64,000 nucleotides of DNA, taken from contig NZ_CP109104.1 in assembly GCF_035917675.1 (NCBI RefSeq), forward strand, positions 5,084,001 to 5,148,000, in the 5' to 3' direction. The notes beneath the pieces were generated by a model that was not told the origin of the DNA, ran no database searches, and saw nothing but the letters and a program-made list of their open reading frames with translations. The stretch's first letter is position 1; the number at the start of each line of letters is the position of its first letter. The DNA comes from Streptomyces sp. NBC_01775 (GTDB lineage: Bacteria; Actinomycetota; Actinomycetes; Streptomycetales; Streptomycetaceae). Made by a program: the position numbers and the translations under genes. Below, in pieces: positions 1 through 64,000 of the stretch.

Positions 1-2
1 CG

Positions 3-377
3 GGCCACGCCTCCGGCGAGCGCGGCGACGCGAAGACCCGCCGCAAGGACCGCCGCCCTTCGGCGTCGGAGACCCGGCCGGGCGAGCAGCGCGCCACCAG
101 CGGCCCGGAGACGACACCCAGCGCGGGCCAGACCCAGGGCCAGAACCAGCCGGGCGGGACGACCCCGGCCCAGCAGCAGTCCGCGCCCCCGCAGCAGCCG
201 CGGACCCCGCAGCAGCCGCGTGCCACGGTGGGCGGCAGCGCGGGCCCGCAGAACGGCTCCGCCAGGTCCTCGTCCTCCGCGACCGGCGGCGGCCCCTCCT
301 CCGGCGGTTCCTCGTCGGGTGGCGGGGGCGGCGGTGGCGGCGGTGGCGGCGGGGCCCTGGGGGGCCTGCTGGGCTGA
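3..377 (+). CDS. C-terminal part of a low-complexity protein (5' end outside window)
   Basis: An open frame enters from the left edge and stops at TGA 375-377. The visible 124 residues begin basic (Lys/Arg/Asp-rich). They then become Gln/Pro-rich with repeated QQP units and end in Ser/Gly-rich sequence with a run of about 12 glycines and a GLLG tail. No catalytic motif is visible. A strong hairpin follows the stop, which supports this as a real gene end. The function cannot be told from this disordered tail. Confidence 0.55.
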   Translation, partial: GHASGERGDAKTRRKDRRPSASETRPGEQRATSGPETTPSAGQTQGQNQPGGTTPAQQQSAPPQQPRTPQQPRATVGGSAGPQNGSARSSSSATGGGPSSGGSSSGGGGGGGGGGGGALGGLLG

Positions 378-390
378 GCGGCACGGGTGC

Positions 391-443
391 GACGGAGGGC
401 CGTCGGCCTCCTCCTGCGGGAGGGGAGCCGACGGCCCTCCGTC
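391..443. terminator. Bidirectional hairpin terminator between convergent genes
   Basis: A perfect 17-bp stem (391-407 with 427-443) closes a 19-nt loop. It lies between the + strand gene ending at 377 and the - strand gene ending at 538, so it can serve both. Confidence 0.75.
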
Positions 444-537
444 GTTGTATGCCTCTTGGCCGTGTATGGCTCCGGGCCGTTGTAGGCCTCCGGGCCGGGT
501 GGCCGGACAGGCTCAGGACCGCACGGTCGGGCAGGGA

Positions 538-1251
538 TCAGCCGTGACCGGCCAGTTCCTTCGCGGCCTCGGTGAGGTCCTTGGCGGTGTCGATGGCGCG
601 CCAGTAGGAGCCCTGCGGGAGGGGGAAGCCGGCGAGGCGGCGTTCGCGGGCGAGGCGGGGGAAGGTCGTCCGCTCGTGGTCGCCGCGCTCGGGCAGCAGC
701 CCGGTGAAACCGGTGGAGAAGACGTAGACGCCCGCGTTGATCAGGTACGGCGAGGGCGGTGCCTCGATGAAGTCGAGGACGTGGCCGAACTCGTCGGTCT
801 CCACGGCGCCCCACGGGATGCGCGGGCGGGCCAGCGCGAGGGTGGCGGTGGCGTCCCGTTCGGTGTGGAAGTCGGCCATGTCGCGCAGTGAGAAACGCGT
901 CCAGATGTCGCCGTTGGTCGCGTACCAGGGCTCGTCGGGCCGCGGCAGCGAGCGGGCCGCGAACTTGAGGCCGCCGCCACGGCCCAGTGGCTCGCGCTCG
1001 ATCACCGTCGTGACGTGGCAGGGCAGTTCGGACTGGTCGAGCCACTCCTGAAGCACCTCGGCGAGGTGCCCCGAGGAGACGACGACGTCCGTGACGCCCT
1101 CCGCCGCGAGCCAGGCCAGCTGATGACCGATGATCGGGACGCCCGTCCCGGGGATCTCCACCATCGGCTTGGGGCGGTCGTCGGTGTACGGCCTCAGCCG
1201 TGATCCCTGTCCACCGGCAAGGATCACGGCCTGGGTCGGGTGCTGGGTCAT
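538..1251 (-). CDS. Sugar-phosphate nucleotidyltransferase (NDP-sugar pyrophosphorylase family)
   Basis: This 237-residue cytosolic enzyme should join a sugar phosphate to an NTP to give an NDP-sugar and pyrophosphate. The N-terminus carries the family's nucleotide-binding signature (AVILAGGQGSRLRPYT, about residues 8-23) followed by the DRPKPM lysine motif. A typical NGD metal-binding segment lies near residue 113, and INAGVYVF near residue 170 matches the substrate-binding strand. There is no C-terminal left-handed beta-helix, so it is a single-domain form like RmlA-type or mannose-1-P enzymes. The sugar substrate cannot be read from the sequence. It is separated from the next - strand gene by a repeat-rich gap. 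Confidence 0.85.
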   Translation of the reverse strand: MTQHPTQAVILAGGQGSRLRPYTDDRPKPMVEIPGTGVPIIGHQLAWLAAEGVTDVVVSSGHLAEVLQEWLDQSELPCHVTTVIEREPLGRGGGLKFAARSLPRPDEPWYATNGDIWTRFSLRDMADFHTERDATATLALARPRIPWGAVETDEFGHVLDFIEAPPSPYLINAGVYVFSTGFTGLLPERGDHERTTFPRLARERRLAGFPLPQGSYWRAIDTAKDLTEAAKELAGHG

Positions 1252-1309
1252 GTGCCGCAGCTTATGCGCCCCTTGCGGGGCTGCGCTGCGGGTACGTTCG
1301 CGCTCCCGG

Positions 1310-1500
1310 CGCGTTTCCGGTGTTCCCGCGCGGGTGTTCCGCGCTGGCGTTTCGGCGTCGGCGTTCCGCGCTGGCGTTCGGCGTCGGCGTTCGGCGTCGG
1401 CGTTCCGGCGTCCCGCGCGGGCGTCCCGCGCGGGTGTTCCCTGTCGGCGTTCCGGCGTTCCGCGCTGGCGTTTCGGCGTTCCGTACCCGGTGGCGTGTGG
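1310..1500. repeat. Degenerate GC-rich short tandem repeat tract
   Basis: The gap between two - strand genes is filled with reiterated GGCGTT/CGGCGTC-type units. The 16-mer GTTCCGCGCTGGCGTT occurs exactly at 1336-1351, 1363-1378 and 1457-1472, with partial copies between. The long frames crossing it are translations of the repeat and not genes. Confidence 0.7.
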
Positions 1501-1544
1501 GGGCCGTACGCAGGCCGGTTTCCGAGGCTCAGCTCAGCCGCGCG

Positions 1545-1973
1545 TCAGCTCAGCTGCGCGACCCCGTGGGCGAAGGAGGTGTCGCACACGGGGCGCGAGA
1601 AGCGCTGCGCGCGCTGTGCGCCGTACTTGTGCACCGCAGCCTTGCCGAGGGCCCGTGCGAGGAAGACGCAGTGGCGGGCGAGCGAGGGCTTGCGGGCGAT
1701 CTCGCGCTGGAGGCTGGTGAGGGCGACGCCCGGGTCCTCCTCCTGGAGTTCGGCGACGAGGCGGTCGCGGAGCACCTCTTGCGGGGCGCGGGGACTCGCC
1801 TGCGTCGAGGCCCTCGCCGATGACGCCTTCTCCGCGGAGGCGGTGAGGACTTGGGAGTCGGCGGGCGTGGTGGCCCAGGGGACGCTGGTGACGGCGAGGG
1901 TCCCGGACAGGACGAGCACGACCGGGAGTACGAGGGCGAGGGATCGGCCGATTCGGCGGGCTGCGTGGTTCAC
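1545..1973 (-). CDS. Small exported or membrane-anchored protein of unknown function
   Basis: The protein has 142 residues. A basic N-terminus is followed by a hydrophobic stretch (about residues 11-32, LALVLPVVLVLSGTLAVTS), giving a Sec signal peptide or single membrane anchor. An Ala/Ser-rich linker leads to a compact domain of about 80 residues with two cysteines (near 102 and 129). No known catalytic motif is seen. Its 5' end faces the strong terminator downstream of msiK, so it is probably transcribed on its own. Confidence 0.7.
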   Translation of the reverse strand: MNHAARRIGRSLALVLPVVLVLSGTLAVTSVPWATTPADSQVLTASAEKASSARASTQASPRAPQEVLRDRLVAELQEEDPGVALTSLQREIARKPSLARHCVFLARALGKAAVHKYGAQRAQRFSRPVCDTSFAHGVAQLS

Positions 1974-2114
1974 GACCGTGATGGTAGCGAGCGGTAGTGA
2001 TTTGGCGACATTTTGTCACCACATCGAGCGACGGCGATTTTGCGCTGTTCGAGCATGGACGGAGAAATTGCGAGCGGAGGTGGGGGTGGAGGTGGGGGCA
2101 GGGCCCGGGTTCAC

Positions 2115-2164
2115 GGCATGGCAAAGGCCGTGACGGGGTTTCCCGTCACGGCCTTTGCCATGCC
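2115..2164. terminator. Terminator downstream of msiK
   Basis: A perfect inverted repeat of about 22 bp per arm (2115-2136 with 2143-2164) lies about 110 bp past the msiK stop in the direction of its transcription. The structure is symmetric and could act on both strands. Confidence 0.8.
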
Positions 2165-2277
2165 TGCTTGCCGCGTCCGCTTGCCGCGTCCGCTCGCTGT
2201 AACTGCTCTTGCTGTGACTGGGAGGTGGCGCGGCGGACTCGTCGGGACTCAGTCGCTCCGGTCCTCCGTCGGGACGC

Positions 2278-3411
<1,134 letters not shown>

Positions 3412-3579
3412 GTTCTTTTCTCCTTCACCGGCAGGTACGTGCCGGACGATCCGTTGTAAAGGGAGGTGTAGTCCACTGCGTGAACCTGCGGTGACGCTAA
3501 CCTCCCCACCCCCCGTTTGTCAGTAGTCCGGCCCAACCGGAACGATGTCCCCAGGTACACTGCACGAGCGCCAGCACTC

Positions 3580-3653
3580 GCCGCCTTAGCTCAGCTGGTT
3601 AGAGCATCTGTCTTGTAAACAGAAGGTCGTCGGTTCGAATCCGACAGGCGGCT
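3580..3653 (+). tRNA. tRNA-Thr (anticodon TGT), integration target
   Basis: The 74-nt cloverleaf reads directly. The acceptor arm GCCGCCT/AGGCGGC has discriminator T, the D stem is GCTC/GAGC, and the anticodon stem TCTGT/ACAGA encloses loop CTTGTAA (anticodon TGT). The T arm is GTCGG/CCGAC around TTCGAAT. CCA is not encoded. The 3' half, from the anticodon loop on, lies within the 46-bp att core, so insertion of the element rebuilds an intact tRNA. Confidence 0.97.
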
Positions 3654-3657
3654 CCGC
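3612..3657. other. Attachment site copy 1 (attL of the large element, inside tRNA-Thr)
   Basis: The 46-bp core runs from the anticodon loop through the tRNA 3' end. It is identical to 41209-41254 and differs at one base from 44716-44761. The sequence diverges immediately on both sides, which defines the core limits. Confidence 0.95.
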
Positions 3658-3684
3658 CACCACCCACCGGGTGACCAGCACGAA

Positions 3685-3719
3685 GAAGCCCCAGCCGAGA
3701 TCAATCCGGCTGGGGCTTC
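3685..3719. terminator. Terminator between tRNA-Thr and the convergent integrase
   Basis: A 13-bp perfect stem (3685-3697 with 3707-3719) and a 9-nt loop lie between the tRNA 3' end and the 3' end of the - strand integrase gene. It probably stops both transcripts. Confidence 0.75.
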
Positions 3720-3737
3720 GCTGCGTTCAGAGGGCCG

Positions 3738-3758
3738 TGCGTGAGCGATGCGTGAGCG
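3738..3758. other. Candidate integrase arm-type sites, left end
   Basis: TGCGTGAGCG occurs twice (3738-3747 and 3749-3758) with an 11-bp period, between attL and the integrase gene. The identical pair recurs just inside the right att site (41062-41082). Paired short direct repeats flanking a core are what tyrosine integrase N-terminal domains bind; the role here is inferred. Confidence 0.6.
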
Positions 3759-3771
3759 GACGTGCAAACGA

Positions 3772-5331
3772 TCACTCCTCGCGGTCCTCCTTCTTGCCAT
3801 CGGCTGGCGCCTCGTCCGGGGCCTTACGCGCCCGGGGCACCACGGCCGCCGCACGGTTCGCGATGTCCCTGTCCACCTCCGGCAGCAGCGAGGTGTAGGT
3901 GTCGGACGCCAGCTTGATCGTGGAGTGCCGCAACGTCTCCTTGATGGCGTGCAGATCCCCGCCGCCCGCGTGAATGAGGGTCGCCGCCACGTGTCGCAGA
4001 TCCCGCAGGTTGATCGGAGGCAGGCCGGCCTCCTCGGACAGCGCGATGAAGATGTCCGTTACCTCGTCGGGGTGCAGCCATTCACCGGTCTCCGTGGTGA
4101 AGACCTTTCCCGTCTCCACCCACTTGTCCCCGGCCTTCTTCTCCGCGGCCTGGCGGGCGCGGTGTGCGCGCAGCACCTCCACGGTGACATCGTCGAGGGC
4201 TATGACGGCCGCCGACCCGTCCGTCTTCAGGTCCGTCTCCACCGGCGTCCACCCGTCCAGCACGATCTCCGTGGACACGGTCATGAGGCCCTTGTCCAGG
4301 TCCATGTCCGTCCACGCCTGGCCGACGCCCTCACCGCGGCGCAGCCCCCGGAAGGCGATCAGGTGGTAGTAGGCGTACAGGCGATGCCCCTCGGCCTGAT
4401 CGAGGAAGCGGCCGATCTGCGGCGGCGTCCACACCATGACGGGGGAGGGCTTGAGCCCCGTCTCGCGCCAGCGCGCGATGTGCTCGTCCGTCCACAGCAC
4501 CGGCTTCGGGCGGCTGCCCCCGGAGAGTTCCACGTACTGCGCGGCGTTGAACGTCAGCCCCGTCTCGGTCTGCCGGGCGATCGCCGCGTTCAGCGCGGCG
4601 CGCAGACAGGCCCGTATCCGCTGCTGCGTAGCGGCACCGGCGGGCTTGCGGTACGGGGGCATGGCCGCGAGCTTGCGCCGCTCCTCGATCAGGCGCTCCC
4701 GCTCCCGCCCCGGCGGCCGGGACCGTCGGCCCCACCGGGCACGGGCCTCCTGCTCGCGCCGCGCCTGGTTCTCCGCGACGATCGTTTCGTTCCGCTCGTT
4801 GATCGCGGCGAAGAAGTCGTCGAGGTGGCCGACGTTCAGCCGGTCCAGGCGCAGGTGCCCGAGGCCCGGCTTCAGGTGGACGCGGACGATGGATTCGTAG
4901 CCGGTGATGGTCTTCTTCTTCGTCCGCTTGCTGGCCAGCCACGTGTCCAGCCACTCGCCCACCGTCAGCCGGGAGGACAGTGACACCCCGAGGTTCAGGC
5001 GCCGGCGGGTCTCCGCGACCTCCGGCAGCGGGGCCCGCGGGTCTTTGCTGATCTCTTCGAGCAGGTCACCCAGGGAGATTTGCGCTTCGCTGTCGTTGTG
5101 GTCGGGCAGGTCGAGGAGCGCACGGACCCGGTCGAGCGCGGCCGTGGCGTCCTTCGCCGTCTCGTACCCGGACCGTGAGAACGACCGGCGCGTACCGTCC
5201 CCCCGCGCGGGCAACTCCTGCCGCACCGCGTACACCCCGTGCCGACGGCTGGACAGCTTCGGGCAACCACTGCCCAGCGCCTTGCCATCCTCGCCGCGGC
5301 AGTAGCACCGCCGGTACGTCGAACCCTTCAC
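3772..5331 (-). CDS. int: Tyrosine-family site-specific integrase of the large element
   Basis: This 519-residue recombinase should catalyse integration and excision at the tRNA-Thr core. A Cys-rich N-terminus (Cys 9, 11, 23) precedes a SAM-like core-binding domain (about 120-270), which contains a charged helical insertion at 180-230. The catalytic domain shows Arg331 (GLRRGE), RDLRH at 443-447, His469 (LRHST) and nucleophile Tyr479 (SDTYTSL). The usual first His of HxxR is Arg, a common variant in actinophage integrases. The GTG start shares its G with the TAG stop of the upstream gene, implying translational coupling. It is about 120 bp from attL. Confidence 0.95.
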   Translation of the reverse strand: MKGSTYRRCYCRGEDGKALGSGCPKLSSRRHGVYAVRQELPARGDGTRRSFSRSGYETAKDATAALDRVRALLDLPDHNDSEAQISLGDLLEEISKDPRAPLPEVAETRRRLNLGVSLSSRLTVGEWLDTWLASKRTKKKTITGYESIVRVHLKPGLGHLRLDRLNVGHLDDFFAAINERNETIVAENQARREQEARARWGRRSRPPGRERERLIEERRKLAAMPPYRKPAGAATQQRIRACLRAALNAAIARQTETGLTFNAAQYVELSGGSRPKPVLWTDEHIARWRETGLKPSPVMVWTPPQIGRFLDQAEGHRLYAYYHLIAFRGLRRGEGVGQAWTDMDLDKGLMTVSTEIVLDGWTPVETDLKTDGSAAVIALDDVTVEVLRAHRARQAAEKKAGDKWVETGKVFTTETGEWLHPDEVTDIFIALSEEAGLPPINLRDLRHVAATLIHAGGGDLHAIKETLRHSTIKLASDTYTSLLPEVDRDIANRAAAVVPRARKAPDEAPADGKKEDREE

Positions 5332-6284
5332 TACTTCTCCGGGTGATCGTTGCGCCCTGGAAGCTGCCCTCCAAGGCTTTCGAGTTCCGCCCTGTACTCA
5401 TCAAGTTGCGCCTGCATCCGCTTCTTTTCCAGAGGATCTGTCTCGATTTCGATCGAGTGCTGGAGGTAGCTGTCATGCAGCCACCACTCCAGCTCAAGGC
5501 GCCTCGCGGCGTGGGGCTCCTCCGGTACCTCGTGCAGATTTGCCGGTGGAAGCTTCTTCTTCTTGCGGGCTGACCCGACCCAGCGGGCAGCCGTGGAGTG
5601 TGGGACACGGAAGTGGTTTGCCACTTCCCTAGTAGGTGGCACCCCCTCATTTTCAGCCATGCGGTAAGTGTTTGCCACTTCCTGGAGGAATTCATCCGTG
5701 ATGCGGTGACGCTTCTTCCGGGGCGCTGGGTACGTAGCTGGGTACTCCCGTGCCTCCGCGTATGCCTCTGAGGCATGCGTCTCAAGTTTGTCGAGCCACT
5801 CCATCGCTGCCTTCGGCTGGTAGTCGTATGGCGTCCTGGTCTTTGGTGACGGGTACGACCAGCCTTTCGCCGCCGGGTCGCTATCCGGTCGGCGCCCGTC
5901 CTCCATGAACTGGAACAGGTACTGCGCCATGCAGGCCATGCCCAGTCGCTTCCACTTGCTGGGCGGAACCACCTTCCGCACTCTCTCGAAGACCTCGGGC
6001 AGGTCATAGAAGACCGAGGTTGCGTGGGCCTGCTCGACCACGCCCTCGTAGACCTGAAAGTCCAAGAACAGCACGGTCGGCCCAGGATCAACCCAGCTGT
6101 CGCCGTGACGGTTCTCGTGCCAGGCGTCTTCGGTCCCGATCACCAGATGGAAGAACTCCGGCAACAGGACGGGCTCTACTCGGATCAACTTTGGGAGCTC
6201 CGGGATCTGGTCCTTGGCGAACCAGGGGTAGGCGGCGAACCGCCAGCCGGGTGGGGGGGTCAGGAGGTCGTCCATGTCTTTCAT
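5331..6284 (-). CDS. HTH protein coupled to the integrase, function unknown
   Basis: This 317-residue soluble protein lies directly upstream of the integrase and overlaps it by one base. A helix-turn-helix-like segment at about residues 196-245 (EVANHFRVPHSTAARWVGSA) is followed by a Lys run. A C-terminal coiled-coil-like helix rich in Glu/Arg extends from about 260. The N-terminal 180 residues are Trp/Tyr-rich with no motif I recognise. Its position suggests DNA binding linked to integration control or directionality; that is inference. The HTH-coding stretch itself contains two TTTGCCACTT palindromic motifs. Confidence 0.7.
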   Translation of the reverse strand: MKDMDDLLTPPPGWRFAAYPWFAKDQIPELPKLIRVEPVLLPEFFHLVIGTEDAWHENRHGDSWVDPGPTVLFLDFQVYEGVVEQAHATSVFYDLPEVFERVRKVVPPSKWKRLGMACMAQYLFQFMEDGRRPDSDPAAKGWSYPSPKTRTPYDYQPKAAMEWLDKLETHASEAYAEAREYPATYPAPRKKRHRITDEFLQEVANTYRMAENEGVPPTREVANHFRVPHSTAARWVGSARKKKKLPPANLHEVPEEPHAARRLELEWWLHDSYLQHSIEIETDPLEKKRMQAQLDEYRAELESLGGQLPGRNDHPEK

Positions 6285-6371
6285 CTTGCCCGCTTCGGCA
6301 AGGGTCCGGCAAGAGTGCGGACGGTAATCGGCTAGTCACTTCCACCCCTCGACTTCCCAAGTGGCAAAGTA

Positions 6372-6647
6372 ATGGCTAGGGTGCTGAGTATGGCACAAGG
6401 ATCCCTTCTGCTCCTCGTAGACGTGCGCGCCGCCCTGAACAGCGGGGAAGCGCGGCGCCTTCGGGAAGCCGCGAATCTCTCCATCGGGGAGGTTGCAAAG
6501 GCGTGTGATGTCGATCAGTCCACCGTTTGGCGGTGGGAACGCGGTACTCGAACCCCTCGGGGCGAGCCTGCTGTGGCTTACGCGCGCTTCATCCAGTCCC
6601 TGCGTAGGCGCTCAGGCGCCGCTGCTGAGTCTCGGGAACCGGCGTGA
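6372..6647 (+). CDS. Small XRE-family HTH regulator
   Basis: The protein has at most 91 residues. An HTH of the Cro/C1 type spans about residues 28-65 (LREAANLSIGEVAKACDVDQ, then a W-R-W-E recognition helix). It is divergent from the integrase operon across an 87-bp gap holding a TTTGCCACTT motif on the reverse strand (6359-6368), and is a good candidate for the decision regulator. ATG 6390 is an alternative start. The TGA overlaps the GTG of the next gene. Confidence 0.75.
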   Translation: MARVLSMAQGSLLLLVDVRAALNSGEARRLREAANLSIGEVAKACDVDQSTVWRWERGTRTPRGEPAVAYARFIQSLRRRSGAAAESREPA

Positions 6648-6967
6648 CTGCCCCCGCTCTCCCCATCGCCGAGATCCTCAGCTTCCCGGCCGTGGTGCCC
6701 CTGTGGCCCCACGTCGGAAGGTCGCTGGGCCTCTCTGCGTCCACCGTCTATCAGCTGGCAGCCGAGGACCGTCTGCCCTTCGAGGTCGTCACGCTCGGCC
6801 GCCGCAAGGTGTGCCGTGCCGTCGACATCCACCGCTTCCTCCATCTCATCCCCGACGAGAAAGGGGCCGCCGCCGAGGTCGAGTCGGCGACGTCCGCAGA
6901 GGAAAACGACGACGCCCCGGGGGTCGAGCCCGGGGCGCCTGTCAAGCGAAACCACTCCACCAGCTAG
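6644..6967 (+). CDS. Excisionase-like winged HTH protein
   Basis: The protein has 107 residues. The region at about 22-68 resembles the MerR/Xis-type helix-turn-helix that chooses DNA through a short recognition helix (LGLSASTVYQLAAEDRLPF) followed by a beta wing (VVTLGRRKVCRAVDIHRFL). The tail is acidic and disordered. The GTG start overlaps the previous stop (GTGA). Adjacent to the regulator and divergent from int, it could be the recombination directionality factor, but a transcription factor is equally possible. Confidence 0.6.
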   Translation: MTAPALPIAEILSFPAVVPLWPHVGRSLGLSASTVYQLAAEDRLPFEVVTLGRRKVCRAVDIHRFLHLIPDEKGAAAEVESATSAEENDDAPGVEPGAPVKRNHSTS

Positions 6968-6986
6968 GTCAGAGATCGGAAACGCC

Positions 6987-7394
6987 ATGACCACCGTAGC
7001 AACACCTTCCGAGGCGACAATGACGTCGCCGTCCCAGACCGAACAGCGCCCTACCGCTGACCTTCCGATCGCCTACAGCCTCGTCGGCACCGCTGCCCCC
7101 TGCTCGGCCCACGACTGGTGCGGCGAGACCGGTCCCCACGCCGCTCACCTCAGCACCCCCCTCGCTCTGCCCTCGCCCAAGCCTCACCCGTACTTCGGGG
7201 AGTGCGCCGCAGACGCTTACATCGCAGACGTGGACGGCGACGGCGACCTGTCCCTCGCGCTCGACGTCGGCGGCGTCATCGACGTGACCCCCGACGAGAT
7301 GCGCGCCTGGACCGCCAAGGCCCGCGCCTGGCTCAACCAGCTTGACGCCCTCGCCACCCAGTTCGAGACCGTCACCACCGGGACGCAGGCATGA
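6987..7394 (+). CDS. Hypothetical element protein with Cys/His cluster
   Basis: The protein has 135 residues, starting at ATG 6987. A Cys/His-containing segment (about 38-50, SAHDWCGETGPHAAH) is followed by an acidic beta-rich part and a C-terminal helix (about 100-130, TPDEMRAWTAKARAWLNQL). Its composition resembles the uncharacterised small proteins common in Streptomyces plasmids and AICEs. The next gene overlaps its stop (ATGA), so it belongs to a run of coupled genes from here to 8423. Confidence 0.6.
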   Translation: MTTVATPSEATMTSPSQTEQRPTADLPIAYSLVGTAAPCSAHDWCGETGPHAAHLSTPLALPSPKPHPYFGECAADAYIADVDGDGDLSLALDVGGVIDVTPDEMRAWTAKARAWLNQLDALATQFETVTTGTQA

Positions 7395-7873
7395 CCGCCC
7401 TCGCGGCGCCCGCCGCCCCCGCCCGACTCACCCCCGTCGGTGCCCGCACGTGGACGATGACCCTCACAGACGGCAGCACCGCCACTGGCCCCGCCTACTC
7501 CTGGTGCGAGGAATGCCGCACCAGCAGCCACGACGAGACCGACCTCACCCCCCGCCAGCTCGGCGTGCGACTCGCCGACCTGACCCACAACGCCGTGTTC
7601 CCCGGCTTCAAGGTCACCGTCTTCGAGGACTGCCACGGCACGTACACGACCGAGCTGCTGTGCGGCCGAATTCACAGCACCCCCCACCCCGAGGACGACC
7701 GGGGCCAAGCGCCGCTCGTCGATCTCCAGGTCACCGAGACCACATGGATCGAGAACCTCGGCCCCGCCGAGCTGGCCGACGTCGCCGCCAAGCTCCGCGC
7801 CCAGGCCGACCGCCTCGACCAGGCCCACGCCCGGCTCGTCGCCGCCCGCACCGAGTGGGAGGCGCAGCTGTGA
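7391..7873 (+). CDS. Hypothetical protein, paralogue-like neighbour
   Basis: The protein has 160 residues, with ATG overlapping the upstream stop. A WCEECRTSSHDE segment (about 38-49) and later Cys residues near 81 and 92 give a possible metal site. A helical C-terminus (GPAELADVAAKLRAQADRLD) echoes the C-terminal helix of the preceding gene product, suggesting the two share a domain plan. The function is unknown. Confidence 0.6.
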   Translation: MTALAAPAAPARLTPVGARTWTMTLTDGSTATGPAYSWCEECRTSSHDETDLTPRQLGVRLADLTHNAVFPGFKVTVFEDCHGTYTTELLCGRIHSTPHPEDDRGQAPLVDLQVTETTWIENLGPAELADVAAKLRAQADRLDQAHARLVAARTEWEAQL

Positions 7874-8184
7874 CCCGTACCCCGCAGGAGACGTTCCTCT
7901 CCGACCAGAGCCACGCCGCCGCACGCGACCTCGCCACCGCCGGAACCCCGGTCATCGTTCTCGACCCCGCGACCGGCGGACAGTGCACCTGGTGCGAGTG
8001 CGACGTCACCATCGGCCACGTCGAGGGACGGTGCGCCACCCCGTGCCAGGGCACGGCCGACCTCGTCATGTGCATCTACCGCGCAGGCGGCCACGTCCGA
8101 ACCGACATCGCGCTGTGCTCCGCCTGCCACCCCGACGCCATGACGTTCGTGAAGGCCGTCTTCCAGGCAGGAGGCTTCCGGTGA
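7870..8184 (+). CDS. Hypothetical Cys-rich (zinc-ribbon-like) protein
   Basis: The protein has 104 residues from a GTG overlapping the previous stop. Four cysteine groups (CTWCEC near 38-43, CATPC near 54-58, one near 68, CSAC near 84-87) look like a double zinc site. No catalytic motif is seen. It is coupled to both neighbours by 4-bp overlaps. Confidence 0.6.
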   Translation: MTRTPQETFLSDQSHAAARDLATAGTPVIVLDPATGGQCTWCECDVTIGHVEGRCATPCQGTADLVMCIYRAGGHVRTDIALCSACHPDAMTFVKAVFQAGGFR

Positions 8185-8423
8185 CGGCCCGTCGTCCGGG
8201 CGAGTGGCCCGTCACCCCGCTGGACATCCGCGAGCCCGAGCCGCAGCACGAGCGTGCCACGGCCGAGCCCGCACGGGTGGCCATCGTCCTCGGCTCCGTC
8301 CGCGCACACCTGGAGACCGAGCCGACCGACAACTGCGTGCGCGCCGCCGCCCGACGCTGGGCCGCTGCCATCACCGCCGAGGCCGAGGCCGTCATCACGG
8401 CCAGACAGCAGGCCCCCGGCTGA
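8181..8423 (+). CDS. Hypothetical short helical protein
   Basis: The protein has 80 residues from a GTG overlapping the previous stop. A Pro/Glu-rich N-terminus leads to an Ala-rich helix. It is the last gene of the coupled run and a hairpin follows. The function is unknown. Confidence 0.55.
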   Translation: MTARRPGEWPVTPLDIREPEPQHERATAEPARVAIVLGSVRAHLETEPTDNCVRAAARRWAAAITAEAEAVITARQQAPG

Positions 8424-8430
8424 CGGGACC

Positions 8431-8460
8431 GCAGGGGTCCTCACCCGTGAGGACCCCTGC
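8431..8460 (+). terminator. Hairpin terminator before the replication genes
   Basis: A perfect 13-bp stem (GCAGGGGTCCTCA and its complement) with a 4-nt loop starts 7 bp after the stop at 8423. It separates the small-gene run from the prim-pol gene. Confidence 0.7.
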
Positions 8461-8501
8461 TCTTCGCCATCTCCGTCACGCCCAGCGAGAAGAGCACAAT
8501 C

Positions 8502-9371
8502 GTGGTCACCGGAATCACCATCCCCCGCGAACTCCCCGCCGCCGCCCAGGCATACGCCGCCGCCGGCATCAAGGTCTTCCGCGTCCGACGCGGCAAGGCC
8601 CCCTACGCCAACTGCCCCCGCTGCGACCAGCAATCCAGCATCTACATCGACCACCGGCCCGAAGACTGCCGGTGCGGGGTGCCCACCTGTCACGGCTTCT
8701 GGGCCGCCACCACGGACCCCGACCTCGTGCGCCGCTGGTGGACGGATGAGCCGGACGCCAACATCGGCGCGCCCTGCGCCCTCAACGGCTGGGCCGTCCT
8801 CGACATCGACCCCCGCCACAACGGGGATCTCACCTTGCGCGGGCTCGAACAGTGCGTCGGTGTCCTGCCCGGCAGCGTCATGCAGATCACCGGCGGCGAC
8901 GGACTCCACATCCTCTACGCCTCCCCCCGGACCACCCTGCCCGGACAGTGCGGGCCCGGCATCGACATCAAGCACAACGGCTACATCCTGCTCGCCCCCT
9001 CCCTGCACTCCTCCGGTCACCGCTACCACTGGTCCGGCGACGGCCGATTCCACCCGCCGACCACCCCTTGGCCCGCCGCACTGGCACCCCGCCCCCGCCC
9101 CGTACCGGCGCCCGTCACCGAGCTGCGCGGCGCGGGCGCCACCCGCTTCATGCCCGCCCTGGTGAAGGTCGTCCTGGAGGCGCAAGAGGGCGAGCGCAAC
9201 GCCCGCCTGTACTGGGCCGCATGCCGCGCCCACGAGCACGTGCGCGCCGGACAGATCGACGAGGGCACCGCCATGAACTGCCTGCTGGACGCCGCCGAGC
9301 AGATCGGTCTGCGGCTCGTAGAGGCCCGCCAGACCCTGGCCTCTGCGCGTAACGCACGGGCGGCAGCATGA
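8502..9371 (+). CDS. Primase-polymerase (bifunctional DNA primase/polymerase N-terminal domain)
   Basis: This 289-residue prim-pol of the archaeo-eukaryotic primase superfamily is predicted to prime or initiate replication of the element. The catalytic acidic pair is DID at 101-103 (AVLDIDPRHNG). The downstream His motif is GGDGLHILY at about 131-139, and GIDIKHNGYILLAPS near 160 gives the third conserved segment. A Cys-rich insertion (Cys 38, 41, 56, 58, 63) before the DxD could bind zinc. There is no helicase domain in the same chain; the next gene, overlapping by 4 bp, supplies the ATPase. Confidence 0.88.
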   Translation: MVTGITIPRELPAAAQAYAAAGIKVFRVRRGKAPYANCPRCDQQSSIYIDHRPEDCRCGVPTCHGFWAATTDPDLVRRWWTDEPDANIGAPCALNGWAVLDIDPRHNGDLTLRGLEQCVGVLPGSVMQITGGDGLHILYASPRTTLPGQCGPGIDIKHNGYILLAPSLHSSGHRYHWSGDGRFHPPTTPWPAALAPRPRPVPAPVTELRGAGATRFMPALVKVVLEAQEGERNARLYWAACRAHEHVRAGQIDEGTAMNCLLDAAEQIGLRLVEARQTLASARNARAAA

Positions 9372-10579
9372 CCACCGTCGCGGAGATCGCACAGCAGATC
9401 GTCACCAAGAACGGCGTGACAGATGCGGACACGCCGAACCCGGAAGAGTCACCCGCCCGTCGACTCGTCCTCGTTCCCGCTTCGAAGATCCGCATCAGGC
9501 CCGTCCGCTGGCTGTGGGACACCACCCCGCCCGACGCGCCACCAACGTCACACGGGCGTATCCCGCTGAACTCACTGTCCCTCGCAGCGGGTGGCCCCGG
9601 CCTGGGGAAGTCGCAGTTCGGCATCTGGCTGTCCGCAAAAATCACCACCGGGCAACTGCCGGGCCAGCTCTACGGCAAGCCGCACAGCGTGATCTACGCG
9701 GCGTCCGAGGACTCGTGGTCGTACACCATCGCCCCGCGCCTGCTGGCTGCGGGCGCGGACATGGAACGAGTCTTCCGCGTCGATGTGAAGGACGACGAGA
9801 AGATGCACGCCCGGCTGTCCCTGCCCGTCGACATCTCCCTGCTGGGCAAGGCCGCCGAGATGTACAGCGTGGCCCTCGTCGTCGCCGACCCGCTCCTGTC
9901 GCTGCTGGACAGCGGCATCAACGACTACCGGGCCACCGAGGTCCGCTCGGCACTGGAGCCCCTCGTAGCCGCAGCCGACCGGCACGGCTTCACCGTGCTC
10001 GGACTCGCCCACTTCACCAAAGCAGGGACCGCCGACCCCCTCAGCCGGGTCTCCGGATCCGGCGCCTTCGGCCAGCTCATCCGCGCACTGATCGCCTTCG
10101 CGAAGCGCGAGAACGACGACGGAGACGAGGAGTTCGTCATGTCCCTGGAGAAGAACAACCTCGGCAGGGTCGGACTGCCCGGCCACCTGTACGCCATCCA
10201 GCCCGTGACCGTGGAGACGGAGGAAGGGCCCGCCCACATCAGCCGCTTCGCTCTCGGCCCCGAGACATCGGCGTCGGTCCGTGACGTCATGCGAGACGAG
10301 GGCACCGTGAGCGCGGTGGACAGGGCCGAGCGCACCGAAGCCGCCGACTGGCTGGAGGACTACCTGACGTCCGCCGACACGGCTGGAGAAGCAGAGCCAA
10401 GGGACGTGCAGAACGCGGCCAACAAGGCGGGCATCACCCCGAACGCGCTGCGCGACGCGAAGAAGAAGCTCGGCGTGAAGAGCTACAAGCCCAAGGGCGT
10501 CACGAACGCCGCCTGGGTGTGGCGTCTGCCCGGCTACGCGCCTGATGTCCCGGTTGGTGACACCCCCGAAGTGGCCTAG
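9368..10579 (+). CDS. RecA/DnaB-like P-loop ATPase (RepA-type replicative helicase)
   Basis: This 403-residue ATPase of the AAA_25/RepA group has Walker A GGPGLGKS at 75-82 and a Walker B-type strand VALVVADPLLSLL near 174-186. A GLAHFTKA motif near 215 matches the sensor strand of hexameric helicases, and the DPLSRVSGSGAF segment is typical of plasmid RepA-like proteins. The C-terminal 90 residues look like a winged-helix DNA-binding tail. The ATG lies inside the prim-pol stop, so the two are made together as a replication module. The iteron-like array follows directly. Confidence 0.85.
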   Translation: MTTVAEIAQQIVTKNGVTDADTPNPEESPARRLVLVPASKIRIRPVRWLWDTTPPDAPPTSHGRIPLNSLSLAAGGPGLGKSQFGIWLSAKITTGQLPGQLYGKPHSVIYAASEDSWSYTIAPRLLAAGADMERVFRVDVKDDEKMHARLSLPVDISLLGKAAEMYSVALVVADPLLSLLDSGINDYRATEVRSALEPLVAAADRHGFTVLGLAHFTKAGTADPLSRVSGSGAFGQLIRALIAFAKRENDDGDEEFVMSLEKNNLGRVGLPGHLYAIQPVTVETEEGPAHISRFALGPETSASVRDVMRDEGTVSAVDRAERTEAADWLEDYLTSADTAGEAEPRDVQNAANKAGITPNALRDAKKKLGVKSYKPKGVTNAAWVWRLPGYAPDVPVGDTPEVA

Positions 10580-10638
10580 CCCCCGTACACACTCCCCATC
10601 TTCCCCATCTTCCCTCTGACCTGCTCTTTTGCCACCCT

Positions 10639-10776
10639 CACCTTCCCCTCACCTTCCCCCCACCTTCGACCTTGATCCTCACCTTCGAAGAGAGATTCGA
10701 AGGTGAGGGGGTGAGGGGAAGGAGGGGGGAAGGTGAGGGCGAGGAACAGCAGGTCAAGCGGAAGATGTCGAAGGTG
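10639..10776. repeat. Iteron-like CACCTTC array in a large inverted repeat (candidate replication origin)
   Basis: CACCTTC occurs four times in direct orientation (10639, 10650, 10661, 10680) and its complement GAAGGTG three times (10699, 10729, 10770). The centre is a 13-bp perfect hairpin around 10678-10708. The flanks, from about 10612 to 10765, are also imperfectly complementary (for example GACCTGCT against AGCAGGTC). The array sits just downstream of the replication genes in a gene-free gap, which is where plasmid iterons or origins are often found. An operator function is the alternative. Confidence 0.55.
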
Positions 10777-10822
10777 GGGGCCGCGCCAGTGCATACGCGC
10801 GAGAGACCTTGAGGAGATCCAC

Positions 10823-11266
10823 ATGCCTAACACCCCGTCGATCATCGCCCGCCCCACCGCCACGGGCTGGGAAGGCCGCTACGTCCACAACAACGGCCAC
10901 CCCGAGACCCGCCTCCCCCTGCTCCACGCCCTCCACGACGGGCCGTTCGCCACCAGCCACGAGCGCATGACCCGCTTCCTGATCGACGACCACCCCGCCG
11001 GCTGGTCCCAGCTCGGCCACGACCCCACCACCGACACCGGCTGGATCAACCCCTGCCCGCCCATCGGCGACAACGGGTTCCGCTGCTACTGCCACGGCCA
11101 GCGCCGCGAAGAACCGTGTCTGATCACGGACATCGACGCAGAGCCCGACCTGTACGACTTCGTGTACGTCCTCCACCCGCACGGCATCCAGCTCTACGAG
11201 TCCAGCAGCACCACCTGGTGGACCGGCCCCGTCCGCGCCTGGAACATCCGGGAGCGTGCCGCGTGA
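10823..11266 (+). CDS. Hypothetical element protein
   Basis: The protein has 147 residues from ATG 10823, preceded by GAGGAG. It is Trp/His/Pro-rich with a CYCHGQRREEPC cluster near 92-103 that may bind metal. No family is recognised. It is the first gene after the candidate origin and is coupled by GTGA overlap to the next. Confidence 0.6.
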   Translation: MPNTPSIIARPTATGWEGRYVHNNGHPETRLPLLHALHDGPFATSHERMTRFLIDDHPAGWSQLGHDPTTDTGWINPCPPIGDNGFRCYCHGQRREEPCLITDIDAEPDLYDFVYVLHPHGIQLYESSSTTWWTGPVRAWNIRERAA

Positions 11267-11448
11267 ACGCCTACGAGGTACTGCTCCTCGCCGACGGCGC
11301 CGCCTTCGGGGCCCTCCTCGCGTTCTTCGGGCAGAGCAGCGTCACGATGCGCGCGGCGCAGCACGCGGCGGAAGCCAGCGCCCGCAAGCTGGCCCGGCTC
11401 GAAGCCACCCGCGACTGGCGGGCCGCACTGCCCGGGGGGCAGCCGTGA
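11263..11448 (+). CDS. Small single-pass membrane protein
   Basis: The protein has 61 residues from a GTG overlapping the upstream stop. One hydrophobic segment (about 4-23) is followed by an Ala/Arg-rich helix. The layout is typical of tiny accessory membrane proteins in plasmid transfer regions. The role is unknown. Confidence 0.55.
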   Translation: MNAYEVLLLADGAAFGALLAFFGQSSVTMRAAQHAAEASARKLARLEATRDWRAALPGGQP

Positions 11449-12086
11449 CCGAGTGCGGACTGTGCGAGCGCGAGGTGCCCGACGGCTACCTGTGCGAGAG
11501 CTGTGAGCGTGCCCTGCTCGACCAGTTGGTGGCGCTGCCGGGCCTGTACGACGCCCTCGGCGGGATGCTCGCGCCCGGAGGCCGGGCACCCGGCCTCACC
11601 CCGCCCGCCGGGCGCCCCGGCTCGTCCATGCCCGTCCGGGAGGACGCGCTGGACATACGCGGCCCTGGCGGCGCCGTCGCCCTGCTGGAGTCCTGGCGCA
11701 GCGCGCTGCACGACGACGCCGGATGGTCGCCCGTGCATCCGTGGGGCGACTACCGGGCCCGGCTCGCCCGCGCCTGCCGGGCCCTGCGCCTCAACATGCC
11801 GTGGATCGTGGCCAACTGGCCCGCGGCCGGGGCCATGGCCGAGGAGATCCGGGACCTGGTCCACGGCATCGAGTCCGTACTTGAGCCCCCGGACCGGGCC
11901 GAGCGCGGCACCCGGCTGGGCAACTGTCCCGCGGTGGATGACTCGGGGGTGCTGTGCGGCGCGGTGCTGCGCTGGTACCCGGGGAAGATGCTCGCGTGCG
12001 GCTGGTGCGGTACGCGGTATCCGGTGGCGACGTGGGCAGGGCTGCGGGAATGGATCGACCACGACGAGGCGGCCGAGGCATCGTGA
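11445..12086 (+). CDS. Hypothetical protein with N- and C-terminal zinc knuckles
   Basis: The protein has 213 residues from GTG 11445, overlapping the previous stop. The N-terminus shows CGLC and CESC pairs (about residues 4-21) and the C-terminus shows CPAV, C and CGWC (about 163-193). A helical middle separates the two putative zinc ribbons. This arrangement suggests a nucleic-acid or protein-binding adaptor; the exact role is unknown. Confidence 0.65.
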   Translation: MTECGLCEREVPDGYLCESCERALLDQLVALPGLYDALGGMLAPGGRAPGLTPPAGRPGSSMPVREDALDIRGPGGAVALLESWRSALHDDAGWSPVHPWGDYRARLARACRALRLNMPWIVANWPAAGAMAEEIRDLVHGIESVLEPPDRAERGTRLGNCPAVDDSGVLCGAVLRWYPGKMLACGWCGTRYPVATWAGLREWIDHDEAAEAS

Positions 12087-12127
12087 CCCTTGCGTCCACA
12101 ACCCCGGGTTGCGTATGGTCGTCGGTG

Positions 12128-12361
12128 ATGGACACCACCCCGTGGCGCGAACGAGTGCGAGCGGAGGAGGAGCTGCTGGAACAGCTCAGCCTCCAGACCG
12201 TGCACGCCGCACGACGCCGGGCCCAAGCCCTACAAGACGGCGTCGCCGAACTCGGCAGCGCGGCAGCGGTCGCCGCAGATCTGGGAGACCGCAGCCACCA
12301 GGCCGTCACCAAGGCCATCCGCAAGAACCGGGCCGCCGAGGCGGACCGGACAACCGAATAG
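12128..12361 (+). CDS. Small HTH-like DNA-binding protein
   Basis: The protein has 77 residues from ATG 12128; a GTG at 12083 overlapping the previous stop would add 15. A Glu/Arg-rich amphipathic helix precedes a likely HTH (about 45-68, AAAVAADLGDRSHQAVTKAI), where the second helix resembles a recognition helix. It could be a plasmid-type regulator of the transfer genes that follow. Confidence 0.55.
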   Translation: MDTTPWRERVRAEEELLEQLSLQTVHAARRRAQALQDGVAELGSAAAVAADLGDRSHQAVTKAIRKNRAAEADRTTE

Positions 12362-12459
12362 ACGAGGGGCCGAGCAGCAGCTTCCCGGTGCTGGAACACC
12401 AGGAGCGCGCGCACCGCCCGACCCCTCTACCGCACATCCTGACTACACCAGGAGACGGC

Positions 12460-12708
12460 ATGACTGATCATGTCGCGGGCTCTCAGCAGCCCGCAAGTTC
12501 CCCGACCGAGGCGCCCCGCTGGGCCCCGCCCCTCGACGTCGCCCTGACCGGCGCCCGCGAAACCCTCGCCGACCTCGCCCGCCTCTGGCCGAACATCGGC
12601 ACCGCGTCCGCACCCCTCCTCGCCGAGCACATCGGCGCCCTCGACGTATCGCTGCGCATGCTCGCCGACGCCGTCACCGTCGAGGTGTACGGGCGGGATG
12701 CCTCGTGA
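12460..12708 (+). CDS. Hypothetical protein upstream of Spd-like genes
   Basis: The protein has 82 residues, with a clear AGGAG site before ATG 12460. A Pro/Ala-rich N-terminus leads to helices without a recognisable motif. It is coupled by overlap to the DUF2637-like gene. Confidence 0.6.
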   Translation: MTDHVAGSQQPASSPTEAPRWAPPLDVALTGARETLADLARLWPNIGTASAPLLAEHIGALDVSLRMLADAVTVEVYGRDAS

Positions 12709-13733
12709 TGGCCCGCCGTATCCGTGCCGATCGGGCGGCCTGGCGTTTCGCCCTCGCCGTCGTCTCGGGCGCTGCGCTGGCGGTCACCGGCTGGTCCCTG
12801 TACGCCGTCGCCCGCCACTACGACAGCCCTCACCCCGTCGCCGGGCTCGCCGTCGCCGTGTTCGACGGCGCCGCCTACGCCTGTCTCCATCTCGCGTCGC
12901 AGGCATCTGCGGCCGGCCGTTCCGCGTTCGGCGCCCGCCTCGCCGCGCTGGGTATCGCCGCCCTGTCGGTCTACCTCAACCGCTTCCACGCCGAGCTGAT
13001 CGACGGCGGCCGACCCGCCACCGTCTTCTTCTCCACGCCTACGCTCGCGCTCCTGGTCGTGTCCGAGCTGGCCTGGGCCGGACCTCGGGCGAAGGCCCGC
13101 GCCGAGCTGGGCCGCACGCCCTACGCGCTGCCGGTGTTCGGCGGCTGGGGATGGCTGCTCGCCCCACGACGGGCCTGGGACATGGTCCGCACCCGGGCCG
13201 CCGACCACATCGAGCGCGCCGAGCCCGCACCCCGTAAGGACCGCGACGTGTCCGCTACGTCCGCGCTGCGCGACCACTTCGCGACCATGGACCCGGCCGA
13301 GGCCATCCGTATCGGGCACGGGTCACAGCCCGAGCTGGCCCCCGGTGAGTTGGCCGCGCTGCTGGGCACCTACGGCGTGCACGTGGACGCCGTGCAGGTC
13401 GCTCTCGTCCTCGGTGGGACCCCGCCGCGCATCACCGTCGAGCGGGAGCCGGACACTGTCCGGACAGGCCCGGACAGCGACGCGGAAACGGACGCGCGTA
13501 TCGCCCTGGCCAGGGCGGACATGCTGTCCGGACAACGGCCGCAGACCATGACCGAGGCCGTGCGCCACCTCGTCGAGCGGGGCATCACCGAGCGCGACAT
13601 CGTCGTGCCCGTCACCTGCTCCGTCCTCGGTCCGGACACGAATCCGGACAGTGTCCGCCGCACCCTGGAGCGCGAGAAGGAACGCGCCGACGCCGAGCCG
13701 GAGCCCCGCCGGGGAGAGGGCGGGTACATCTGA
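12705..13733 (+). CDS. DUF2637/SpdA-like membrane protein (plasmid spread family)
   Basis: The protein has 342 residues. The N-terminal half has about four hydrophobic segments (approximately 14-34, 44-62, 73-89 and 102-122). The C-terminal half is cytosolic, with an HTH-like region near 210-240 and a charged tail. DUF2637-type proteins lie next to tra genes in Streptomyces conjugative plasmids and AICEs, where neighbouring spd genes affect intramycelial plasmid spread. The GTG start overlaps the upstream stop, and ATG 12708 is an alternative. Confidence 0.7.
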   Translation: MMARRIRADRAAWRFALAVVSGAALAVTGWSLYAVARHYDSPHPVAGLAVAVFDGAAYACLHLASQASAAGRSAFGARLAALGIAALSVYLNRFHAELIDGGRPATVFFSTPTLALLVVSELAWAGPRAKARAELGRTPYALPVFGGWGWLLAPRRAWDMVRTRAADHIERAEPAPRKDRDVSATSALRDHFATMDPAEAIRIGHGSQPELAPGELAALLGTYGVHVDAVQVALVLGGTPPRITVEREPDTVRTGPDSDAETDARIALARADMLSGQRPQTMTEAVRHLVERGITERDIVVPVTCSVLGPDTNPDSVRRTLEREKERADAEPEPRRGEGGYI

Positions 13734-14053
13734 TGGCCACCCCCGCCCGCCGCCCCGAGCAGCAGACCGTGCAGCAGATCGGTATCGACGCCGACGGCCG
13801 CCCGATCTACTCCTGGCCGCGCCAGCCCGACCCTGTACCGCAGCGCCCGCTCGCCGCCTACCCGGCCGGGACGCTCGCCGCGGTCGGCTGCGCGGCCCTG
13901 GCCTCTCTCGTTGTGGTCGCGTTCGTCCTCGTCGCGGTCCTGATCGGCCTGTCCATCGCGCTGGTGGTCCTCGCCATCGCCGTCGTGGCCCTGACGATCT
14001 GCGTCCTGGTGCTCCGCTCGATGTGGCGCGAGCACCAGCAGACCAAGGGCTGA
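13733..14053 (+). CDS. SpdB-like small membrane protein
   Basis: The protein has 106 residues. A soluble N-terminus (RPIYSWP motif near 23-29) precedes two closely spaced hydrophobic segments (about 44-68 and 70-94) and a short basic tail. The ATG overlaps the stop of the DUF2637-like gene. Layout and position match SpdB-type intramycelial spread proteins of Streptomyces plasmids. Confidence 0.65.
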   Translation: MATPARRPEQQTVQQIGIDADGRPIYSWPRQPDPVPQRPLAAYPAGTLAAVGCAALASLVVVAFVLVAVLIGLSIALVVLAIAVVALTICVLVLRSMWREHQQTKG

Positions 14054-14075
14054 CGACCCTTCCGCGCCAACCGGC

Positions 14076-14097
14076 AGGTGTCGGATTCCCGACACCT
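14076..14097 (+). terminator. Short hairpin after the spd genes
   Basis: A 9-bp perfect stem (AGGTGTCGG/CCGACACCT) with a 4-nt ATTC loop lies 23 bp after the stop. There is no U-tract, as is usual in Streptomyces. Confidence 0.5.
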
Positions 14098-14154
14098 CCG
14101 GCGGGCGTGGTGGGGCCGGCCAGTCCGGTCGGCCACCGACCCCAAGGAGCGCTC

Positions 14155-14313
14155 ATGCCCGGAGAGTTCGAGGCCGAGAAGCTGCACGACGTCATCGACG
14201 CCCTCAAGGCCGGTGACCACGATGGCGCCGCGAAGGCCATGGATCACCTGCTGCTGGAGTCCGACGACCCCGACGCGGTCGCCGCCCTCATCCAGCGCGA
14301 GACCGACAACTGA
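14155..14313 (+). CDS. Small helical protein A (paralogue of the next gene)
   Basis: The protein has 52 residues, with an AAGGAG site before ATG 14155. It is acidic, predicted all-helical, and similar in plan to the next gene product: both have a helix, then a (K/S)-(A/S)-G-D-x-x-A-A turn, then ESD. The function is unknown; it is an accessory gene of the transfer operon. Confidence 0.6.
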   Translation: MPGEFEAEKLHDVIDALKAGDHDGAAKAMDHLLLESDDPDAVAALIQRETDN

Positions 14314-14359
14314 GCCGCCCTGACTCAGCAAGCTGCACGACCAACCCGAAGGAGCACCC

Positions 14360-14527
14360 ATGTCGAAGTTCCACGCCGACACGGTCGCCAAGGCCAAGGC
14401 CGCCGTCGAGTCCGGTGACTTAAAGGCCGCGGGTCGGATCCTCGCCCACGGCGTCGTCGAGTCCGACGGAAGCGCTACCGAGGCCCTGAAGGACCTGGTC
14501 GACGCGGCCAAGAAGGACAGCGAGTGA
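14360..14527 (+). CDS. Small helical protein B (paralogue of the previous gene)
   Basis: The protein has 55 residues, with GAAGGAG before ATG 14360. It shares AVESGDLKAAGRI-type and VESD segments with its upstream neighbour, implying an old tandem duplication. Its stop overlaps the start of the next gene. Confidence 0.6.
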   Translation: MSKFHADTVAKAKAAVESGDLKAAGRILAHGVVESDGSATEALKDLVDAAKKDSE

Positions 14528-14835
14528 TGGCCGGCCACAGCTACACCCCGTCGGAGAAGGCGAAGCGCGCCCGGCTCGTCATCAAGGGCGTGAAGAACGC
14601 CTACGGCGACACCAGCAAGGTCGAGCGGGAGATCGACACCATCGACCGCAGGGCCGCCGACCGCTGGGAGCGTGAACAGCAGGCCCTGGAGCGGCAGATC
14701 GACGACGCCCGCAACCAGGTCGCCATGGCCAAGGCCCGGCTCAAGGCTGCGACCAGCGGCGACCGCGGCACCGCCCGGCAGCAGCTCAAGGACGCCGAGC
14801 GTGCCCTGACCCGCGCGGAGCGCGCTGCCAGGTAG
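14527..14835 (+). CDS. Coiled-coil protein of the transfer region
   Basis: The protein has 102 residues from ATG 14527; a GTG at 14524 would add one. Residues about 30-100 are a continuous charged helix with heptad character (REIDTIDRRAADRWEREQQA onward) and no Pro. The start overlaps the stop of the previous gene. No enzymatic motif is present. Confidence 0.6.
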   Translation: MAGHSYTPSEKAKRARLVIKGVKNAYGDTSKVEREIDTIDRRAADRWEREQQALERQIDDARNQVAMAKARLKAATSGDRGTARQQLKDAERALTRAERAAR

Positions 14836-14841
14836 CTACAC

Positions 14842-14887
14842 CCCGCGACGGCCGTCTACGGCTGCCAGGCTGCTCGGCCGTCGCGGG
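14842..14887 (+). terminator. Hairpin upstream of the tra gene
   Basis: A perfect stem of at least 12 bp (CCGCGACGGCCG at 14843-14854 with 14875-14886) follows the coiled-coil gene. It may attenuate read-through into tra. Confidence 0.6.
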
Positions 14888-14925
14888 CCCCTGCCACCCT
14901 CGTAAGAGCACAGGAGATCACCAGC

Positions 14926-17061
14926 ATGACCCACACCAGGGTGAACGGGACACCCCGCCCCGCGGCGCCCAGCCTCCCGGTATCACCGCCCGAGTCCGTC
15001 AGCGATAGGGCCGCGCCAGTCCACACCACCAGCGGTGGCCAGCGGGTTCGTCTGCGCCGTACCCGCGCCGCAGGACGGGCGTTGCGTACCCTCGCCACCG
15101 ACGAGCGCACCGGTACCGTGCTGCGCGCCGCTGTCCGCCACTCCATGTACGTCGCCGGCGGAACCCGCATCATCACCCGCCGCACCTGGGACGGGCGCAC
15201 CGTCTCCCGGTACGAGCGGATGATGCGCGCCGCCGAAGCCGCGGGGAACACCGAGCTGGCACAGGAGTGGGAAGAGCGCGCGCACCGCTTCCGCGACGGG
15301 CGTCACAAGCGGCGCATGGAACTGCTGACCGCCGCGCCCGGCATCGCCAAGTCCGCAACCGTCGCCGTCCTGGCCACCCAGGGTGGCCTGGTGCTGCTCG
15401 GCGGCGCCCTCGCTGTCGCCAACGAGGACATCCGCGACGTGCTCGCCCCGACCATGGCGGTGATCGAACTCGTCCGCTGGCTCGTCCTGATCGGCAGCGT
15501 CGTATGGGGGCCGCTGCTCATGGCCCTGCCGTGGATGGTCCTGGCCGCCCTGTGGGGTGTCGGCCGCAAGCAGCAGGCCGCCCCGAACTGGGCCCTGCCC
15601 GCCCGTCAGCAGAGCGGCGGCGCGCCCATCACCCCGTCCATCGTCGTTACCGCCCTGCGCGACCTGGGCGTGCCCGCCCTGCGCAAGGCCATCATCGCGA
15701 TGGGCGACGCCGGCGCCGCCATGCTCTCCCCGATCTCGATCGCCGGGTGCGGCGTCGAGGTCGACGTCTCCCTGCCCTCCGGCTCGTCCACCGAAGAGGT
15801 CATGAACCGGCGCCGGAAGCTCGCCGAGAACCTCGGGCGGCACGAGCACGAGGTGCACGTCAGTGTCGCCCCCGCGGCCCGCACTGTGCGCCTGTGGATC
15901 GCAGATTCCGGCGCCCTCGACGAGCCCGTGCCCGCCTCCCCGCTGGTCACCGACACCGAGCTGACCGCGAACTACAAGACCGGTCGCGCCCCCTGGGGCC
16001 CGAACCTGCGCGGTGACCTGGCGGGCCTGAGCCTGTACCAGAAGCACGTGCTCATCACGGGCCTGTCCAACCAGGGCAAGACCGCCAGCTTGCGGGCGCT
16101 GGCGCTGTGGCTCGCGCTCGACCCCACGGTGGAGTTCCGTATCGGGGACCTGAAGGGCATCGGGGACTGGGGCATGTTCGCCGGTCTGGCCACCGTGCTC
16201 ATCGAGGGCCCCACCGACGGTCACGTGGCCGACGTGACCGAGATGGTCGAGGACGCGTTCGACGAGATGCAGCGGCGCATCCAGGCCCCGCCGGGCACCA
16301 CCTTCCATCCCATCGTCGTCATCGTGGATGAAGCCCAGGTTGCCTATGGGTGCGGCGCCAAGGACGATCGCAAGCGGCCCTACGGCGGCGCCACGGGTAC
16401 CTCCCGCTACTTCCAGGCGGTCAAGGGCATCCACGACCAGGGGCGGGCCGTCAACGTCACCATCTGGGAAGGCACCCAGGACCCCACCAACGAGAACCTG
16501 CCCAAGCGCTCCCGCGAGGGCAACCACATCCGCGCCTCGCTCGTGCTGGGCACCAAGTCACAGGCAGAGATGGCGCTCGGGGACAACGCCGTCGAGGCCG
16601 GTGCCGCACCGCACAAGCTGCGCCAGGGCCTGGACAAGGGACAGGTCGTCGTCGCCGGCGCCGGGCTCCAGCTCGCCCCAGGGCAGGTCGCGATGAACGT
16701 GCGCACCCACTTCATCGACGACGACGACGCCAAGGCCGTCGCCGACCGGGCCAAGGCCCGCCGCAGCGACGTCCACACCAAAGCCAGGGTCGAAGCCGCC
16801 GAACGGCCCGACCACCTGGCCGACATCGCTCTCGTCCTCGGCGACGCGGACCGCATGCGCACCGAGGAGGTGCGCCAGCGCCTCGCCGAGCACAACCCCG
16901 GCGAGTACCGCGAGTGGACCGCCTCCGACCTGCGCGCCGTCCTGGACGCAGTCCAAGCACCGCCGTACAAGTCCGACGGACGCATGGTCGTCTCCCGGCA
17001 CAGCGTCCAAGAAGCCCTCGATGCACGCGAAAGCGAACAAGCGAACCCGGAAAACGAGTAA
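14926..17061 (+). CDS. tra: FtsK/SpoIIIE-type conjugal DNA translocase (TraB/TraSA-like)
   Basis: This 711-residue membrane ATPase is predicted to pump double-stranded element DNA into recipient hyphae, as TraB does for Streptomyces plasmids. Two membrane segments (about 143-165 and 182-212) precede a motor domain with Walker A GLSNQGKTA at 379-387 and Walker B VVIVDEAQ at 464-471. The last 90 residues (about 620-700) resemble the winged-helix gamma domain that reads octamer DNA repeats. It starts with ATG after AGGAG. It follows spd-like genes and is followed at once by the AGGGAGGC octamer array. Cell-division FtsK is less likely because that has four TMs and a long linker. Confidence 0.9.
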   Translation: MTHTRVNGTPRPAAPSLPVSPPESVSDRAAPVHTTSGGQRVRLRRTRAAGRALRTLATDERTGTVLRAAVRHSMYVAGGTRIITRRTWDGRTVSRYERMMRAAEAAGNTELAQEWEERAHRFRDGRHKRRMELLTAAPGIAKSATVAVLATQGGLVLLGGALAVANEDIRDVLAPTMAVIELVRWLVLIGSVVWGPLLMALPWMVLAALWGVGRKQQAAPNWALPARQQSGGAPITPSIVVTALRDLGVPALRKAIIAMGDAGAAMLSPISIAGCGVEVDVSLPSGSSTEEVMNRRRKLAENLGRHEHEVHVSVAPAARTVRLWIADSGALDEPVPASPLVTDTELTANYKTGRAPWGPNLRGDLAGLSLYQKHVLITGLSNQGKTASLRALALWLALDPTVEFRIGDLKGIGDWGMFAGLATVLIEGPTDGHVADVTEMVEDAFDEMQRRIQAPPGTTFHPIVVIVDEAQVAYGCGAKDDRKRPYGGATGTSRYFQAVKGIHDQGRAVNVTIWEGTQDPTNENLPKRSREGNHIRASLVLGTKSQAEMALGDNAVEAGAAPHKLRQGLDKGQVVVAGAGLQLAPGQVAMNVRTHFIDDDDAKAVADRAKARRSDVHTKARVEAAERPDHLADIALVLGDADRMRTEEVRQRLAEHNPGEYREWTASDLRAVLDAVQAPPYKSDGRMVVSRHSVQEALDARESEQANPENE

Positions 17062-17162
17062 GGGAGGCGCCAGGGAGGCAGGGAGTTCTCCCTCACAGCC
17101 TCCCTTCACCCTCCCTCGGGGTGTGATCAGCGCGTATGTCGATCACAGGGAGGCAGGGAGGC
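17061..17162. repeat. AGGGAGGC octamer array with palindrome (candidate clt transfer locus)
   Basis: Perfect AGGGAGGC octamers lie at 17061, 17072, 17147 and 17155, with an inverted copy at 17098-17105 and a partial one at 17080. Between them TGTGATC (17122-17128) and GATCACA (17141-17147) form an inverted repeat. The array starts at the last base of the tra coding sequence. In Streptomyces plasmids TraB binds 8-bp repeats (clt/TRS) next to its gene, and the sequence also resembles the G-rich octamers read by FtsK. The role is inferred. Confidence 0.6.
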
Positions 17163-17264
17163 GGGCCCCGACCGGTGCGCTTCTCGTTTCCAGCAGTGCC
17201 CGCACACCCATACGACGCTTCCCTCCCTACCGATCAACCAATCACTGAGAGGACACTCACCCCC

Positions 17265-17468
17265 ATGACTGAGCCGTTCGAGATGGACGACGGGTTGGAC
17301 ATCACCGAGCCGTTCTACGACGACGAGCCCGACGCTTACCGGGACACGCTGCTGGGCGTGCGCGTGCCCGGATGGGACGAGAAGCCATCGGACATCATGC
17401 GACGCGAGATGGACCGCCGAGAGGCCGCCGGCCTCCCGGCGGTGCCCGAGATGCACTGGGAGGACTGA
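17265..17468 (+). CDS. Small acidic protein of unknown function
   Basis: The protein has 67 residues from ATG 17265, with GAGAGGA about 10 bp upstream. The N-terminal half is strongly acidic (Asp/Glu with Phe/Tyr) and the C-terminus is basic (MRREMDRREAAG). It has no known motif. It is the first gene after the octamer array. Confidence 0.6.
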   Translation: MTEPFEMDDGLDITEPFYDDEPDAYRDTLLGVRVPGWDEKPSDIMRREMDRREAAGLPAVPEMHWED

Positions 17469-17526
17469 GCAGCGCGCCCGTTGGTCCCTCCGGCCGCCCG
17501 GAGGACCAACGGCGCATCATGGAGCC

Positions 17527-17718
17527 ATGCAGCCCGCCCCTGTCCTCGTGGATATCTACACCGCCGCCCAGCTCACCGGCATCAAGCCCGGCACCCTCCG
17601 CGTGCGGCTCCACCGCGGCGCCCTCACCCGCCACGGTCACGACCGCCAGGGCCGCGACCTCATCGACTTCAACGAGCTGTGCGAAGCGCCCAACGAGCGG
17701 CCCCAGCAGGCCGCTTGA
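17527..17718 (+). CDS. Small HTH protein (MerR/excisionase-like)
   Basis: The protein has 63 residues. Residues about 9-48 have the helix-turn-helix plus wing pattern (YTAAQLTGIKPGTLRVRLHR, then a charged wing and DLIDFNELCE). Proteins like this act as excisionases or regulators. It sits at the boundary between the transfer and packaging modules. Confidence 0.6.
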   Translation: MQPAPVLVDIYTAAQLTGIKPGTLRVRLHRGALTRHGHDRQGRDLIDFNELCEAPNERPQQAA

Positions 17719-17787
17719 CCGACGCCGTGACCTGCTGTAACACTCCTGGCAGATCGCCATGCCCGAAACCGGGCGATACAGACGCTG

Positions 17788-17813
17788 AAGGCCCCGCCAC
17801 CGTGCGGGGCCTT
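17788..17813 (+). terminator. Terminator ending the transfer module
   Basis: A perfect 10-bp stem (AAGGCCCCGC/GCGGGGCCTT) with a 6-nt loop lies 70 bp after the HTH gene. Confidence 0.7.
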
Positions 17814-17861
17814 CGTCATGCTCGGGCAGCTCCAGCGCCCTCACGCTGTCGAGCGCTCGAC

Positions 17862-17898
17862 GGCCGCCGCCCTGCTTGGTAGGGCCAGGGCGGCGGCC
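17862..17898. other. Strong GC hairpin in the gene-free region before HNH/terminase
   Basis: A 13-bp perfect stem (GGCCGCCGCCCTG, 17862-17874, with 17886-17898) lies in a 268-bp gap without genes. A second inverted pair (about 17911-17920 with 17954-17963) follows. The position just upstream of HNH and terminase is where cos-type phages place their packaging site, so this may be structural DNA and not a simple terminator. Confidence 0.45.
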
Positions 17899-17986
17899 AC
17901 CCCAACGCCGTGCAGGGCGGGACGATCCAGAGAGCAATGGGGTGCTGCTTGGCCCCGCCCTGCGCGGACCAACCCGGAGGACCGTC

Positions 17987-18262
17987 ATGCCCGGCAACCC
18001 GAGGAACGGACGGCCGTACCGCCGCCTCGTCGACGCGCAGCGCCGCCTCGGCCTGCCCTGCTGGATCTGCGGCCACAACATCGGCTACCAGCTCGACGCC
18101 CGACACCCGCTCAGCTTCACCCTCGACCACCTCGTACCCCTCAGCCGCGGCGGCTCGCTGCTCGACCCCGCCAATGCCCGCAGCGCACACCGACGGTGCA
18201 ACAGCGCACGCGGCAACCGCACCACCGCGCAGCCACCCGCACGTGCTTCCCGAAGGTGGTGA
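17987..18262 (+). CDS. HNH endonuclease (packaging-associated)
   Basis: The protein has 91 residues, with GGAGG before ATG 17987. It shows the zinc/HNH layout: CWIC near 25-28, LDHLVPLSRGG near 45-55 with the metal-binding DH, an Asn in the DPANARSAHRRCN segment, and a final Cys. In cos phages of the HK97 type, a small HNH protein encoded next to terminase stimulates terminase cleavage at cos. That gene order is present here, with the P-loop gene in between. Confidence 0.88.
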   Translation: MPGNPRNGRPYRRLVDAQRRLGLPCWICGHNIGYQLDARHPLSFTLDHLVPLSRGGSLLDPANARSAHRRCNSARGNRTTAQPPARASRRW

Positions 18263-18268
18263 CGCATC

Positions 18269-18706
18269 GTGCTGTTCGTTGTCACCGGCCCTCCGGCCGC
18301 AGGCAAGAGCAGTTGGATCGAGGCGCACGCCAAGGCCGAGGACATCGTCATCGACCTGGACCGCATCACCTTCGCCCTCACCGGGCCCGGCGCACCCGCC
18401 TGGTCCCAGCACCCGCTGCACCTGCGCGTCGCACACCGCGCCCGCTACGCAGCCATCGACGAGGCATGCCAGCACCTCGGCAAGCTCGACGTCTACCTGA
18501 TCCACAGCATGCCCACCGCCAAGCACCGAGCGAGGTACAAGCGACTCGACGCACGCATCATCACCGTCGACCCGGGGCGCGACATCGTCATGCAACGCAT
18601 CAAGGCCATGCGCTCACCCGCCATGGAACGGGTCGCCTCCCGCTGGTACAACCAGCGCCGCGCCCAGCCTCGCGCGGCCATGCCCCAGTCCTCCCGCACC
18701 TGGTGA
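18269..18706 (+). CDS. P-loop nucleotide/polynucleotide kinase-like protein
   Basis: The protein has 145 residues from GTG 18269. The N-terminal Walker A GPPAAGKSSW (about 7-16) and a DLDR motif at 29-32 match the AAA_33/zeta-like kinase fold. A LID-like Arg-rich region lies near 115-130. The substrate is unknown; such genes are frequent beside phage terminases, possibly in end repair. It ends before a strong terminator. Confidence 0.7.
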   Translation: MLFVVTGPPAAGKSSWIEAHAKAEDIVIDLDRITFALTGPGAPAWSQHPLHLRVAHRARYAAIDEACQHLGKLDVYLIHSMPTAKHRARYKRLDARIITVDPGRDIVMQRIKAMRSPAMERVASRWYNQRRAQPRAAMPQSSRTW

Positions 18707-18798
18707 CGGGCATCGGCACACACCGTCACCCGCCTGCCCCTCGACGCCGAGGCGATCACGATCAACGAACCGGCCACGCCAGTTTTTGAGGACAGGAC

Positions 18799-18833
18799 CG
18801 GGCGACCCAAACGCCCTTGTCGCCCGATTTTTT
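18799..18833 (+). terminator. Rho-independent terminator with U-tract before the late genes
   Basis: An 8-bp stem (CGGGCGAC/GTCGCCCG) is followed by ATTTTTT. This is the only classic U-tailed terminator noticed in the element. It separates the HNH/kinase genes from the terminase-led late operon, whose promoter should lie in 18834-18935. Confidence 0.8.
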
Positions 18834-18935
18834 ACACGGGGCCTGTACTCGCTGATGCGCCGGTACGGCGTTCTCGTGTCTTAGTGGCCCTGCACTCTCC
18901 GTGATCTGACTCGCTGTGACGACTTGGGGGTGATC

Positions 18936-19202
18936 ATGGCGACGAACGTTGAGGCGACCCGCGCCGAGATCGATCACCTTCGGGTCGGCGACTCCGCCCC
19001 TGGCCTGGCACAACTGGCGCTGACGCTGGCCGCATTGATGGATGAGAAGGGCGGGGCGACAGCGAAGGCGAACGCGGGCCGCGAGCTACGCGCCGTGATC
19101 GAGAGCCTGCGGAAGCTGGCGCCGGTGGAGGAGCAGGACGACGGGGTCGATCAGCTCTCGCAGAAGCGGGAGGCGCGTCGTGTCCGTGCTCGCCGTGCCT
19201 GA
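18936..19202 (+). CDS. Probable terminase small subunit
   Basis: The protein has 88 residues, starting at ATG 18936; an in-frame start at 18924 is possible. It is all-helical with an Ala/Leu-rich centre (PGLAQLALTLAALMDEKGG) and a basic Lys/Arg tail. It overlaps the large terminase gene by 23 bp. Position, size and helical make-up fit a small terminase that recognises packaging DNA; no HTH is clear, so this rests mostly on context. Confidence 0.65.
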   Translation: MATNVEATRAEIDHLRVGDSAPGLAQLALTLAALMDEKGGATAKANAGRELRAVIESLRKLAPVEEQDDGVDQLSQKREARRVRARRA

Positions 19203-20664
19203 GCCGGAAGGTGCGCAGACTCCGCGCCTGTTCACGGCGCCGCAATCCTTCTTGTCCTCGGCCGGGCAGGAGGCCGTCGAGCTGGCGGCGATGGCCGGGC
19301 TGGAGCTGTTCCCGTGGCAGCAGCACGTCTTGGACGTCGGTATGCGGGAGCGGCCTGACGGGAACTGGTCGGCGTTCGAGGTCGCGGTGAACGTGCCGAG
19401 GCAGAACGGCAAGGGCGGCATCATCGAGGCCCGTGAGTTGGCCGGCCTGTTTCTGCTGGGCGAGCGGTTGATCATTCACAGTGCGCACGAGTTCAAGACG
19501 TCGCGGGTCGCGTTCCAGCGTGTGCAGTCTCTCATCCTTGGGTGCCCTGACCTGCGCAAACGCGTGAAGCGTGTTCTCAACAACACCACGGAGACGTCGA
19601 TCACGCTGGTGACGGGGCAGGCGCTCCAGTTCATCGCCCGCTCAGGCGGCTCAGGCCGAGGCTGGACTGGTGACTGCAACATCCTCGACGAGGCGATGAT
19701 CCTCGGCGACGACGCGATGGGCGCGCTGATGCCGACCATGTCGGCGGTGGAGAACCCGCAGATCTGGTACCTCGGGTCGGCGGGGATCGGCTCTCCGTCG
19801 GTGCAACTGGCCCGGTTGCGGCAACGCTGTCAGGGGGCTGTGGAGTCCGGGGAGCCGGACCCGTCGATGGCGTACTTCGAGTGGTCGGTCGACCCGCACG
19901 CGGACGAGTGTGCCCCCGACTGCACGGACCACGATGACGCCGATGACCCGGCGGCCTGGGCAAGGGCGAACCCGTCGCTGGGCTACCTGATCACGCCGGA
20001 GTTCGTGCGCAACGAGCGTGCGTCGTTGGGCAACGGCGGCATCTTCGAGCGTGAGCGCCTCGGTGTGGGCGACTACCCCTCGGATACGGCGGACACCTGG
20101 CAGGTCATCGGAGAGGACGCGTGGCGGCCCCTTGGGGCTGCTGAGAGCGAGCCGAGCGAGCCTGTGTGCTTCGCCATCGACGCGACCCCCGAGCGCAGTC
20201 ACGCGGCTATTTGCGTGGCCGGGGAGTGGCGGGGTGGTACGCACGTCGAGGTGGTCGAGCACCGGCCCGGCCTGGGCTGGGTGGTGGAGCGGGCGGCTGA
20301 GCTGCACGAGCGGCACCGCCCGCGCTGCTGGGTGGTGGACGCCGGTGGTCCGGCAGGCTCGCTGATAGCGGAGCTTGCCGAGCGCCTCGGGGTGGAGATC
20401 GTGCAGCCGAAGGTGCGTGAGATCGCGGCAGCGTGCGGCCAGTTCTATGACGCGGTGGCCGAGCAGACCATCAGCCACCTCGACCAGGCGCCGCTCGCCG
20501 CCGCGCTGGCGGGTGCGCAGAAGCGACCGCTGGGTGACGCGTGGGCGTGGGCCCGGCGCCTGGTGTCCGTGGACATCTCCCCGCTGGTGGGCGTGACGCT
20601 CGCGAAGTGGGGCCTGGGCGCCGAGGTCGAAGAGGCCGGCGACATTCTCGACAGCGTGTGGTGA
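19180..20664 (+). CDS. Terminase large subunit
   Basis: This 494-residue packaging motor and nuclease has an ATPase domain with Walker A-type PRQNGKGG at 73-80 and Walker B ILDEA at 168-172. The RNase H-like nuclease domain has acidic residues at D334 (FAIDATPERS) and D387 (WVVDAGG). The DHDDADDPAAWARANP segment near 250-265 is characteristic of the phage terminase_1 family. It starts at GTG inside the preceding gene. It drives DNA into proheads through the portal encoded next. Confidence 0.93.
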   Translation: MSVLAVPEPEGAQTPRLFTAPQSFLSSAGQEAVELAAMAGLELFPWQQHVLDVGMRERPDGNWSAFEVAVNVPRQNGKGGIIEARELAGLFLLGERLIIHSAHEFKTSRVAFQRVQSLILGCPDLRKRVKRVLNNTTETSITLVTGQALQFIARSGGSGRGWTGDCNILDEAMILGDDAMGALMPTMSAVENPQIWYLGSAGIGSPSVQLARLRQRCQGAVESGEPDPSMAYFEWSVDPHADECAPDCTDHDDADDPAAWARANPSLGYLITPEFVRNERASLGNGGIFERERLGVGDYPSDTADTWQVIGEDAWRPLGAAESEPSEPVCFAIDATPERSHAAICVAGEWRGGTHVEVVEHRPGLGWVVERAAELHERHRPRCWVVDAGGPAGSLIAELAERLGVEIVQPKVREIAAACGQFYDAVAEQTISHLDQAPLAAALAGAQKRPLGDAWAWARRLVSVDISPLVGVTLAKWGLGAEVEEAGDILDSVW

Positions 20665-20675
20665 GGGGTGACCTG

Positions 20676-21815
20676 GTGAAGTGGTGGCCGTTTCGCCGCA
20701 AGGAACAGCGTTCGATCACGTATCAGGATGTGTGGGGCTCGGGCGGCGACACGGTTGTGCTGACGGGCGGCGGGCAGGAGCGGGCGCTGCGGCTGGCCCC
20801 GGTGTACGCGGCGACGCGGCTGCTGTCGGACTCGGTCGCCTCGATGCCGCTGAAGTCCTACCAGAACACGGCCGGGCAGCTGCGCCCGATCACGTCCCCG
20901 CAGGTCTTCCTGCGCCCCTCTGCGACGGGCACGCGGTATGACTGGCTGCACCGGTGCATGACGTCGCTGACGCTGCGCGGCAACGCCTACGGGCTGGTCG
21001 TGGGCTGGGACGCGGCGGGCTGGCCGGATCAGGTCGAGTGGCTGCACCCGGACGACGTCCACATCGAGGACAACCTCGCGCCCGTGCCGGTCTGGTACTT
21101 CAAGGGCCGGCGCCTGGAGCCGGGGCAGCTCTTCCACATCCCGGCCTACACGCTGCCGGGGCAGATCCTGGGGCTGTCGCCGATCGCGTACTTCGCGACG
21201 ACGACGGACACGGGCCTGCTGGCCCAGCAGTTCGGGCGGGACTGGTTCGCCAACGGCTCGACTCCGGCGGCCGTCCTGGAGACGGACAAGGCCGTCGAGC
21301 GGGACGCGGCGTCTGTGCTCAAGGCCCGGTTCAAGGAGGCCGCGAGCGGGCGCGACGTGGCGGTGCTGGGGCTGGGCGTGAAGTACCGGCCGATCTCCGT
21401 ACCAGCGAATGAGTCGCAGTTCCTGGAGACCATCAAGGCGTCGGCGAACCAGATCGCCGCGGTCTACGGAGTACCGCCGGAGAAGATCGGCGGCGAGACC
21501 GGCGGATCGCTGACCTACGCCACGGTCGAGCAGAACAGCATCGACCTGCTCACCTGGACGCTGCGCCCGTGGCTGGCCCGCCTGGAGGAGGCCCTGAGCT
21601 TGCTGCGGCCCCCGGTCGAGGAGGTGCGGTTCAATGCCGACGCGATGCTGCGCACCGACACCCTCACCCGCTACCAGACCCACCGCATCGCCCGCATCAT
21701 CGGCCTGAACAACATCGACGAGCTGCGGCAGATGGAAGACCTGGAGCCCCTGCCCAATGGGGCGGGCACCGACTACGCGCCGCTACTCAAGGCGCCCCGC
21801 GACGAAAGCGAGTAG
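20676..21815 (+). CDS. Portal protein (HK97 gp3-like family)
   Basis: The protein has 379 residues from GTG 20676, which has GAGGGG at good spacing; GTG 20661 overlapping the terminase stop is the alternative. Family hallmarks are YAATRLLSDSVASMPLK near 45-61, the SLTLRGNAYGLV segment near 98-109, and YGVPPEKIGG near 267-276. It would form the dodecameric ring at the capsid vertex. It lies between terminase and protease as in HK97-type phages. Confidence 0.9.
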   Translation: MKWWPFRRKEQRSITYQDVWGSGGDTVVLTGGGQERALRLAPVYAATRLLSDSVASMPLKSYQNTAGQLRPITSPQVFLRPSATGTRYDWLHRCMTSLTLRGNAYGLVVGWDAAGWPDQVEWLHPDDVHIEDNLAPVPVWYFKGRRLEPGQLFHIPAYTLPGQILGLSPIAYFATTTDTGLLAQQFGRDWFANGSTPAAVLETDKAVERDAASVLKARFKEAASGRDVAVLGLGVKYRPISVPANESQFLETIKASANQIAAVYGVPPEKIGGETGGSLTYATVEQNSIDLLTWTLRPWLARLEEALSLLRPPVEEVRFNADAMLRTDTLTRYQTHRIARIIGLNNIDELRQMEDLEPLPNGAGTDYAPLLKAPRDESE

Positions 21816-21817
21816 AC

Positions 21818-22564
21818 GTGAACGGTGAGAGTGAGCGCCGGTTCACCCGCGGCCTCGTGGAGGTCCGGGCGGCCGGCGAGAGTGTGCGGACGATCGGCGG
21901 GTACGCGGCGAAGTTCAACACCCTGTCCCGGAACCTGGGCGGCTTCGTAGAGCGCATCGACCCGGGGTTCTTCGCCAAGTCCGAAGGGGACGGCTGGCCG
22001 GAGGCGATGGCCCGCTACAACCACGACGACAACATGCTGCTGGGCACCACCGGGGCGGGCACGCTGCGGCTGGCCACGGACGGCACCGGCCTGGACTACA
22101 GCGTGGATGTACCGGCCGCGCGGGGGGACGTGTACGAGCTGGTCCAGCGCGGCGACGTCCAGCGCTCCAGCTTCGCGTTCTACACCTTTGAGGACGACTG
22201 GGCGATGACCGAGCAGGGGTTCCCGGTACGCACGCTGCTGTCCGGGCAGCTGGTGGACGTGGCCCCGGTCAACACCCCCGCCTACCTGGACACCTCCAGC
22301 GGGTTGCGGTCGCTGGCCGAGCGCGCCGGCGCGGAACTGGCCGAGGTCCGCTCGGCCGCCGAGGCCGGGCACTTGGAGAAGTTCGTCGAGCAGCCGAAGA
22401 ACCCCGTCGTCGTCGACGTGCACATGGACGCGAGCGTCGTGGGCCGCGAGGTCCAGCGCACGCTCATGGCCCTTAAGACTTCGCCGCGCGGGCAGGGCGA
22501 CACCCACCCGCGGCTGGCGATCCGGCAGCGGCGCGCCGCGTTGATGCAGCGCCGCACCTTCTGA
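21818..22564 (+). CDS. HK97-type prohead maturation protease
   Basis: The protein has 248 residues from GTG 21818. An N-terminal beta-rich domain begins with VRTIGGYAAKFN. The catalytic His is in ARYNHDD (about 67-70) and the Ser in VQRSSFAFYTF (about 114). The C-terminal 60 residues are a helical tail likely removed on maturation. It would cleave the scaffold region of the adjacent capsid protein. Confidence 0.9.
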   Translation: MNGESERRFTRGLVEVRAAGESVRTIGGYAAKFNTLSRNLGGFVERIDPGFFAKSEGDGWPEAMARYNHDDNMLLGTTGAGTLRLATDGTGLDYSVDVPAARGDVYELVQRGDVQRSSFAFYTFEDDWAMTEQGFPVRTLLSGQLVDVAPVNTPAYLDTSSGLRSLAERAGAELAEVRSAAEAGHLEKFVEQPKNPVVVDVHMDASVVGREVQRTLMALKTSPRGQGDTHPRLAIRQRRAALMQRRTF

Positions 22565-22648
22565 GGCAGGGCGACACCCACCTCACCCACCCATCCCTGA
22601 CACCCCGGCGCCGCCGTGGGTGTCGTCGTCATGCCCAGGAGGACACGC

Positions 22649-23875
22649 ATGTCCAGCCACATCAAGGCGCTCCAGGAGCGGCGCGCCAACATCTGGGAGC
22701 AGGCCAAGGCCCTGCTCGACGCAGCCGAGGCACGCGGTGAGGATCTGACCGCCGAGGAAGAGGCGACCTATCAGACCCTGAACACGGACCTCGACAACAT
22801 CGACGCCCGCGCCAAGCAACTCGTCGAGGCCGAGGCGCGCAACAAGGACGCCCTCGCCGCGTTCGAGACACTGCTCGCCAAGCCGGAGACCGTCACCCGC
22901 ACCGCCCCCGAGGCGACCGGGCGCGACAGCGAGGTCCGGCGCTGGGCGCGAGGGGAGGCGCGCGACTTCACCCTGGAGAAGCCGCAGAACGTCAACTTCC
23001 GCGACCTGGTCAAGGGCACCGCCACAGCGGGCGGCAACACCGTGCCGACCACGTTCTACGGGCAGCTGATGGCGCACCTGATCGAGGTGTCCGGCGTGAT
23101 GATGGCCGGCCCTACGGTGCTGAACACCACCTCGGGCGAGACCATCGACGTGCCCGTCACGACCGCGCATTCCTCGGCGGCGCTGACGGCCGAGGGCGTT
23201 GCGCTGACGGAGTCGGACCCGGCGTTCGCCAAGCGCTCCCTGAGCGCCTACAAGTACGGGGTCCTGCTCCAGGCGTCGAGTGAGCTGCTGACTGACACCG
23301 GGGTGGACCTGGAGGGCTACCTATCCATGCAGGCCGGGCGGGCGCTGGGCAACGCGTTCGGCGCGCACGCCATCACCGGGTCCGGCACCAACCAGCCCAC
23401 GGGCATCGTCACCTCCGCCTCGACCGGCAAGACCGGCGGCACCGGAGTGACGGGCGCGTTCACCGCAGACGACCTGATCGACCTGTTCTACAGCGTGATC
23501 GCCCCGTACCGGAACAGCACCTCGTGCGGGTGGCTGATGCGGGACGCGTCGCTGGGCGCCGCGCGCAAGCTGAAGGACTCCCAGGGCCAGTACCTGTGGC
23601 AGCCCTCCATCCAGCTCGGCGTGCCGGACATGCTGCTGGGCAAGCCGGTGTACACCGACCCGTACATGGCGGCCATCGCTACGAGCGCGAAGTCCGTGGC
23701 GTTCGGCGACTTCTCGCAGTACTTCGTGCGCATGGCGGGCGGGGTGCGCTTCGAGCGCTCGGACGACTACGCGTTCAACACCGACCTGACCACCTACCGG
23801 GCGATCATCCGCGCGGACGGTCTGACCGTCGACCAGACCGGCGCGATCAAGGTGTTCGCCGGCGGCGCAAGCTGA
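22649..23875 (+). CDS. Major capsid protein (HK97 fold)
   Basis: The protein has 408 residues, with AGGAGG before ATG 22649. The first 100 or so residues are a charged coiled coil acting as scaffold (delta) domain, expected to be cleaved by the neighbouring protease. The rest carries HK97-family features: NTVPTTFYGQL near 130, AEGVALTESDPAF near 183, and ITGSGTNQPTGI near 242, ending in a beta-rich domain. A hairpin lies in the 84-bp gap upstream (GACACCCAC with GTGGGTGTC) and may tune expression. Confidence 0.93.
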   Translation: MSSHIKALQERRANIWEQAKALLDAAEARGEDLTAEEEATYQTLNTDLDNIDARAKQLVEAEARNKDALAAFETLLAKPETVTRTAPEATGRDSEVRRWARGEARDFTLEKPQNVNFRDLVKGTATAGGNTVPTTFYGQLMAHLIEVSGVMMAGPTVLNTTSGETIDVPVTTAHSSAALTAEGVALTESDPAFAKRSLSAYKYGVLLQASSELLTDTGVDLEGYLSMQAGRALGNAFGAHAITGSGTNQPTGIVTSASTGKTGGTGVTGAFTADDLIDLFYSVIAPYRNSTSCGWLMRDASLGAARKLKDSQGQYLWQPSIQLGVPDMLLGKPVYTDPYMAAIATSAKSVAFGDFSQYFVRMAGGVRFERSDDYAFNTDLTTYRAIIRADGLTVDQTGAIKVFAGGAS

Positions 23876-23932
23876 CCCGAGGGCGGGGGCCATCCGTGGC
23901 CCCCGCCTCCCTGCTGACGAGAGGAGGAACCC

Positions 23933-24151
23933 ATGCGCGTGCGTATGCGCGCCGAGCTGTCCGGCACCCGCGACGGGCTGCCCTGGCCACAGAAGGGGCA
24001 GACCGTGGAGCTACCGGACGAGGAGGCCGCGCACCTTGTGGCCGCCGGTCTCGCCGAGAGCGAGAGCGGCCCCGAGGTCGAAGAGGCCACCGCCCCGGCG
24101 CCGGAGACGTCGACCCCGGCGCGCCGCAGCTCCCGGGTCAAGAGCAAGTAG
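23933..24151 (+). CDS. Small basic-tailed virion-region protein
   Basis: The protein has 72 residues after GAGAGGAGG. A short N-terminal beta-rich domain contains PDEEAAHLVAAGLAE, and the tail is acidic and then basic. Its plan resembles the product of the gene at 25209. Such small proteins commonly sit between capsid and connector genes; the function is unproven. Confidence 0.65.
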   Translation: MRVRMRAELSGTRDGLPWPQKGQTVELPDEEAAHLVAAGLAESESGPEVEEATAPAPETSTPARRSSRVKSK

Positions 24152-24163
24152 AGGCGGTATGCC

Positions 24164-24709
24164 GTGGCGTTGCTGACGCTGGCCGAGGCCAAGGCCCAGC
24201 TCGACATCGAGACGAGCACGCACGATGACGAGTTGCAGGCGTATGTCGATGCGCTCACCTCGGTCATCGAGCACTACACGGGGCCCGTCGAGGAGCGGCA
24301 GGTGACCGAGACCATCGAGGGCCGCGGGGGCACCATGTGCCTGTCCCAGGTCCCGGCCATCGCGCTCCTGTCTATCACCCCAGCGCTGACTGACGGCGAC
24401 CCCGTCGACCTGGCGGCGGTGGTGCTGGACTCGGCGGTGGGCGTGGTGCGGCACCGGAGCGGCAGCTTCGCCGGGACGGTGTGGGTGGTCACCTACACCG
24501 CCGGGCGCGGCACCGTGCCAGCCACCGTCAACCTGGCCGCGCGGATCCTGCTGCAACACCTGTGGCGTACCCAGAACGGTGCGGCCCGGGGCGTCGGCAC
24601 CGCGGACGACTTCAGCGTGACCGAGCCGATCCCGGGCTTCGGGTACGCGGTGCCCAACCGTGTGCTCCAGCTCCTCGAGCCGTTCAAGCTGCCGCCGGGG
24701 GTGGCGTGA
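24164..24709 (+). CDS. Head-tail connector (gp6-like adaptor)
   Basis: The protein has 181 residues from GTG 24164. The start (LLTLAEAKAQLDIETSTHDD) is the typical N-terminal helix of phage gp6-like DNA-packaging adaptors, and the middle is beta-rich. It lies directly after the capsid gene and overlaps the next connector gene by one base (TGATG). It likely joins the portal to the tail. Confidence 0.8.
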   Translation: MALLTLAEAKAQLDIETSTHDDELQAYVDALTSVIEHYTGPVEERQVTETIEGRGGTMCLSQVPAIALLSITPALTDGDPVDLAAVVLDSAVGVVRHRSGSFAGTVWVVTYTAGRGTVPATVNLAARILLQHLWRTQNGAARGVGTADDFSVTEPIPGFGYAVPNRVLQLLEPFKLPPGVA

Positions 24710-25176
24710 TGGCCACATCCCGCGCGGGTGCGGCGATCGACGCGCTGTTGTCCATCACGCGGGCAGCGCCCGCCCTGGCCGACGTGGCGGTGGTCGATGG
24801 GCCGCCCGTGACGAACGTGTCGAACCGGCGGCGCCTGTACGTCGGTTGGTCGCCCGGAGCCGATCAGGCCGTCGACATCGTGCAGGACTTCGCGACGGCG
24901 GGCGCCCGCAGGCGTGACGAGGATTTCTCGATCGCCTGCTACGTCGAGGTGCGCGGCGGGGAGAAGGACATGGCCCTGCGGCGCGCCGAGGTGTTCGCGC
25001 TGCTGGCGGCCGTCGAGGACGTGCTGCGTGCCACCGATGCGGCGCCCGAGGCACCGACCCTGGGCGGCGTCGTGCTGTGGGCGCACCTGACCGCCGGGGC
25101 CCTGATGCAGGAGCAGAGCAGCGACGGCGCCCTGGCAGGAATCCCCTTCACCGTCTCGTGCCGCGCCCGCCTGTGA
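24709..25176 (+). CDS. Probable tail terminator / neck protein
   Basis: The protein has 155 residues from ATG 24709, overlapping the connector stop. An N-terminal helix (AGAAIDALLSITRAAPAL) precedes a beta-rich body with DFSIACYVEVRGGEKDMALR near 72-91, as in tail-completion proteins. The assignment rests on order: connector, this gene, then tail tube. Confidence 0.65.
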   Translation: MATSRAGAAIDALLSITRAAPALADVAVVDGPPVTNVSNRRRLYVGWSPGADQAVDIVQDFATAGARRRDEDFSIACYVEVRGGEKDMALRRAEVFALLAAVEDVLRATDAAPEAPTLGGVVLWAHLTAGALMQEQSSDGALAGIPFTVSCRARL

Positions 25177-25208
25177 ACCACCCCTTCGACCTGTACGAGG
25201 AGAGAGTC

Positions 25209-25433
25209 ATGGCGCGTGTGCGCTTCATCGGCCCGGAGCCGGTGACCGTCCCCGAGCTGGGCGGGCGCGAGCTGTCGCCCGACGAGATCACCGAGGTACC
25301 CGACGCCCGGTACGAGGGCTACGTGTGCCAGCCCGGAACGTGGGAGCCGGTGGAGGAGCCGCGCGAGCCAGAGCCCGCCGCGGCGCCGGCCGCTGTCAAG
25401 AAGACCGCGGCCAAGCCGCGCAGGGAGGATTGA
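25209..25433 (+). CDS. Small neck-region protein
   Basis: The protein has 74 residues, with GAGGAGAGA before ATG 25209. A short beta-rich N-terminal domain of the form RFIGPEPVTVPELGGRELSP is followed by a Glu/Pro and Lys-rich tail. It may be a tail-tube accessory; the function is unknown. Confidence 0.6.
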   Translation: MARVRFIGPEPVTVPELGGRELSPDEITEVPDARYEGYVCQPGTWEPVEEPREPEPAAAPAAVKKTAAKPRRED

Positions 25434-25434
25434 G

Positions 25435-26421
25435 ATGGCGATCGGATCGGGGCTCGGCGCCCAGCTCGGCGTCGCACCGGAGACCACCTACGGCACGTAT
25501 GTGGCGCCGGCCAAGTTCATCGAGTTCACCAAGGAGTCGCTCGTCCTGAAGAAGACCACCGCACAGTCGGCGGGGATCGCGGCGGGCAGGCTGCTGCCGT
25601 TGTCCTCGCGGCGGGTGGTCACCCAGCGGGAGGCGTCCGGCTCGTTGGAGCTGGAGGTCACCAACAAGGGTATGGGCGCCCTGTTCCAGGCGCTGATGGG
25701 TACGACCGTGACGCCGGTGCAGCAGGGCGCGGGCCCGGCCTACCTCCAGACGCACGCCCTGGCGGACGTGGCGGGCAAGTCCCTCACGATCCAGAAGGGC
25801 GTACCGCTCACTTCGGGCACGGTGACCAGGAAGAACTTCCTGGGCTGCAAGGTCATCAGCGCTGAGTTCTCGTGCGAGGTGGGCGGCATGCTCACCGCGT
25901 CCTTCGACATCGACGCGAAGGACTGCGAGGAGACCTCGGTCCTGGCGACCGCCAGTTACGCGGCGATGTCCCCGTTCCACTTCGGGCAGATGGCGCTGAA
26001 GACCGGTGCGTTCGGAGCCGAGGCGGCCCGGGACGGTGTCCGCAAGGTGAGCGTGAAGATCGAGCGTCCCCAGGCTGTGGACCGCTTCTACGCCGGGCAG
26101 TCCGGGCTGAAGAAGGAACCCATCAGCAACGACCAGGTGAAGATCACCGGGTCCATCGAGATGGACTACGTCGACACCGTCCTCGACGACCTGCACACCA
26201 GCGACGGTGCGACGTCCCTGGTGTGGGAGTTCATCGGCCCCAACATCGCCACGACCTACGACGAGACGTTCCGGGTGGCGCTGCCCGCGATCCGCTTCGA
26301 CGAGGCCCCGCCGTCCGTCGAAGGCTTCGACGTGGTCAAGCCGACACTCCAGTTCACCGGGCTCTACGACGGCACCAACCAGCCGCAGCTCGTGTACATC
26401 AGCACCGACGCCACGCTGTGA
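25435..26421 (+). CDS. Major tail (tube) protein
   Basis: The protein has 328 residues. It starts with GSGLGAQLGVAPETTYGTYV, a common opening for actinophage tail-tube proteins, and is beta-rich throughout with conserved tube strands. Its place just before the chaperone and tape-measure genes fixes the role. It would polymerise to form the non-contractile tube. Confidence 0.87.
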   Translation: MAIGSGLGAQLGVAPETTYGTYVAPAKFIEFTKESLVLKKTTAQSAGIAAGRLLPLSSRRVVTQREASGSLELEVTNKGMGALFQALMGTTVTPVQQGAGPAYLQTHALADVAGKSLTIQKGVPLTSGTVTRKNFLGCKVISAEFSCEVGGMLTASFDIDAKDCEETSVLATASYAAMSPFHFGQMALKTGAFGAEAARDGVRKVSVKIERPQAVDRFYAGQSGLKKEPISNDQVKITGSIEMDYVDTVLDDLHTSDGATSLVWEFIGPNIATTYDETFRVALPAIRFDEAPPSVEGFDVVKPTLQFTGLYDGTNQPQLVYISTDATL

Positions 26422-26430
26422 GGTGAGGTC

Positions 26431-26937
26431 GTGCGCGATGTACGGATGCTGGGCACCGGCCAGCTGCTGGAGATGCAGCGCCGCCTGCGCGCGGCCGGCA
26501 ACGAGTCGCTGCGCGCCAGCATGCAGCGGCGGGTGCGCAGGGCCGCCGAGCCCCTGAAGTCCGACCTTCAGTCCGCGATCCGGCACGTGCCGATCTCCTC
26601 GCCGGGCCGCAGCACCCGCCGTGGCGGGCCGTCGCCGACCACGCGCCCGCTGCGGGCCACGCTTGCCGAGGCCCTCCGTATCTCGGTGCGCACCAGCGCG
26701 GGGAGCGCGGGGGCCCGGGTGTGGGTGGACAAGGTTTTGCTGCCGCCCGATCTGCGCAACATGCCCGACACGATCAACTCGGGCCGTATCCGGCATCCGG
26801 TCTACGGCAATCGGCGGCGGTGGGTGACGCAGACGGCGCCGCCGCTGTGGTGGGACCGCGCTGTCCGTAACCACACTCCCCGCATGATCCGCGAGGTTGC
26901 CCGTGTCCTGGACGACGTGCGCCGCCGCCTTACCTGA
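26431..26937 (+). CDS. Tail component, HK97 gp10-like
   Basis: The protein has 168 residues from GTG 26431. It is strongly basic, with an N-terminal helix, then a central HVPISSPGRSTRRGG segment and a C-terminal PLWWDRAVRNHTPRM motif typical of HK97 gp10-like tail-completion proteins. It is unusual in following the tube gene instead of preceding it. Confidence 0.65.
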   Translation: MRDVRMLGTGQLLEMQRRLRAAGNESLRASMQRRVRRAAEPLKSDLQSAIRHVPISSPGRSTRRGGPSPTTRPLRATLAEALRISVRTSAGSAGARVWVDKVLLPPDLRNMPDTINSGRIRHPVYGNRRRWVTQTAPPLWWDRAVRNHTPRMIREVARVLDDVRRRLT

Positions 26938-26949
26938 GAGGAAGCACCA

Positions 26950-27429
26950 GTGATCATCGAGTATGCGCCGGAGGGCGGCGAGGTAGAGCACTTCGACGCG
27001 GGGCGGCTGCGCACCTCCGAGGTGCAGATCATCGAGCGGACCGCCGACCAGTCCTGGGCCGAGGTGCACCTGGGCCTGCGCAGCGGTGACGTGACCGCGA
27101 TGCGCACGGTGGCCTTCGTCATCAAGAAGCGCAGTGAGCCCGCTCTGCGCCTGGGGGGCTTCGACCCGTTCACCGACGAGCTGCGCGTGTGTCTGGATGC
27201 GCAGGAGGTACGGGATGCCGCGGTCGCGGTGGCCGCCGAGTACAGCGACGATCCCGAGCAGCTGGCCGAAGCATGGGAGGAACTGCGCGACGTCGCCCTC
27301 GACAAGGACGCGTGCGAGGTGGCCATCAAGGACGCCGAGGCCCCAAAAGACCCGGCGCCCGCCACGACACTCGTGGCCGGGGTGCTGCCGCCGGAGCCGA
27401 CCCCGGCCGCGTCACCGACCGCCGCCTGA
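26950..27429 (+). CDS. Tail assembly chaperone, short form (lambda gpG equivalent)
   Basis: The protein has 159 residues. A beta-rich N-terminus is followed by an acidic helical domain and an Ala/Pro tail. It sits just before the tape measure, as in all long-tailed phages. A canonical slippery heptamer within the frame (27342-27348) allows a fraction of ribosomes to make the longer GT form. The chaperone should wrap the tape-measure protein during tail assembly. Confidence 0.85.
   Translation: MIIEYAPEGGEVEHFDAGRLRTSEVQIIERTADQSWAEVHLGLRSGDVTAMRTVAFVIKKRSEPALRLGGFDPFTDELRVCLDAQEVRDAAVAVAAEYSDDPEQLAEAWEELRDVALDKDACEVAIKDAEAPKDPAPATTLVAGVLPPEPTPAASPTAA
27342..27348 (+). promoter_or_regulatory. 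-1 ribosomal frameshift heptamer CCCAAAA
   Basis: The zero-frame reading is C CCA AAA, an exact X XXY YYZ slippery sequence. Shifting back one base gives CCC AAA and enters the open frame that ends at 27566. It lies 27 codons before the end of the G frame. Confidence 0.8.
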
Positions 27430-27566
27430 CCTACCTGCCGTTGTTCGCCTGCTATCTGCACATCCCCCCGTCCGAGGTCGACGCCATGGCGATCTCGGAC
27501 TTCGAGTTCCTGACGGGCTGGATCGATGAGCACGAGGCCCGGCTGAGGGCTGAGACAACCGAATAG
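27342..27566 (+). CDS. -1 frame extension of the tail assembly chaperone (T domain)
   Basis: This frame is reached only by slippage at CCCAAAA; there is no good start codon or ribosome site of its own. The fusion has 133 residues of G plus 72 of T, about 205 in total. The T part ends in a helical domain (LFACYLHIPPSEVDAMAISD, then FLTGWIDEHEARL) like chaperone T domains that bind the tail tube and tape measure. It ends 38 bp before the tape-measure start. Confidence 0.8.
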   Translation, partial: PKRPGARHDTRGRGAAAGADPGRVTDRRLTYLPLFACYLHIPPSEVDAMAISDFEFLTGWIDEHEARLRAETTE

Positions 27567-27604
27567 CCGGGCCGCCGCCCGCCTTGCTGAAGGGGGCGGT
27601 TCGG

Positions 27605-30196
27605 ATGGCCGAACGGCTGACGTTCGTTCTGACCGGCCGGGATGACCTCTCCCGCACCCTGAACGGCGCCGGAGACTCGGCCGCACGGCTGCACCGCCGC
27701 ATCGACAGCTCGATGCGGGCCAGCACGGCGACGGTCACCGGGTTCACGCGCAACGCCGACGGGAGCCTGCGCACCCTGTCGGCCCGGCTGGACGGCGCCG
27801 GGGACAGCGCCACCCGTATGGGCGGCGGACTGCCGGGCCTCTCAGGGCGGCTGGGGGATGTGGCCTCGTCCGGTACGGACGCGGCGGCGTCGATGGGCAG
27901 CAAGGGCGGCGGCCTGGGCGGCGCGATGGGCGGCGTCGCCGCGGTCGCCGGGCTGTCCCTGCTGCCCGCGTTGGGCGCGCTGGTGCCGATGCTGGCCGGC
28001 GGCGGCCTGGCTGCGGGCACCCTCAAGCTCGGCTTGTCGGGGATCCCGGAGGCGTTGGAGGCGTCGGGCAAGGGCAGCAAGGAGTACCACGCGGCGCTGA
28101 AGAAGTTGCCCGCCCCGGCGCGGGACTTCGCCAAGTCCCTGGTGGGGCTGAAGGGGGAGTTCAAGGGCGTCGGCGGTGAGATCCAGAAGGCGATGCTGCC
28201 CGGCTTCACCAAGGCCGTGAAGGGCGCCGGGCCGCTGGTGAAAATCCTCGGCAAGAACATGGTCGACCTGGGCAAGACGTTCGGGGACATCGGCGCCAAG
28301 GCGGGCAAGGTCTTCAAGTCCTCCGGATTCCAGAAGGACTTGCAGGCGAACCTCGACCTGGGCAAGCGCTTCGTCGGCGACATGGCGTCCGGCATCGGGC
28401 GGCTGGGCCGCTCCCTGCTGTCCTTCGGTGCCGCCTCCGGGCCGACGCTGCGGTCCCTGTCCTCGGGGCTGCGCGACATGCTGGGCAAAGGGCTGCCGGG
28501 CATGTTCGACGGCTTGAAGCGCGGTATCGGCGGGACGTCGAAATTCTTGGATGGCCTGTTCGGCGCCGTGAACAAGGTCCTGCCCGCCTTCGGCCGCCTG
28601 GCCGGGGAGACCGCCAAGGCGTTCGGCCCGCTGCTGGGTGAGCTGATGACCTCCGCCGGTGACCGGATCGCCGCCGTCATGGACATCATCGGCGGCGCGC
28701 TGCGCGGCTTGGGCCCGGTCTTCAAGGACCTGACCTACGGCATGAAGATCGTGAACACCGTCTCGCGGCTGATCGGCGGCGCGGTGAAGGACACCGCCGT
28801 CGCGATCATGGAAGCGTTCGCCCCGGCGGGCAAGTCGATCAGTAAGACGGCCGGGCCGCTGCGGCGCCTGTACGGCGTGGTGCAGCGCAACAAGATCGGC
28901 TTCATGGAGTTCGGGCGGGTGGCGGGCAACGCCTTCATCAGCTTCGTCTCGGTCCTCGCGCAGTCCGTCGCGCCTGTGATCGGGATCTTCAAGTTCATCG
29001 CCGAGACCGTGCTGGGCCTGTTCGGCGGCATCCTGCACGGAGCGGCCAAGGCGTTCGGCTGGGTGCCGGGGCTCGGCAAGAAGCTGAGAGCTGCGGACAA
29101 GTCGTTCGCGGGTTTCAAGGACTCCGTTGTCGGCGGCCTGGACAAGGCCCAGCGCAAGGCCAAGGAGTTCTCCGACTCGGTCGTGCCACGGCTGAAGGCC
29201 GGGCAGCTCAAGCTGTCCATCAAGTCCTGGGAGTCGCAGCTCAAAGAGGCCAAGCGGCAGCTGAAGGACCCGAACCTGACCAAGGACAAGCGCGTCGCCC
29301 TGAAGGCGAAGATCGACGACCTTGAAAAGAAGATCAAGTCAGCGCGGACGCAGCTGAACAAGACACCCAGCGAACACGTCGCCTATCTCCGGGCGAAGAT
29401 CGACAACTGGCAGAGCCAGCTGACCAAGGCCAAGGCCAAGCTCAAGACGGTCCCCGCCTCCAAACGCTCGGCCCTGAAGGCAGAGATCAAAGACATCGAG
29501 AACAAGGTGAAGTCCGCCAAGAAGACCATCGGCGGTCTCACCGGCGGCCCGCCCCGCGCACTCAGGGCCAAGAACATCGTCGGCTCGGCCGTGCGCAGCG
29601 CAAAGTCCGCGATCAACGGGGTCAAGGGCGGGGCGCCCCGCCCCCTGCGGGCGAGCAACCTCGTCAACGGCGCGGTGCGCGCGGCCCGGAACGCGATCGG
29701 GTCCGTGCACGGCCGGACCGTGTACATCAACGCCGTCATGCGCAAGATCGGCTCATGGAGCCCGTTCCGCGACGGCGGCCCGGTCATGGCCCACTTCGCA
29801 GGCGGCGGCCCGGTGCGCGGCTTCCCCGGCGGCGGCCCGGTGCGCGGGCCCGGCTCGGGCACCTCGGACTCGATTCTGGCGAGGGTCTCCAATGGCGAGT
29901 TCGTCATCCGCGCCAAGGCCGTCGCCCGCTACGGCATGGCCCTGTTCCACGCGCTCAACCAAGAGCGCATCGGCCTCGGCAGCCCCCAGGCGGGCGCTGC
30001 GGCTGCGAGCCTCCCGCAGCCCACGCGCCCGGCGGCCGGCCGTCCGGCAGTGGTGGCCACGCAGTCGTCCGTGATGCACGTGCAGGTCGACGTGCAAGGC
30101 GCCTTCGACCCGCTCGCCACTGCCCGCGAGATCCAGAAGCAGCTGCTCATGCTCAAGCGCACGCACGGCCTGAACGTGAACCTGGGGGTGTCGTGA
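27605..30196 (+). CDS. Tail tape-measure protein
   Basis: The protein has 863 residues from ATG 27605, chosen over an in-frame start at 27584 because AAGGGGG sits at proper spacing. Long Ala/Gly/Lys helices dominate, with hydrophobic segments near 115-140 and 450-480. Two related repeats occur: a Lys-rich coiled-coil unit (about 535-640) and an RAxNxVxxAVRxAxxAI unit (about 650-700). The end carries the Gly-Pro repeats and SDSILARVSNGEFVI segment common to actinophage tape measures. Length sets the tail length. Confidence 0.9.
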   Translation: MAERLTFVLTGRDDLSRTLNGAGDSAARLHRRIDSSMRASTATVTGFTRNADGSLRTLSARLDGAGDSATRMGGGLPGLSGRLGDVASSGTDAAASMGSKGGGLGGAMGGVAAVAGLSLLPALGALVPMLAGGGLAAGTLKLGLSGIPEALEASGKGSKEYHAALKKLPAPARDFAKSLVGLKGEFKGVGGEIQKAMLPGFTKAVKGAGPLVKILGKNMVDLGKTFGDIGAKAGKVFKSSGFQKDLQANLDLGKRFVGDMASGIGRLGRSLLSFGAASGPTLRSLSSGLRDMLGKGLPGMFDGLKRGIGGTSKFLDGLFGAVNKVLPAFGRLAGETAKAFGPLLGELMTSAGDRIAAVMDIIGGALRGLGPVFKDLTYGMKIVNTVSRLIGGAVKDTAVAIMEAFAPAGKSISKTAGPLRRLYGVVQRNKIGFMEFGRVAGNAFISFVSVLAQSVAPVIGIFKFIAETVLGLFGGILHGAAKAFGWVPGLGKKLRAADKSFAGFKDSVVGGLDKAQRKAKEFSDSVVPRLKAGQLKLSIKSWESQLKEAKRQLKDPNLTKDKRVALKAKIDDLEKKIKSARTQLNKTPSEHVAYLRAKIDNWQSQLTKAKAKLKTVPASKRSALKAEIKDIENKVKSAKKTIGGLTGGPPRALRAKNIVGSAVRSAKSAINGVKGGAPRPLRASNLVNGAVRAARNAIGSVHGRTVYINAVMRKIGSWSPFRDGGPVMAHFAGGGPVRGFPGGGPVRGPGSGTSDSILARVSNGEFVIRAKAVARYGMALFHALNQERIGLGSPQAGAAAASLPQPTRPAAGRPAVVATQSSVMHVQVDVQGAFDPLATAREIQKQLLMLKRTHGLNVNLGVS

Positions 30197-32082
30197 CGGA
30201 ACTGCTGGTCGAGATGGGGTGGGGCGGGCTGGTACAGGAGCCCGACACCATCACCTGGAGCGACATCACCGACTACGTCGACGTGGTGCAGGGGGTGAGC
30301 ATCACCCGCGGCGCCTCGGACGAGCTGGCCGAGACCCAGCCCGGTACCGCCACCCTCATCCTCGACAACCTCGACGGCCGGTTCACCCCGGGCAACCCGG
30401 CCAGTCCGTACTGGCCGCACGTGCGGCGCAACGCCCCCATCCGCATCTCCGTCGTGACCGGCGCGGTGACGTATCCACGCTTCTACGGTCTGGTCAACGA
30501 GTTCCCCGCCGCCTGGTCCGGACTGATGTCCACCGTCAGCATCTCGTGCACGGACCTGTTCAAGCGCCTCAACCGGCTGCCCGCACTGCGCAGCGTGCTC
30601 GCCGAGGAGATCCTCATCCAGGCCGCCGAGGCGGACAGCGCCACCGTGAAGCTGGCCGCCTACTACCCGCTGGGCGAGGAGTCCGGCGCGACGTCGGCCG
30701 GCGACCTGTCCGGCATCGGGGGCGGGCCGCTGGTCATGACTCAGGCTCTGTCGGGCGGCAGCGCCGACTTCGGCGGGGAGGGGCCGCCCGCCCTCGGCGC
30801 CGGAGCGGTGAGCTTCGAGCCCGAGACCGACCGGGAGGGGAAGTACCTGCTCGGCGATCTGGGTGCGCAGTTCGAGCTCGACGATGTATCCAGCTGGCAG
30901 ACGATCGAGGGCTGGTTCAAGACCGCCACCCCCGAGCGGGCCATCCTCGGCCTGCACTCCGCGAACCTCGACCACCAACTCGTGTTCGCCATCGACGCGG
31001 ACGGCGCGCTGTGCATCGAGCACACCGACATCGGTGGGACTCGCACGGTCACCGTCAGCATCAGCGCCCGCGTCGACGACGACGCCTGGCATCACTTCCT
31101 GTTCGACGCCGAGGCGGGCGGCCTGTGGCTCGACGGCGTCGCCCTGTTCGTGAACCCCACCCTGATCACCCTGATGTCCGCGCTGCGCATCCTGCACGTA
31201 GGGGCGTTCCGCGGCATCCGCCTGTTCTCCGGGCAGATCGCCCACGTGTGCCTGTGGCACTCCCTGCTGGGGACGCCGTCCACGCTGGCAGCGGCGCACT
31301 GGGAGGCCGGCACCACCGCGTTCGCCGGTGAGCCCGCGGACGAGCGCATCGTGCGCCTGGCCCGCTACGTCGGACTGCACCAGGTGGACATCGTCGGGGA
31401 CGTCCACGACTCCATCGCCGGACAGGGAGCGGCCGGCACCACGGTGACCGCCCGCATGCGGGAAGTCGAAACCACCGAGGCGGCCAAGCTGTTCGCCGAG
31501 CGGGACAGCTACGGCATCGCCTACCACTCGCGCGATGTGCGCTACAACCCAGACCCGGCCGACGACGCCTTCACCATCGAATACGCCGACCTGGAAACCC
31601 CCGACTTCCTGCTGGCCGACGACGATCAAAAACTGGTCAACACCGTCACGGCCTCCCGGCCGGGCGGCGCGACCCAGCGCGTGACCGATCCCGTCTCGGT
31701 CGAGCGGGACGGCCCATACGAACAGCAGCTCGACGTGCTGAAGATGGACGACGCCGGCGCGCTGGCCGCCGCGCAGTGGATGGTCTCCCGCTACGCCGAC
31801 CCCGCGCCCGAGCTACGAGAGGTGCCGGTAGAGGCGTACACCCTGCCGATCTACGCCGATGTCCTCGGCGCGGACATCGGCTCCGTCCTCACCGTGACGG
31901 ACCTGCCCGCCCAGGCGCCCGAGCCGTCCATGCGGGTCATCGTCGAGGGCTACAGCGAGGTCATCAAACAGGGCTCCCACCAGGTTCGTTTCCTCACCTC
32001 GGCGGCCATCACCGACTCGGTCTGGATCCTGGATGACCCCACCTACTCCGTGCTGGATGTCAGCACCCGCCTGGCCTACTGA
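30193..32082 (+). CDS. Minor tail / distal tail protein with LamG-like domain
   Basis: The protein has 629 residues from a GTG overlapping the tape-measure stop. The N-terminal part (SITRGASDELAETQPGTATL near 37-56 and LDNLDGRFTPGNPASPY) is the signature of actinophage distal-tail proteins. Residues about 165-385 look like a concanavalin-A/LamG jelly roll (DDAWHHFLFDAEAGGLWLDG), a possible carbohydrate contact. The C-terminal part resembles tail hub domains. Confidence 0.8.
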   Translation: MTELLVEMGWGGLVQEPDTITWSDITDYVDVVQGVSITRGASDELAETQPGTATLILDNLDGRFTPGNPASPYWPHVRRNAPIRISVVTGAVTYPRFYGLVNEFPAAWSGLMSTVSISCTDLFKRLNRLPALRSVLAEEILIQAAEADSATVKLAAYYPLGEESGATSAGDLSGIGGGPLVMTQALSGGSADFGGEGPPALGAGAVSFEPETDREGKYLLGDLGAQFELDDVSSWQTIEGWFKTATPERAILGLHSANLDHQLVFAIDADGALCIEHTDIGGTRTVTVSISARVDDDAWHHFLFDAEAGGLWLDGVALFVNPTLITLMSALRILHVGAFRGIRLFSGQIAHVCLWHSLLGTPSTLAAAHWEAGTTAFAGEPADERIVRLARYVGLHQVDIVGDVHDSIAGQGAAGTTVTARMREVETTEAAKLFAERDSYGIAYHSRDVRYNPDPADDAFTIEYADLETPDFLLADDDQKLVNTVTASRPGGATQRVTDPVSVERDGPYEQQLDVLKMDDAGALAAAQWMVSRYADPAPELREVPVEAYTLPIYADVLGADIGSVLTVTDLPAQAPEPSMRVIVEGYSEVIKQGSHQVRFLTSAAITDSVWILDDPTYSVLDVSTRLAY

Positions 32083-32094
32083 AGGAGAGAGCCC

Positions 32095-32556
32095 GTGAAC
32101 GTGGTCCGCGCGGAGACCTACTACATCCCCCCGCGCCAGCTGCCCCCGGACGCCTGGGCCAATGTGCCGGGCGCCGAGCTGGTGTTCCGCTGGATCGAGT
32201 ACCGGCTGCACCGCCGCGTGCCGCTGCCGGATAGCACCCTCACCGACGTGCCCCCGGTCTACGCGCGGGTCAATCAGAACCGGTGGCTGGCCGACTGCGT
32301 GTGCAACTCGGCGGCGGTCATCTCCCCGGCCGATCCGCGCTGGGCCTGCACCGAGTGCGGCTACGGCTGGGTCGACATGATCGTGCCCGCCCCCGAGGAA
32401 GTGACGGCGATCGAGCAGCAGCTGCTGACGATCCCGCAGCCGCACCTGCGCGACTGGTGGAACCCGGCCGACCCCAACCCCTTCAACCCGTCCCGGCCGC
32501 CGGACCCCCCGCCGTCGGTACCCGAGATCCCGCCCGGAACGGAGGTGGCTCCGTGA
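32095..32556 (+). CDS. Minor tail-region protein with zinc-ribbon-like cysteines
   Basis: The protein has 153 residues from GTG 32095. Cys pairs CVC near 62-64 and CTEC near 82-85 could bind zinc. A Pro-rich tail follows. It overlaps the next gene (GTGA). Its role in the tip is inferred from position only. Confidence 0.6.
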   Translation: MNVVRAETYYIPPRQLPPDAWANVPGAELVFRWIEYRLHRRVPLPDSTLTDVPPVYARVNQNRWLADCVCNSAAVISPADPRWACTECGYGWVDMIVPAPEEVTAIEQQLLTIPQPHLRDWWNPADPNPFNPSRPPDPPPSVPEIPPGTEVAP

Positions 32557-33071
32557 CGACCACACCGCGCACCTGGTCGGTGGGCGAGATCGTGACCGCG
32601 GCCTACATGAACGCCGAGATCCGCGACCAGTTCGCCAGCTTCCTCGGCGCCTGGACCTCATGGACCCCGGCCTGGTACGCCGAGGGCGGGGCCAACCCCA
32701 CCATCGGCAACGGCGAGTTGTCCGGCCGATACCTGAAGGTCGGCCGCACCGTCGACTGGACGCTGCAACTGCGCTGGGGCTCGACCACCGCGGCCGGCGG
32801 GGGCGGCGGCTCGGAGAACTGGATGTTCGGCCTGCCCGCCTCCCCAGCCACCGGCTTCACCTACCGCATCGTCAACGCCGACGCATACGACTCCAGCAGC
32901 GGCCTGCACTCCATCGGCCACGCCGTCTACAGCACCAGCAACGGCGGTGTGGTCAAGACGTTCGTGTCCGCCCGTGCAGACGTGAACGGCATCTGGGACT
33001 CGACTCTTCCGTTCACCTACGCCAACGGCGACTTCCTGTACGTCTGGGGACGCTACGAAGCCGCCTCCTGA
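32553..33071 (+). CDS. Minor tail / receptor-region protein
   Basis: The protein has 172 residues from a GTG overlapping the previous stop. It begins RTWSVGEIVTAAYMNAEIRD, a recurrent N-terminal motif of phage tail fibres and tip proteins. The remainder is a Ser/Gly/Trp-rich beta domain. It is probably a tail-tip protein. Confidence 0.65.
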   Translation: MTTTPRTWSVGEIVTAAYMNAEIRDQFASFLGAWTSWTPAWYAEGGANPTIGNGELSGRYLKVGRTVDWTLQLRWGSTTAAGGGGGSENWMFGLPASPATGFTYRIVNADAYDSSSGLHSIGHAVYSTSNGGVVKTFVSARADVNGIWDSTLPFTYANGDFLYVWGRYEAAS

Positions 33072-33091
33072 CCCAGACGAAAGGCGGCACC

Positions 33092-33568
33092 GTGCCCATA
33101 CCCGCGTGCTCCCTGATCACCAAGGAACACCAGACCATCGACCCCGGCGGCTACCACCTTGTGCACTTCCCCTTCGGTGCCGGCGAGTCCTACGACGCCG
33201 AGGGCATGCACCAGATGGTGCAGCCCGACGGCTACCAGATCACCGACTGGCGAGCGGACCCCCGCGCCGGGCTGATCTGGCCCACCGTCGCAGGCTGGGG
33301 CGCCCTCACGGCCATGATCCAGTGGGAGGCCGGGGACTACACCGAACTGCGGGACCAGGTCGTTCGCGACCCCCTCGGCTTCACCGACGACCCCGTCAAC
33401 ACCACCGCCACCGACCACCGGCCGCCGTCGCTGGGCATGCAGTGCTTCACCAAGCACCACGAGATGTTCGTGAGCCCCGAGGTGCCGCTGGCCATCCGCG
33501 TTGGCCACAACGACAACCGCCCGCGGGCACTAGTCCTGGCTGAGTTCAAGCTGGCCATTCACACCTGA
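33092..33568 (+). CDS. Virion-region protein of unknown function
   Basis: The protein has 158 residues from GTG 33092 after AAAGGCGG. It is beta-rich, with Trp and His residues spread through it (GGYHLVHFPFGAGESYDAEG). No motif is recognised. It lies between tail genes and the endolysin, so a tail-tip or baseplate role is likely. Confidence 0.6.
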   Translation: MPIPACSLITKEHQTIDPGGYHLVHFPFGAGESYDAEGMHQMVQPDGYQITDWRADPRAGLIWPTVAGWGALTAMIQWEAGDYTELRDQVVRDPLGFTDDPVNTTATDHRPPSLGMQCFTKHHEMFVSPEVPLAIRVGHNDNRPRALVLAEFKLAIHT

Positions 33569-33641
33569 CCGTGCCCGTCAGCAGCTGCTCGCCCCGCGCC
33601 CGATGGCCGGGGCGTTTCTCATGCCCAGGAAGGGGCCCACC

Positions 33642-34427
33642 ATGGCCAAGGGGCCACAGAAGTACCCCGACGCCTCCACCGCCTACTGGTACGGCCGCAC
33701 GTACCCGGGCTCCGCGATGGAGTCGAACGTCGGCGTCATCCACACCACCGAGGGCATGACCGTGCCCGGCTACTCCGGAGGTCGGGACGCCCCGAACTTC
33801 ACCGCGCTGCCCGACATCAAGAACAAGCGGCTGCGCTGGTACCAGCACTTCGACGTCGACCGCTCCTCCCGCGCCCTCGTCAACCTGGGCGGCGGCGTCG
33901 AGACCAACACCCTCAACGCTCTCCAGGTCGAGCTGGTCGGAACCTGCGACGAGCGGCACGCCAAGACGTGGGGCGGCAAGAAGGCCGGCACCGACTACCT
34001 GTTCTGGCCGGACGCCCCGGACTGGGCACTCGCCGAGATGGGCAAGTTCGTGCGCTGGTGCCACGACCACCACGGCATCAAGATGCAGTCGACCGTGACG
34101 TGGAAGCCCTACAAAAAGGGCCAGGCCGGAGGCAGCTACGGCGCCAACGGCGTCCGCCTGAGCGGCAAGCAGTGGCAGGGGTATTACGGCTGGCTCGGCC
34201 ACCAGCACGTACCCGAGAACTCCCACGGCGACCCCGGCGACATCGACATGGCCCGCGTCCTGGCCCACGCCAGGGGCACCACCGCGAGCACGTACACGGT
34301 GAAGGCCGGCGACACCCTCTCATCCATCGCCCGCCAGCACGACACCACCTGGCAGCAGCTCGCCCAGCTCAACGGCCTCAAGGCCCCGTACACCATCCAC
34401 CCGGGCGACAAGCTCAAGACGAAGTGA
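33642..34427 (+). CDS. Endolysin: N-acetylmuramoyl-L-alanine amidase with LysM
   Basis: The protein has 261 residues. Start ATG 33642 is chosen because GGAAGGGG precedes it; in-frame ATGs at 33603 and 33621 are upstream. The N-terminal amidase_2-like domain shows VGVIHTTEG (zinc His near 33), LNALQVELVGTC near 91-102 and a later HQHVPENSHGDPGD segment supplying His and Asp ligands. A LysM domain closes the protein (YTVKAGDTLSSIARQHDTTW to the end). It cuts peptidoglycan stem peptides once the holin opens the membrane. Confidence 0.9.
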   Translation: MAKGPQKYPDASTAYWYGRTYPGSAMESNVGVIHTTEGMTVPGYSGGRDAPNFTALPDIKNKRLRWYQHFDVDRSSRALVNLGGGVETNTLNALQVELVGTCDERHAKTWGGKKAGTDYLFWPDAPDWALAEMGKFVRWCHDHHGIKMQSTVTWKPYKKGQAGGSYGANGVRLSGKQWQGYYGWLGHQHVPENSHGDPGDIDMARVLAHARGTTASTYTVKAGDTLSSIARQHDTTWQQLAQLNGLKAPYTIHPGDKLKTK

Positions 34428-34435
34428 GGACCCCT

Positions 34436-34681
34436 GTGACAACCGCTGCATTCTGGAAGGCCACCTTCGAGCGGATGTTGCGCACCTTCGCGCAGGCCGT
34501 GCTCGCGCTCCTCGGCGGCGACGGGCTCGGCCTGCTCGACGTCGGCTGGGGCGCCGCGCTTTCCGTCGGCGGCCTGGCCGCCGTCCTCGCCCTGCTGACC
34601 GCCGTCGCCACCTCGGGCGGCACGGAGGGGCCCGGCATCACCGAGACCGTCGCACCGCGCGACGGCACCCCCACCGCGTAG
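34436..34681 (+). CDS. Holin
   Basis: The protein has 81 residues from GTG 34436. It begins with the WKATFERMLRTFAQAVLALL pattern of r1t-type holins, has two hydrophobic segments (about 16-34 and 40-59) and an acidic tail. It is directly downstream of the endolysin. Confidence 0.8.
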   Translation: MTTAAFWKATFERMLRTFAQAVLALLGGDGLGLLDVGWGAALSVGGLAAVLALLTAVATSGGTEGPGITETVAPRDGTPTA

Positions 34682-34690
34682 GGAGAGCCT

Positions 34691-34960
34691 GTGGACGCCA
34701 CCGCACTCGGCGCGCTGCTCGTCGGCGTCGGCGGGCTGGCAAGCGCCGTGGTGGCGTTCATGGGAAAGCGCGGAGAGAACGCAATCGCGGGCTACAGCTC
34801 GTTGACCGGAGACCTACGCCAAGAGCGGCAAGCGCTCAAAGAGGAGCGCGACGCCCTCCGCCTCCAACTCGCCGAGCTGCACGCCCAACGCGCCGCCGAC
34901 CAAGCGGAACTGGCCCATCTGCGCGGAATCATCACCACACTCGGAGGGGATTCGTCGTGA
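34691..34960 (+). CDS. Membrane protein with coiled coil in the lysis cassette
   Basis: The protein has 89 residues. One N-terminal membrane segment (about 5-24) is followed by an uninterrupted charged coiled coil (about 42-80, QERQALKEERDALRLQLAEL). It could be a second holin, a spanin-like factor or an antiholin. The stop overlaps the next gene by four bases. Confidence 0.65.
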   Translation: MDATALGALLVGVGGLASAVVAFMGKRGENAIAGYSSLTGDLRQERQALKEERDALRLQLAELHAQRAADQAELAHLRGIITTLGGDSS

Positions 34961-35649
34961 CCCGCACCCAGCGCATGTTCGTCCGCCGCTGGCGGTCACT
35001 GCTGCTGGCGTGCATCCTCGTCGCCCTCTCCGGGGCGACGGTCGTTATCTGGGCCCGTATCTCCCACGAGGCCGACCGAGCCGAGCAGCTGGCCGCCGAG
35101 GCGGACCGGCGGGGCAACGCCGTCACCACCCTCGCCGGAGACGTCCGCGTGCTGCGCGCACAGATCAAAGCCAAGGGCGGCACGCCGAAAGCACCCGACC
35201 CCGGCCGCGCCGTCCCGGGCCTGCCCAAGCGGGCCGAGGTACCCGTACCGATCCCCGGCCCAAAGGGACCGAGCGGCCAGCCGGGCAAGCCGGGCCGCTC
35301 AGGCAGCGAGGGCAACAGCGGACGCGCGGGAGACGACGGCCGCCCCGGAAGCCCAGGCACGGACGGGAAGGCCGGCACCCAAGGCGAGCACGGCGCCCAG
35401 GGCGAGGCCGGTAAGGACGGTGCAGACGGAAAAAACGGCGCAGACGGCGCCCAAGGACCGCCCGGCGAGCGCGGCCCCCAAGGCGAACGCGGCCCCCAGG
35501 GACCAGCCTGCCCCGACGGCTACAGCCTCCAGACCCCGACATGGGACCCGGATGCCCTGGTGTGCAGGAAAGACAACGCCCCGGCCCCCGAACCCGAGCC
35601 GAACACCCAGCCGCAGAACGCGGCCCTAGCCGAACGCAAACGCTGGTGA
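34957..35649 (+). CDS. Membrane-anchored collagen-like protein
   Basis: The protein has 230 residues from a GTG overlapping the upstream stop. A basic N-terminus and one membrane segment (about 14-34) precede a helical spacer. Then come some 29 Gly-X-Y triplets (about 100-188), including GPKGPSG and GPPGERGPQGERGPQG. A CPDGYSLQTPTWDPDALVC disulfide-like knob follows. The N-in anchor plus collagen stalk suggests a cell-surface or envelope-spanning fibre instead of a virion part. Its position after the holin is unusual. Confidence 0.8.
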   Translation: MTRTQRMFVRRWRSLLLACILVALSGATVVIWARISHEADRAEQLAAEADRRGNAVTTLAGDVRVLRAQIKAKGGTPKAPDPGRAVPGLPKRAEVPVPIPGPKGPSGQPGKPGRSGSEGNSGRAGDDGRPGSPGTDGKAGTQGEHGAQGEAGKDGADGKNGADGAQGPPGERGPQGERGPQGPACPDGYSLQTPTWDPDALVCRKDNAPAPEPEPNTQPQNAALAERKRW

Positions 35650-35736
35650 CCGAGCGCCCGCCCACACCCCCTGACGAACTGGACCTGTCGCCCTGGCGTC
35701 AGTAGCCACTGCCCCAACGAGCCGGGAGCGTGAGCC

Positions 35737-36807
35737 ATGCCCATAGATCTGCCGACGTTCACCCTGTCCGGTGAGTACCCCCGGCTATCCCCGTCCGGTA
35801 CGGCACGGACGGGGCGGCTGGTGTTCACACCAGTGCCCGAAGTGCTGGCCGCAGACGAGGGGATACTGCTGGGCAGCGAGGTTGCGACGCTCGACGACGA
35901 TGGCGCGTTTTCCATCCAACTGGCCGCGGCTGAAGCTGCGGGCCCGTTCCTGTGGCAGGTGGACCAGCAGATCGTAGGCGTGCGCCAGCGGCCATTCCTC
36001 ATGGAACCCGGGGTGGAAGGCAGCGCGCTGTCTCTGTCCTCAGTCGTCGTGGCCCCGCCACCGCCCGCGGGGTATGTGGTGGTGCCGGGGCCGCGCGGTC
36101 CGGCGGGCGAAGCGGGCCAGGACGGGGACCCCGGCGAGACGGGGCCGACCGGTGAGCAGGGTCCCCCCGGCGAGCGCGGAGAGACCGGGCTGCCGGGCGC
36201 CACTGGTCCGAAGGGCGACCCGGGCGCGACGGGCTCGCAGGGCGCGACGGGTGCCACCGGTGCGACGGGCACCCCCGGCGCCGCAGGACGGGACGCCGCA
36301 TGGCCGCCACAGCGGCAGAACTACGCGGCCTGGAGCATCAACCCCGACGCCTGCTCCACCGCGCTCACGCTCCCCACCAACCGCCTCTTCCTCGCCGGGC
36401 TCCAGCTCGACAGCACGCTGAACGCGACCGCGCTCGACTGGTTCGTCTCCGTCGCCGCCACCGGCGCCACAGGCGGCCAGTGCTGGACCGGCTTGTACTC
36501 GCAGGCGGGGGTGCTGCTGGCCTCTGCCGCAGCCGCAACGCCCATGGTGACCGTAGGAGTCCAGAGCATGCCGCTTTCGCTCTCCCTGCCGAGCGGCATG
36601 TACTGGGCTGCGCTCCTATTCAACGGCACTACCGGCCCGCAGATCCCCCGCGGCGCGCAGGCTACCGGAGGCCCGGCCCTCACCAACATCGGACTGGGCG
36701 CCATCGCATACAGGGCGGCGTTTCAGGACGGGCACACCGTGCTTCCCAGCCCGCTGGTCCCTGCCAACCATCAGCCGTATGTGCCGCTGTTCGTCGCCAT
36801 CAAGTGA
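35737..36807 (+). CDS. Collagen-repeat tail fibre / receptor-binding candidate
   Basis: The protein has 356 residues from ATG 35737. An N-terminal beta domain of about 110 residues is joined by a collagen-like stalk of about 24 triplets (about 118-187, rich in GxT and GxP). A C-terminal beta-rich head of about 165 residues follows and ends [12 protein letters not shown]. This head-stalk-head plan is that of trimeric phage fibres. It is the last gene of the late operon and precedes a strong terminator; its place after lysis suggests a modular, exchangeable fibre. Confidence 0.78.
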
Positions 36808-36822
36808 TGTCCCACGTTGACC

Positions 36823-36856
36823 GAGCCCCCGCTGTCCTCCGGGACGGCGGGGGCTC
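36823..36856 (+). terminator. Terminator of the late operon
   Basis: A 15-bp stem (GAGCCCCCGCTGTCC with its near-perfect complement) and a 4-nt loop start 16 bp past the fibre stop. Confidence 0.8.
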
Positions 36857-36980
36857 TTCGTCACGTCCGAGCACGTCAACGGCCCCCACTCGTAGCCGAG
36901 ATGGAGGCCGTGTCCGTCGCCGCCGGGCCCATGGAGGCGTACCGTGCTGAGTGTTGAGGTCATCACGGATGGAGTCCAGT

Positions 36981-38168
36981 ATGCCCGAGGAGACTGACAA
37001 CCACATCGGCGCGCGTGTACGAGAGGTCCGCAAGCGGCGTGGAATGAGCCAGCGAGACCTCGCCGATACTGCCGGCCTTTCCCTGTCCCTCATCCGGAAG
37101 TTGGAGCAGGGGGATAAGCAGGGGGTTCGGCTGGAGACAGCCCACATGCTCGCACGCGCGCTGGACGTACCAACCACACGACTCGTCTCCGGGGAGTCGC
37201 CCGCGTGGAGCCCCCCGCTGCTGCACGACACGTGGCGGGGGGTCGTCCATGCGTTGGAGGCGCCGCCTGCCCAGTTGTCGGAGGAACCGACGGAGTCTGG
37301 TGTTAGCGGGGCCCTCGCTGGCGGCCGATCACTGTTCGCTGCGGAGCAGTACGCGGACCTTGGCCGGATGCTTCCGGCCCTCATCCGCGACGTACACGCG
37401 CTCAACGACGGCACGTCGGCCAGGCGCCTGCACTATCAGGTTCTGTCGCTGTGCGTTTCCTTCCTCGGCCAAGTACGGCAGTACGCGGCGGCGGCGGACG
37501 CCGCGCAGCGCGCAGTCGAAGCGGCGACCGACGAGCTGGACGGGGGCGCGGCAGTGGTCGCGCAGTGCCAGCAGATGCTACGGGGCGGGCGTCTTGCAGA
37601 CGTCGCAGAACTCGCCTCCCGCTGGGCTGATGACGTCGAGCCGCGCATCTCACGCGCCACGCCGGAGCAGCTGACGGTGTGGGGCGGGCTGCAACTGCGC
37701 GTCGGCGCGGCGGCGGTGCGGGACAACCGGCCGGGCGAGGCCGCCGACGCGATCCGATTGGCGCAGATCGCTGCTGTCCGTCTCGGCCGTGAACGCCTCG
37801 GAGGCCCGGATCATCTCAGGCACTTCGGTCCGGTGACCGTGACACATCAGCGCGCGGAGCACGCTGCGATCCAGCGCCGCCCAGAGCATGTGTTGCGACT
37901 CCACGATGCGGTCCGCGTGTGGCGTCCGGCACGGGGCGGCGGGAAGTCCGGGCGGTTCCGCCATCTGCTGGACGTGGCAGATGCGCACCTGCGGATGCAC
38001 GACGACGCAGAATGCATGCACATCCTGTACAGGATTCACGACGACGCCCCGCAGTGGCTCGTCGCCCAGCGCTATGCCCAGGACATCCTGGAGCGGGTCC
38101 TCGTGCAGCGACGGACGCTGACGCCGGAGATGCGAGACCTGGCAGACGCGGTCGGCGTGCCGCTGTAA
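36981..38168 (+). CDS. XRE-family regulator with TPR-like C-terminal domain
   Basis: The protein has 395 residues from ATG 36981 (GGAG at proper spacing; in-frame starts at 36951 and 36969 also exist). An HTH lies at about 11-65 (MSQRDLADTAGLSLSLIRKL). The rest is an all-helical Ala-rich domain typical of ligand- or peptide-sensing Streptomyces XRE-TPR regulators. It is alone between two terminator or operator regions, outside the late operon, so it is probably a lysogeny-expressed cargo or control gene. Confidence 0.8.
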   Translation: MPEETDNHIGARVREVRKRRGMSQRDLADTAGLSLSLIRKLEQGDKQGVRLETAHMLARALDVPTTRLVSGESPAWSPPLLHDTWRGVVHALEAPPAQLSEEPTESGVSGALAGGRSLFAAEQYADLGRMLPALIRDVHALNDGTSARRLHYQVLSLCVSFLGQVRQYAAAADAAQRAVEAATDELDGGAAVVAQCQQMLRGGRLADVAELASRWADDVEPRISRATPEQLTVWGGLQLRVGAAAVRDNRPGEAADAIRLAQIAAVRLGRERLGGPDHLRHFGPVTVTHQRAEHAAIQRRPEHVLRLHDAVRVWRPARGGGKSGRFRHLLDVADAHLRMHDDAECMHILYRIHDDAPQWLVAQRYAQDILERVLVQRRTLTPEMRDLADAVGVPL

Positions 38169-38174
38169 CTCACG

Positions 38175-38208
38175 TGGCACTTCCTCCAGTTGGGGTTGCG
38201 AAGTGCCA
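38175..38208. promoter_or_regulatory. Inverted repeat TGGCACTT-N18-AAGTGCCA
   Basis: Perfect 8-bp arms lie at 38175-38182 and 38201-38208, just downstream of the XRE-TPR gene and upstream of the small-gene run. It is related to the TTTGCCACTT motif near the integrase end. It may be an operator for an element regulator or a weak terminator. Confidence 0.4.
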
Positions 38209-38316
38209 TAGAACCTAGCCCTCGACGCTTCTACCGTCAGTAGTCATTCGATCACTGACGAGGCGTCGGGGGCTTCGTGCGCCCGGCTGCCTCCACTGCC
38301 GACCGAGGACACGGCG

Positions 38317-38574
38317 ATGACGCAGACGACGGAGAGCACGAAGGAAACGCCCGCACGGGGCGCGTACCTCGCGGGCGAGTCGACGGCCAGTACCACCCCG
38401 CCCCGCGCTGCGTGGGTGGGCCTCGTGCAGATGCCGCTCGACGGCGGCCAGGTCCGCATGGTGACGCCTCGCGGCGCCGAGTGGACCGCACGCACCGCCC
38501 ACCTCCGTCCGGCCACGGACGACGAGCGCGCCGCCTATGACGCGGCCGTACCCCGGACGGGGGTGCGGGCGTGA
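38317..38574 (+). CDS. Small hypothetical cargo protein 1
   Basis: The protein has 85 residues from ATG 38317. A Thr/Ala-rich N-terminus is followed by a short beta-rich region (WVGLVQMPLDGGQVRMVTPR). Its plan is common among small Streptomyces regulator-associated proteins. It heads a run of overlapping small genes. Confidence 0.6.
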   Translation: MTQTTESTKETPARGAYLAGESTASTTPPRAAWVGLVQMPLDGGQVRMVTPRGAEWTARTAHLRPATDDERAAYDAAVPRTGVRA

Positions 38575-38729
38575 GCGCCATGACGCTCCGCATCTCCCGC
38601 GACACCGGCCGTACCTGGGACGAGCGCACCGTGCGCACGACGAAGCCGCCGCCACTGGGGTGGAGCATGCGCTACCCGCCGTGCCGCTGCCCCCGCTGCC
38701 GCGAGGCGGGTGAGCGCAATGGCACGTAA
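38571..38729 (+). CDS. Small Cys-cluster protein
   Basis: The protein has 52 residues from a GTG overlapping the previous stop. It ends in a CRCPRC knuckle (residues about 39-44). It is probably a zinc-binding micro-protein. It overlaps the next gene. Confidence 0.5.
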   Translation: MSAMTLRISRDTGRTWDERTVRTTKPPPLGWSMRYPPCRCPRCREAGERNGT

Positions 38730-38904
38730 CCCCGCCGTTGCCCGCATCGTCCGCGCAGCGCGGTCCGAGGCCGGCCGCTGTCCTCGCTGCCGCCAGGTGC
38801 CCGCCGTGCACGCCCGGGAGGTGCAGCAGGGCAAGCACCTGCCGCTCGTCATCGTCACCGGCCGCTGCGCCTGCACCACGCCCGGCGAGAGGGGCCGGCC
38901 ATGA
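38719..38904 (+). CDS. Small Cys-cluster protein, second
   Basis: The protein has 61 residues from ATG 38719 (GTG 38710 is an alternative). CPRC near 21-24 and CAC near 50-52 could make one zinc site. It is basic and overlaps both neighbours. Confidence 0.5.
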   Translation: MARNPAVARIVRAARSEAGRCPRCRQVPAVHAREVQQGKHLPLVIVTGRCACTTPGERGRP

Positions 38905-39248
38905 CCGTGGACCACTACGACCCCCATCGCGCCCTGCTGCGCGTCCTGGCCCGCGCGCTGACGCACGGAGGCACCCGGGCCGCTCACCAGTCGGAGTTCC
39001 TGCGCGCCGCGTGGAAGACCACCCCCGCCCAGGCCCGCGCCCGCGTGCTGGCCGACCTCGCTGCGAGGTGCCGCCCGGCGGCGAAGCTGACCGACCGGTC
39101 CGCGCGGCGCCTGCGACAACAGGCCCGCGAACACGCAGGGGACGAACCCTACGAGGTGGACCCCGACGGCATGCCCGCCCAACTGGAGGACCAGTTGCAA
39201 GCTGCCTTGGAACTGGTGGCTGCCCGGCGTCCGCCGGTGGAGCTGTGA
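38901..39248 (+). CDS. Hypothetical helical cargo protein
   Basis: The protein has 115 residues from an ATG overlapping the previous stop. It is Ala/Arg-rich and all-helical, with no recognisable motif. It is coupled to the next gene by overlap. Confidence 0.55.
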   Translation: MTVDHYDPHRALLRVLARALTHGGTRAAHQSEFLRAAWKTTPAQARARVLADLAARCRPAAKLTDRSARRLRQQAREHAGDEPYEVDPDGMPAQLEDQLQAALELVAARRPPVEL

Positions 39249-39598
39249 CGCGGGCCCGGGGTCGGGGCGGCCCGCTCCTCATGGTCGACCTGACAGCGTG
39301 TCTGGGCATCTGGTTGGGGGAGCCCACGCGGCGGACTTGGTATGCGGCCTGTCGTCGCGCGGCCCGGCGTCTGAGCACGCGTGTACCGGCCGTCCCCCGC
39401 CGGGCTCTGGCCGCCCCGGACTACGCCCACCTCCCGGCGTCCGAGCAGGCGTGGGCGCTGGAGACGCCTCTGGACGGGGACGCCTTCGCCCTGGTGCGCC
39501 CCTACGTCCTCCCCGCCGTCGAGCGCAAACGCCGCCCAGCGCTGGAGCCGCTGCCGTCCGTCTCGCGCCGACATCGACAAGGAGCAGCCCATGCCTGA
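39245..39598 (+). CDS. Hypothetical cargo protein
   Basis: The protein has 117 residues from a GTG overlapping the previous stop. It is basic, with a Trp-containing helical N-terminal half and no family recognised. Confidence 0.5.
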   Translation: MTRARGRGGPLLMVDLTACLGIWLGEPTRRTWYAACRRAARRLSTRVPAVPRRALAAPDYAHLPASEQAWALETPLDGDAFALVRPYVLPAVERKRRPALEPLPSVSRRHRQGAAHA

Positions 39599-39776
39599 AG
39601 CGAGCATCAGGGCCGTCCCCGACGGCGAAGCGACACCGCGCGCTGGACGGCCGCCCTGCCCCTTGTGCGCCGACTACCAGCAGATGATCCGCTCCGCCAA
39701 GAACCGCCAGGAGCCCGAACTCGCAAAGATCCACGAACGTGTGCTGGCTCTCCACCAGAAGGCCAAGCACGCGTGA
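39591..39776 (+). CDS. Small CxxC-containing protein
   Basis: The protein has 61 residues, with AAGGAGC before ATG 39591. A single PCPLC motif (about 22-26) is followed by a charged helix. It is coupled to the next tiny gene. Confidence 0.5.
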   Translation: MPEASIRAVPDGEATPRAGRPPCPLCADYQQMIRSAKNRQEPELAKIHERVLALHQKAKHA

Positions 39777-39862
39777 GCCGCCGACACCAAGAGGCCCTGT
39801 ACCTGCTCGCCTTCACCGCCCTGGTGCTGGCACTCACCTACGGCATAGCCGGAAGGAGGTGA
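39773..39862 (+). CDS. 29-residue single-pass membrane peptide
   Basis: From a GTG overlapping the previous stop: basic start, one hydrophobic segment (ALYLLAFTALVLALTYGIA), basic end. Overlap coupling on the 5' side and a perfect ribosome site for the next gene at its 3' end make translation plausible. It could be a small membrane-acting peptide. Confidence 0.4.
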   Translation: MSRRHQEALYLLAFTALVLALTYGIAGRR

Positions 39863-39867
39863 ACGAC

Positions 39868-40017
39868 ATGGGCAACGAGAAGAACACGATCAAGGCAGCC
39901 AAGAGCCAGACCCACGAGGCCAAGAACGTAGAGGTCCGCCAAGGCCACCTGGCCGACCGATACGTGCGCACCCACACCCCGGAGTCCGACGACCCCGACG
40001 ACGAGAGCGACAACTAG
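39868..40017 (+). CDS. Small hydrophilic protein with a near-perfect ribosome site
   Basis: The protein has 49 residues. GGAAGGAGGTGA lies 5 bp before ATG 39868, one of the strongest Shine-Dalgarno matches in the window, implying high expression. It is Lys/Glu-rich with an Asp/Glu tail and no motif. Confidence 0.55.
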   Translation: MGNEKNTIKAAKSQTHEAKNVEVRQGHLADRYVRTHTPESDDPDDESDN

Positions 40018-40112
40018 CCCCGCCCCGGACGGTCGCGCGCGCAGGCGTCCATTCCGAACGCGCGCCACCGGCCCGGGGCGGCAGCCCCACCCATCCGAGA
40101 CAGGAGAGGCAC

Positions 40113-40622
40113 ATGTCAGTACAGCACGACACCACGGCGCCGGCCGAGACCGGAGCGCGGCACCTCATCGGTGAGCGCGAGTTCGAGGCCGTCACCGCGG
40201 CGGTCCGCACGAACAACCCCGGCATGAGCGACGACGTGGCCGCCCGGATCGTGGCCGAGGCGCTCGCATTCGTCGACGCGTGCGCCAAGCCGCACAGCCG
40301 GGGCCTCCGTCCCAGCCGGACCGTAGACGAGGGATGGCACGCCCTCATCCTCCACACCCGCGTGTACGCCGAACTCTGCGGGCGCCTGGGCCGCTTCGTG
40401 CACCACGTCCCCGAGCCGCCCAACCCCGGACGCTACGACGCGGGCGAGCTGGAACGTACTCAACTCGCCATTGCCACAGCCGGGTACCGTCCGGACCCCT
40501 TGCTGTGGCTGCCCCCGACCGACACGACAATCCCCGTGGCCGCGTCGTGTCAGCACAGCGACGGTCCGGAAGGCACATGTACCGGGGATCCTGACGGAGA
40601 CGGGTCCGGCGGCCCCAACTAG
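40113..40622 (+). CDS. Conserved-type Streptomyces hypothetical with VDEGWHALILHT motif
   Basis: The protein has 169 residues, with GACAGGAGAGG before the ATG. The centre (SRTVDEGWHALILHTRVYAE near 69-88, then FVHHVP) is a recurrent motif in small Streptomyces proteins, with conserved Trp/His that may coordinate metal. The tail is Asp/Gly-rich. The function is unknown. Confidence 0.65.
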   Translation: MSVQHDTTAPAETGARHLIGEREFEAVTAAVRTNNPGMSDDVAARIVAEALAFVDACAKPHSRGLRPSRTVDEGWHALILHTRVYAELCGRLGRFVHHVPEPPNPGRYDAGELERTQLAIATAGYRPDPLLWLPPTDTTIPVAASCQHSDGPEGTCTGDPDGDGSGGPN

Positions 40623-40667
40623 GCCGGTACGCTCCGTGCATCAGCCGCTACCCGCAGAGGGGGACCG

Positions 40668-40871
40668 ATGGCCGACGACAACACCCCAGACGAATCGGTC
40701 ACGTCCGGGTACGAAGACGTGGCCGCGCACTGCCACCAGCACCCGGACCAGGCGGGGCACCGTCCCCGGCCAGGGGCGCCCGAAGTGTTCAGAAGGGGTA
40801 GCGCCTTCCTCGTTCCCGCTAAAGACGGGGGTCGGCGAATCGTTTGCTGCACCTGTCTCCGCGGCTCGTAA
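40668..40871 (+). CDS. Small Cys/His-containing hypothetical protein
   Basis: The protein has 67 residues, with GAGGGGG before ATG 40668. His near 21-24 and a terminal CCTC group could bind metal. It is the last recognisable gene of the element. Confidence 0.5.
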   Translation: MADDNTPDESVTSGYEDVAAHCHQHPDQAGHRPRPGAPEVFRRGSAFLVPAKDGGRRIVCCTCLRGS

Positions 40872-41208
40872 TGTGCGGGCGTACTGACTGATCACCCCGC
40901 CACACCCGCGCATGGCGACGTGTGCGGGCATCCGGCGCTGTCGGATCCTCTGGTCAAGGATCCGGCGGCGCTGCTGTGTGCTGCTGGGGTTCTGGCGGAG
41001 CTGACCCGCCTAGGGGATACTGGTAAGTGCGCTGGTCACGTCCGGTCTGGAGAGTCGGGATTGCGTGAGCGCTGCGTGAGCGGAGGTCCCGGAGTGGGCC
41101 AGATTAGCCGGAGTCGGTGAGAGTAGGAGTGGGTGAGACACCCCCTCTGAACTGGCCGTTCCGGAGTAGCTGGAGTGAGCCAGAGTACGCCGGAATAAAT
41201 CCTGCCGA
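40872..41208. other. Gene-free right end of the element
   Basis: No supported gene. It holds the right copy of the TGCGTGAGCG pair (41062-41082) and a further direct repeat GGAGTG(G/A)GCCAGA (41091 and 41173). Both are candidate integrase arm sites before the right att core. Confidence 0.6.
41062..41082. other. Candidate integrase arm-type sites, right end
   Basis: TGCGTGAGCG occurs at 41062-41071 and 41073-41082, the same 11-bp-spaced tandem pair as at 3738-3758. Confidence 0.6.
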
Positions 41209-41254
41209 CTTGTAAACAGAAGGTCGTCGGTTCGAATCCGACAGGCGGCTCCGC
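41209..41254. other. Attachment site copy 2 (attR of the large element)
   Basis: A perfect 46-bp copy of 3612-3657. It lacks the 5' half of the tRNA, so it is not a functional tRNA. It is also the left boundary of the decayed second element. Confidence 0.95.
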
Positions 41255-41260
41255 AGGTCA

Positions 41261-41292
41261 GAGGCCCGTCCCGGGGTTCCGGGACGGGCCTC
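41261..41292. terminator. Hairpin just past att copy 2
   Basis: A perfect 14-bp stem (GAGGCCCGTCCCGG and complement) with a 4-nt loop. A similar hairpin follows att copy 3. Confidence 0.7.
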
Positions 41293-41301
41293 TGTGGTGC
41301 C

Positions 41302-41322
41302 GTACAGCAGCGGAGTACAGCA
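41302..41322. other. Candidate arm sites of the second integrase
   Basis: GTACAGCA occurs at 41302-41309 and 41315-41322 (13-bp period), between att copy 2 and the integrase remnant. The arrangement parallels the pairs seen at the other two att sites, with a different sequence. Confidence 0.45.
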
Positions 41323-41332
41323 ACGACGATGA

Positions 41333-41686
41333 TCACTGCGGGCTGGGGCTCTCACGGTGGTGACGGTCAGGGGCGTCCGGCTGGGAGCGATCGGTGGCGC
41401 TGTAGGTCCGCCGCTCGGCAGCCCCGGTGCTGATGTCGCCGTACAGCACTTCGGACAGAGCTTTCTTGGTGATCACCTTTGAGAGGTAGCCGGAGCCGAA
41501 GGCTATGTTCATCACCACGTACCAGAACTTCTCCGCACTCGTTCTTTCGACCAAGCCGTACTCGCTGAGCGCCTTCTTGACGGGAACCTTCGAGAAGTAC
41601 GACGCGCCGAAGGCCAGGCATCCGAGCACGTACCAAAAAGCCTCCGCGCTTGTCGTACGGCCCTGACCGAGGACCTGCTGTGACAT
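41333..41686 (-). CDS. Small membrane protein made of two tandem FWYV repeats
   Basis: The protein has 117 residues from the ATG at 41686, with GGAGGTGG upstream. Two copies of a unit of about 36 residues occur: TSAEAFWYVLGCLAFGASYF and TSAEKFWYVVMNIAFGSGYL, each continuing SKV-x-x-KKALSE. Each unit would be one membrane hairpin or helix with a basic tail. The C-terminus is polar. It lies just downstream of the integrase remnant. The function is unknown; a duplicated small membrane protein could act as an effector or immunity protein, but nothing proves that. Confidence 0.65.
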   Translation of the reverse strand: MSQQVLGQGRTTSAEAFWYVLGCLAFGASYFSKVPVKKALSEYGLVERTSAEKFWYVVMNIAFGSGYLSKVITKKALSEVLYGDISTGAAERRTYSATDRSQPDAPDRHHRESPSPQ

Positions 41687-41857
41687 AGCTTCCACCTCCG
41701 TAGAGCTATCGCAGGGCCCGGCTTGCAACTGTCGGGTCCGTATCTCCCATTCTGCGCCGTAATGGGGTAATGGCAATGGCAACTGACAGAGCCCCGTCCG
41801 CGCTGAGGACGGAGCTCTGCTGAACCGAGGTGATGGGCCGTACGCCAAGCCGGGCTG

Positions 41858-42159
41858 CTACTCGGCGGTGCGGCTCCCAGGGCCCTGGCCGAAGCCGTGG
41901 GAGAGCCGTTGCAGTGCCTCGCGGATCTCCTCGTCGCTCGCCTCCGAGTACACATCGAAGGTCATCGTGAATTTGGAGTGCCGCAAGATCCGCTGTGCCA
42001 CCTTGGGGTGCACCTTCATGGCGACGAGGAGTGAACCGGTGGTGTGCCGGGTGTTCCGGAGCGGATGGCCCGGACGCCGGCTTGGCGGATGCGGACGGCG
42101 AAGCCGCCGTTGCGGTAGGGGTAGATGGAGCCTTCGCCGTTGCCGCGCTTGCCGTTCAT
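41858..42159 (-). pseudogene. Integrase remnant with internal deletion
   Basis: The N-terminus is intact (MNGKRGNGEGSIYPYRNGGF, the usual AICE integrase start). After about 33 codons it jumps, out of frame, to the C-terminal catalytic end (HTTGSLLVAMKVHPKVAQRI, LRHSKFTMTFDVYSEAS with the nucleophile Tyr). About 300 residues between are missing. It starts inside the xis stop (ATGA). Confidence 0.85.
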
Positions 42160-42368
42160 GCGGACCACCTCATGGGTTCGTCCGTCTCGGCGGCGCAGCG
42201 CTCGATGAAGTCGTCCACCCAGGCCGGGAGAATGCGGCGGTTGCGGCCGATCTTGACGGAGCGGATCTCGCCGGTCAGGACGAGCATCTTGGTCTTGGAG
42301 AGGCCGAATCCGAGCATGGCGGCGACCTCGGTGGTGGTGTGCCACTTGGGTGTGATGGCCGTCGTCAT
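42156..42368 (-). CDS. xis: Excisionase (Xis) of the decayed element
   Basis: The protein has 70 residues from the ATG at 42368. Winged HTH: TTTEVAAMLGFGLSKTKMLV, then GEIRSVKIGRNRRILPAWVD, exactly the AICE Xis pattern. It is coupled to the integrase remnant by ATGA and overlaps the RepSA tail by 4 bp. It reads intact although its partner is deleted. Confidence 0.82.
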   Translation of the reverse strand: MTTAITPKWHTTTEVAAMLGFGLSKTKMLVLTGEIRSVKIGRNRRILPAWVDDFIERCAAETDEPMRWSA

Positions 42369-42722
42369 TCGGCGTTGTCTCCTTCCGTGGTGGGGCTGGT
42401 TGGGGTGGTGGCGAGGGATGCGGATAGCCATTGCTCGGTGGGGGTGAGGCCCGCTCCCGTGTAGGTCCAGTGGGCGAGGACGAGGGTGGTTTCCTGCTCG
42501 CTGTCCACCGGCTGTGGGTCTTCGCCGCGTTGGATGGCGGCTTGCAGGCGTTGCCATTGGGCGCGGGCGGTGCGGAGGGCGCCGAGGGTGGTGGAGTAGC
42601 GGCGGGTTTTGGTGGAGAAGTGGCCCCGGAAGCCGAGCATGTGTGCCCAGGCGCGCAGGCGGAGGTGTGCGAGTGACGGGCGGGGGGCGGCCGAGGTCGA
42701 GCCGATGCGACCTGTCGGCGAC
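42365..42722 (-). pseudogene. C-terminal remnant of a RepSA-type replication initiator
   Basis: The frame is open for about 118 codons up to a TAG near 42724. It contains HLRLRAWAHMLGFRGHFSTK and SRRYSTTLGALR-like sequence typical of the end of rolling-circle RepSA proteins of pSAM2-family AICEs. The catalytic N-terminal 80 percent is missing. Confidence 0.75.
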
Positions 42723-42804
42723 TAGACGAGTAGTTCCGATGTGGTGGTGCAGTGTCATCGGGGGTTGAGTGGTGTCACCAAGTACGTTGTGACATCGTGC
42801 CGCC

Positions 42805-43377
42805 ATGACCATCGCGGTTCGCCCGGCTTCGGCCTTCGAGGAAGTCCGTACCCTGGTCGGTCCAAAGTCACCTGGGGCCAACGTCTGCTGGTGCCTGAGC
42901 TACCGGATCCCGTCCAAGCTCAACAACGAGCTTCGCGGGCCAGCCCGCGGTGCGTACGTCGCCGAGCTGTGCCGTACGGATCCCCCTCCGGGGGTGCTCG
43001 CCTACGACGGAGACGAGCCGGTCGGCTGGGCCGCCGTAGCGCCGCGCTCGGACACATCCTTCGCGCGCAGCCGCAAGATTCCGCACGTTGACGACCTGCC
43101 AGTCTGGTCACTGTGGTGCATCCGCGTACGCCCTGGTCATCGCAAGAGGGGGATCTCGCACGCCCTGATTGCCGGTGCGGTCGAGTTCGCCCGTGCCCAC
43201 GGCGCACCGGCGATCGAGGCGTACCCGCTCGACAGCAGTGGCGCCAAGGTCGACGTGACGATGGCGTACGCCGGGCTCCGGGAGAACTTCGAGCGCGCCG
43301 GGTTCACCCACGCCGCCGACACCACCTCGGTGCTGGCCGGTCATCCCCGAGTCCTGATGCGACTCGACCTGCGCTGA
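42805..43377 (+). CDS. GNAT-family N-acetyltransferase
   Basis: The protein has 190 residues. The acetyl-CoA-binding motif RVRPGHRKRGISHALIAGAV lies at about 107-126, preceded by the beta strand SLWCI. The ends are complete (ATG 42805 to TGA). The acceptor is unknown. It lies in the decayed element, opposite in direction to the RepSA remnant, and may be cargo. Confidence 0.82.
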   Translation: MTIAVRPASAFEEVRTLVGPKSPGANVCWCLSYRIPSKLNNELRGPARGAYVAELCRTDPPPGVLAYDGDEPVGWAAVAPRSDTSFARSRKIPHVDDLPVWSLWCIRVRPGHRKRGISHALIAGAVEFARAHGAPAIEAYPLDSSGAKVDVTMAYAGLRENFERAGFTHAADTTSVLAGHPRVLMRLDLR

Positions 43378-43393
43378 TAGAGCAGCCCGGCGC

Positions 43394-43547
43394 CTCAACG
43401 GCCGCAGGACGGCTGGCCGCCGAGTTCCATCCGGCCGAAGACCTTGATCAGCTTCTGACCCCCAGGCTCGCCCGTCGCGTAAAGCGTGCCGTCATCGCAC
43501 GCGTCGAAGGCCGCCCTGCCTACCTCGAACACGGCGAGCTACCACCG
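43394..43547 (-). pseudogene. Fragment of an unidentified gene, shared with the third element
   Basis: The reverse frame reads LAVFEVGRAAFDACDDGTLY, then KLIKVFGRMELGG, up to a TGA. A homologous start (LAVFEVGRVVFGAC) occurs on the same strand at about 45412-45457, where a 27-bp stretch is identical. Neither copy has a start codon in place. The family is unknown. Confidence 0.4.
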
Positions 43548-43596
43548 GCCCAGCCCGATATTCGGCACGGAGCACCCTGTCACATGACTTAAGACG

Positions 43597-43770
43597 GTGT
43601 CCTACATGGCGAGTTTGAGAAACCACTTGTTGCAGTACATGGCTACGGCGAGGCTGAGGGAGGCCGGGTGGTTGCGGCGGCCCAGTCGTTCGCTCTACTC
43701 GATGCCCTTGCGGGTGAGCCGCAGGCCAATCAGTCAGAGCATCGTCAACAAGGGCCGACGAGGCCACCAA
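43597..43770 (-). pseudogene. IS transposase 3' remnant
   Basis: The reverse frame gives LIGLRLTRKGIE then a stop, SERLGRR, and a tail ASLSLAVAMYCNKWFLKLAM. The RKGIExSERLGR motif is characteristic of the C-terminal catalytic region of IS5-type transposases in Streptomyces. Stops and a deletion show it is dead. No complete terminal inverted repeats were identified. Confidence 0.5.
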
Positions 43771-43818
43771 CCGGGGCCACGGGTGAGAAAACCCCGCCAC
43801 CCGGCAGCTCAGGCCTTC

Positions 43819-44436
43819 TCATACGCAATCCCACAGGAAGCGGCCCTCCTTGCCGTCCGGCGAGACGAAAATCCAACAGGCCCCCCACCCGCTTTGGCCC
43901 CAGGCTTGATAGCACGGAACAAGGTCTTCCGTCACAATGCCTTCTTCTGTCAGTCCGTCGAGCGGGAGCCAATCCTCCAGTTCCGACGTGAGCTGGATCA
44001 CCAGTTTCCAACCGACCCCCGGGTAGCGCTCCTCATGGATCCAATTCGGTTCCACCCCTGGGCCACCGAGGAATACGCACGTTTTGGCTTCGGCCAAACG
44101 TAGCCGATGGTCGACGCATGCTGCGGGCCCTTTGGCCTGCGCCCGCACGGACACGAAGTCTGGTACTCGCCCTCCCGGTTGGATTATCACTGCATTTTCG
44201 CCCCCCTCTGCGTACGCGGTCTCGCCGGAAAAATCCTCACCGCGCACGAAAAGGTAAGCGAGGCGGCCACCATCCAGCGTGAACTGACCCAGGAATTGCA
44301 TAGGTTCACCGGTGGCACGCGATAGCGGCCATTGCGGTTCCTCCAACCAGACAGGCTGTCCGCCGACCTTGGTCACCGGCTCCCGTATAGGCCCCTCGGA
44401 GGAGACGACCTCAAGACAGGCGCCAGGCTGGTACAT
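43819..44436 (-). CDS. DUF1963 (YwqG-like) protein
   Basis: The protein has 205 residues from the ATG at 44436, with GAGGAG upstream. TKVGGQPVWLEEPQWPLSRA near 22-41 and MQFLGQF are the DUF1963 hallmarks; the C-terminal half has WKLVIQLTSELEDWLP and SGWGACWIFVSPDGKEG. Its frame is uninterrupted inside an otherwise decayed element, so it may still be under selection. The biochemical role of the family is unknown. Confidence 0.75.
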   Translation of the reverse strand: MYQPGACLEVVSSEGPIREPVTKVGGQPVWLEEPQWPLSRATGEPMQFLGQFTLDGGRLAYLFVRGEDFSGETAYAEGGENAVIIQPGGRVPDFVSVRAQAKGPAACVDHRLRLAEAKTCVFLGGPGVEPNWIHEERYPGVGWKLVIQLTSELEDWLPLDGLTEEGIVTEDLVPCYQAWGQSGWGACWIFVSPDGKEGRFLWDCV

Positions 44437-44715
44437 GGAAACTCCTCGCAAAGGACGTTGGGTGAGTACGAGCTTGCCCTGGCACACGGGTCCTGTCAGC
44501 ACCTCACCGCGATCACTGTGCGGGAAGCGGTCATGGCTCTCACCAGCGGCCTGCACGAAGCTGACTGGCAAGAACGGCCGCAACGGCGTTCCGTTCGAAG
44601 CCCTGCTTCTGACGGCAGTCATGACGGCCACGACGGCACACACAGGCAGTCAGCCTCCGCCCTCGGCGCACGGTTCGCGAGCTTGCGGCGAGCACCGATG
44701 GGCCCGTGCCCGAAT
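44437..44715. other. No supported gene
   Basis: Frames are open on both strands but none has a ribosome site or recognisable motif. It is probably eroded element DNA leading up to att copy 3. Confidence 0.5.
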
Positions 44716-44761
44716 CTTGTGAACAGAAGGTCGTCGGTTCGAATCCGACAGGCGGCTCCGC
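44716..44761. other. Attachment site copy 3
   Basis: Matches the 46-bp tRNA core at 45 of 46 positions (TGTGAAC for TGTAAAC). It shares 13 further bases (AGGTCAGAGGCCC) with the flank of copy 2. It marks the end of the second element and the start of a third remnant. Confidence 0.9.
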
Positions 44762-44767
44762 AGGTCA

Positions 44768-44799
44768 GAGGCCCCGTACCGGGATGGGTACGGGGCCTC
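44768..44799. terminator. Hairpin just past att copy 3
   Basis: A 13-bp perfect stem (GAGGCCCCGTACC and complement) with a 6-nt loop, equivalent to the hairpin after copy 2. Confidence 0.7.
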
Positions 44800-44811
44800 T
44801 GGCGTTGGCGT

Positions 44812-44831
44812 TGACATCAGTTCTGACATCA
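44812..44831. other. Candidate arm sites of the third integrase
   Basis: TGACATCA occurs at 44812-44819 and 44824-44831 (12-bp period), between att copy 3 and the third integrase remnant. Confidence 0.45.
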
Positions 44832-44847
44832 ACGGCTGCGGGGAAGA

Positions 44848-45056
44848 TCAGATGCGGGCGGGAACGCCGCTCGCTCCGTCATCGTCGTCGCCCTCGTTGA
44901 TGTCACGCAGGGCGTCGCCCACGCGGTCGAAGGCGGATCGCTGGGAGTCGAGCCGCACGAAGGTGTAGATGTCCATGGTCACGCGGATCGAGCTGTGCCC
45001 GAGCACCTGCGTGATCGTCCGGGCGTTGGCGCCCTGCTCATGCAGCAACGAGGACC
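44848..45056 (-). pseudogene. C-terminal remnant of a third integrase
   Basis: About 70 residues remain, with SLLHEQGANARTITQVLGHS, then TMDIYTFV (nucleophile Tyr), ending in an acidic tail and TGA. It differs clearly from the other two integrases. The catalytic Arg and the N-terminal domains are gone. Confidence 0.8.
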
Positions 45057-45059
45057 ATC

Positions 45060-45203
45060 GATCTGTGTTGTCGCTAGGGGGATCAGCGCCTCGATGTGCT
45101 TCACCAGGATCCCGTGCAGCGCGCACAGCTCTTCGTACCGGGGTAACGCCGACCGCTGCGCCACAGCCGTACTGATCGTTGTTCTGATCTCCGTTACATC
45201 CAC
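45060..45203 (-). pseudogene. N-terminal fragment of a small AICE-associated gene fused to the integrase remnant
   Basis: From GTG 45203: DVTEIRTTISTAVAQRSALP and EELCALHGILVKHIEALIPL, which reads like the start of small helical proteins (DUF6415-like) frequent in Streptomyces AICEs. It then breaks into the integrase tail in another frame, showing a deletion junction near 45060. Confidence 0.5.
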
Positions 45204-45537
45204 CGGTCGGCCATCTTCCCCGGGCTTGGGTGGTGTGAACGGGTAGCCCGTAGAGGTCGAGAAAGGGGCTGCCTCGGAGGAAGTTCCGGGTCAGCCCTCA
45301 GAGTCCGGGTGGTGCTTGTTACTTGACCCGGTGCGGCCCCGTCCTCGGAGCGGGTCAGCAGCTCACCGAGCTGCCACTGATGCGGGCCACTGGCGCTCCC
45401 GGCAGAACCGCACGCGCCGAAGACCACCCGGCCTACCTCGAACACGGCGAGCTACCAGCGACGTCGTAACCTCGCAGGATTGCGTTCGATACCAGCAAGT
45501 TTTTCAGCCGCCGTGAATCCCACTTTCTCGACCGCCG
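45204..45537. other. Gene-free eroded DNA with a 27-bp repeat
   Basis: No supported gene. It carries the 27-bp sequence at 45431-45457 that is identical to 43518-43544, part of a shared gene fragment on the - strand. Confidence 0.5.
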
Positions 45538-46581
45538 CTAACTCGCGTCCCTCTCTGCGTCAGTCCCCTCATCAATAGCCTTTGAACGTGGGGTTTCTCT
45601 GCTGGCGCCGGGCGGCTGGCCGGTGACGCGTTTGAAGGCACGACTGAATGCGGCCTGAGAGGTGTAGCCGAGGCGTTGCGCCACGGACTGGATCGTCAAT
45701 GTGTCCTGGGCCAGCCACTGGCCGGCGATGAGCATTCGCAGCTCCGTGGCGTAACGGAGGGGCGGCATGCCGATCGTAGTCTGGAATCGGTCTGCGAAGA
45801 CGGACCGGGAGACATTGCATTCCGCTGCCAGCTCTGCCACGGTCCAGTGATGCCCGGGGTGCCTGTGCAGGGCCAGGATGGCGCAAGCCAGGCGGGGGTC
45901 GCGCAACGCGGCCACCAGGCCAGAAGAATTGTCGCATCCGCATTCGATCCAGCCCCGCACGATCATGGCCGCCGCCACTTCGGCCAGACGAGCAAGGATG
46001 CCGGCGAAGCCCACGCGTGCGGAGCAGACTTCGCGCCTCATGGACGTGAGGATCGGCACGAGCCCGGGATAACGCTTCCCCCCGGCATCGACCAGCATGA
46101 CATCGGGCATTAGCTGGCTGAGGCCCTGCATTCCGCCGAGGTCGAACTCCATGAAGCCGTTGAAGAGGATCGCGCTGGGAGTCGGGTCAGCGCTCGGGCA
46201 GGCATTCACATCACAAACCGCGTTGCTGAGCGGGACCGCATTGAAACTGTCTATGCCCTGGACCGGTGTGTCCGGACCGGAGAGCAGCTGATGGGACTCG
46301 CCGTGGGGCATGAATACGGCGTTGCCGGCCGAAAGCTCGTGGACAGTTCCGTCCTCGGTGCGCAGGACGGCGGAGCCGACGGCGAGGAAGTGGAAATAGG
46401 CACGTCCGGGCTTGGCCTCGAAATTGAGGCCGAACCGCGGGCCGACGTGGACGCGACGGTACCGAACACCGCGTAGCCGCATGCTGGTCAGCAGTTCGCT
46501 GATGAGGTCAGACGACAGGGCGAACTGCCCTGCAGCCCTTCCGTTCGGAGTCTCGGTCAAATATTGCAGACTTTCTGTCAT
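45538..46581 (-). CDS. AraC-family transcriptional regulator with cupin sensor domain
   Basis: The protein has 347 residues. The N-terminal cupin-like ligand domain (AraC_binding/Cupin_6 type) contains FHFLAVGSAVLRTEDG and FMPHGESHQL (about 63-100). The C-terminal double HTH spans about 235-335 (VAELAAECNVSRSVFADRFQ and SVAQRLGYTSQAAFSRAFKR). It is divergent from the MFS gene across 67 bp, so it most likely controls that exporter. Confidence 0.88.
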   Translation of the reverse strand: MTESLQYLTETPNGRAAGQFALSSDLISELLTSMRLRGVRYRRVHVGPRFGLNFEAKPGRAYFHFLAVGSAVLRTEDGTVHELSAGNAVFMPHGESHQLLSGPDTPVQGIDSFNAVPLSNAVCDVNACPSADPTPSAILFNGFMEFDLGGMQGLSQLMPDVMLVDAGGKRYPGLVPILTSMRREVCSARVGFAGILARLAEVAAAMIVRGWIECGCDNSSGLVAALRDPRLACAILALHRHPGHHWTVAELAAECNVSRSVFADRFQTTIGMPPLRYATELRMLIAGQWLAQDTLTIQSVAQRLGYTSQAAFSRAFKRVTGQPPGASRETPRSKAIDEGTDAERDAS

Positions 46582-46648
46582 AGCTCATCCTGAAGTTCGC
46601 GTGCAGGCTTGACTTGACCCTTTCACGCGATTCAGGAGAAGCAAACAG

Positions 46649-47890
46649 TTGAGTAGTGATGTGTGCGACACCGTGCCCGAGGCCAACCCTGGCGAAGCGG
46701 CCGATGTGGAACTGGTACCGCCCCAACCGGTCTCATCGTCTTGGGCGGCGGTGTTCTCGCTGGCGATGGGTGTGTTCGGGTTGCTGACGGCGGAGTACCT
46801 GCCGGCCAGCTTGTTGACTCCGATGGCAGCAGATCTAGGCGTGTCGGAAGCTTTGGCGGGGCAGGCGGTGACTGTCACGGCGGTGGCAGCGATGATTTCC
46901 GGGTTGTTGACGGCGAGCCTGACCCGGAGGATCGACCGAAGGGTCGTGTTGCTCGGCTTCACCGTCCTGTTGATCATCTCCAATCTGCTGGTGGCCGTGG
47001 CCGCCAACGTCGTGGTGCTGTTGCTGATGCGAATCCTGCTGGGCGTCGCACTCGGTGGCTTCTGGAGCATGGCGGCGGCAGTGGCGATGCGGCTGGTGCC
47101 CGCGGCTTTGGTTCCGCGTGCAGTATCGATCATCTTCAGTGGCATTGCGATAGCGACCATCGTGGCGGTGCCGCTTGGCAGCTACCTCGGCGAGCTGTCC
47201 GGTTGGCGCAGCACCTTCCTGGTGGCGGCTGTACTCGGAGTGGCGACGTTGGTGTTCCAACTGTTCGCGCTGCCCCGGATGGCGCCCCATGGCACGGCAC
47301 GGCTGGGCACGTTGTGGGAGGTGCTGCGACGCCCGGGCTTCGGGATGGGCATTGTAGGGATGCTGCTGGTTCACATTGGGCACTACGCGCTGTTTACCTA
47401 TATCCGGCCTGCTCTGGAAAACGTGGTGAAAGTCGACGTCGATGAATTGACGCTGCTGTTGTTCGTCTTCGGAGTGGCGAACTTCGTGGGCACGCTGGTG
47501 GCCGGATGGCTTTTGGAGATCAGCCTGCGCCTGACGTTGGCACTGACACCGGTGCTGATGGGTGTTGCAGCACTGGGCCTGGCGCTACTTCCCGCCGGGC
47601 AAGCTGGGTACGTAGCTCTGGTGGTCCTCTGGGGCCTGGCCTTTGGTGGCGTATCGGTGGCATGGTCGAACTGGGCGACTCGTATGGTGCCTGACCAGGC
47701 AGAAAGCGCGGGCGGGCTCGTGGTGGTAGGCGTGCAGTCTGCTATCGCCGGCGGAGCTGCGGCAGGCGGTGTGATGTTCGGCATTGGCGGCGTCATCACC
47801 GTATTCACTGTCTCTGGCGTCGTGTTGCTCGCCTCCGCGTTGCTGATCGTATTGCGGGTGAAAGCGCCCCGACGCCTCGTAAGGAACTGA
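46649..47890 (+). CDS. MFS drug/metabolite exporter (AraJ/DHA1-like)
   Basis: The protein has 413 residues and about 12 membrane segments. Motifs of the DHA1 group are present: LLTAEYLPASLLTPMAADLG in TM1 and the loop, LTRRIDRRVV (motif A-like), and LLGVALGGFWSMAAAVAMRL in TM4-5. The start is TTG 46649, 10 bp after AGGAG; GTG 46661 lies too far from the site. The codon use is less GC-biased than that of the neighbours, hinting at acquisition. The substrate is unknown. Confidence 0.87.
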   Translation: MSSDVCDTVPEANPGEAADVELVPPQPVSSSWAAVFSLAMGVFGLLTAEYLPASLLTPMAADLGVSEALAGQAVTVTAVAAMISGLLTASLTRRIDRRVVLLGFTVLLIISNLLVAVAANVVVLLLMRILLGVALGGFWSMAAAVAMRLVPAALVPRAVSIIFSGIAIATIVAVPLGSYLGELSGWRSTFLVAAVLGVATLVFQLFALPRMAPHGTARLGTLWEVLRRPGFGMGIVGMLLVHIGHYALFTYIRPALENVVKVDVDELTLLLFVFGVANFVGTLVAGWLLEISLRLTLALTPVLMGVAALGLALLPAGQAGYVALVVLWGLAFGGVSVAWSNWATRMVPDQAESAGGLVVVGVQSAIAGGAAAGGVMFGIGGVITVFTVSGVVLLASALLIVLRVKAPRRLVRN

Positions 47891-48469
47891 TTTATCGGTG
47901 CAGTTCTGAGAGATACGGCCGACTCGCAAGGACCGCGGGAGGACGTGACGGTGCTGCCGTCATACGCCGCCGATTCTGGGCGAGAACGGCTCACCGTATC
48001 GATCTCAGCCCATTGGGGTCTGTTGCAAAGATTTGATCTCGACCGTTGATGATCACGTTCTGTGGGACGCGGAAACCCGACGACCGGCCTGTGGGCGCAC
48101 TTCTGTTGCTGGACCCTGGTAGATGCCGCCGATGGCGTCGAGTGTGGGTTGCTTCGTTTCTGGCCGGCCGACTGGCACACCTCACGGGTGACAACGCCGT
48201 GTACGCGTGACAAACGCCGTGTACGCGTGACGATTGCCCGCCATCCCGTGGTGCTGGAAGGTCCTCGCCCGCATCGTCGGAGATGGTCAGTCCGCGTGCC
48301 ACAGGTGGGCCGGAAAGGGCGGGGATTCACGCGAGGTTCGGGGCCTGACGGGTGCGCAGTCAATGACCGGACCCGTGCACAGCTCTCGTAATTCAGTCAG
48401 TACCCGCTCCTCCCTCGTTCCTGACGCGGGTGTGGTCGTGTGCGTGTGTCGCGGACAGCCGACAGCACG
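47891..48469. other. Gene-poor region with a 20-bp tandem repeat
   Basis: No supported gene. AACGCCGTGTACGCGTGAC is present twice in tandem (48193-48211 and 48213-48231). A GGGTCTGTTGCAAAGATTT stretch near 48007 resembles an IS6-family terminus, but no transposase is visible. Confidence 0.45.
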
Positions 48470-48506
48470 AACAAACGGAGGGGCGGTTTCGTCCCCTCCG
48501 TTTGTT
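48470..48506. terminator. Strong hairpin terminator
   Basis: A perfect 14-bp stem (AACAAACGGAGGGG with 48493-48506) and a 9-nt loop. It is AT-rich at the base so that either strand ends in a T-rich tract. It lies about 95 bp downstream of the small - strand gene at 48600. Confidence 0.8.
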
Positions 48507-48599
48507 CATTCCTATGGCAATTCTTGAAACCCGGAAACGGGATGGGCTGATCCGCTGAAGGGCGTGTTCTGCGAGGTGGCGTCCTTCGAGGAGGAGCCG

Positions 48600-48791
48600 T
48601 CAAGCTGCTGTGGCCAGGTGTATGACCTGCCCCGCAGGGATCATCCAGGGATCCGGTCCACTGCCACCGTGGCCGAGCTCCCTGCCCTCGTCCTTCTTCT
48701 TGAGGAAAGTCAGGAGTTGGGTAGTAGCCGCGACAAGGGCGCCGAGGCCGCCAAAAAAAGTACCGAGGGCTTGAAGAAGTTCGAGGAACAT
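48600..48791 (-). CDS. Small membrane protein
   Basis: The protein has 63 residues from the ATG at 48791, with GGGGAGG upstream. A hydrophobic N-terminal segment (FLELLQALGTFFGGLGALVA) is followed by FLKKKDEGRE and a Gly/Pro-rich tail. It is a lone gene with its own strong terminator. The function is unknown; holin-like or toxin-like peptides have this shape. Confidence 0.5.
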   Translation of the reverse strand: MFLELLQALGTFFGGLGALVAATTQLLTFLKKKDEGRELGHGGSGPDPWMIPAGQVIHLATAA

Positions 48792-49844
48792 CGCACTCGC
48801 CTCCCCGCGCACGGGCCGGGCGCATACTCTACGGATTCACGAGGACAGGAAAATTGTCCTCGGGGCGGAGAAGGTGAAGGATCCGGCCCTTCCGGCAACT
48901 TCCCGCCACTTACGGCTCGCGCCACCCCGTATGGGGCTCTCGGTGGTCCAGCTATTCATGTGAATCAGCACGGCTTCCCTCCTCTCCTTCTCCGTAGAAT
49001 ATATGAGAGCGTCTCACTTTAATGGCACCGCGCCCGTCCGGTAAAGAACCAGTTCGATCCAGCGGCACGATCCGGCCACACTCCGTGGGCCGTGCCGGAT
49101 GCGTGGCGAGGAGATGTGGTCAGCACCGGTCATGCCGAGGCCGGTGCTACGCACACGCAAGCTGCCGCATGCAGATCATCCGTCTCACGGAGGCTCAGTG
49201 GCCCCATGCTTCCCGAGCGCAGGGCTTCGACCGTCGCGCAGTGGCGGGGCAGTTGTCGGGGGAGCAAGGCAGTTTCAAAGGGACCGGCACGTCGGGTCAA
49301 GGAGCCCGAAGCGCAGGCTGCTGCCCTGGCTGTACCGGACCAACTCTGATTGCCACGTGAGGCCTTGTCATGCCCGGGGCCGGTCCGAGCGCGGGCGAGT
49401 GTGTACGGCCGGCACTTCGAGGAGTCTCCGTACCCGAGTCCGCCGGCGGGTCAGGTGCTTTACGTGGGCATCGCATCGCCGCCCATGACGTCCCGGAGCG
49501 GTACGCAGAACTTTCGCATGCGCGTGCGCTATTGCTTCTCGACCTGGCGGGAGTACCGGACGCCCCGACGGTGCAGTTGGGAGCGGACGGGCAGCGCGAG
49601 GCTCGGGCCGGGGGCGACCCGGGGGTGGTCGCGTGTCCGCACCCCGCCCTGCCCCGCCCTGCCCCACCGCGCCCGGGCGGGCAGATATCAGGGCCATACA
49701 CAGGGTGCAACCCACACCAGGGACAGCTGACAGCTGCCTGCGGGGTTGCGTCACCGTGCCGCAGTGCGAACCCGGCTGCCTAGGCCCGCACATGAGTACG
49801 GGAGCTCAGGACGCCAGCATGGGCAGCCGGGCAGATTGGGCGGC
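48792..49844. other. Long stretch without a convincing gene
   Basis: Open frames overlap on both strands but have poor starts and no motifs. About 48960-49020 is AT-rich and may hold a promoter. A frame near 49420-49620 (+) containing HDVPERYAELSHARALLLLD reads protein-like and may be a gene remnant. Confidence 0.4.
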
Positions 49845-50654
49845 ATGACCACCTCGCCGCCCGACGACCTGCCGCCTTACGCAGCCCCCGGCACCCCTCC
49901 TCCGCCGTCCAGCCCGCCCGGCTACGGACCACCGCCGAGTGTCATGTCCGGTCATGGAGCCCCGCAGGGCCCTGGGGACCGCGCACCGTCCGAGCCGGCC
50001 GGATTCCCGGCATCGGCATCGGCTCCGGCTCCGGCTCCGGTTCTGGATCCGGTTCTGGATCAGGCTCCGGCTCCGGCTCCGCGGCGGCGTGGACTGATCG
50101 CCGCGGTAGTTGGCGCGATCGTGTTCGTACTGGTCGCGACGAGCGGCGCGGTCTGGTGGCTGAACCGGGGCGAGGAGGGGCCGTACGCCGGACGCCCCCG
50201 GGTGACGGATCACGAGGCGGGCCTGTCTTACGCGATACCGGAGGGCTGGAAGACGGCGAAGGGCGATCTGATCGACGCCTTCACCTCCTCGATCAGCGTC
50301 CGGGACAAGGCCGCCGACGCGGGCGGCATGGTCGCCGCGGGCCGCGCGGGAGCGGTGCCCCGGTCCGCTCTCCAGCGCCAGACCGAGGCCGCCGCACGGT
50401 CCAACGCCGAGTTCTTCTCCCCCGACGGCAAGACGCATCTCCTGGAGTCCCGATCGACCACCGTGGACGGCCGTTCGGCGTACACGGTCGCGCTCAAGAC
50501 GAAGAGCGAGGACGGCAGCATCGGTCATCTGCGGCTGACCCTCATCAAAGTGAGCGGAACGCGCAGCGCGTTCGTTCTCGGCGTCGCCGACAAATGGGGA
50601 GCACGGGGCAGCCGGACAGTCGACGACGTGGTGCGGAGCACGACGCTGGAATGA
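49845..50654 (+). CDS. Membrane-anchored extracytoplasmic protein
   Basis: The protein has 269 residues. A Pro/Ser-rich cytosolic N-terminus with Ala-Pro repeats precedes one membrane segment (about 84-104, LIAAVVGAIVFVLVATSGAV) and an external domain of about 155 residues (VTDHEAGLSYAIPEGWKTAK onward). The external part resembles lipoprotein-like domains found in many Streptomyces surface proteins. The role is unknown. Confidence 0.7.
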   Translation: MTTSPPDDLPPYAAPGTPPPPSSPPGYGPPPSVMSGHGAPQGPGDRAPSEPAGFPASASAPAPAPVLDPVLDQAPAPAPRRRGLIAAVVGAIVFVLVATSGAVWWLNRGEEGPYAGRPRVTDHEAGLSYAIPEGWKTAKGDLIDAFTSSISVRDKAADAGGMVAAGRAGAVPRSALQRQTEAAARSNAEFFSPDGKTHLLESRSTTVDGRSAYTVALKTKSEDGSIGHLRLTLIKVSGTRSAFVLGVADKWGARGSRTVDDVVRSTTLE

Positions 50655-50731
50655 CTTCGGAGCGGCGTTGGAATGCCGCCGTCTTCTGCATAAGGCGCAC
50701 CCGCACCTTGGCGACAGCCCTCGCGACGTCC

Positions 50732-50782
50732 CTTGAGACCTCGACGACCTTGAGACCTCGACGACCTTGAGACCTCGACGAC
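50732..50782. repeat. 17-bp tandem repeat, three exact copies
   Basis: CTTGAGACCTCGACGAC is repeated exactly at 50732, 50749 and 50766, then decays. It lies in the gap after the membrane protein and no gene spans it convincingly. Confidence 0.8.
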
Positions 50783-50920
50783 CTTGATGGCGTCGACGAG
50801 GACGAGTTGGCGGGGGTCGGCAGATCGACCAGGGCTACGTCGACTGTGGGTTTCACGAATTCGTCGCGTGAGCCGCAGTGGGGAACCGTCGCTATGACGT
50901 GCGGCTGCCGATGGTCAGCC

Positions 50921-52129
50921 TCATCGTGTGCCGGCGTGTTCCTTCGATAGCGCTCGTTGGAGTGCCGGTCGGTCCAGGTGGACCACCACTGTGGTGTAGA
51001 AGCGGTGGACGGCCTCGTCGACGCTGCGGATGAAGCCGGATTCGGTGTTCCCGCGGCTGCTGCCCATGCCTTTGAACAGGGACAGACGGAAGCCGGTGAT
51101 CTGGGCGTCCGCGTTCTTCGGGAGCATGTCCGCCGGCTCCGGTCGGAGCCGTTCCAGTGTGCCCCGTGGGCCTCCCATCTCTCCTTCGACCAGTGTTTCG
51201 ATGTGGAGGTCGGCCGGTGCCTCGGCCAGGCGACGGATAAGTCGTTTTGCCCAAGTCAGGGGGTGGCCGTTTTCGGGTGCTGGGATCTCGATGGAGCTGC
51301 GAAGCTTGCTGGTGCGCAGGTCGGCACTGATCGCCAGAATGCCTGGCGCACCCTCGAGCCGGATCTCCGCGTAAAGCCTCCCGTCGAGACAGAGCTGATC
51401 GGCCAGGTGACTGCGGCGTGCTTTCGGATCGGCACCACGCTTGGCGCGTTGGACCGGAAGAACCTTCTGTCCGAGTTCGCCACCAAGGCTGAGGCAGATC
51501 TGACGGATGAGTCGTTCCCAGCTCTCGACCACATCCAGGGCGTGCGGATCTCCCTTGCACAGGGTTTCGTCGTTGATTCCATTGCGTACGGGGACCCAGC
51601 CCGATCCCATGTTCTGGAAGCCATGGCAGCCCGAGTTCTCGTGTTGCAGGTAGTGGAGCAGTTCCTGGAGCAACCAGGCATGCACCTTGTCTCCGACTCC
51701 CTCGTGCCGGATCAGCGACTGTGCCTGGTAGGTGACTTCAGCCCACGACAGGTGCCAGAGAGCCACCTTGTGTTTCCGTCGTCCGTCGATCTTGACGTCA
51801 ACGAGCGGGCTGCCTTCCAGCGCGACCTCGTTGGACAGCGTGATCACGGCCTCGTAGCCGCGGCGTGCGGCGATGTCCATGTATGCCTGCACCTGATCGG
51901 GCTTGAGGGCAATGGCCCCTGCGCCAGCCTCCCGTAGGCCCAATCCTTGGAGACCTTGTGGAAAGTCCTCCTGGTTCTGCGTCTTCGCCTCGCGGTGCGA
52001 GACCTCGTGGTGCGAGACCTCGCGGTCTGCGCGCTGTAGCTGATGGTCGAAGTGCGGCTCTTCGGCGTCGCAGTCGACGGACTCCCATGTGAGGCACAGA
52101 TCTCCCCGCGTCGGAGGCCGCGTGAGCAC
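50921..52129 (-). CDS. Large hypothetical protein, N-terminus uncertain
   Basis: The protein has 402 residues from GTG 52129; no good ribosome site is seen and the first 60 residues include a repeated REVSHHEVSHREAK segment, so the true start is unclear. The body contains LKPDQVQAYMDIAARRGYEA, VDVKIDGRRKHKVALWHLSW and LLQELLHYLQHENSG. I associate these with a nuclease-like family in actinobacteria, but I cannot point to an intact PD-(D/E)XK site. Treat as unknown. Confidence 0.55.
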   Translation of the reverse strand: MLTRPPTRGDLCLTWESVDCDAEEPHFDHQLQRADREVSHHEVSHREAKTQNQEDFPQGLQGLGLREAGAGAIALKPDQVQAYMDIAARRGYEAVITLSNEVALEGSPLVDVKIDGRRKHKVALWHLSWAEVTYQAQSLIRHEGVGDKVHAWLLQELLHYLQHENSGCHGFQNMGSGWVPVRNGINDETLCKGDPHALDVVESWERLIRQICLSLGGELGQKVLPVQRAKRGADPKARRSHLADQLCLDGRLYAEIRLEGAPGILAISADLRTSKLRSSIEIPAPENGHPLTWAKRLIRRLAEAPADLHIETLVEGEMGGPRGTLERLRPEPADMLPKNADAQITGFRLSLFKGMGSSRGNTESGFIRSVDEAVHRFYTTVVVHLDRPALQRALSKEHAGTR

Positions 52130-52327
52130 CAGCCGGGTGTCGTGAGCGGCTCCGGCGGGCCGGACGGTTCACCCGCTCCGCGAAGGTCCGCGTCGCTCGC
52201 GCAGCGCCGATTCGCCGGTGGTCCCGCCGACGGCCTGTCACTCCGTACCGCAACTCCGATGTACCGTGCGCGTCACCGGACGGACGCGCACGGCCCGCGC
52301 ACCGGACACGTTGCGATGATCGGTGGC

Positions 52328-52904
52328 ATGCCGGTCAAACTTCCCGATGACCCCAAGCAGTCGACGCTCTACGCGGATTGGGCCCGCTCGGAGGCCCCGG
52401 ACATGGTCGAGCAGGCCGACGAGCTGATCGAACGCGCGGAACTGGCCGGAGTGGTACAACGACCCCGAAAATTTCCTCGCCGACCTGGAGTGGCGGGCCT
52501 CGGATCTGCCGGCGGAACATCTTCCGTGGTTCTGGGACAACGTCGGGCACCTCCTGCTGCCCGGCTGGACAGCGGGGATGGCATACGGGGGCGCGCGCCG
52601 GGCGGAGCGGGACCACGGGCCCCCGGCCGACATCGATTACTGCGTACAGAACGCGCTCTGCTTCACCCGCCACAACGGGTTGAGGGGCGGGGCGATGGAG
52701 CGGCATCTCCAACGGCTGCGGGAACAGCTCGACGCAGCGGAAGCACACGCCGAGTTCGCCAGGTTTCTCCGGCAGTGGGCGGCCCACAACTCCCTGCCTC
52801 CGGCCGAGGACCTGCACGTGCTGATCCGGACCGCGGCGGCGGCGGCCGGGCGACGGACGTCCGCCGGTTGCGACGCCTCCGCTTGCCGGGCCATGGTCGT
52901 ATGA
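52328..52904 (+). pseudogene. Frameshifted hypothetical gene
   Basis: The first part reads from ATG 52328 (PVKLPDDPKQSTLYADWARS to LIERAEL near 52442). The protein-like sequence then continues in another frame from about 52440 (NWPEWYNDPENFLADLEWRA, PWFWDNVGHLLLPGW) to the stop at 52902-52904. The second frame has no start codon in the joined region. One base change in length would restore a gene of about 190 residues. Confidence 0.55.
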
Positions 52905-52952
52905 CGCGGCAGTACTCTCGGCGGGACAGTGTCTCGCCGGGGGAGTCAAGAC

Positions 52953-53315
52953 ATGGATACACGTGCGCCGCGTGCTCCAAAAGGCCGACCGGTTGTGGGT
53001 GTCGCGCTGGCCGCCGCTGCCCTCGTCACCATGTGGTGGGGGCTCGTCGGGGTCGGTACCGAGAATTTCGGGAGCGACTGTCTCTTCTATTTCGGTGAGA
53101 CCGGGCCACAAGCCGATCACTGTCGGCAGGTGAACGACCGGGCGGAGGTATGGCTTCCCCGGCTGGTGGCCCTCGCGTGGACCAGCGCGGTTCTGTGTCT
53201 CCTCCTGCCCCGCCGGTTTCCTCCGGGGCGGCGCACAGCCGTTGGCTCAGCCGTCGCCTGCCTGGTCGTCGCCGTGGTGCTCGGGGCCCATGCCTTGTCC
53301 GTCTCCGGTCCGTGA
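52953..53315 (+). CDS. Small multi-pass membrane protein
   Basis: The protein has 120 residues from ATG 52953 (GGGGGAG upstream). Three hydrophobic segments (about 15-34, 70-86, 95-115) are present, with Cys residues in the outer loop (CLFYFGETGPQADHC) that could form a disulfide. The function is unknown. Confidence 0.65.
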   Translation: MDTRAPRAPKGRPVVGVALAAAALVTMWWGLVGVGTENFGSDCLFYFGETGPQADHCRQVNDRAEVWLPRLVALAWTSAVLCLLLPRRFPPGRRTAVGSAVACLVVAVVLGAHALSVSGP

Positions 53316-53420
53316 GCCCTGCCGGAAACCCGGAAGCTGAGCCCTACCGGAAACCCGGAACCCGCTGGCGCATCGACGTCGCTCAGCGCTCCTCGTCGGC
53401 GCGGTCCGCGCGGTCCGCGC

Positions 53421-54215
53421 TCAGGCTCCGTTCCGCTGCTCCATGTTCTTCCTCTGTTCCGCGTTGAACTCCTCCACCCACTTCTGGTGCTGCTTGTAGT
53501 CCGCCGTGAAGCGGGTGTCGCCGGTTTTTACGGTGACGAAGAAGAGCCAGTCGCCCTTTGCGGGGTTCTTCGTGGCTTTGAGGGCTTCGGGGCCAGGGTT
53601 GTTGATGGGGGTCGGGGGGAGTCCCTTGTGGCGGTAGGTGTTGTAGGGAGAGCGGATGCGGGTGTCGGCGCGGGTGGTGTTGAGGGTGGAGCGGCCCAGG
53701 GCGTAGTTGATGCTGGAGTCCATCTGGAGAGGCATGTCGATTTTGAGGCGGTTTTCTATGACGCGGGCGACCTTGGCCATGTCCTGGGGATTGCCGGCCT
53801 CGGCCTGGACGATGCTGGCGATGACGAGGGTCTTGTAGTCGGTGGGGCCCGCCGCGCGGAGGCGGTTGTGCGCGGTCTTGGACATGCGGGTGACCAGCGC
53901 CTCGGGGGTCGTGCTGTCCTTCACGTGATACGTGGACGGGTAGAGATAGCCCTCCGGGTTTTCCTTCGCGGCGGCGGGGAGCTTGAGTTTGCCCTTGCGT
54001 GCGGCGCGCGCGGCGGCCTTCTTCGTCGTCCCGTCGGGGACGGAAAGCGCCTGGTCGGCCGCCTCGTACACCTGCGTCGCGCGCCACCCCTGGTGGACGA
54101 CCAGGGTCTCGGTCCTGTTCCGCTGCCACTCCATGAAGAGCAGCACCCCCGCTGCCACGGACACCGCGCACAGCAGGGTGGCACCGGCAAGCCATCGCTT
54201 CCGCTTCGTGGTCAT
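53421..54215 (-). CDS. MltG-like endolytic transglycosylase (YceG family)
   Basis: This 264-residue membrane-anchored enzyme is predicted to cleave glycan strands near the site of peptidoglycan synthesis. The N-terminal anchor spans about 9-28. The catalytic region shows LVIASIVQAEAGNPQDMAKV (Glu about 138) and YNTYRHKGLPPTPINNPGPE, the two family signatures. It lacks the LysM-like N-terminal extension of full MltG, so it is a short form. Confidence 0.85.
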   Translation of the reverse strand: MTTKRKRWLAGATLLCAVSVAAGVLLFMEWQRNRTETLVVHQGWRATQVYEAADQALSVPDGTTKKAAARAARKGKLKLPAAAKENPEGYLYPSTYHVKDSTTPEALVTRMSKTAHNRLRAAGPTDYKTLVIASIVQAEAGNPQDMAKVARVIENRLKIDMPLQMDSSINYALGRSTLNTTRADTRIRSPYNTYRHKGLPPTPINNPGPEALKATKNPAKGDWLFFVTVKTGDTRFTADYKQHQKWVEEFNAEQRKNMEQRNGA

Positions 54216-54243
54216 GGAGGAACGCTAGGCCAGCGAGCCCCTG

Positions 54244-55338
54244 TCAGGGGACCAGGGTTACCTTTCCGGAAGTTGCCCGCGTCTCCAGCGCGTGGTGGGC
54301 CTGCGCGGTTTCCGCGAGAGGGAACGTGTGAATGAGCGGTGTCAGTACGCCCTTGGCCGCCAGGCCGAGGGACTCGTCCTCCAGTTCGCGCTTGTGCGCC
54401 TGCATGAACGGGGCATCCAGCGGGCGGCGGGTGATGCCCAGCGCCGCCAGTTCTGCCTCGGTCGGCAGTTCCTCTTCGGCCGCTCGCTCGTCTTCGGCCG
54501 CTCGCTCGTCGTGGGCCGCTCGCTCGTCCCGTGACGGCTTCTCCCACGCTCGCCCGTCCCGTGACGGCTTGTCCCGCGCCGGCTCGTCGTCCGTCAGCAG
54601 GGAGGACGAGCCGCCGTACGCGTAGTGCGTGCTGCCGCGCGCGAGCAGCCCCAGCGCCGTACGGGCGAGCCGGCCGCCGGGGCCGTCGAACAGGTGACGT
54701 ACGGGACGTTCGCCGTACGCCGCGCGGACGCGGTCGGCCCAGTCGGGGCGCGTGTAGTCCACGGCGAGGTCCGCACCCAGCCCCTCGGCCGTCGCCACCT
54801 TGGCCGGGCCGCCCGCCGCTCCGATGACGCGGGCGCCGCGGTGCTTGGCGTACTGCGTGAGGAGCGCGCCCATTCCGCCCGCCGCGCTCAGCACGAGCAC
54901 GACGTCACCCGGCTCGATGTGCGCCCTGCGCAGTACGCCCATGACGGTGCGGCCGGTTCCGATCATGGCGACGGCGGCCGGGAAGGAGAGGTGGTCGGGG
55001 AGGGGCTGGAGGGCGGCGGCGTCGGCTACCGCCAGCTCGGCGTAGCCGCCCGGTACCGGGCCGAGGTGGACGGCCACGCGGCGGCCGAGCCAGCTTCCGT
55101 CGGTGCCCTCGCCGAGCGCCTCGACGGTGCCGGCGACCTCGCGTCCGGGGATCGTGGGCAGTTCGGGCAGGGGCAACGGGCCGAGCGCGCGGCCCGCGCG
55201 CAAAGTCGCGTCCAGGAGGTGCACGCCTGCCGCCGCGACGGCGATACGGACCTGGCCGGGGCTCGGCTGGGGATCGGGGGCTGTCTCGTACGTGAGATTC
55301 CCGGCGGGGCCGAAGCTGTGCAGACGGACAGCGTGCAT
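54244..55338 (-). CDS. Zinc-independent quinone oxidoreductase-like MDR protein with repetitive insertion
   Basis: The protein has 364 residues from the ATG at 55338 (GAAGGAG upstream; the frame continues upstream but that part is Glu/Pro junk). The GroES-like domain is followed by a Rossmann fold with LVLSAAGGMGALLTQYAKHR near 147-166. This is the NADPH-binding pattern of quinone reductases. Residues about 255-300 are an insertion of DERAAEDERAAEE-like repeats in the otherwise standard C-terminal part. It likely reduces quinones or enones with NADPH. Confidence 0.82.
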   Translation of the reverse strand: MHAVRLHSFGPAGNLTYETAPDPQPSPGQVRIAVAAAGVHLLDATLRAGRALGPLPLPELPTIPGREVAGTVEALGEGTDGSWLGRRVAVHLGPVPGGYAELAVADAAALQPLPDHLSFPAAVAMIGTGRTVMGVLRRAHIEPGDVVLVLSAAGGMGALLTQYAKHRGARVIGAAGGPAKVATAEGLGADLAVDYTRPDWADRVRAAYGERPVRHLFDGPGGRLARTALGLLARGSTHYAYGGSSSLLTDDEPARDKPSRDGRAWEKPSRDERAAHDERAAEDERAAEEELPTEAELAALGITRRPLDAPFMQAHKRELEDESLGLAAKGVLTPLIHTFPLAETAQAHHALETRATSGKVTLVP

Positions 55339-55579
55339 GGGTGCTCCTTCTTCGGACTCTTCCGGCCCGTCGGGCTCCTCCGGCCCGGGGGGCTCTTCCA
55401 GCCCTGCCGGCTGCGGGCGTCTCTTCCGGCCCGTCGGGCTGTGAGCGGTTCCTCTGGGCCTGGTGCCGCAACCCTGCAACTTCAAGTGAGGTTCAAGTCA
55501 AGGGAAGGGGGAGAAGCGGGCGCGAGGACTGATCGACTGACGGCCCGTCAGCGTCAGTGGCGGCGGGCAGTATGACGGC

Positions 55580-56251
55580 ATGGCGAAGTCATCAGTGCGC
55601 GAGGCGCGGCTCCCGGAGATCAGCCTGCCGGAGCTGCGGCCCTACGAGGGGCGGGGGCTGGAGCCCGACGGCGATTACGACGGGGTGCGCTTCGACGGGC
55701 TCGACCTGAGCGGCACCGACGGCGCCGGGGCCACTCTGCTGGACTCGGGGATGTACCGCTGCGCGCTGGACGAGGCCGCGCTCGGACGGCTTCGGGTGCT
55801 CGACTCGGTGCTGGAGGGGGTGTGGGGTGTCGGCACGGATTTGTCCGGTGCCGAGCTGAGAGACGTGGAGCTGCTGGACGCCCGGCTGGGGGGCATCCAG
55901 CTGCACGGGGCGCGGCTGAACCGGGTGCTGGTGCGCGGCGGGAAGATCGACTTCCTGAATCTGCGTCAGGCCAGGCTTACGGACGTGACCTTCGAGGGGT
56001 GCGTGTTGAACGAGCCGGATTTCGGGGGCGCCGCGCTGGAGCGGGTGGCCTTCCGGGACTGCGTGCTGCGCCGGGCCGAGCTGAACCAGGTGCGCCTCAA
56101 GGACGTGGATCTGCGCGGAGCGACGGAGCTGGACATCGTGACGGGGGTGGACCGGCTGGCGGGCGCGGTCATCAGTCCGGCGCAACTGATGGAGCTGGCC
56201 CCGGCGTTCGCCGCGCAGATCGGGGTGCGGGTGGAGGCGGGGCACACGTAA
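55580..56251 (+). CDS. Pentapeptide-repeat protein
   Basis: The protein has 223 residues. Pentapeptide A(D/N)LXX-like units run from about 35 to 190 (VRFDGLDLSGTDGAGATLLD, TDLSGAELRDVELLDARLGG), forming a right-handed quadrilateral beta helix. It has no signal peptide. Some pentapeptide proteins mimic DNA to protect gyrase, but nothing here shows that. Confidence 0.85.
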   Translation: MAKSSVREARLPEISLPELRPYEGRGLEPDGDYDGVRFDGLDLSGTDGAGATLLDSGMYRCALDEAALGRLRVLDSVLEGVWGVGTDLSGAELRDVELLDARLGGIQLHGARLNRVLVRGGKIDFLNLRQARLTDVTFEGCVLNEPDFGGAALERVAFRDCVLRRAELNQVRLKDVDLRGATELDIVTGVDRLAGAVISPAQLMELAPAFAAQIGVRVEAGHT

Positions 56252-56371
56252 ATCAACAACTCCCAGCGCCCGCGTCCCGGGGCTTCAACAGAGCCGAACA
56301 CCGTCGTACGGTGAGGATCCAAAACTGTCGCGTACATGGCGATAGGTCGGTTGAGCGAGGAGGAGAACGGA

Positions 56372-57676
56372 ATGCGCCCCACCGTGTTACGCCGTGCCAC
56401 CCGCAACAGACTGGTCACCACCCTGGGAGCCGCCCTGCTCTGCGGCGCCGGCCTCGCGGCCCCCACGACCCCCGCCTCGGCCACGACCCCCGCCTCGGCC
56501 ACGACGCCGGCCCCGGCTGCGGCCCCCGCCTCAGCCGCGACGTCGGCCCCGGCTGCCGCTCCGGCTCCGGCCCCCGGGGGCGGCCTCGCCCTCACCCCGC
56601 CGATGGGGTTCAACAACTGGAACGCCACGCACTGCGGGCCGGAGTTCGACGCGGAGATGATCAAGGGTGTCGCCGACACCTTCGTGGACAAGGGCCTCAA
56701 GGACGCCGGCTACGAGTACGTCAACCTCGACGACTGCTGGGCGGAGCCCGAGCGCGATGCCGACGGCAAGCTCGTCCCGCACAAGGAGCGCTTCCCCGAC
56801 GGCATCAAGGCCGTCGCCGACTATGTGCACTCCAAGGGCCTGAAGATCGGTATCTACACCAGCGCGGGCACCCATACGTGCAACACCGAGCCGGGTATGC
56901 CCGGCGCGCTCGGCCACGAGGAGAGCGACGCCCGGCAGTTCGCCGACTGGGGCGTCGACTACCTCAAGTACGACAACTGCAACAACCAGGGTGTACCCGC
57001 CCAGGAGCGCTACACGAAGATGCGGGACGCGCTGGAGAAGACCGGCCGCGACATCGTCTACAGCATCTGCGAGTGGGGCGAGAACAAGCCCTGGGAATGG
57101 GCGGCCGGTGTCGGACACCTGTGGCGCACCACCGGCGACATATCCGATAACTGGAACAGCATGCTCGGCATCCTGAAGAAGAACCTGCCCCTGGCGCCCT
57201 ACGCGGGCCCCGGGCACTGGAACGACCCGGACATGCTGGAGGTCGGCAACGGCGGCATGACCGACACGGAGTACCGCACCCACTTCTCGCTGTGGTCCGT
57301 GATGGCCGCGCCCCTGCTCATCGGCTCCGACCTTCGCGAGGCCGACTCCGCGACGCTGGAGATCCTGGGCAACAAGGAGGTCATAGCCGTCGACCAGGAC
57401 CTGCTCGGCAAACAGGGCGAGGTGGTGTCCGAGGACGGCGGGCGCTGGGTCGTCAGCAAGGAGATGGCGGACGGCAGCCGCGCCGTGGCGCTCTTCAACG
57501 AGACGGGGCAGGAGCAGACGGTCACCACCACGACCGGCGACATCGGCCTGCCGGAGGCCGGTTCGTACGACGTGCGCGACCTGTGGAAGCACGAGGACGG
57601 CAGCTCGGCGGGCGACATATCGGCGGCCGTTCCCGCGCACGGCACGGTGCTGCTCCGGGTCTCCGCGCAGAGCTGA
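56372..57676 (+). CDS. Secreted GH27 alpha-galactosidase
   Basis: The protein has 434 residues from ATG 56372, with GAGGAGGAG upstream. A signal peptide (about 1-35) is followed by a low-complexity TPASAT/APA repeat linker (about 32-69). The catalytic barrel starts LALTPPMGFNNWN. The nucleophile is Asp201 in YLKYDNCN, and the acid/base Asp256 lies in WRTTGD. A C-terminal beta domain follows; no carbohydrate-binding module is attached. It releases terminal alpha-galactose from oligosaccharides and galactomannans outside the cell. Confidence 0.92.
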   Translation: MRPTVLRRATRNRLVTTLGAALLCGAGLAAPTTPASATTPASATTPAPAAAPASAATSAPAAAPAPAPGGGLALTPPMGFNNWNATHCGPEFDAEMIKGVADTFVDKGLKDAGYEYVNLDDCWAEPERDADGKLVPHKERFPDGIKAVADYVHSKGLKIGIYTSAGTHTCNTEPGMPGALGHEESDARQFADWGVDYLKYDNCNNQGVPAQERYTKMRDALEKTGRDIVYSICEWGENKPWEWAAGVGHLWRTTGDISDNWNSMLGILKKNLPLAPYAGPGHWNDPDMLEVGNGGMTDTEYRTHFSLWSVMAAPLLIGSDLREADSATLEILGNKEVIAVDQDLLGKQGEVVSEDGGRWVVSKEMADGSRAVALFNETGQEQTVTTTTGDIGLPEAGSYDVRDLWKHEDGSSAGDISAAVPAHGTVLLRVSAQS

Positions 57677-57857
57677 TCTTCCGCGCGCGGGTGCGGAGGG
57701 CCGGCCGTCCTCGCGGAGGGCCGGCCGTCCGCGCCGGGAGCCGGCAAGGGGCGGCGCCCTTCGCACCAGGAGAGGGCTGTCCAAAGGAGGCTGTCCGCCT
57801 TGCGCCCGCACGCACCGGAAGACGCCCCGTGACGGGTAAACATCGCCGGTCACCGCA

Positions 57858-58136
57858 CTAGGACAGGTAGCCCTCCACCTCCGAGGAGGGCCGCACCGAG
57901 GCGTCGCCCGGGTTGCCGCCGGAATCGTGTTTGGCGCGGCGCTGGCGCAGCAGGTCCCAGCACTGGTCCAGCTCGTACTCCACGCCGCGCAGGGCCGCGT
58001 GCTCCTCGGCGGTGGTCAGCTGCCCCTGAGCGAGCTGCTCGCGCAGCCGGTGCTCGTCCTCGACCAGTTGCTTGACCCGGCTGAGGATCTGCTGCTCGGC
58101 CTGCTTCTCGCGGCGCTCTTCGTAGGGCTGGCCCAT
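57858..58136 (-). CDS. DUF2630 family protein
   Basis: The protein has 92 residues from the ATG at 58136. Charged helices include QILSRVKQLVEDEHRLREQL and LRGVEYELDQCWDLLRQRRA, the conserved core of this small actinobacterial family. It is cytosolic, of unknown function. Confidence 0.8.
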   Translation of the reverse strand: MGQPYEERREKQAEQQILSRVKQLVEDEHRLREQLAQGQLTTAEEHAALRGVEYELDQCWDLLRQRRAKHDSGGNPGDASVRPSSEVEGYLS

Positions 58137-58377
58137 GGGCTCCCACCTTCTTTCCGCTCGCCCTTCCACCCTAGGAAGAGGGGGCCGCGTCCGCGATTCG
58201 AAGCCCCGAGCCCTCACCTCACGCCCTCATCTCACGCACTCACCCCACGCAAGCGCCTCTCACCCCACGCAAGCGTCACTCACCGCGTGTCACCCGCCAC
58301 GCTGAGCCCCGCGGTCCGCGCCGCGCCGGCTCGGTCACGGAGCATGACGCTCTTCAGACGCTTGGGAAACGGGCCGA

Positions 58378-58890
58378 CTAGACGCGTGGGAAGCGGGCGG
58401 CCAGGTCCCAGACCGCGGGGTTGGTGTCCAGGCCCTCGTGCATGTCGGTGAGGTCGGCGAGCAGGTCGTGGAGGAAGTCGCGGGCCTCGCGGCGCAGCTC
58501 CTTGTGGGAGAAGGAGAGCGGGGTGGCGTCGCCTCCTGCCGGCTCCCTGGCCGTCCAGTCGGCGGTGATCTCCACCCAGCCGAAGCGGCGGGTGAAGCGC
58601 AGGCGCTCGGTGGACTCGGTGAAGTCCAGCTCGGCGCGGTGGGGACCGGCGGAGCGGGCGCCGAGGGGGTCGCGGTCCAGCTCCTCGGCGATGCCGCACA
58701 GCGCCCAGGCGAAGTCGAGGACCGGCACCCATCCCCAGGCTGTGGACAGCTCGCGGTCGGCGGCGGTGTCGGCGAGATAGACGTCGCCGCAGAACAGGTC
58801 ATGGCGCAGCGCCCGTACGTCCGCCGTGCGGTAGTCCGTCTGCGGGGGGTCGGGAAAGCGGCGGGAGAGCGCGTAGCCGATATCGAGCAC
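58378..58890 (-). CDS. Hypothetical conserved-type protein
   Basis: The protein has 170 residues from GTG 58890. It is Trp/Phe/Asp-rich with a beta-rich centre (LDFTESTERLRFTRRFGWVE) and a C-terminal helix. No catalytic motif is seen. It resembles small DUF proteins common in Streptomyces cores; the function is unknown. Confidence 0.7.
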   Translation of the reverse strand: MLDIGYALSRRFPDPPQTDYRTADVRALRHDLFCGDVYLADTAADRELSTAWGWVPVLDFAWALCGIAEELDRDPLGARSAGPHRAELDFTESTERLRFTRRFGWVEITADWTAREPAGGDATPLSFSHKELRREARDFLHDLLADLTDMHEGLDTNPAVWDLAARFPRV

Positions 58891-59001
58891 GGGCTGATGG
58901 TGTCACGCGCGGGTGGCGCTCCCCGCGTCGAGGAGCGCCACCCGTCACCGTGCGTGGTGTTACCCGTGGGCGCGCGGCTGGTGGCCGTGCGGCACGGGGT
59001 C

Positions 59002-59577
59002 TCAGACGTTGACGCCGAAGTCCTGGGCGATGCCCACCAGGCCGGAGGCGTAGCCCTGGCCGACGGCACGGAACTTCCACTCGGCACCGTTGCGGTACAG
59101 CTCGCCGAAGACCATGGCGGTCTCGGTGGCGGCGTCCTCGCTCAGGTCGTAGCGGGCGATCTCGACATCGCCGGCCTGGTTGATGATGCGGATGAAGGCG
59201 TTCCGCACCTGGCCGAAGTTCTGGCTGCGGTTCTCGGCGTCGTAGATGGAGACCGGGAAGACGATCTTGTCGATCTCGGCGGGCAGACCGGCCAGGTTGA
59301 CCTTGATCTGCTCGTCGTCGCCCTCGCCCTCACCCGTGACGTTGTCGCCCGTGTGCACGATCGACTGGTCCGGGGTGGCCTTGTTGTTGAAGAAGATGAA
59401 GTGCTGGTCGGAGTAGACCTTGCCCTCTGCCGTGACCGCGATGGCGCTGGCGTCGAGGTCGAAGTCCGTACCGGTGGTGGTGCGCACGTCCCAGCCGAGG
59501 CCGACCGTGACGGCGGTCAGGCCCGGTGCCTCCTTGGTGAGCGAGACGTTGCCGCCCTTGGACAGGCTTACAGCCAT
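59002..59577 (-). CDS. TerD-family calcium-binding stress protein
   Basis: The protein has 191 residues. It begins [20 protein letters not shown] and carries the TerD core: [18 protein letters not shown] (Ca-binding Asp cluster, about 28-45), [14 protein letters not shown] near 83-96 and [20 protein letters not shown] near the end. TerD proteins are linked to tellurite and phage/stress resistance; in Streptomyces, homologues are abundant cytosolic calcium-binding proteins affecting development. Confidence 0.93.
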
Positions 59578-59800
59578 GGGGTGTGCCCTTCTGTCGTGAT
59601 CTGTGGATCTGTCGGAGATCTCCCGGGAGACCTGGTGCGAGGCCCTCGGCCGCGCACAGGGTCCACGACCTCACACCCTCCACAACGCAGCCGGGGGACG
59701 GACGGGTTCCAGCTTTCTTTGCCTTCTTTACGCTCACGGAGCGGACGCATCCAGGTAAAAGCGGATGACGGGGGCGCGACAAAGCCCGACCATGGAATGC

Positions 59801-60232
59801 ATGTCCGGTCCCTATCTCATCCGTGGCTCGGTCTCCCTGCCGGAGGCCGAGCTGGCGTGGCGTTTCTCACGTTCGTCGGGACCCGGCGGACAGCATGTGA
59901 ACACCAGCGACAGTCAGGCCGAGCTGCGCTTCGACCTCGCGGCGACCCAGTCGCTCCCCGAGGTGTGGAAGCGCCGGGCCCTGGAGCGCCTGGCGGGCCG
60001 TCTGGTGGACGGCGCCGTGCTGGTCGTACGGGCCAGCGAGCACCGCTCCCAGTGGCGCAACCGGGAGACGGCCGCCGTACGCATGGCCTCGCTGCTCGCG
60101 GAGGCGACGGCTCCGCCCCCGCCGCCGCGCCGCAAGAAGAAGGTGCCCCGCGGCATCAATGAGCGCAGGCTGCGGCAGAAGAAGCAGCGCGGCGATATCA
60201 AGCGGGGCCGCACCGGCCGCGGCTGGGACTGA
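59801..60232 (+). CDS. arfB: ArfB/YaeJ-like peptidyl-tRNA hydrolase (ribosome rescue)
   Basis: The protein has 143 residues from ATG 59801 (ATG 59792 is also in frame). The GGQ catalytic motif sits in FSRSSGPGGQHVNTSDSQAE (about 22-41), and a basic C-terminal tail (RRKKKVPRGINERRLRQKKQ) would enter the empty mRNA channel. It lacks the stop-codon-reading domains of RF1/RF2. It releases peptides from stalled ribosomes. Confidence 0.9.
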   Translation: MSGPYLIRGSVSLPEAELAWRFSRSSGPGGQHVNTSDSQAELRFDLAATQSLPEVWKRRALERLAGRLVDGAVLVVRASEHRSQWRNRETAAVRMASLLAEATAPPPPPRRKKKVPRGINERRLRQKKQRGDIKRGRTGRGWD

Positions 60233-60391
60233 GCCCTCCGGCCAAGTGCACCCGCGCCCCAAAGGGGCGCGGGGCCGTGACATGTGCGGCTCCGCCGCGT
60301 GGGCGCGACCAACCACGACGCACCCGCACCCGCACCCGCCCCCGCCGCGCGCCCACAACGGCACTTCCCGCGGAGCCTTCCCGCGGAGCGT

Positions 60392-60955
60392 TCAGCGCAG
60401 CGACCTGTAGCGCCCCTGGAAGTACGTCAGCGGGCCGCCCTCTCCCTGTGTGAGGCGGGTCGCCAGGACGCGGCCTATGACCAGGGTGTGATCCCCCGCC
60501 GTCATCCGCTGCTCGGTGCGGCATTCGACGGCGGCGAGCGCGTCGTCCACCAAAGGGGCGCCCGTGGCCGCGCCGCGGGTGTGGGGGAGTTCCTTGAAGA
60601 GGAGCCGGTCGCTGAGCCGCGCCTTCATTGCGAAGCGACCGGCGGTCTTGTGCTGGGCGTCCGTCAGCAAGGACACCGCCCAGAGGTCCTGGCGTGCCAG
60701 CAGCTCCTCCATCCGGGATTCGGTGCGCAGGCTGACCAGCACCAACGGAGGCTCCAGGGAAACGGACATGAAGGCGGTGGCCGTCATGCCGACGTCCTCG
60801 CCGCGCGCCGAATCCTCGGAATCGTGCGCCGTGACGAGTACCACCCCGGCCGCCAGCCGCGCCATGGCTGCGCGGAACTCCTCGTCGCTCACCCCCTCAG
60901 CATGGGGCATCTGCTGGGACGCGTGGGTCATCTGCTGCTGCACTGCGTGGGACAC
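60392..60955 (-). CDS. Flavin reductase-like (FMN-binding) protein
   Basis: The protein has 187 residues from GTG 60955. A Met/Gln/His-rich start precedes the flavin reductase domain: FRAAMARLAAGVVLVTAHDS, VGMTATAFMSVSLEPPLVLV (FMN-binding) and a later GDHTLVIGRVLATRLTQGEG. It probably supplies reduced flavin to a monooxygenase elsewhere; no partner gene is adjacent. Confidence 0.87.
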   Translation of the reverse strand: MSHAVQQQMTHASQQMPHAEGVSDEEFRAAMARLAAGVVLVTAHDSEDSARGEDVGMTATAFMSVSLEPPLVLVSLRTESRMEELLARQDLWAVSLLTDAQHKTAGRFAMKARLSDRLLFKELPHTRGAATGAPLVDDALAAVECRTEQRMTAGDHTLVIGRVLATRLTQGEGGPLTYFQGRYRSLR

Positions 60956-61157
60956 GTGCCCACGCTAACGATTTCCTCCCGGGCGCCGCATCGGACTCCG
61001 GGACCAGGCGGGGCCTAGGACCCGGGGCCCGTCGAAGCCCTCCGGAGGCCCTCCGTGCGGGGCCGGGGAAGGAGGACCGCCCCGGAACCGCTCCCATCCC
61101 CGGTATGGCGGGGCGGCGGCGAGGCGCACACGCCGCAGTCAACCAGTCGCACACTGT

Positions 61158-61173
61158 TGTGACTTGAGTCACA
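61158..61173. promoter_or_regulatory. Perfect Crp-type palindrome upstream of cdgB
   Basis: TGTGACTTGAGTCACA matches the classic TGTGA-N6-TCACA Crp consensus at every fixed position. It lies about 155 bp before the cdgB start and about 200 bp from the divergent flavin reductase gene. Confidence 0.6.
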
Positions 61174-61188
61174 GAGGGCATTAATTGT

Positions 61189-61201
61189 TGACCCTGTGTA
61201 C
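61189..61201. promoter_or_regulatory. Near-consensus BldD box upstream of cdgB
   Basis: TGACCCTGTGTAC matches TNACNC(A/T)GNGTNA at 8 of 9 fixed positions, about 130 bp before cdgB. In S. coelicolor, cdgB is a known target of the c-di-GMP-responsive repressor BldD. Confidence 0.55.
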
Positions 61202-61328
61202 CGGGTGAACAGCTCGCTGTGATTCAGTGGCGGTGGCAGTCGCAGTATGGAAATGACAAGGCCGAAGGCCGGGGAGAAAGTCCCGCGAACGCTGGAGTTG
61301 AGGTACGAGGCTCAGCAGGGGGAGGGCG

Positions 61329-63077
61329 ATGGAAACCGAGTCGGAGCCCTATGTCCGCCTCGCCAGTCTGCGTCAGCTGCACCAGGTCGTGGCGCAGCTC
61401 AACACCGCCCGCAGCCTTGCCGACACCCTTCAGACCGTGGCCGACGGCGTGGTCGAAGGACTCGGCTTCGAGATCGCCGCGGTGAACCTGGTGCGTGCCG
61501 ACGGTGACCTCGTCGTCGCCGCGCTGGCCGGCAGCCCCGCCGCCGAGGCCATGATGGCGGGCCGCGTCGGCCCCCGCGCCTCCTGGGAGCGGCGGCTGGC
61601 GATGGGCGAGCAGTGGGGCGCTCTCCGCTTCATCCCGTACACCGAGGGCTGGGTCCTGGACGACGACGATGTGCCGCAGTGGCACACGCCCAGCACCATC
61701 AGGGACCGCCCCGACGCCTGGCACCCCATGGACCGGCTCTTCGCGCCCCTGTACGCCTCCGACGGCGAGCTGCTCGGCGTGCTGTCCGTCGACAAGCCGC
61801 GCAACGGCCGCCGGCCCGGCGCGTGGGGCTGCGAAGCGCTCCAGATGTACGCCTCGCAGGCCGCCATCGCGATCAGCAACGCCCGGCTGCGCTCGAACAT
61901 GCAGCGGGCGCTGGTCCGCCTGGAGCGCGAGCAGCAGGCGCTGCGGTCCAGCGAGGAGAGCTTCCGGCAGGCGTTCGAGTACGCGCCCAGCGGCATGGCC
62001 GTGGCCGAGATGGGCGGCGACCAGCACGGGCGGCTGCTGCGGATAAACGACGCGCTGTGCCGGCTGCTGGGCCGCCCCGCCGCCGCCATGCGCCGCTACT
62101 CCTTCTCCGACCTGGTCCACCCCGAGGACATCGGCACGCTGCTGCGCACCTCGGCCGAGGGCGGCCGGGCCGAGCTGCGGCTGGCCCGGCGCGACAGCTC
62201 CTACGTCTGGGTCTCGCTGCGCAACTCGGTGGTGGCCGACACCGCCGACGGACCCCGCTATCTGCTCACCCACGTCGAGGACATAGAGGAGCGCAAGCGG
62301 CACGAGCTCCAGCTCGCACACCGCGCCAGCCATGACTCGCTGACCGGGCTGCCCAACAGCGCCGAGCTGCGGGCCCGTCTCAACAGCAGGCTGTGCGCGC
62401 TGCCGGGCCGCGCCGCCGGGGCCGAGGCCGGGCCGGGCGGTGACCTGTCCCGGCTGGACGCGGGCGGCTTCGGGTACGAGCAGGACGGCTTCCCCGACCT
62501 GGACGGGCTGGGCCCGCCTGGTGCCGGACCCGGGGGGATGGAGCCGTTCACCGGCCTCCACGGCGTCTCCGGCGCTGCGGCCGGGCGGCACGGCGCCGGC
62601 ATGCCCGGTGTCTCGGGCGGCCTGGGCGGTCGGGACCACCATGTGCACGCGGTGCCGCCCGAGGGCGACGGGCCCGGTGAGAAGGGGCTGGCCGTCCTCT
62701 TCTGCGACCTGGACGGCTTCAAGTCCATCAACGACCGCTACGGCCACAACTGCGGCGACGCCGTCCTCATCGAGGTGGCGCGCAGGCTCTCGGCCGGGGT
62801 GCGGGACAACGACACGGTGGCCCGGCTGGGCGGCGACGAGTTCGTGGTGCTCGCCGACGGGCTCGGCCCCGCTGAGGCCCAGGACCTCGCGGTGCGGCTG
62901 CGGAACGCGATCATCCCCCCGATCAGGGTTGACGGCAGGGCAGTGCGGGTAGGCGCGAGCTTCGGAATCGGCTGGGCAGGCTGCGGAATGACGGCCGAAG
63001 AGGTCCTGCAATCCGCTGACCAGCGCATGTACATCGAGAAGCGGTCCCGGTCGAAGAGCCAGCGCCGGGCGGGTTAG
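61329..63077 (+). CDS. cdgB: Diguanylate cyclase CdgB (GAF-PAS-GGDEF)
   Basis: The protein has 582 residues. An N-terminal GAF domain (about 25-185) and a PAS/PAC pair (about 207-325) precede the GGDEF domain (about 335-575). The catalytic motif is intact GGDEF at 501-505, and the inhibitory I-site RDND lies at 492-495 with the standard five-residue spacing. It should make c-di-GMP, which activates BldD and holds back sporulation. A Gly/Pro-rich insertion (about 362-450) interrupts the early GGDEF fold. The domain order, the neighbours (TerD, ArfB) and the BldD-like box match CdgB of S. coelicolor. Confidence 0.88.
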   Translation: METESEPYVRLASLRQLHQVVAQLNTARSLADTLQTVADGVVEGLGFEIAAVNLVRADGDLVVAALAGSPAAEAMMAGRVGPRASWERRLAMGEQWGALRFIPYTEGWVLDDDDVPQWHTPSTIRDRPDAWHPMDRLFAPLYASDGELLGVLSVDKPRNGRRPGAWGCEALQMYASQAAIAISNARLRSNMQRALVRLEREQQALRSSEESFRQAFEYAPSGMAVAEMGGDQHGRLLRINDALCRLLGRPAAAMRRYSFSDLVHPEDIGTLLRTSAEGGRAELRLARRDSSYVWVSLRNSVVADTADGPRYLLTHVEDIEERKRHELQLAHRASHDSLTGLPNSAELRARLNSRLCALPGRAAGAEAGPGGDLSRLDAGGFGYEQDGFPDLDGLGPPGAGPGGMEPFTGLHGVSGAAAGRHGAGMPGVSGGLGGRDHHVHAVPPEGDGPGEKGLAVLFCDLDGFKSINDRYGHNCGDAVLIEVARRLSAGVRDNDTVARLGGDEFVVLADGLGPAEAQDLAVRLRNAIIPPIRVDGRAVRVGASFGIGWAGCGMTAEEVLQSADQRMYIEKRSRSKSQRRAG

Positions 63078-63170
63078 CACTTTCCGTGGAGATCGGCTAC
63101 GACCGCCACTAGAGATTCGCCCAAGAGAGGTAGGCTCGCCCGGATACCTGACGCAGTAGGGAGTGAGGGG

Positions 63171-64000
63171 ATGACCGCCGAGAACAATGGCACGGGCGCC
63201 ACACCGGGGGGTGGCGACGCCTCCCAGCCGGACACAGGGGCAGACGACGACCCGTTCGCCTACCTCTACCGGCAAGAGGGCGGCACCCAGCAGGCCTCTC
63301 CCGGTCAGCAGCCCGGCGTCCCCCGCCGTTCGTACAACCAGGTCCGCGCGGTCGGCGAGCGGCAGTACGGCTACGGATACCCCCAGCAACAGCAGCAGCG
63401 CGGCGGCTACGGCTACCCGCAGCAGCGATCCGGTGCCGGCGGTTACGGCTATCCGCAGCAGGCCCCGCCCCCGCCGCCCCAGCAGCCCAGCCCGCACTAC
63501 GCCGCGCCCGAGACGATGGCCGGCGGGCGCGCCGCCTCGCGCCAGCAGGCCGGTGCCGGCGGCTACGGCTCCGGCTCCGGACGGCGCAGCCGCACCGGGC
63601 TGATGGTCGGAGCCATAGCCGTCGTCGCGGCCGTGGTCATCGGTATCGGCGCCGCGATCGTCTTCAACGACGGCAACCGCGCCCAGGGCAACGAGAGCGA
63701 CGACGCCGGCACCTCCGAGCAGGCGGGCGGCGAGCCCGAAAAGGGTGAGAAGAACGACAACAAGAAGGACAAGCCCGCGCCCTCCGGGCTGCCCAAGGAG
63801 GACGCGGCCAGCCTCACACTCGCCGGTGGCACCCAGGCCGCCAAGGACATCCCGGGTGCCAAGGGCCGGGGCGGCACCTATGTCGCCGGTCTGAACAACC
63901 AGGGCGCCTCGGCGACGTGGGACATGAAGAACGTTCCGTCCCCCGGGCAGTACCGCCTTTACGTCCGCTTCGGGGTGCCCGGCAAGGACGCGGACGCCAC
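63171..64000 (+). CDS. Membrane-anchored protein with Q/Y/G-rich N-terminus (3' end outside window)
   Basis: The frame is open from ATG 63171 (GGGAGTGAGGGG upstream) to the edge, at least 276 residues. The N-terminus has YGYPQQ repeats (about 60-100). One membrane segment follows (about 145-165, MVGAIAVVAAVVIGIGAAIV), then an acidic/Lys linker and the start of a beta-rich external domain (AASLTLAGGTQAAKDIPGAK, WDMKNVPSPGQYRLYVRFG), which looks like a CBM6/CBM35-type carbohydrate-binding fold. It is probably a cell-surface protein downstream of cdgB. Confidence 0.8.
   Translation, partial: MTAENNGTGATPGGGDASQPDTGADDDPFAYLYRQEGGTQQASPGQQPGVPRRSYNQVRAVGERQYGYGYPQQQQQRGGYGYPQQRSGAGGYGYPQQAPPPPPQQPSPHYAAPETMAGGRAASRQQAGAGGYGSGSGRRSRTGLMVGAIAVVAAVVIGIGAAIVFNDGNRAQGNESDDAGTSEQAGGEPEKGEKNDNKKDKPAPSGLPKEDAASLTLAGGTQAAKDIPGAKGRGGTYVAGLNNQGASATWDMKNVPSPGQYRLYVRFGVPGKDADA

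What the first reader, a model, noticed from the sequence alone, without database searches (positions are those of the whole stretch)
8502..36807. One element with both AICE/plasmid-type transfer genes and a full siphovirus cassette
Seen: between two perfect 46-bp att repeats, a prim-pol/RecA-like ATPase pair, DUF2637 and SpdB-like membrane proteins and a 711-residue FtsK/TraB motor (Walker A 379-387, Walker B 464-471) are followed, on the same strand, by HNH, terminase, portal, protease, capsid, tail and lysis genes with no visible frameshift. Known: TraB motors move double-stranded plasmid DNA between Streptomyces hyphae; siphovirus cassettes package DNA. Inference: the element may spread by conjugation within mycelium and by virions between colonies, a dual-route mobile element. 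The alternative is that the Tra-like motor serves only partition or replication of a phage-plasmid.
Basis: partly seen in the sequence, partly recalled or inferred. Interest (0 to 1): 0.88.

Follow-up and report, generated by a model that had tools for sequence, protein, structure and literature searches.

The report
Prophage carrying a conjugation motor
A complete-looking bacterial virus sleeping in a Streptomyces-like chromosome also carries the DNA-pumping gene, and what looks like the matching DNA landing site, that Streptomyces mobile elements use to pass DNA from cell to cell, so it may spread both as virus particles and by direct contact.

Summary
A 37.6-kb element at tRNA-Thr (att 3612-3657 and 41209-41254) carries integrase, prim-pol/ATPase, a Spd-like protein, a 711-aa FtsK/TraB-type Tra and an HK97-type siphovirus cassette with lysis genes.
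Tra is AICE kin: no match in 50,697 phage records, 58% identical to Tra of an AICE-like Streptomyces circle, with relatives in 50 of 199 same-genus genomes.
The pairing recurs: of 154 Tra loci, 30 have phage structural genes downstream, 93 an integrase (AICE-like), 31 neither; two head cassettes without profile similarity occur.
New here: a repeat array directly 3' of tra (17061-17228, core AGGGAGG), shared by AICEs and 11 of 25 phage loci, placed like experimental clt loci. Its core co-varies with Tra residue 684, in a predicted DNA-binding domain. So this prophage seems to keep a Tra-clt pair.
Plasmid-phages that conjugate (pZL12, pFP4) are already known, so this is a new, integrative, recurrent variant. 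Transfer by either route is inferred, not shown.

The parts
3580..3655 (+). tRNA-Thr (TGT), integration site
   Evidence: ARAGORN
3612..3657 (+). att repeat, left copy (46 bp)
   Evidence: colinearity with relatives runs up to 3654-3658 in 4 of 6 compared
41209..41254 (+). att repeat, right copy (identical)
3772..5331 (-). tyrosine integrase, 519 aa
   Evidence: PF00589 E 2.3e-10, phrog_1 E 1e-42
6644..6967 (+). HTH_17/AlpA-like small protein, candidate excisionase (inference)
   Evidence: HTH_17 E 4.8e-4, below cut-off
8502..9371 (+). prim-pol domain primase/polymerase, 289 aa
   Evidence: PF09250 E 2.7e-28
9368..10579 (+). RecA-like/AAA_25 replicative ATPase, 403 aa
   Evidence: PF13481 E 2.1e-20; 85 phage records by tblastn, all under 60% identity; found only in the window's own two small loci among 170
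11256..12086 (+). cysteine-rich conserved protein (g11256); true start probably near 11445 (inference)
   Evidence: profile hits in 40 of 170 loci; no Pfam family; sequence
12705..13733 (+). SpdB/DUF2637-like membrane protein, 342 aa
   Evidence: DUF2637 E 0.0073 (below cut-off), phrog_29416 E 2e-38; two hydrophobic segments; 48.8% to a protein of a 34.5-kb circular plasmid
13733..14053 (+). small protein with one strong hydrophobic segment
14926..17061 (+). Tra: FtsK/TraB-type dsDNA translocase, 711 aa; two hydrophobic segments, motor, C-terminal domain read as a winged helix (630-706)
17061..17228 (.). clt-like repeat array: 7 copies of AGGGAGG on both strands, directly 3' of tra
17876..18262 (+). 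HNH endonuclease
   Evidence: PF01844 E 6.2e-7
18269..18706 (+). small-terminase-like P-loop protein
   Evidence: phrog_4581 E 4.8e-35
19180..20664 (+). large terminase
   Evidence: phrog_9 E 3.7e-79
20541..21815 (+). portal (start uncertain)
   Evidence: PF04860 E 1e-62
21569..22564 (+). prohead protease S78 (start probably further downstream)
   Evidence: PF04586 E 1.8e-32
22616..23875 (+). major capsid protein
   Evidence: phrog_10 E 8e-82
24164..24709 (+). head-tail adaptor
   Evidence: phrog_442 E 4.4e-23
25435..26421 (+). tail protein (phrog: minor tail; possibly the tail tube)
   Evidence: phrog_290 E 1.9e-37; a similarly placed 328-residue gene in NZ_CP108470 is annotated phage tail tube protein (not aligned)
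27584..30196 (+). tape measure, 870 aa
   Evidence: phrog_3547 E 1.1e-15 and others
29755..32082 (+). phrog_5313 protein, probably tail (by position); start uncertain
   Evidence: E 1.2e-94, function unknown
33603..34427 (+). endolysin
   Evidence: phrog_1493 E 6.6e-19
34691..34960 (+). holin-like protein
   Evidence: phrog_2658 E 7.8e-5; one hydrophobic segment
34957..36807 (+). two tail-fibre/collagen-like proteins (34957-35649, 35737-36807)
   Evidence: phrog_1806 E 3.6e-39; phrog_6320 E 4.2e-19
36951..38168 (+). HTH_3 regulator
   Evidence: phrog_5823 E 8.3e-102, PF01381 E 9.1e-12

Best explanation
It is an intact-looking temperate siphovirus prophage that has kept an AICE-type conjugation module: Tra, Spd-like membrane proteins and a cognate clt site directly 3' of tra. 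Most likely mechanism: integrase excises the element to a circle, and prim-pol/ATPase replicates it. Tra, a membrane-anchored FtsK-type hexamer, binds the AGGGAGG repeats through its C-terminal domain and pumps the double-stranded circle through hyphal contacts and septa, with the Spd-like proteins helping spread inside the mycelium. The late cassette separately packages DNA into virions and lyses the compartment. Shown by computation: gene content, kinship of Tra, the shared repeat array, and its co-variation with the Tra C-terminal domain. Inferred: hexamer, DNA binding, excision, transfer, virion production, and how the two programmes are timed.
For: One att-bounded unit with both gene sets. 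Tra is AICE kin and FtsK-fold, with motor residues invariant in 47 aligned Tra, prophage ones among them. Ten close prophage tra pairs give dN/dS 0.17-0.43. Repeat array at tra's 3' end: at least 3 AGGGAGG in 250 bp in 64 of 88 AICE-like, 9 of 25 phage and 15 of 28 undecided loci, against 2 of 4397, 0 of 1231 and 0 of 1228 other bins of the same loci. Without fixing the motif, at least 4 copies of some 7-mer: 15 of 25 phage sites against 64 of 1289 bins. On a tree built without the C-terminus the core (AGGGAGG or GGGGAGG) changes 13 times; residue 684 is the best of 603 columns, and in 12 independent pairs it follows in 10.5 on average, opposes in 0, does not differ in 1.5 (median p 0.001; with H alone 9, 0, 3, p 0.004). 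684 lies between the two wing strands of a predicted winged helix. In pWTY27 the clt is 16 bp of traA plus 159 bp 3', its 7-bp repeats footprinted by TraA; pSVH1 TraB reads 8-bp motifs through its C-terminal winged helix (PMC3583192 passages). Nineteen portal-bearing loci without Tra reach at most 4 of the broader core in any 250 bp; the window element reaches 7 and eight tra-bearing loci 3 to 8. A 34.5-kb circular plasmid of the same broad family shows that relatives exist extrachromosomally.
Against: No transfer, excision, binding or particle data. AGGGAGG was picked from these same sites before it was counted. The co-variation rows are mostly AICE-like; splitting 684 as H or N gives 9.9 for, 1.2 against (p 0.012), and p-values are not corrected for picking the best column. 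For the phage-rich AGTGAGG type only 2 supported independent pairs exist (p 0.5), and 7 of its 11 rows, and L018, were typed by eye. 14 of 25 phage sites share no more 10-mers with AICE sites than other parts of their loci do. A looser repeat score did not separate phage sites from background (102 against 94, sd 28). Two of the eight tra-bearing loci (L008, L100) do not exceed the tra-less ones. Tra was found in only 4 of 20 fetched same-genus portal loci (one of the other 16 is only 6.8 kb), so such phages can do without it. The SpdB-like profile hits few phage loci (L100, L160, L162 and weakly L165, L236), and the ATPase profile only the window's own loci, so the module is not constant. NZ_CP108372 keeps a SpdB-like gene without Tra or array. 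Window tra against more distant phage tra has pN/pS up to 0.77.
Confidence: 0.62

Rival explanations
1. Tra-clt serves only maintenance: an FtsK/KOPS-like system that partitions or resolves the excised circle or pumps it into spores and hyphal compartments of the same mycelium, with no transfer between strains.
For: FtsK and Tra motors share the fold. No ParA/ParB was recognised among the window proteins scanned, while a tra-less relative, NZ_CP108470, carries ParA, so the functions could substitute.
Against: Tra groups with AICE Tra and the window's array is the AICE array; in pWTY27 such a site is needed for efficient transfer (PMC3583192 passages). A Spd-like gene sits beside it.
Confidence: 0.2
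2. The array is a replication origin (iterons) or regulator site, not a Tra site.
For: In AICE-like loci it lies between tra and the prim-pol/rep genes: where both were placed on one strand, prim-pol is downstream of tra in 87 of 88.
Against: In phage loci prim-pol lies upstream (4 of 4 placed; also the window, where it starts 8.6 kb before the array), yet the array stays at tra's 3' end. Array type tracks the Tra C-terminus. pWTY27 has its replication iteron apart from its clt.
Confidence: 0.1
3. A prophage and an AICE remnant merely lie side by side or fused in this one genome; tra is a passenger under decay.
For: A third att copy suggests that this site takes tandem elements.
Against: tra followed by terminase and/or portal genes on one strand in 30 classified loci, with intact motor residues and dN/dS below 0.43 in ten close pairs.
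Confidence: 0.05

Closest known systems
Streptomyces plasmid-phages pZL12/phiZL12 and pFP4
   Same: One element with a conjugal transfer gene and a tailed-phage cassette; conjugation and infective particles are cited for this kind (PMC4170104 passage), and pZL12 transfer is cited as needing a major tra gene (PMC3583192 passage). The ZL12 record carries an FtsK/SpoIIIE-like gene.
   Different: ZL12 is a 90.4-kb circular record with parAB; its FtsK-like protein is not found by the Tra profile made here. The window element is 37.6 kb, integrated at tRNA-Thr, with AICE-type Tra and array. pFP4 itself was not seen; the original pZL12 paper is not held and the pFP4 paper was not looked up.
AICEs (pSAM2/pWTY27-like; here NZ_CP108827)
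   Same: Integrase, prim-pol, SpdB, Tra 58% identical, clt-like array 3' of tra.
   Different: Typical AICE order here is tra - array - prim-pol - rep - int, with no phage cassette.
pPaSha2 of Pseudonocardia alni and pFP3 of Streptomyces sp. F2
   Same: Replicons of 34-42 kb with FtsK + DUF2637 genes and terminase, portal, protease, capsid.
   Different: Tra distant (pPaSha2 26% identical) or not detected by the profile (pFP3); plasmid records.
NZ_CP108372 and NZ_CP108470 circular plasmids
   Same: Related phage cassettes: integrase 55.7%, capsid 60%, SpdB-like 48.8% (NZ_CP108372); terminase 79% (NZ_CP108470).
   Different: No Tra found in either; no array in NZ_CP108372 (NZ_CP108470 not searched for it).

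Membership tests
AICE | Integrase, Rep/prim-pol and FtsK-type Tra together, flanked by att | tested here: met
   criteria as in PMC3218068 passages; the FtsK Pfam match itself is below cut-off
AICE | clt-like repeats recognised by Tra | tested here: inconclusive
   array present and co-varying; binding not tested
AICE | Conjugal transfer (pocks) | not testable with these tools
   needs mating
Tailed temperate phage (siphovirus) | Terminase, portal, protease, capsid, tail tape measure, lysis genes, repressor-like gene, integrase | tested here: met
Tailed temperate phage (siphovirus) | Infectious virions | not testable with these tools
   no close isolated phage: capsid below 60% in all 406 matching records
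Plasmid-phage (pZL12/pFP4 kind) | Tra locus plus phage cassette in one element | tested here: met
Plasmid-phage (pZL12/pFP4 kind) | Maintained as an extrachromosomal replicon | tested here: inconclusive
   window copy is integrated; a relative without Tra is a circular plasmid record
TraB-type translocase | Membrane segments, FtsK motor, C-terminal winged helix | tested here: met
   membrane segments by a simple hydropathy scan; winged helix read from the order of helices and strands in the model, not compared on its own with solved structures

The most novel reading that the evidence does not exclude
Actinobacteria harbour a widespread class of integrative conjugative phages. Virions carry the genome between colonies; after entry, Tra-clt pumps it through septa and hyphal contacts so that a whole mycelium is colonised from one infected compartment. 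The DNA-binding end of Tra and the adjacent clt form a swappable specificity cassette shared with AICEs, so that elements of one type (AGGGAGG) could mobilise each other across the phage/plasmid divide.
Probability: 0.42. Interest if true: 0.87.

Novelty: new variant of a known kind. Interest (0 to 1): 0.74.

Why it matters
It moves dual-route elements from two plasmid-phages known to me to a recurrent prophage architecture with at least two head cassettes, and gives them a candidate cis site with a readable protein-DNA specificity code. [quoted passage not shown] Array type and residue 684 predict which elements share specificity, so that question becomes testable, between AICEs and phages too.

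Tried and rejected
One single origin of phage Tra was considered and rejected: phage and AICE labels need at least 6 changes on the tree with undecided loci left out; phage against all others 13, of which starred branches force 10 (FastTree; four long rows flagged).

A chance cluster of AGGGAGG was rejected: 14 in 64 kb, close to the 11.4 expected, but 7 lie within 168 bp.

Empty-site test: the left flank is colinear with relatives up to the tRNA end in 4 of 6 compared, but right flanks differ, so the empty site was not shown. The first 44 bases of the att were not found in NZ_CP108372 with up to 9 mismatches.

A motif-free repeat score (7-mers seen twice) was uninformative for phage sites. 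I then wrote a stricter one with three word lengths and two thresholds; for phage sites five of the six settings were significant and one was not (9-mers, at least 4 copies: 1 of 25 against 3 of 1289, p 0.07).

Defence-system reading: no PADLOC hit for 10 proteins. A named phage carrying this Tra: no match in 50,697 records; the divergent Tra of L104 matches only Streptomyces phage Gilgamesh (two records, 26.7% over 44%).

Literature: ten searches, open-access PMC only. In the listings and passages seen I met no description of AICE-type Tra in siphovirus prophages or of this array. Seen as passages only: PMC3218068, PMC12169178, PMC10023795, PMC11302927, PMC4170104, PMC3583192, PMC9513070, PMC4487206, PMC5431353, PMC7157519. 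Zhong 2010, Chen 2012 and Vogelmann 2011 were not read; what is said of them comes from citing passages or recall.
Full report
What is there. The window lies in a 9.34-Mb genome. A tRNA-Thr gene (3580-3655) contains one copy of a perfect 46-bp repeat whose other copy is at 41209-41254, so the element is 3612-41254. An integrase lies at the left end on the minus strand. The plus strand then reads: HTH protein, prim-pol and AAA_25 ATPase, a conserved cysteine-rich protein, SpdB/DUF2637-like protein, Tra, HNH, terminase, portal, protease, capsid, tail, endolysin, holin-like protein, fibres and an HTH regulator. I saw no broken gene among those identified; several start codons are uncertain.

What Tra is. 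The 711-aa protein is only a weak FtsK_SpoIIIE match by Pfam (E 4.9e-4, below cut-off). A profile of 47 aligned Tra matches solved FtsK motors (2iuu, E 1.9e-8), and the AlphaFold2 model (mean pLDDT 79.3) matches FtsK best (E 2.9e-14) and the conjugation coupling protein TcpA closely behind (2.3e-13). A hydropathy scan gives two N-terminal hydrophobic segments; of 10 AICE and phage homologues scanned, 7 have two or more and 3 have one. pWTY27 TraA is reported with two (PMC3583192). Tra has no match in the phage collection at E 1e-5. It is 58% identical to Tra of NZ_CP108827, a 13.5-kb circle with integrase, DUF3631, prim-pol and SpdB, hence AICE-like.

How common the pairing is. Tra relatives: 21 viral-collection loci, 61 genome loci, and 50 of 199 same-genus genomes. 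Of 60 same-genus Tra loci fetched, 48 were classed AICE-like, 10 undecided, one (L236) phage, and one partial was dropped. Over all sources 154 Tra loci were classed: phage if structural genes lie on the same strand within 11 kb downstream (30), AICE-like if an integrase-profile hit lies within 9 kb downstream (93), otherwise undecided (31). Removing identical Tra leaves 25, 88 and 29. These counts lean to viruses because two sources were viral collections. From the other side, portal relatives were found in 22 of 295 same-genus genomes; of 20 such loci fetched, 4 had Tra, and one of the rest is only 6.8 kb. Of 42 viral portal loci, 9 had Tra, many contigs being too short to tell. L004, whose Tra is nearest to the window's (75%), has a head set that the window's profiles do not find: phrog_104 portal, scaffold, phrog_267 capsid. 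So the module goes with more than one phage type. Of 24 Tra-bearing phage loci tabulated, the cysteine-rich gene lies upstream of tra in 17, downstream in 1, and is not seen in 6. In tra-less relatives the stretch before the terminase genes holds other genes.

The repeat array. Immediately after the tra stop codon, many AICE-like and phage loci share an array of 7-9-bp repeats on both strands with a similar layout: a small palindrome such as AGGGAGTTCTCCCT, inverted copies, a central GAYCWGC..AAA element, then a direct pair. AGGGAGG averages 3.91 per 250 bp there in AICE-like loci against 0.036 elsewhere, and 1.92 against 0.026 in phage loci; the motif was noticed in these sites first. By shared 10-mers, 11 of 25 phage loci carry an AICE-like site (window 30, highest elsewhere in its locus 8; L022 only narrowly, 14 against 12); the other 14 do not. 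They show variants in the same place: AGTGAGG, GGTGAGG-like, or CCGGTTTC palindromes with the most divergent Tra. Several of these assignments were made by eye.

Co-variation. Among 106 loci with a clear AGGGAGG (82) or GGGGAGG (24) core, residue 684 is D in 72 of 82 of the first and H in 17 of 24 of the second, N (4) or G (3) in the rest. On a tree without residues from 630 on, the core type changes 13 times. With 12 independent pairs on supported branches, the split of 684 into G/H/N against the rest goes the same way in 10.5, opposite in 0, no difference in 1.5 (median p 0.001). With H alone it is 9, 0 and 3 (p 0.004); with H or N 9.9, 1.2 and 0.8 (p 0.012). It is the best of 603 columns (balanced accuracy 0.976); the next, 675 (0.876), is in the same domain. 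The p-values are not corrected for choosing the best column; 684 was first seen in six hand-picked sister pairs, 6 of 6, which belong to the same data. In the model, 630-706 reads as a winged helix: helix 666-675 in the recognition position, wing strands 681-683 and 686-690 with 684 between them (my reading of the order of elements). Columns separating AGTGAGG from AGGGAGG cluster there too, 16 of the top 20, but with only two supported independent pairs. pSVH1 TraB recognises 8-bp motifs through helix alpha3 of its C-terminal winged helix, and the pWTY27 clt spans the end of traA and the adjacent 159 bp (PMC3583192 passages). I therefore read the array as the Tra binding site, clt, and the prophage as carrying a matched pair.

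Function. The array stays with tra in prophages although prim-pol lies on the other side of tra (its start is 8.6 kb before the array in the window; upstream in 4 of 4 other phage loci where placed), unlike in AICE-like loci (87 of 88 downstream). That argues against an origin. Tra in ten close prophage pairs is under purifying selection (dN/dS 0.17-0.43); the window against more distant phage tra has pN/pS 0.42-0.77. Against constancy of the module: the SpdB-like profile hits few phage loci and the ATPase profile only the window's own. The best-supported function is DNA transfer of the element. Whether between strains, only within the mycelium, or both, sequence cannot say. A 34.5-kb circular plasmid record of the same broad family supports an extrachromosomal stage for relatives; it lacks Tra, so SpdB-like proteins and Tra can part.

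Place among known things. Streptomyces plasmid-phages pZL12 and pFP4 already combine conjugation and virions (passages; originals not read). This element differs in being integrative with AICE-type Tra and array, in a group of prophages with no close isolated phage: capsid and portal below 60% in every matching record. Hence a new variant of a known kind. Most interesting are the recurrence and the shared, co-varying specificity site.

Noticed in passing
window 44716-44761 and 41255-44715: Third att copy (one mismatch) about 3.5 kb beyond attR: a tandem element or remnant between the two; the one protein tested there (42805-43377) had no PADLOC hit.
   Followed up: partly
window 43496-43547 and 45409-45460: Two 52-nt copies, 90% identical, either side of the third att copy.
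   Followed up: no
window 1300-1479: Overlapping G+C-rich 13-nt repeat array upstream of the tRNA gene.
   Followed up: no
L242/L244 (CP052773.1): Pseudonocardia alni pPaSha2, a 41.9-kb circular plasmid record, looks like a phage-plasmid with FtsK, DUF2637, Bet and an HK97 cassette.
   Followed up: partly
L267 (NC_023067.1): Streptomyces plasmid pFP3 carries an HK97 phage cassette plus DUF2637 and FtsK genes; its FtsK is not found by the Tra profile.
   Followed up: partly
L243 (NZ_CP109237.1) 6287-8512 and 3' flank: A distant FtsK (about 24% identical) on a linear plasmid has GGACACC-type repeats and a GACCTGCACAAA element at the same 3' position, so the array layout may be older than this Tra family.
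   Followed up: partly
3' of tra, many loci (e.g. L009, L032, L103): Central GAYCWGC..AAA element inside the arrays: 12 of 25 phage, 38 of 88 AICE-like, 10 of 28 undecided, 18 of 3725 other bins. Role unknown.
   Followed up: partly
L095, L099, L101, L102, L104, L106, L160: A divergent Tra (profile score 181-194) with repeats of another kind 3' of it (CCGGTTTC palindromes; in L095 counted less clearly), in prophages of the same portal family.
   Followed up: partly
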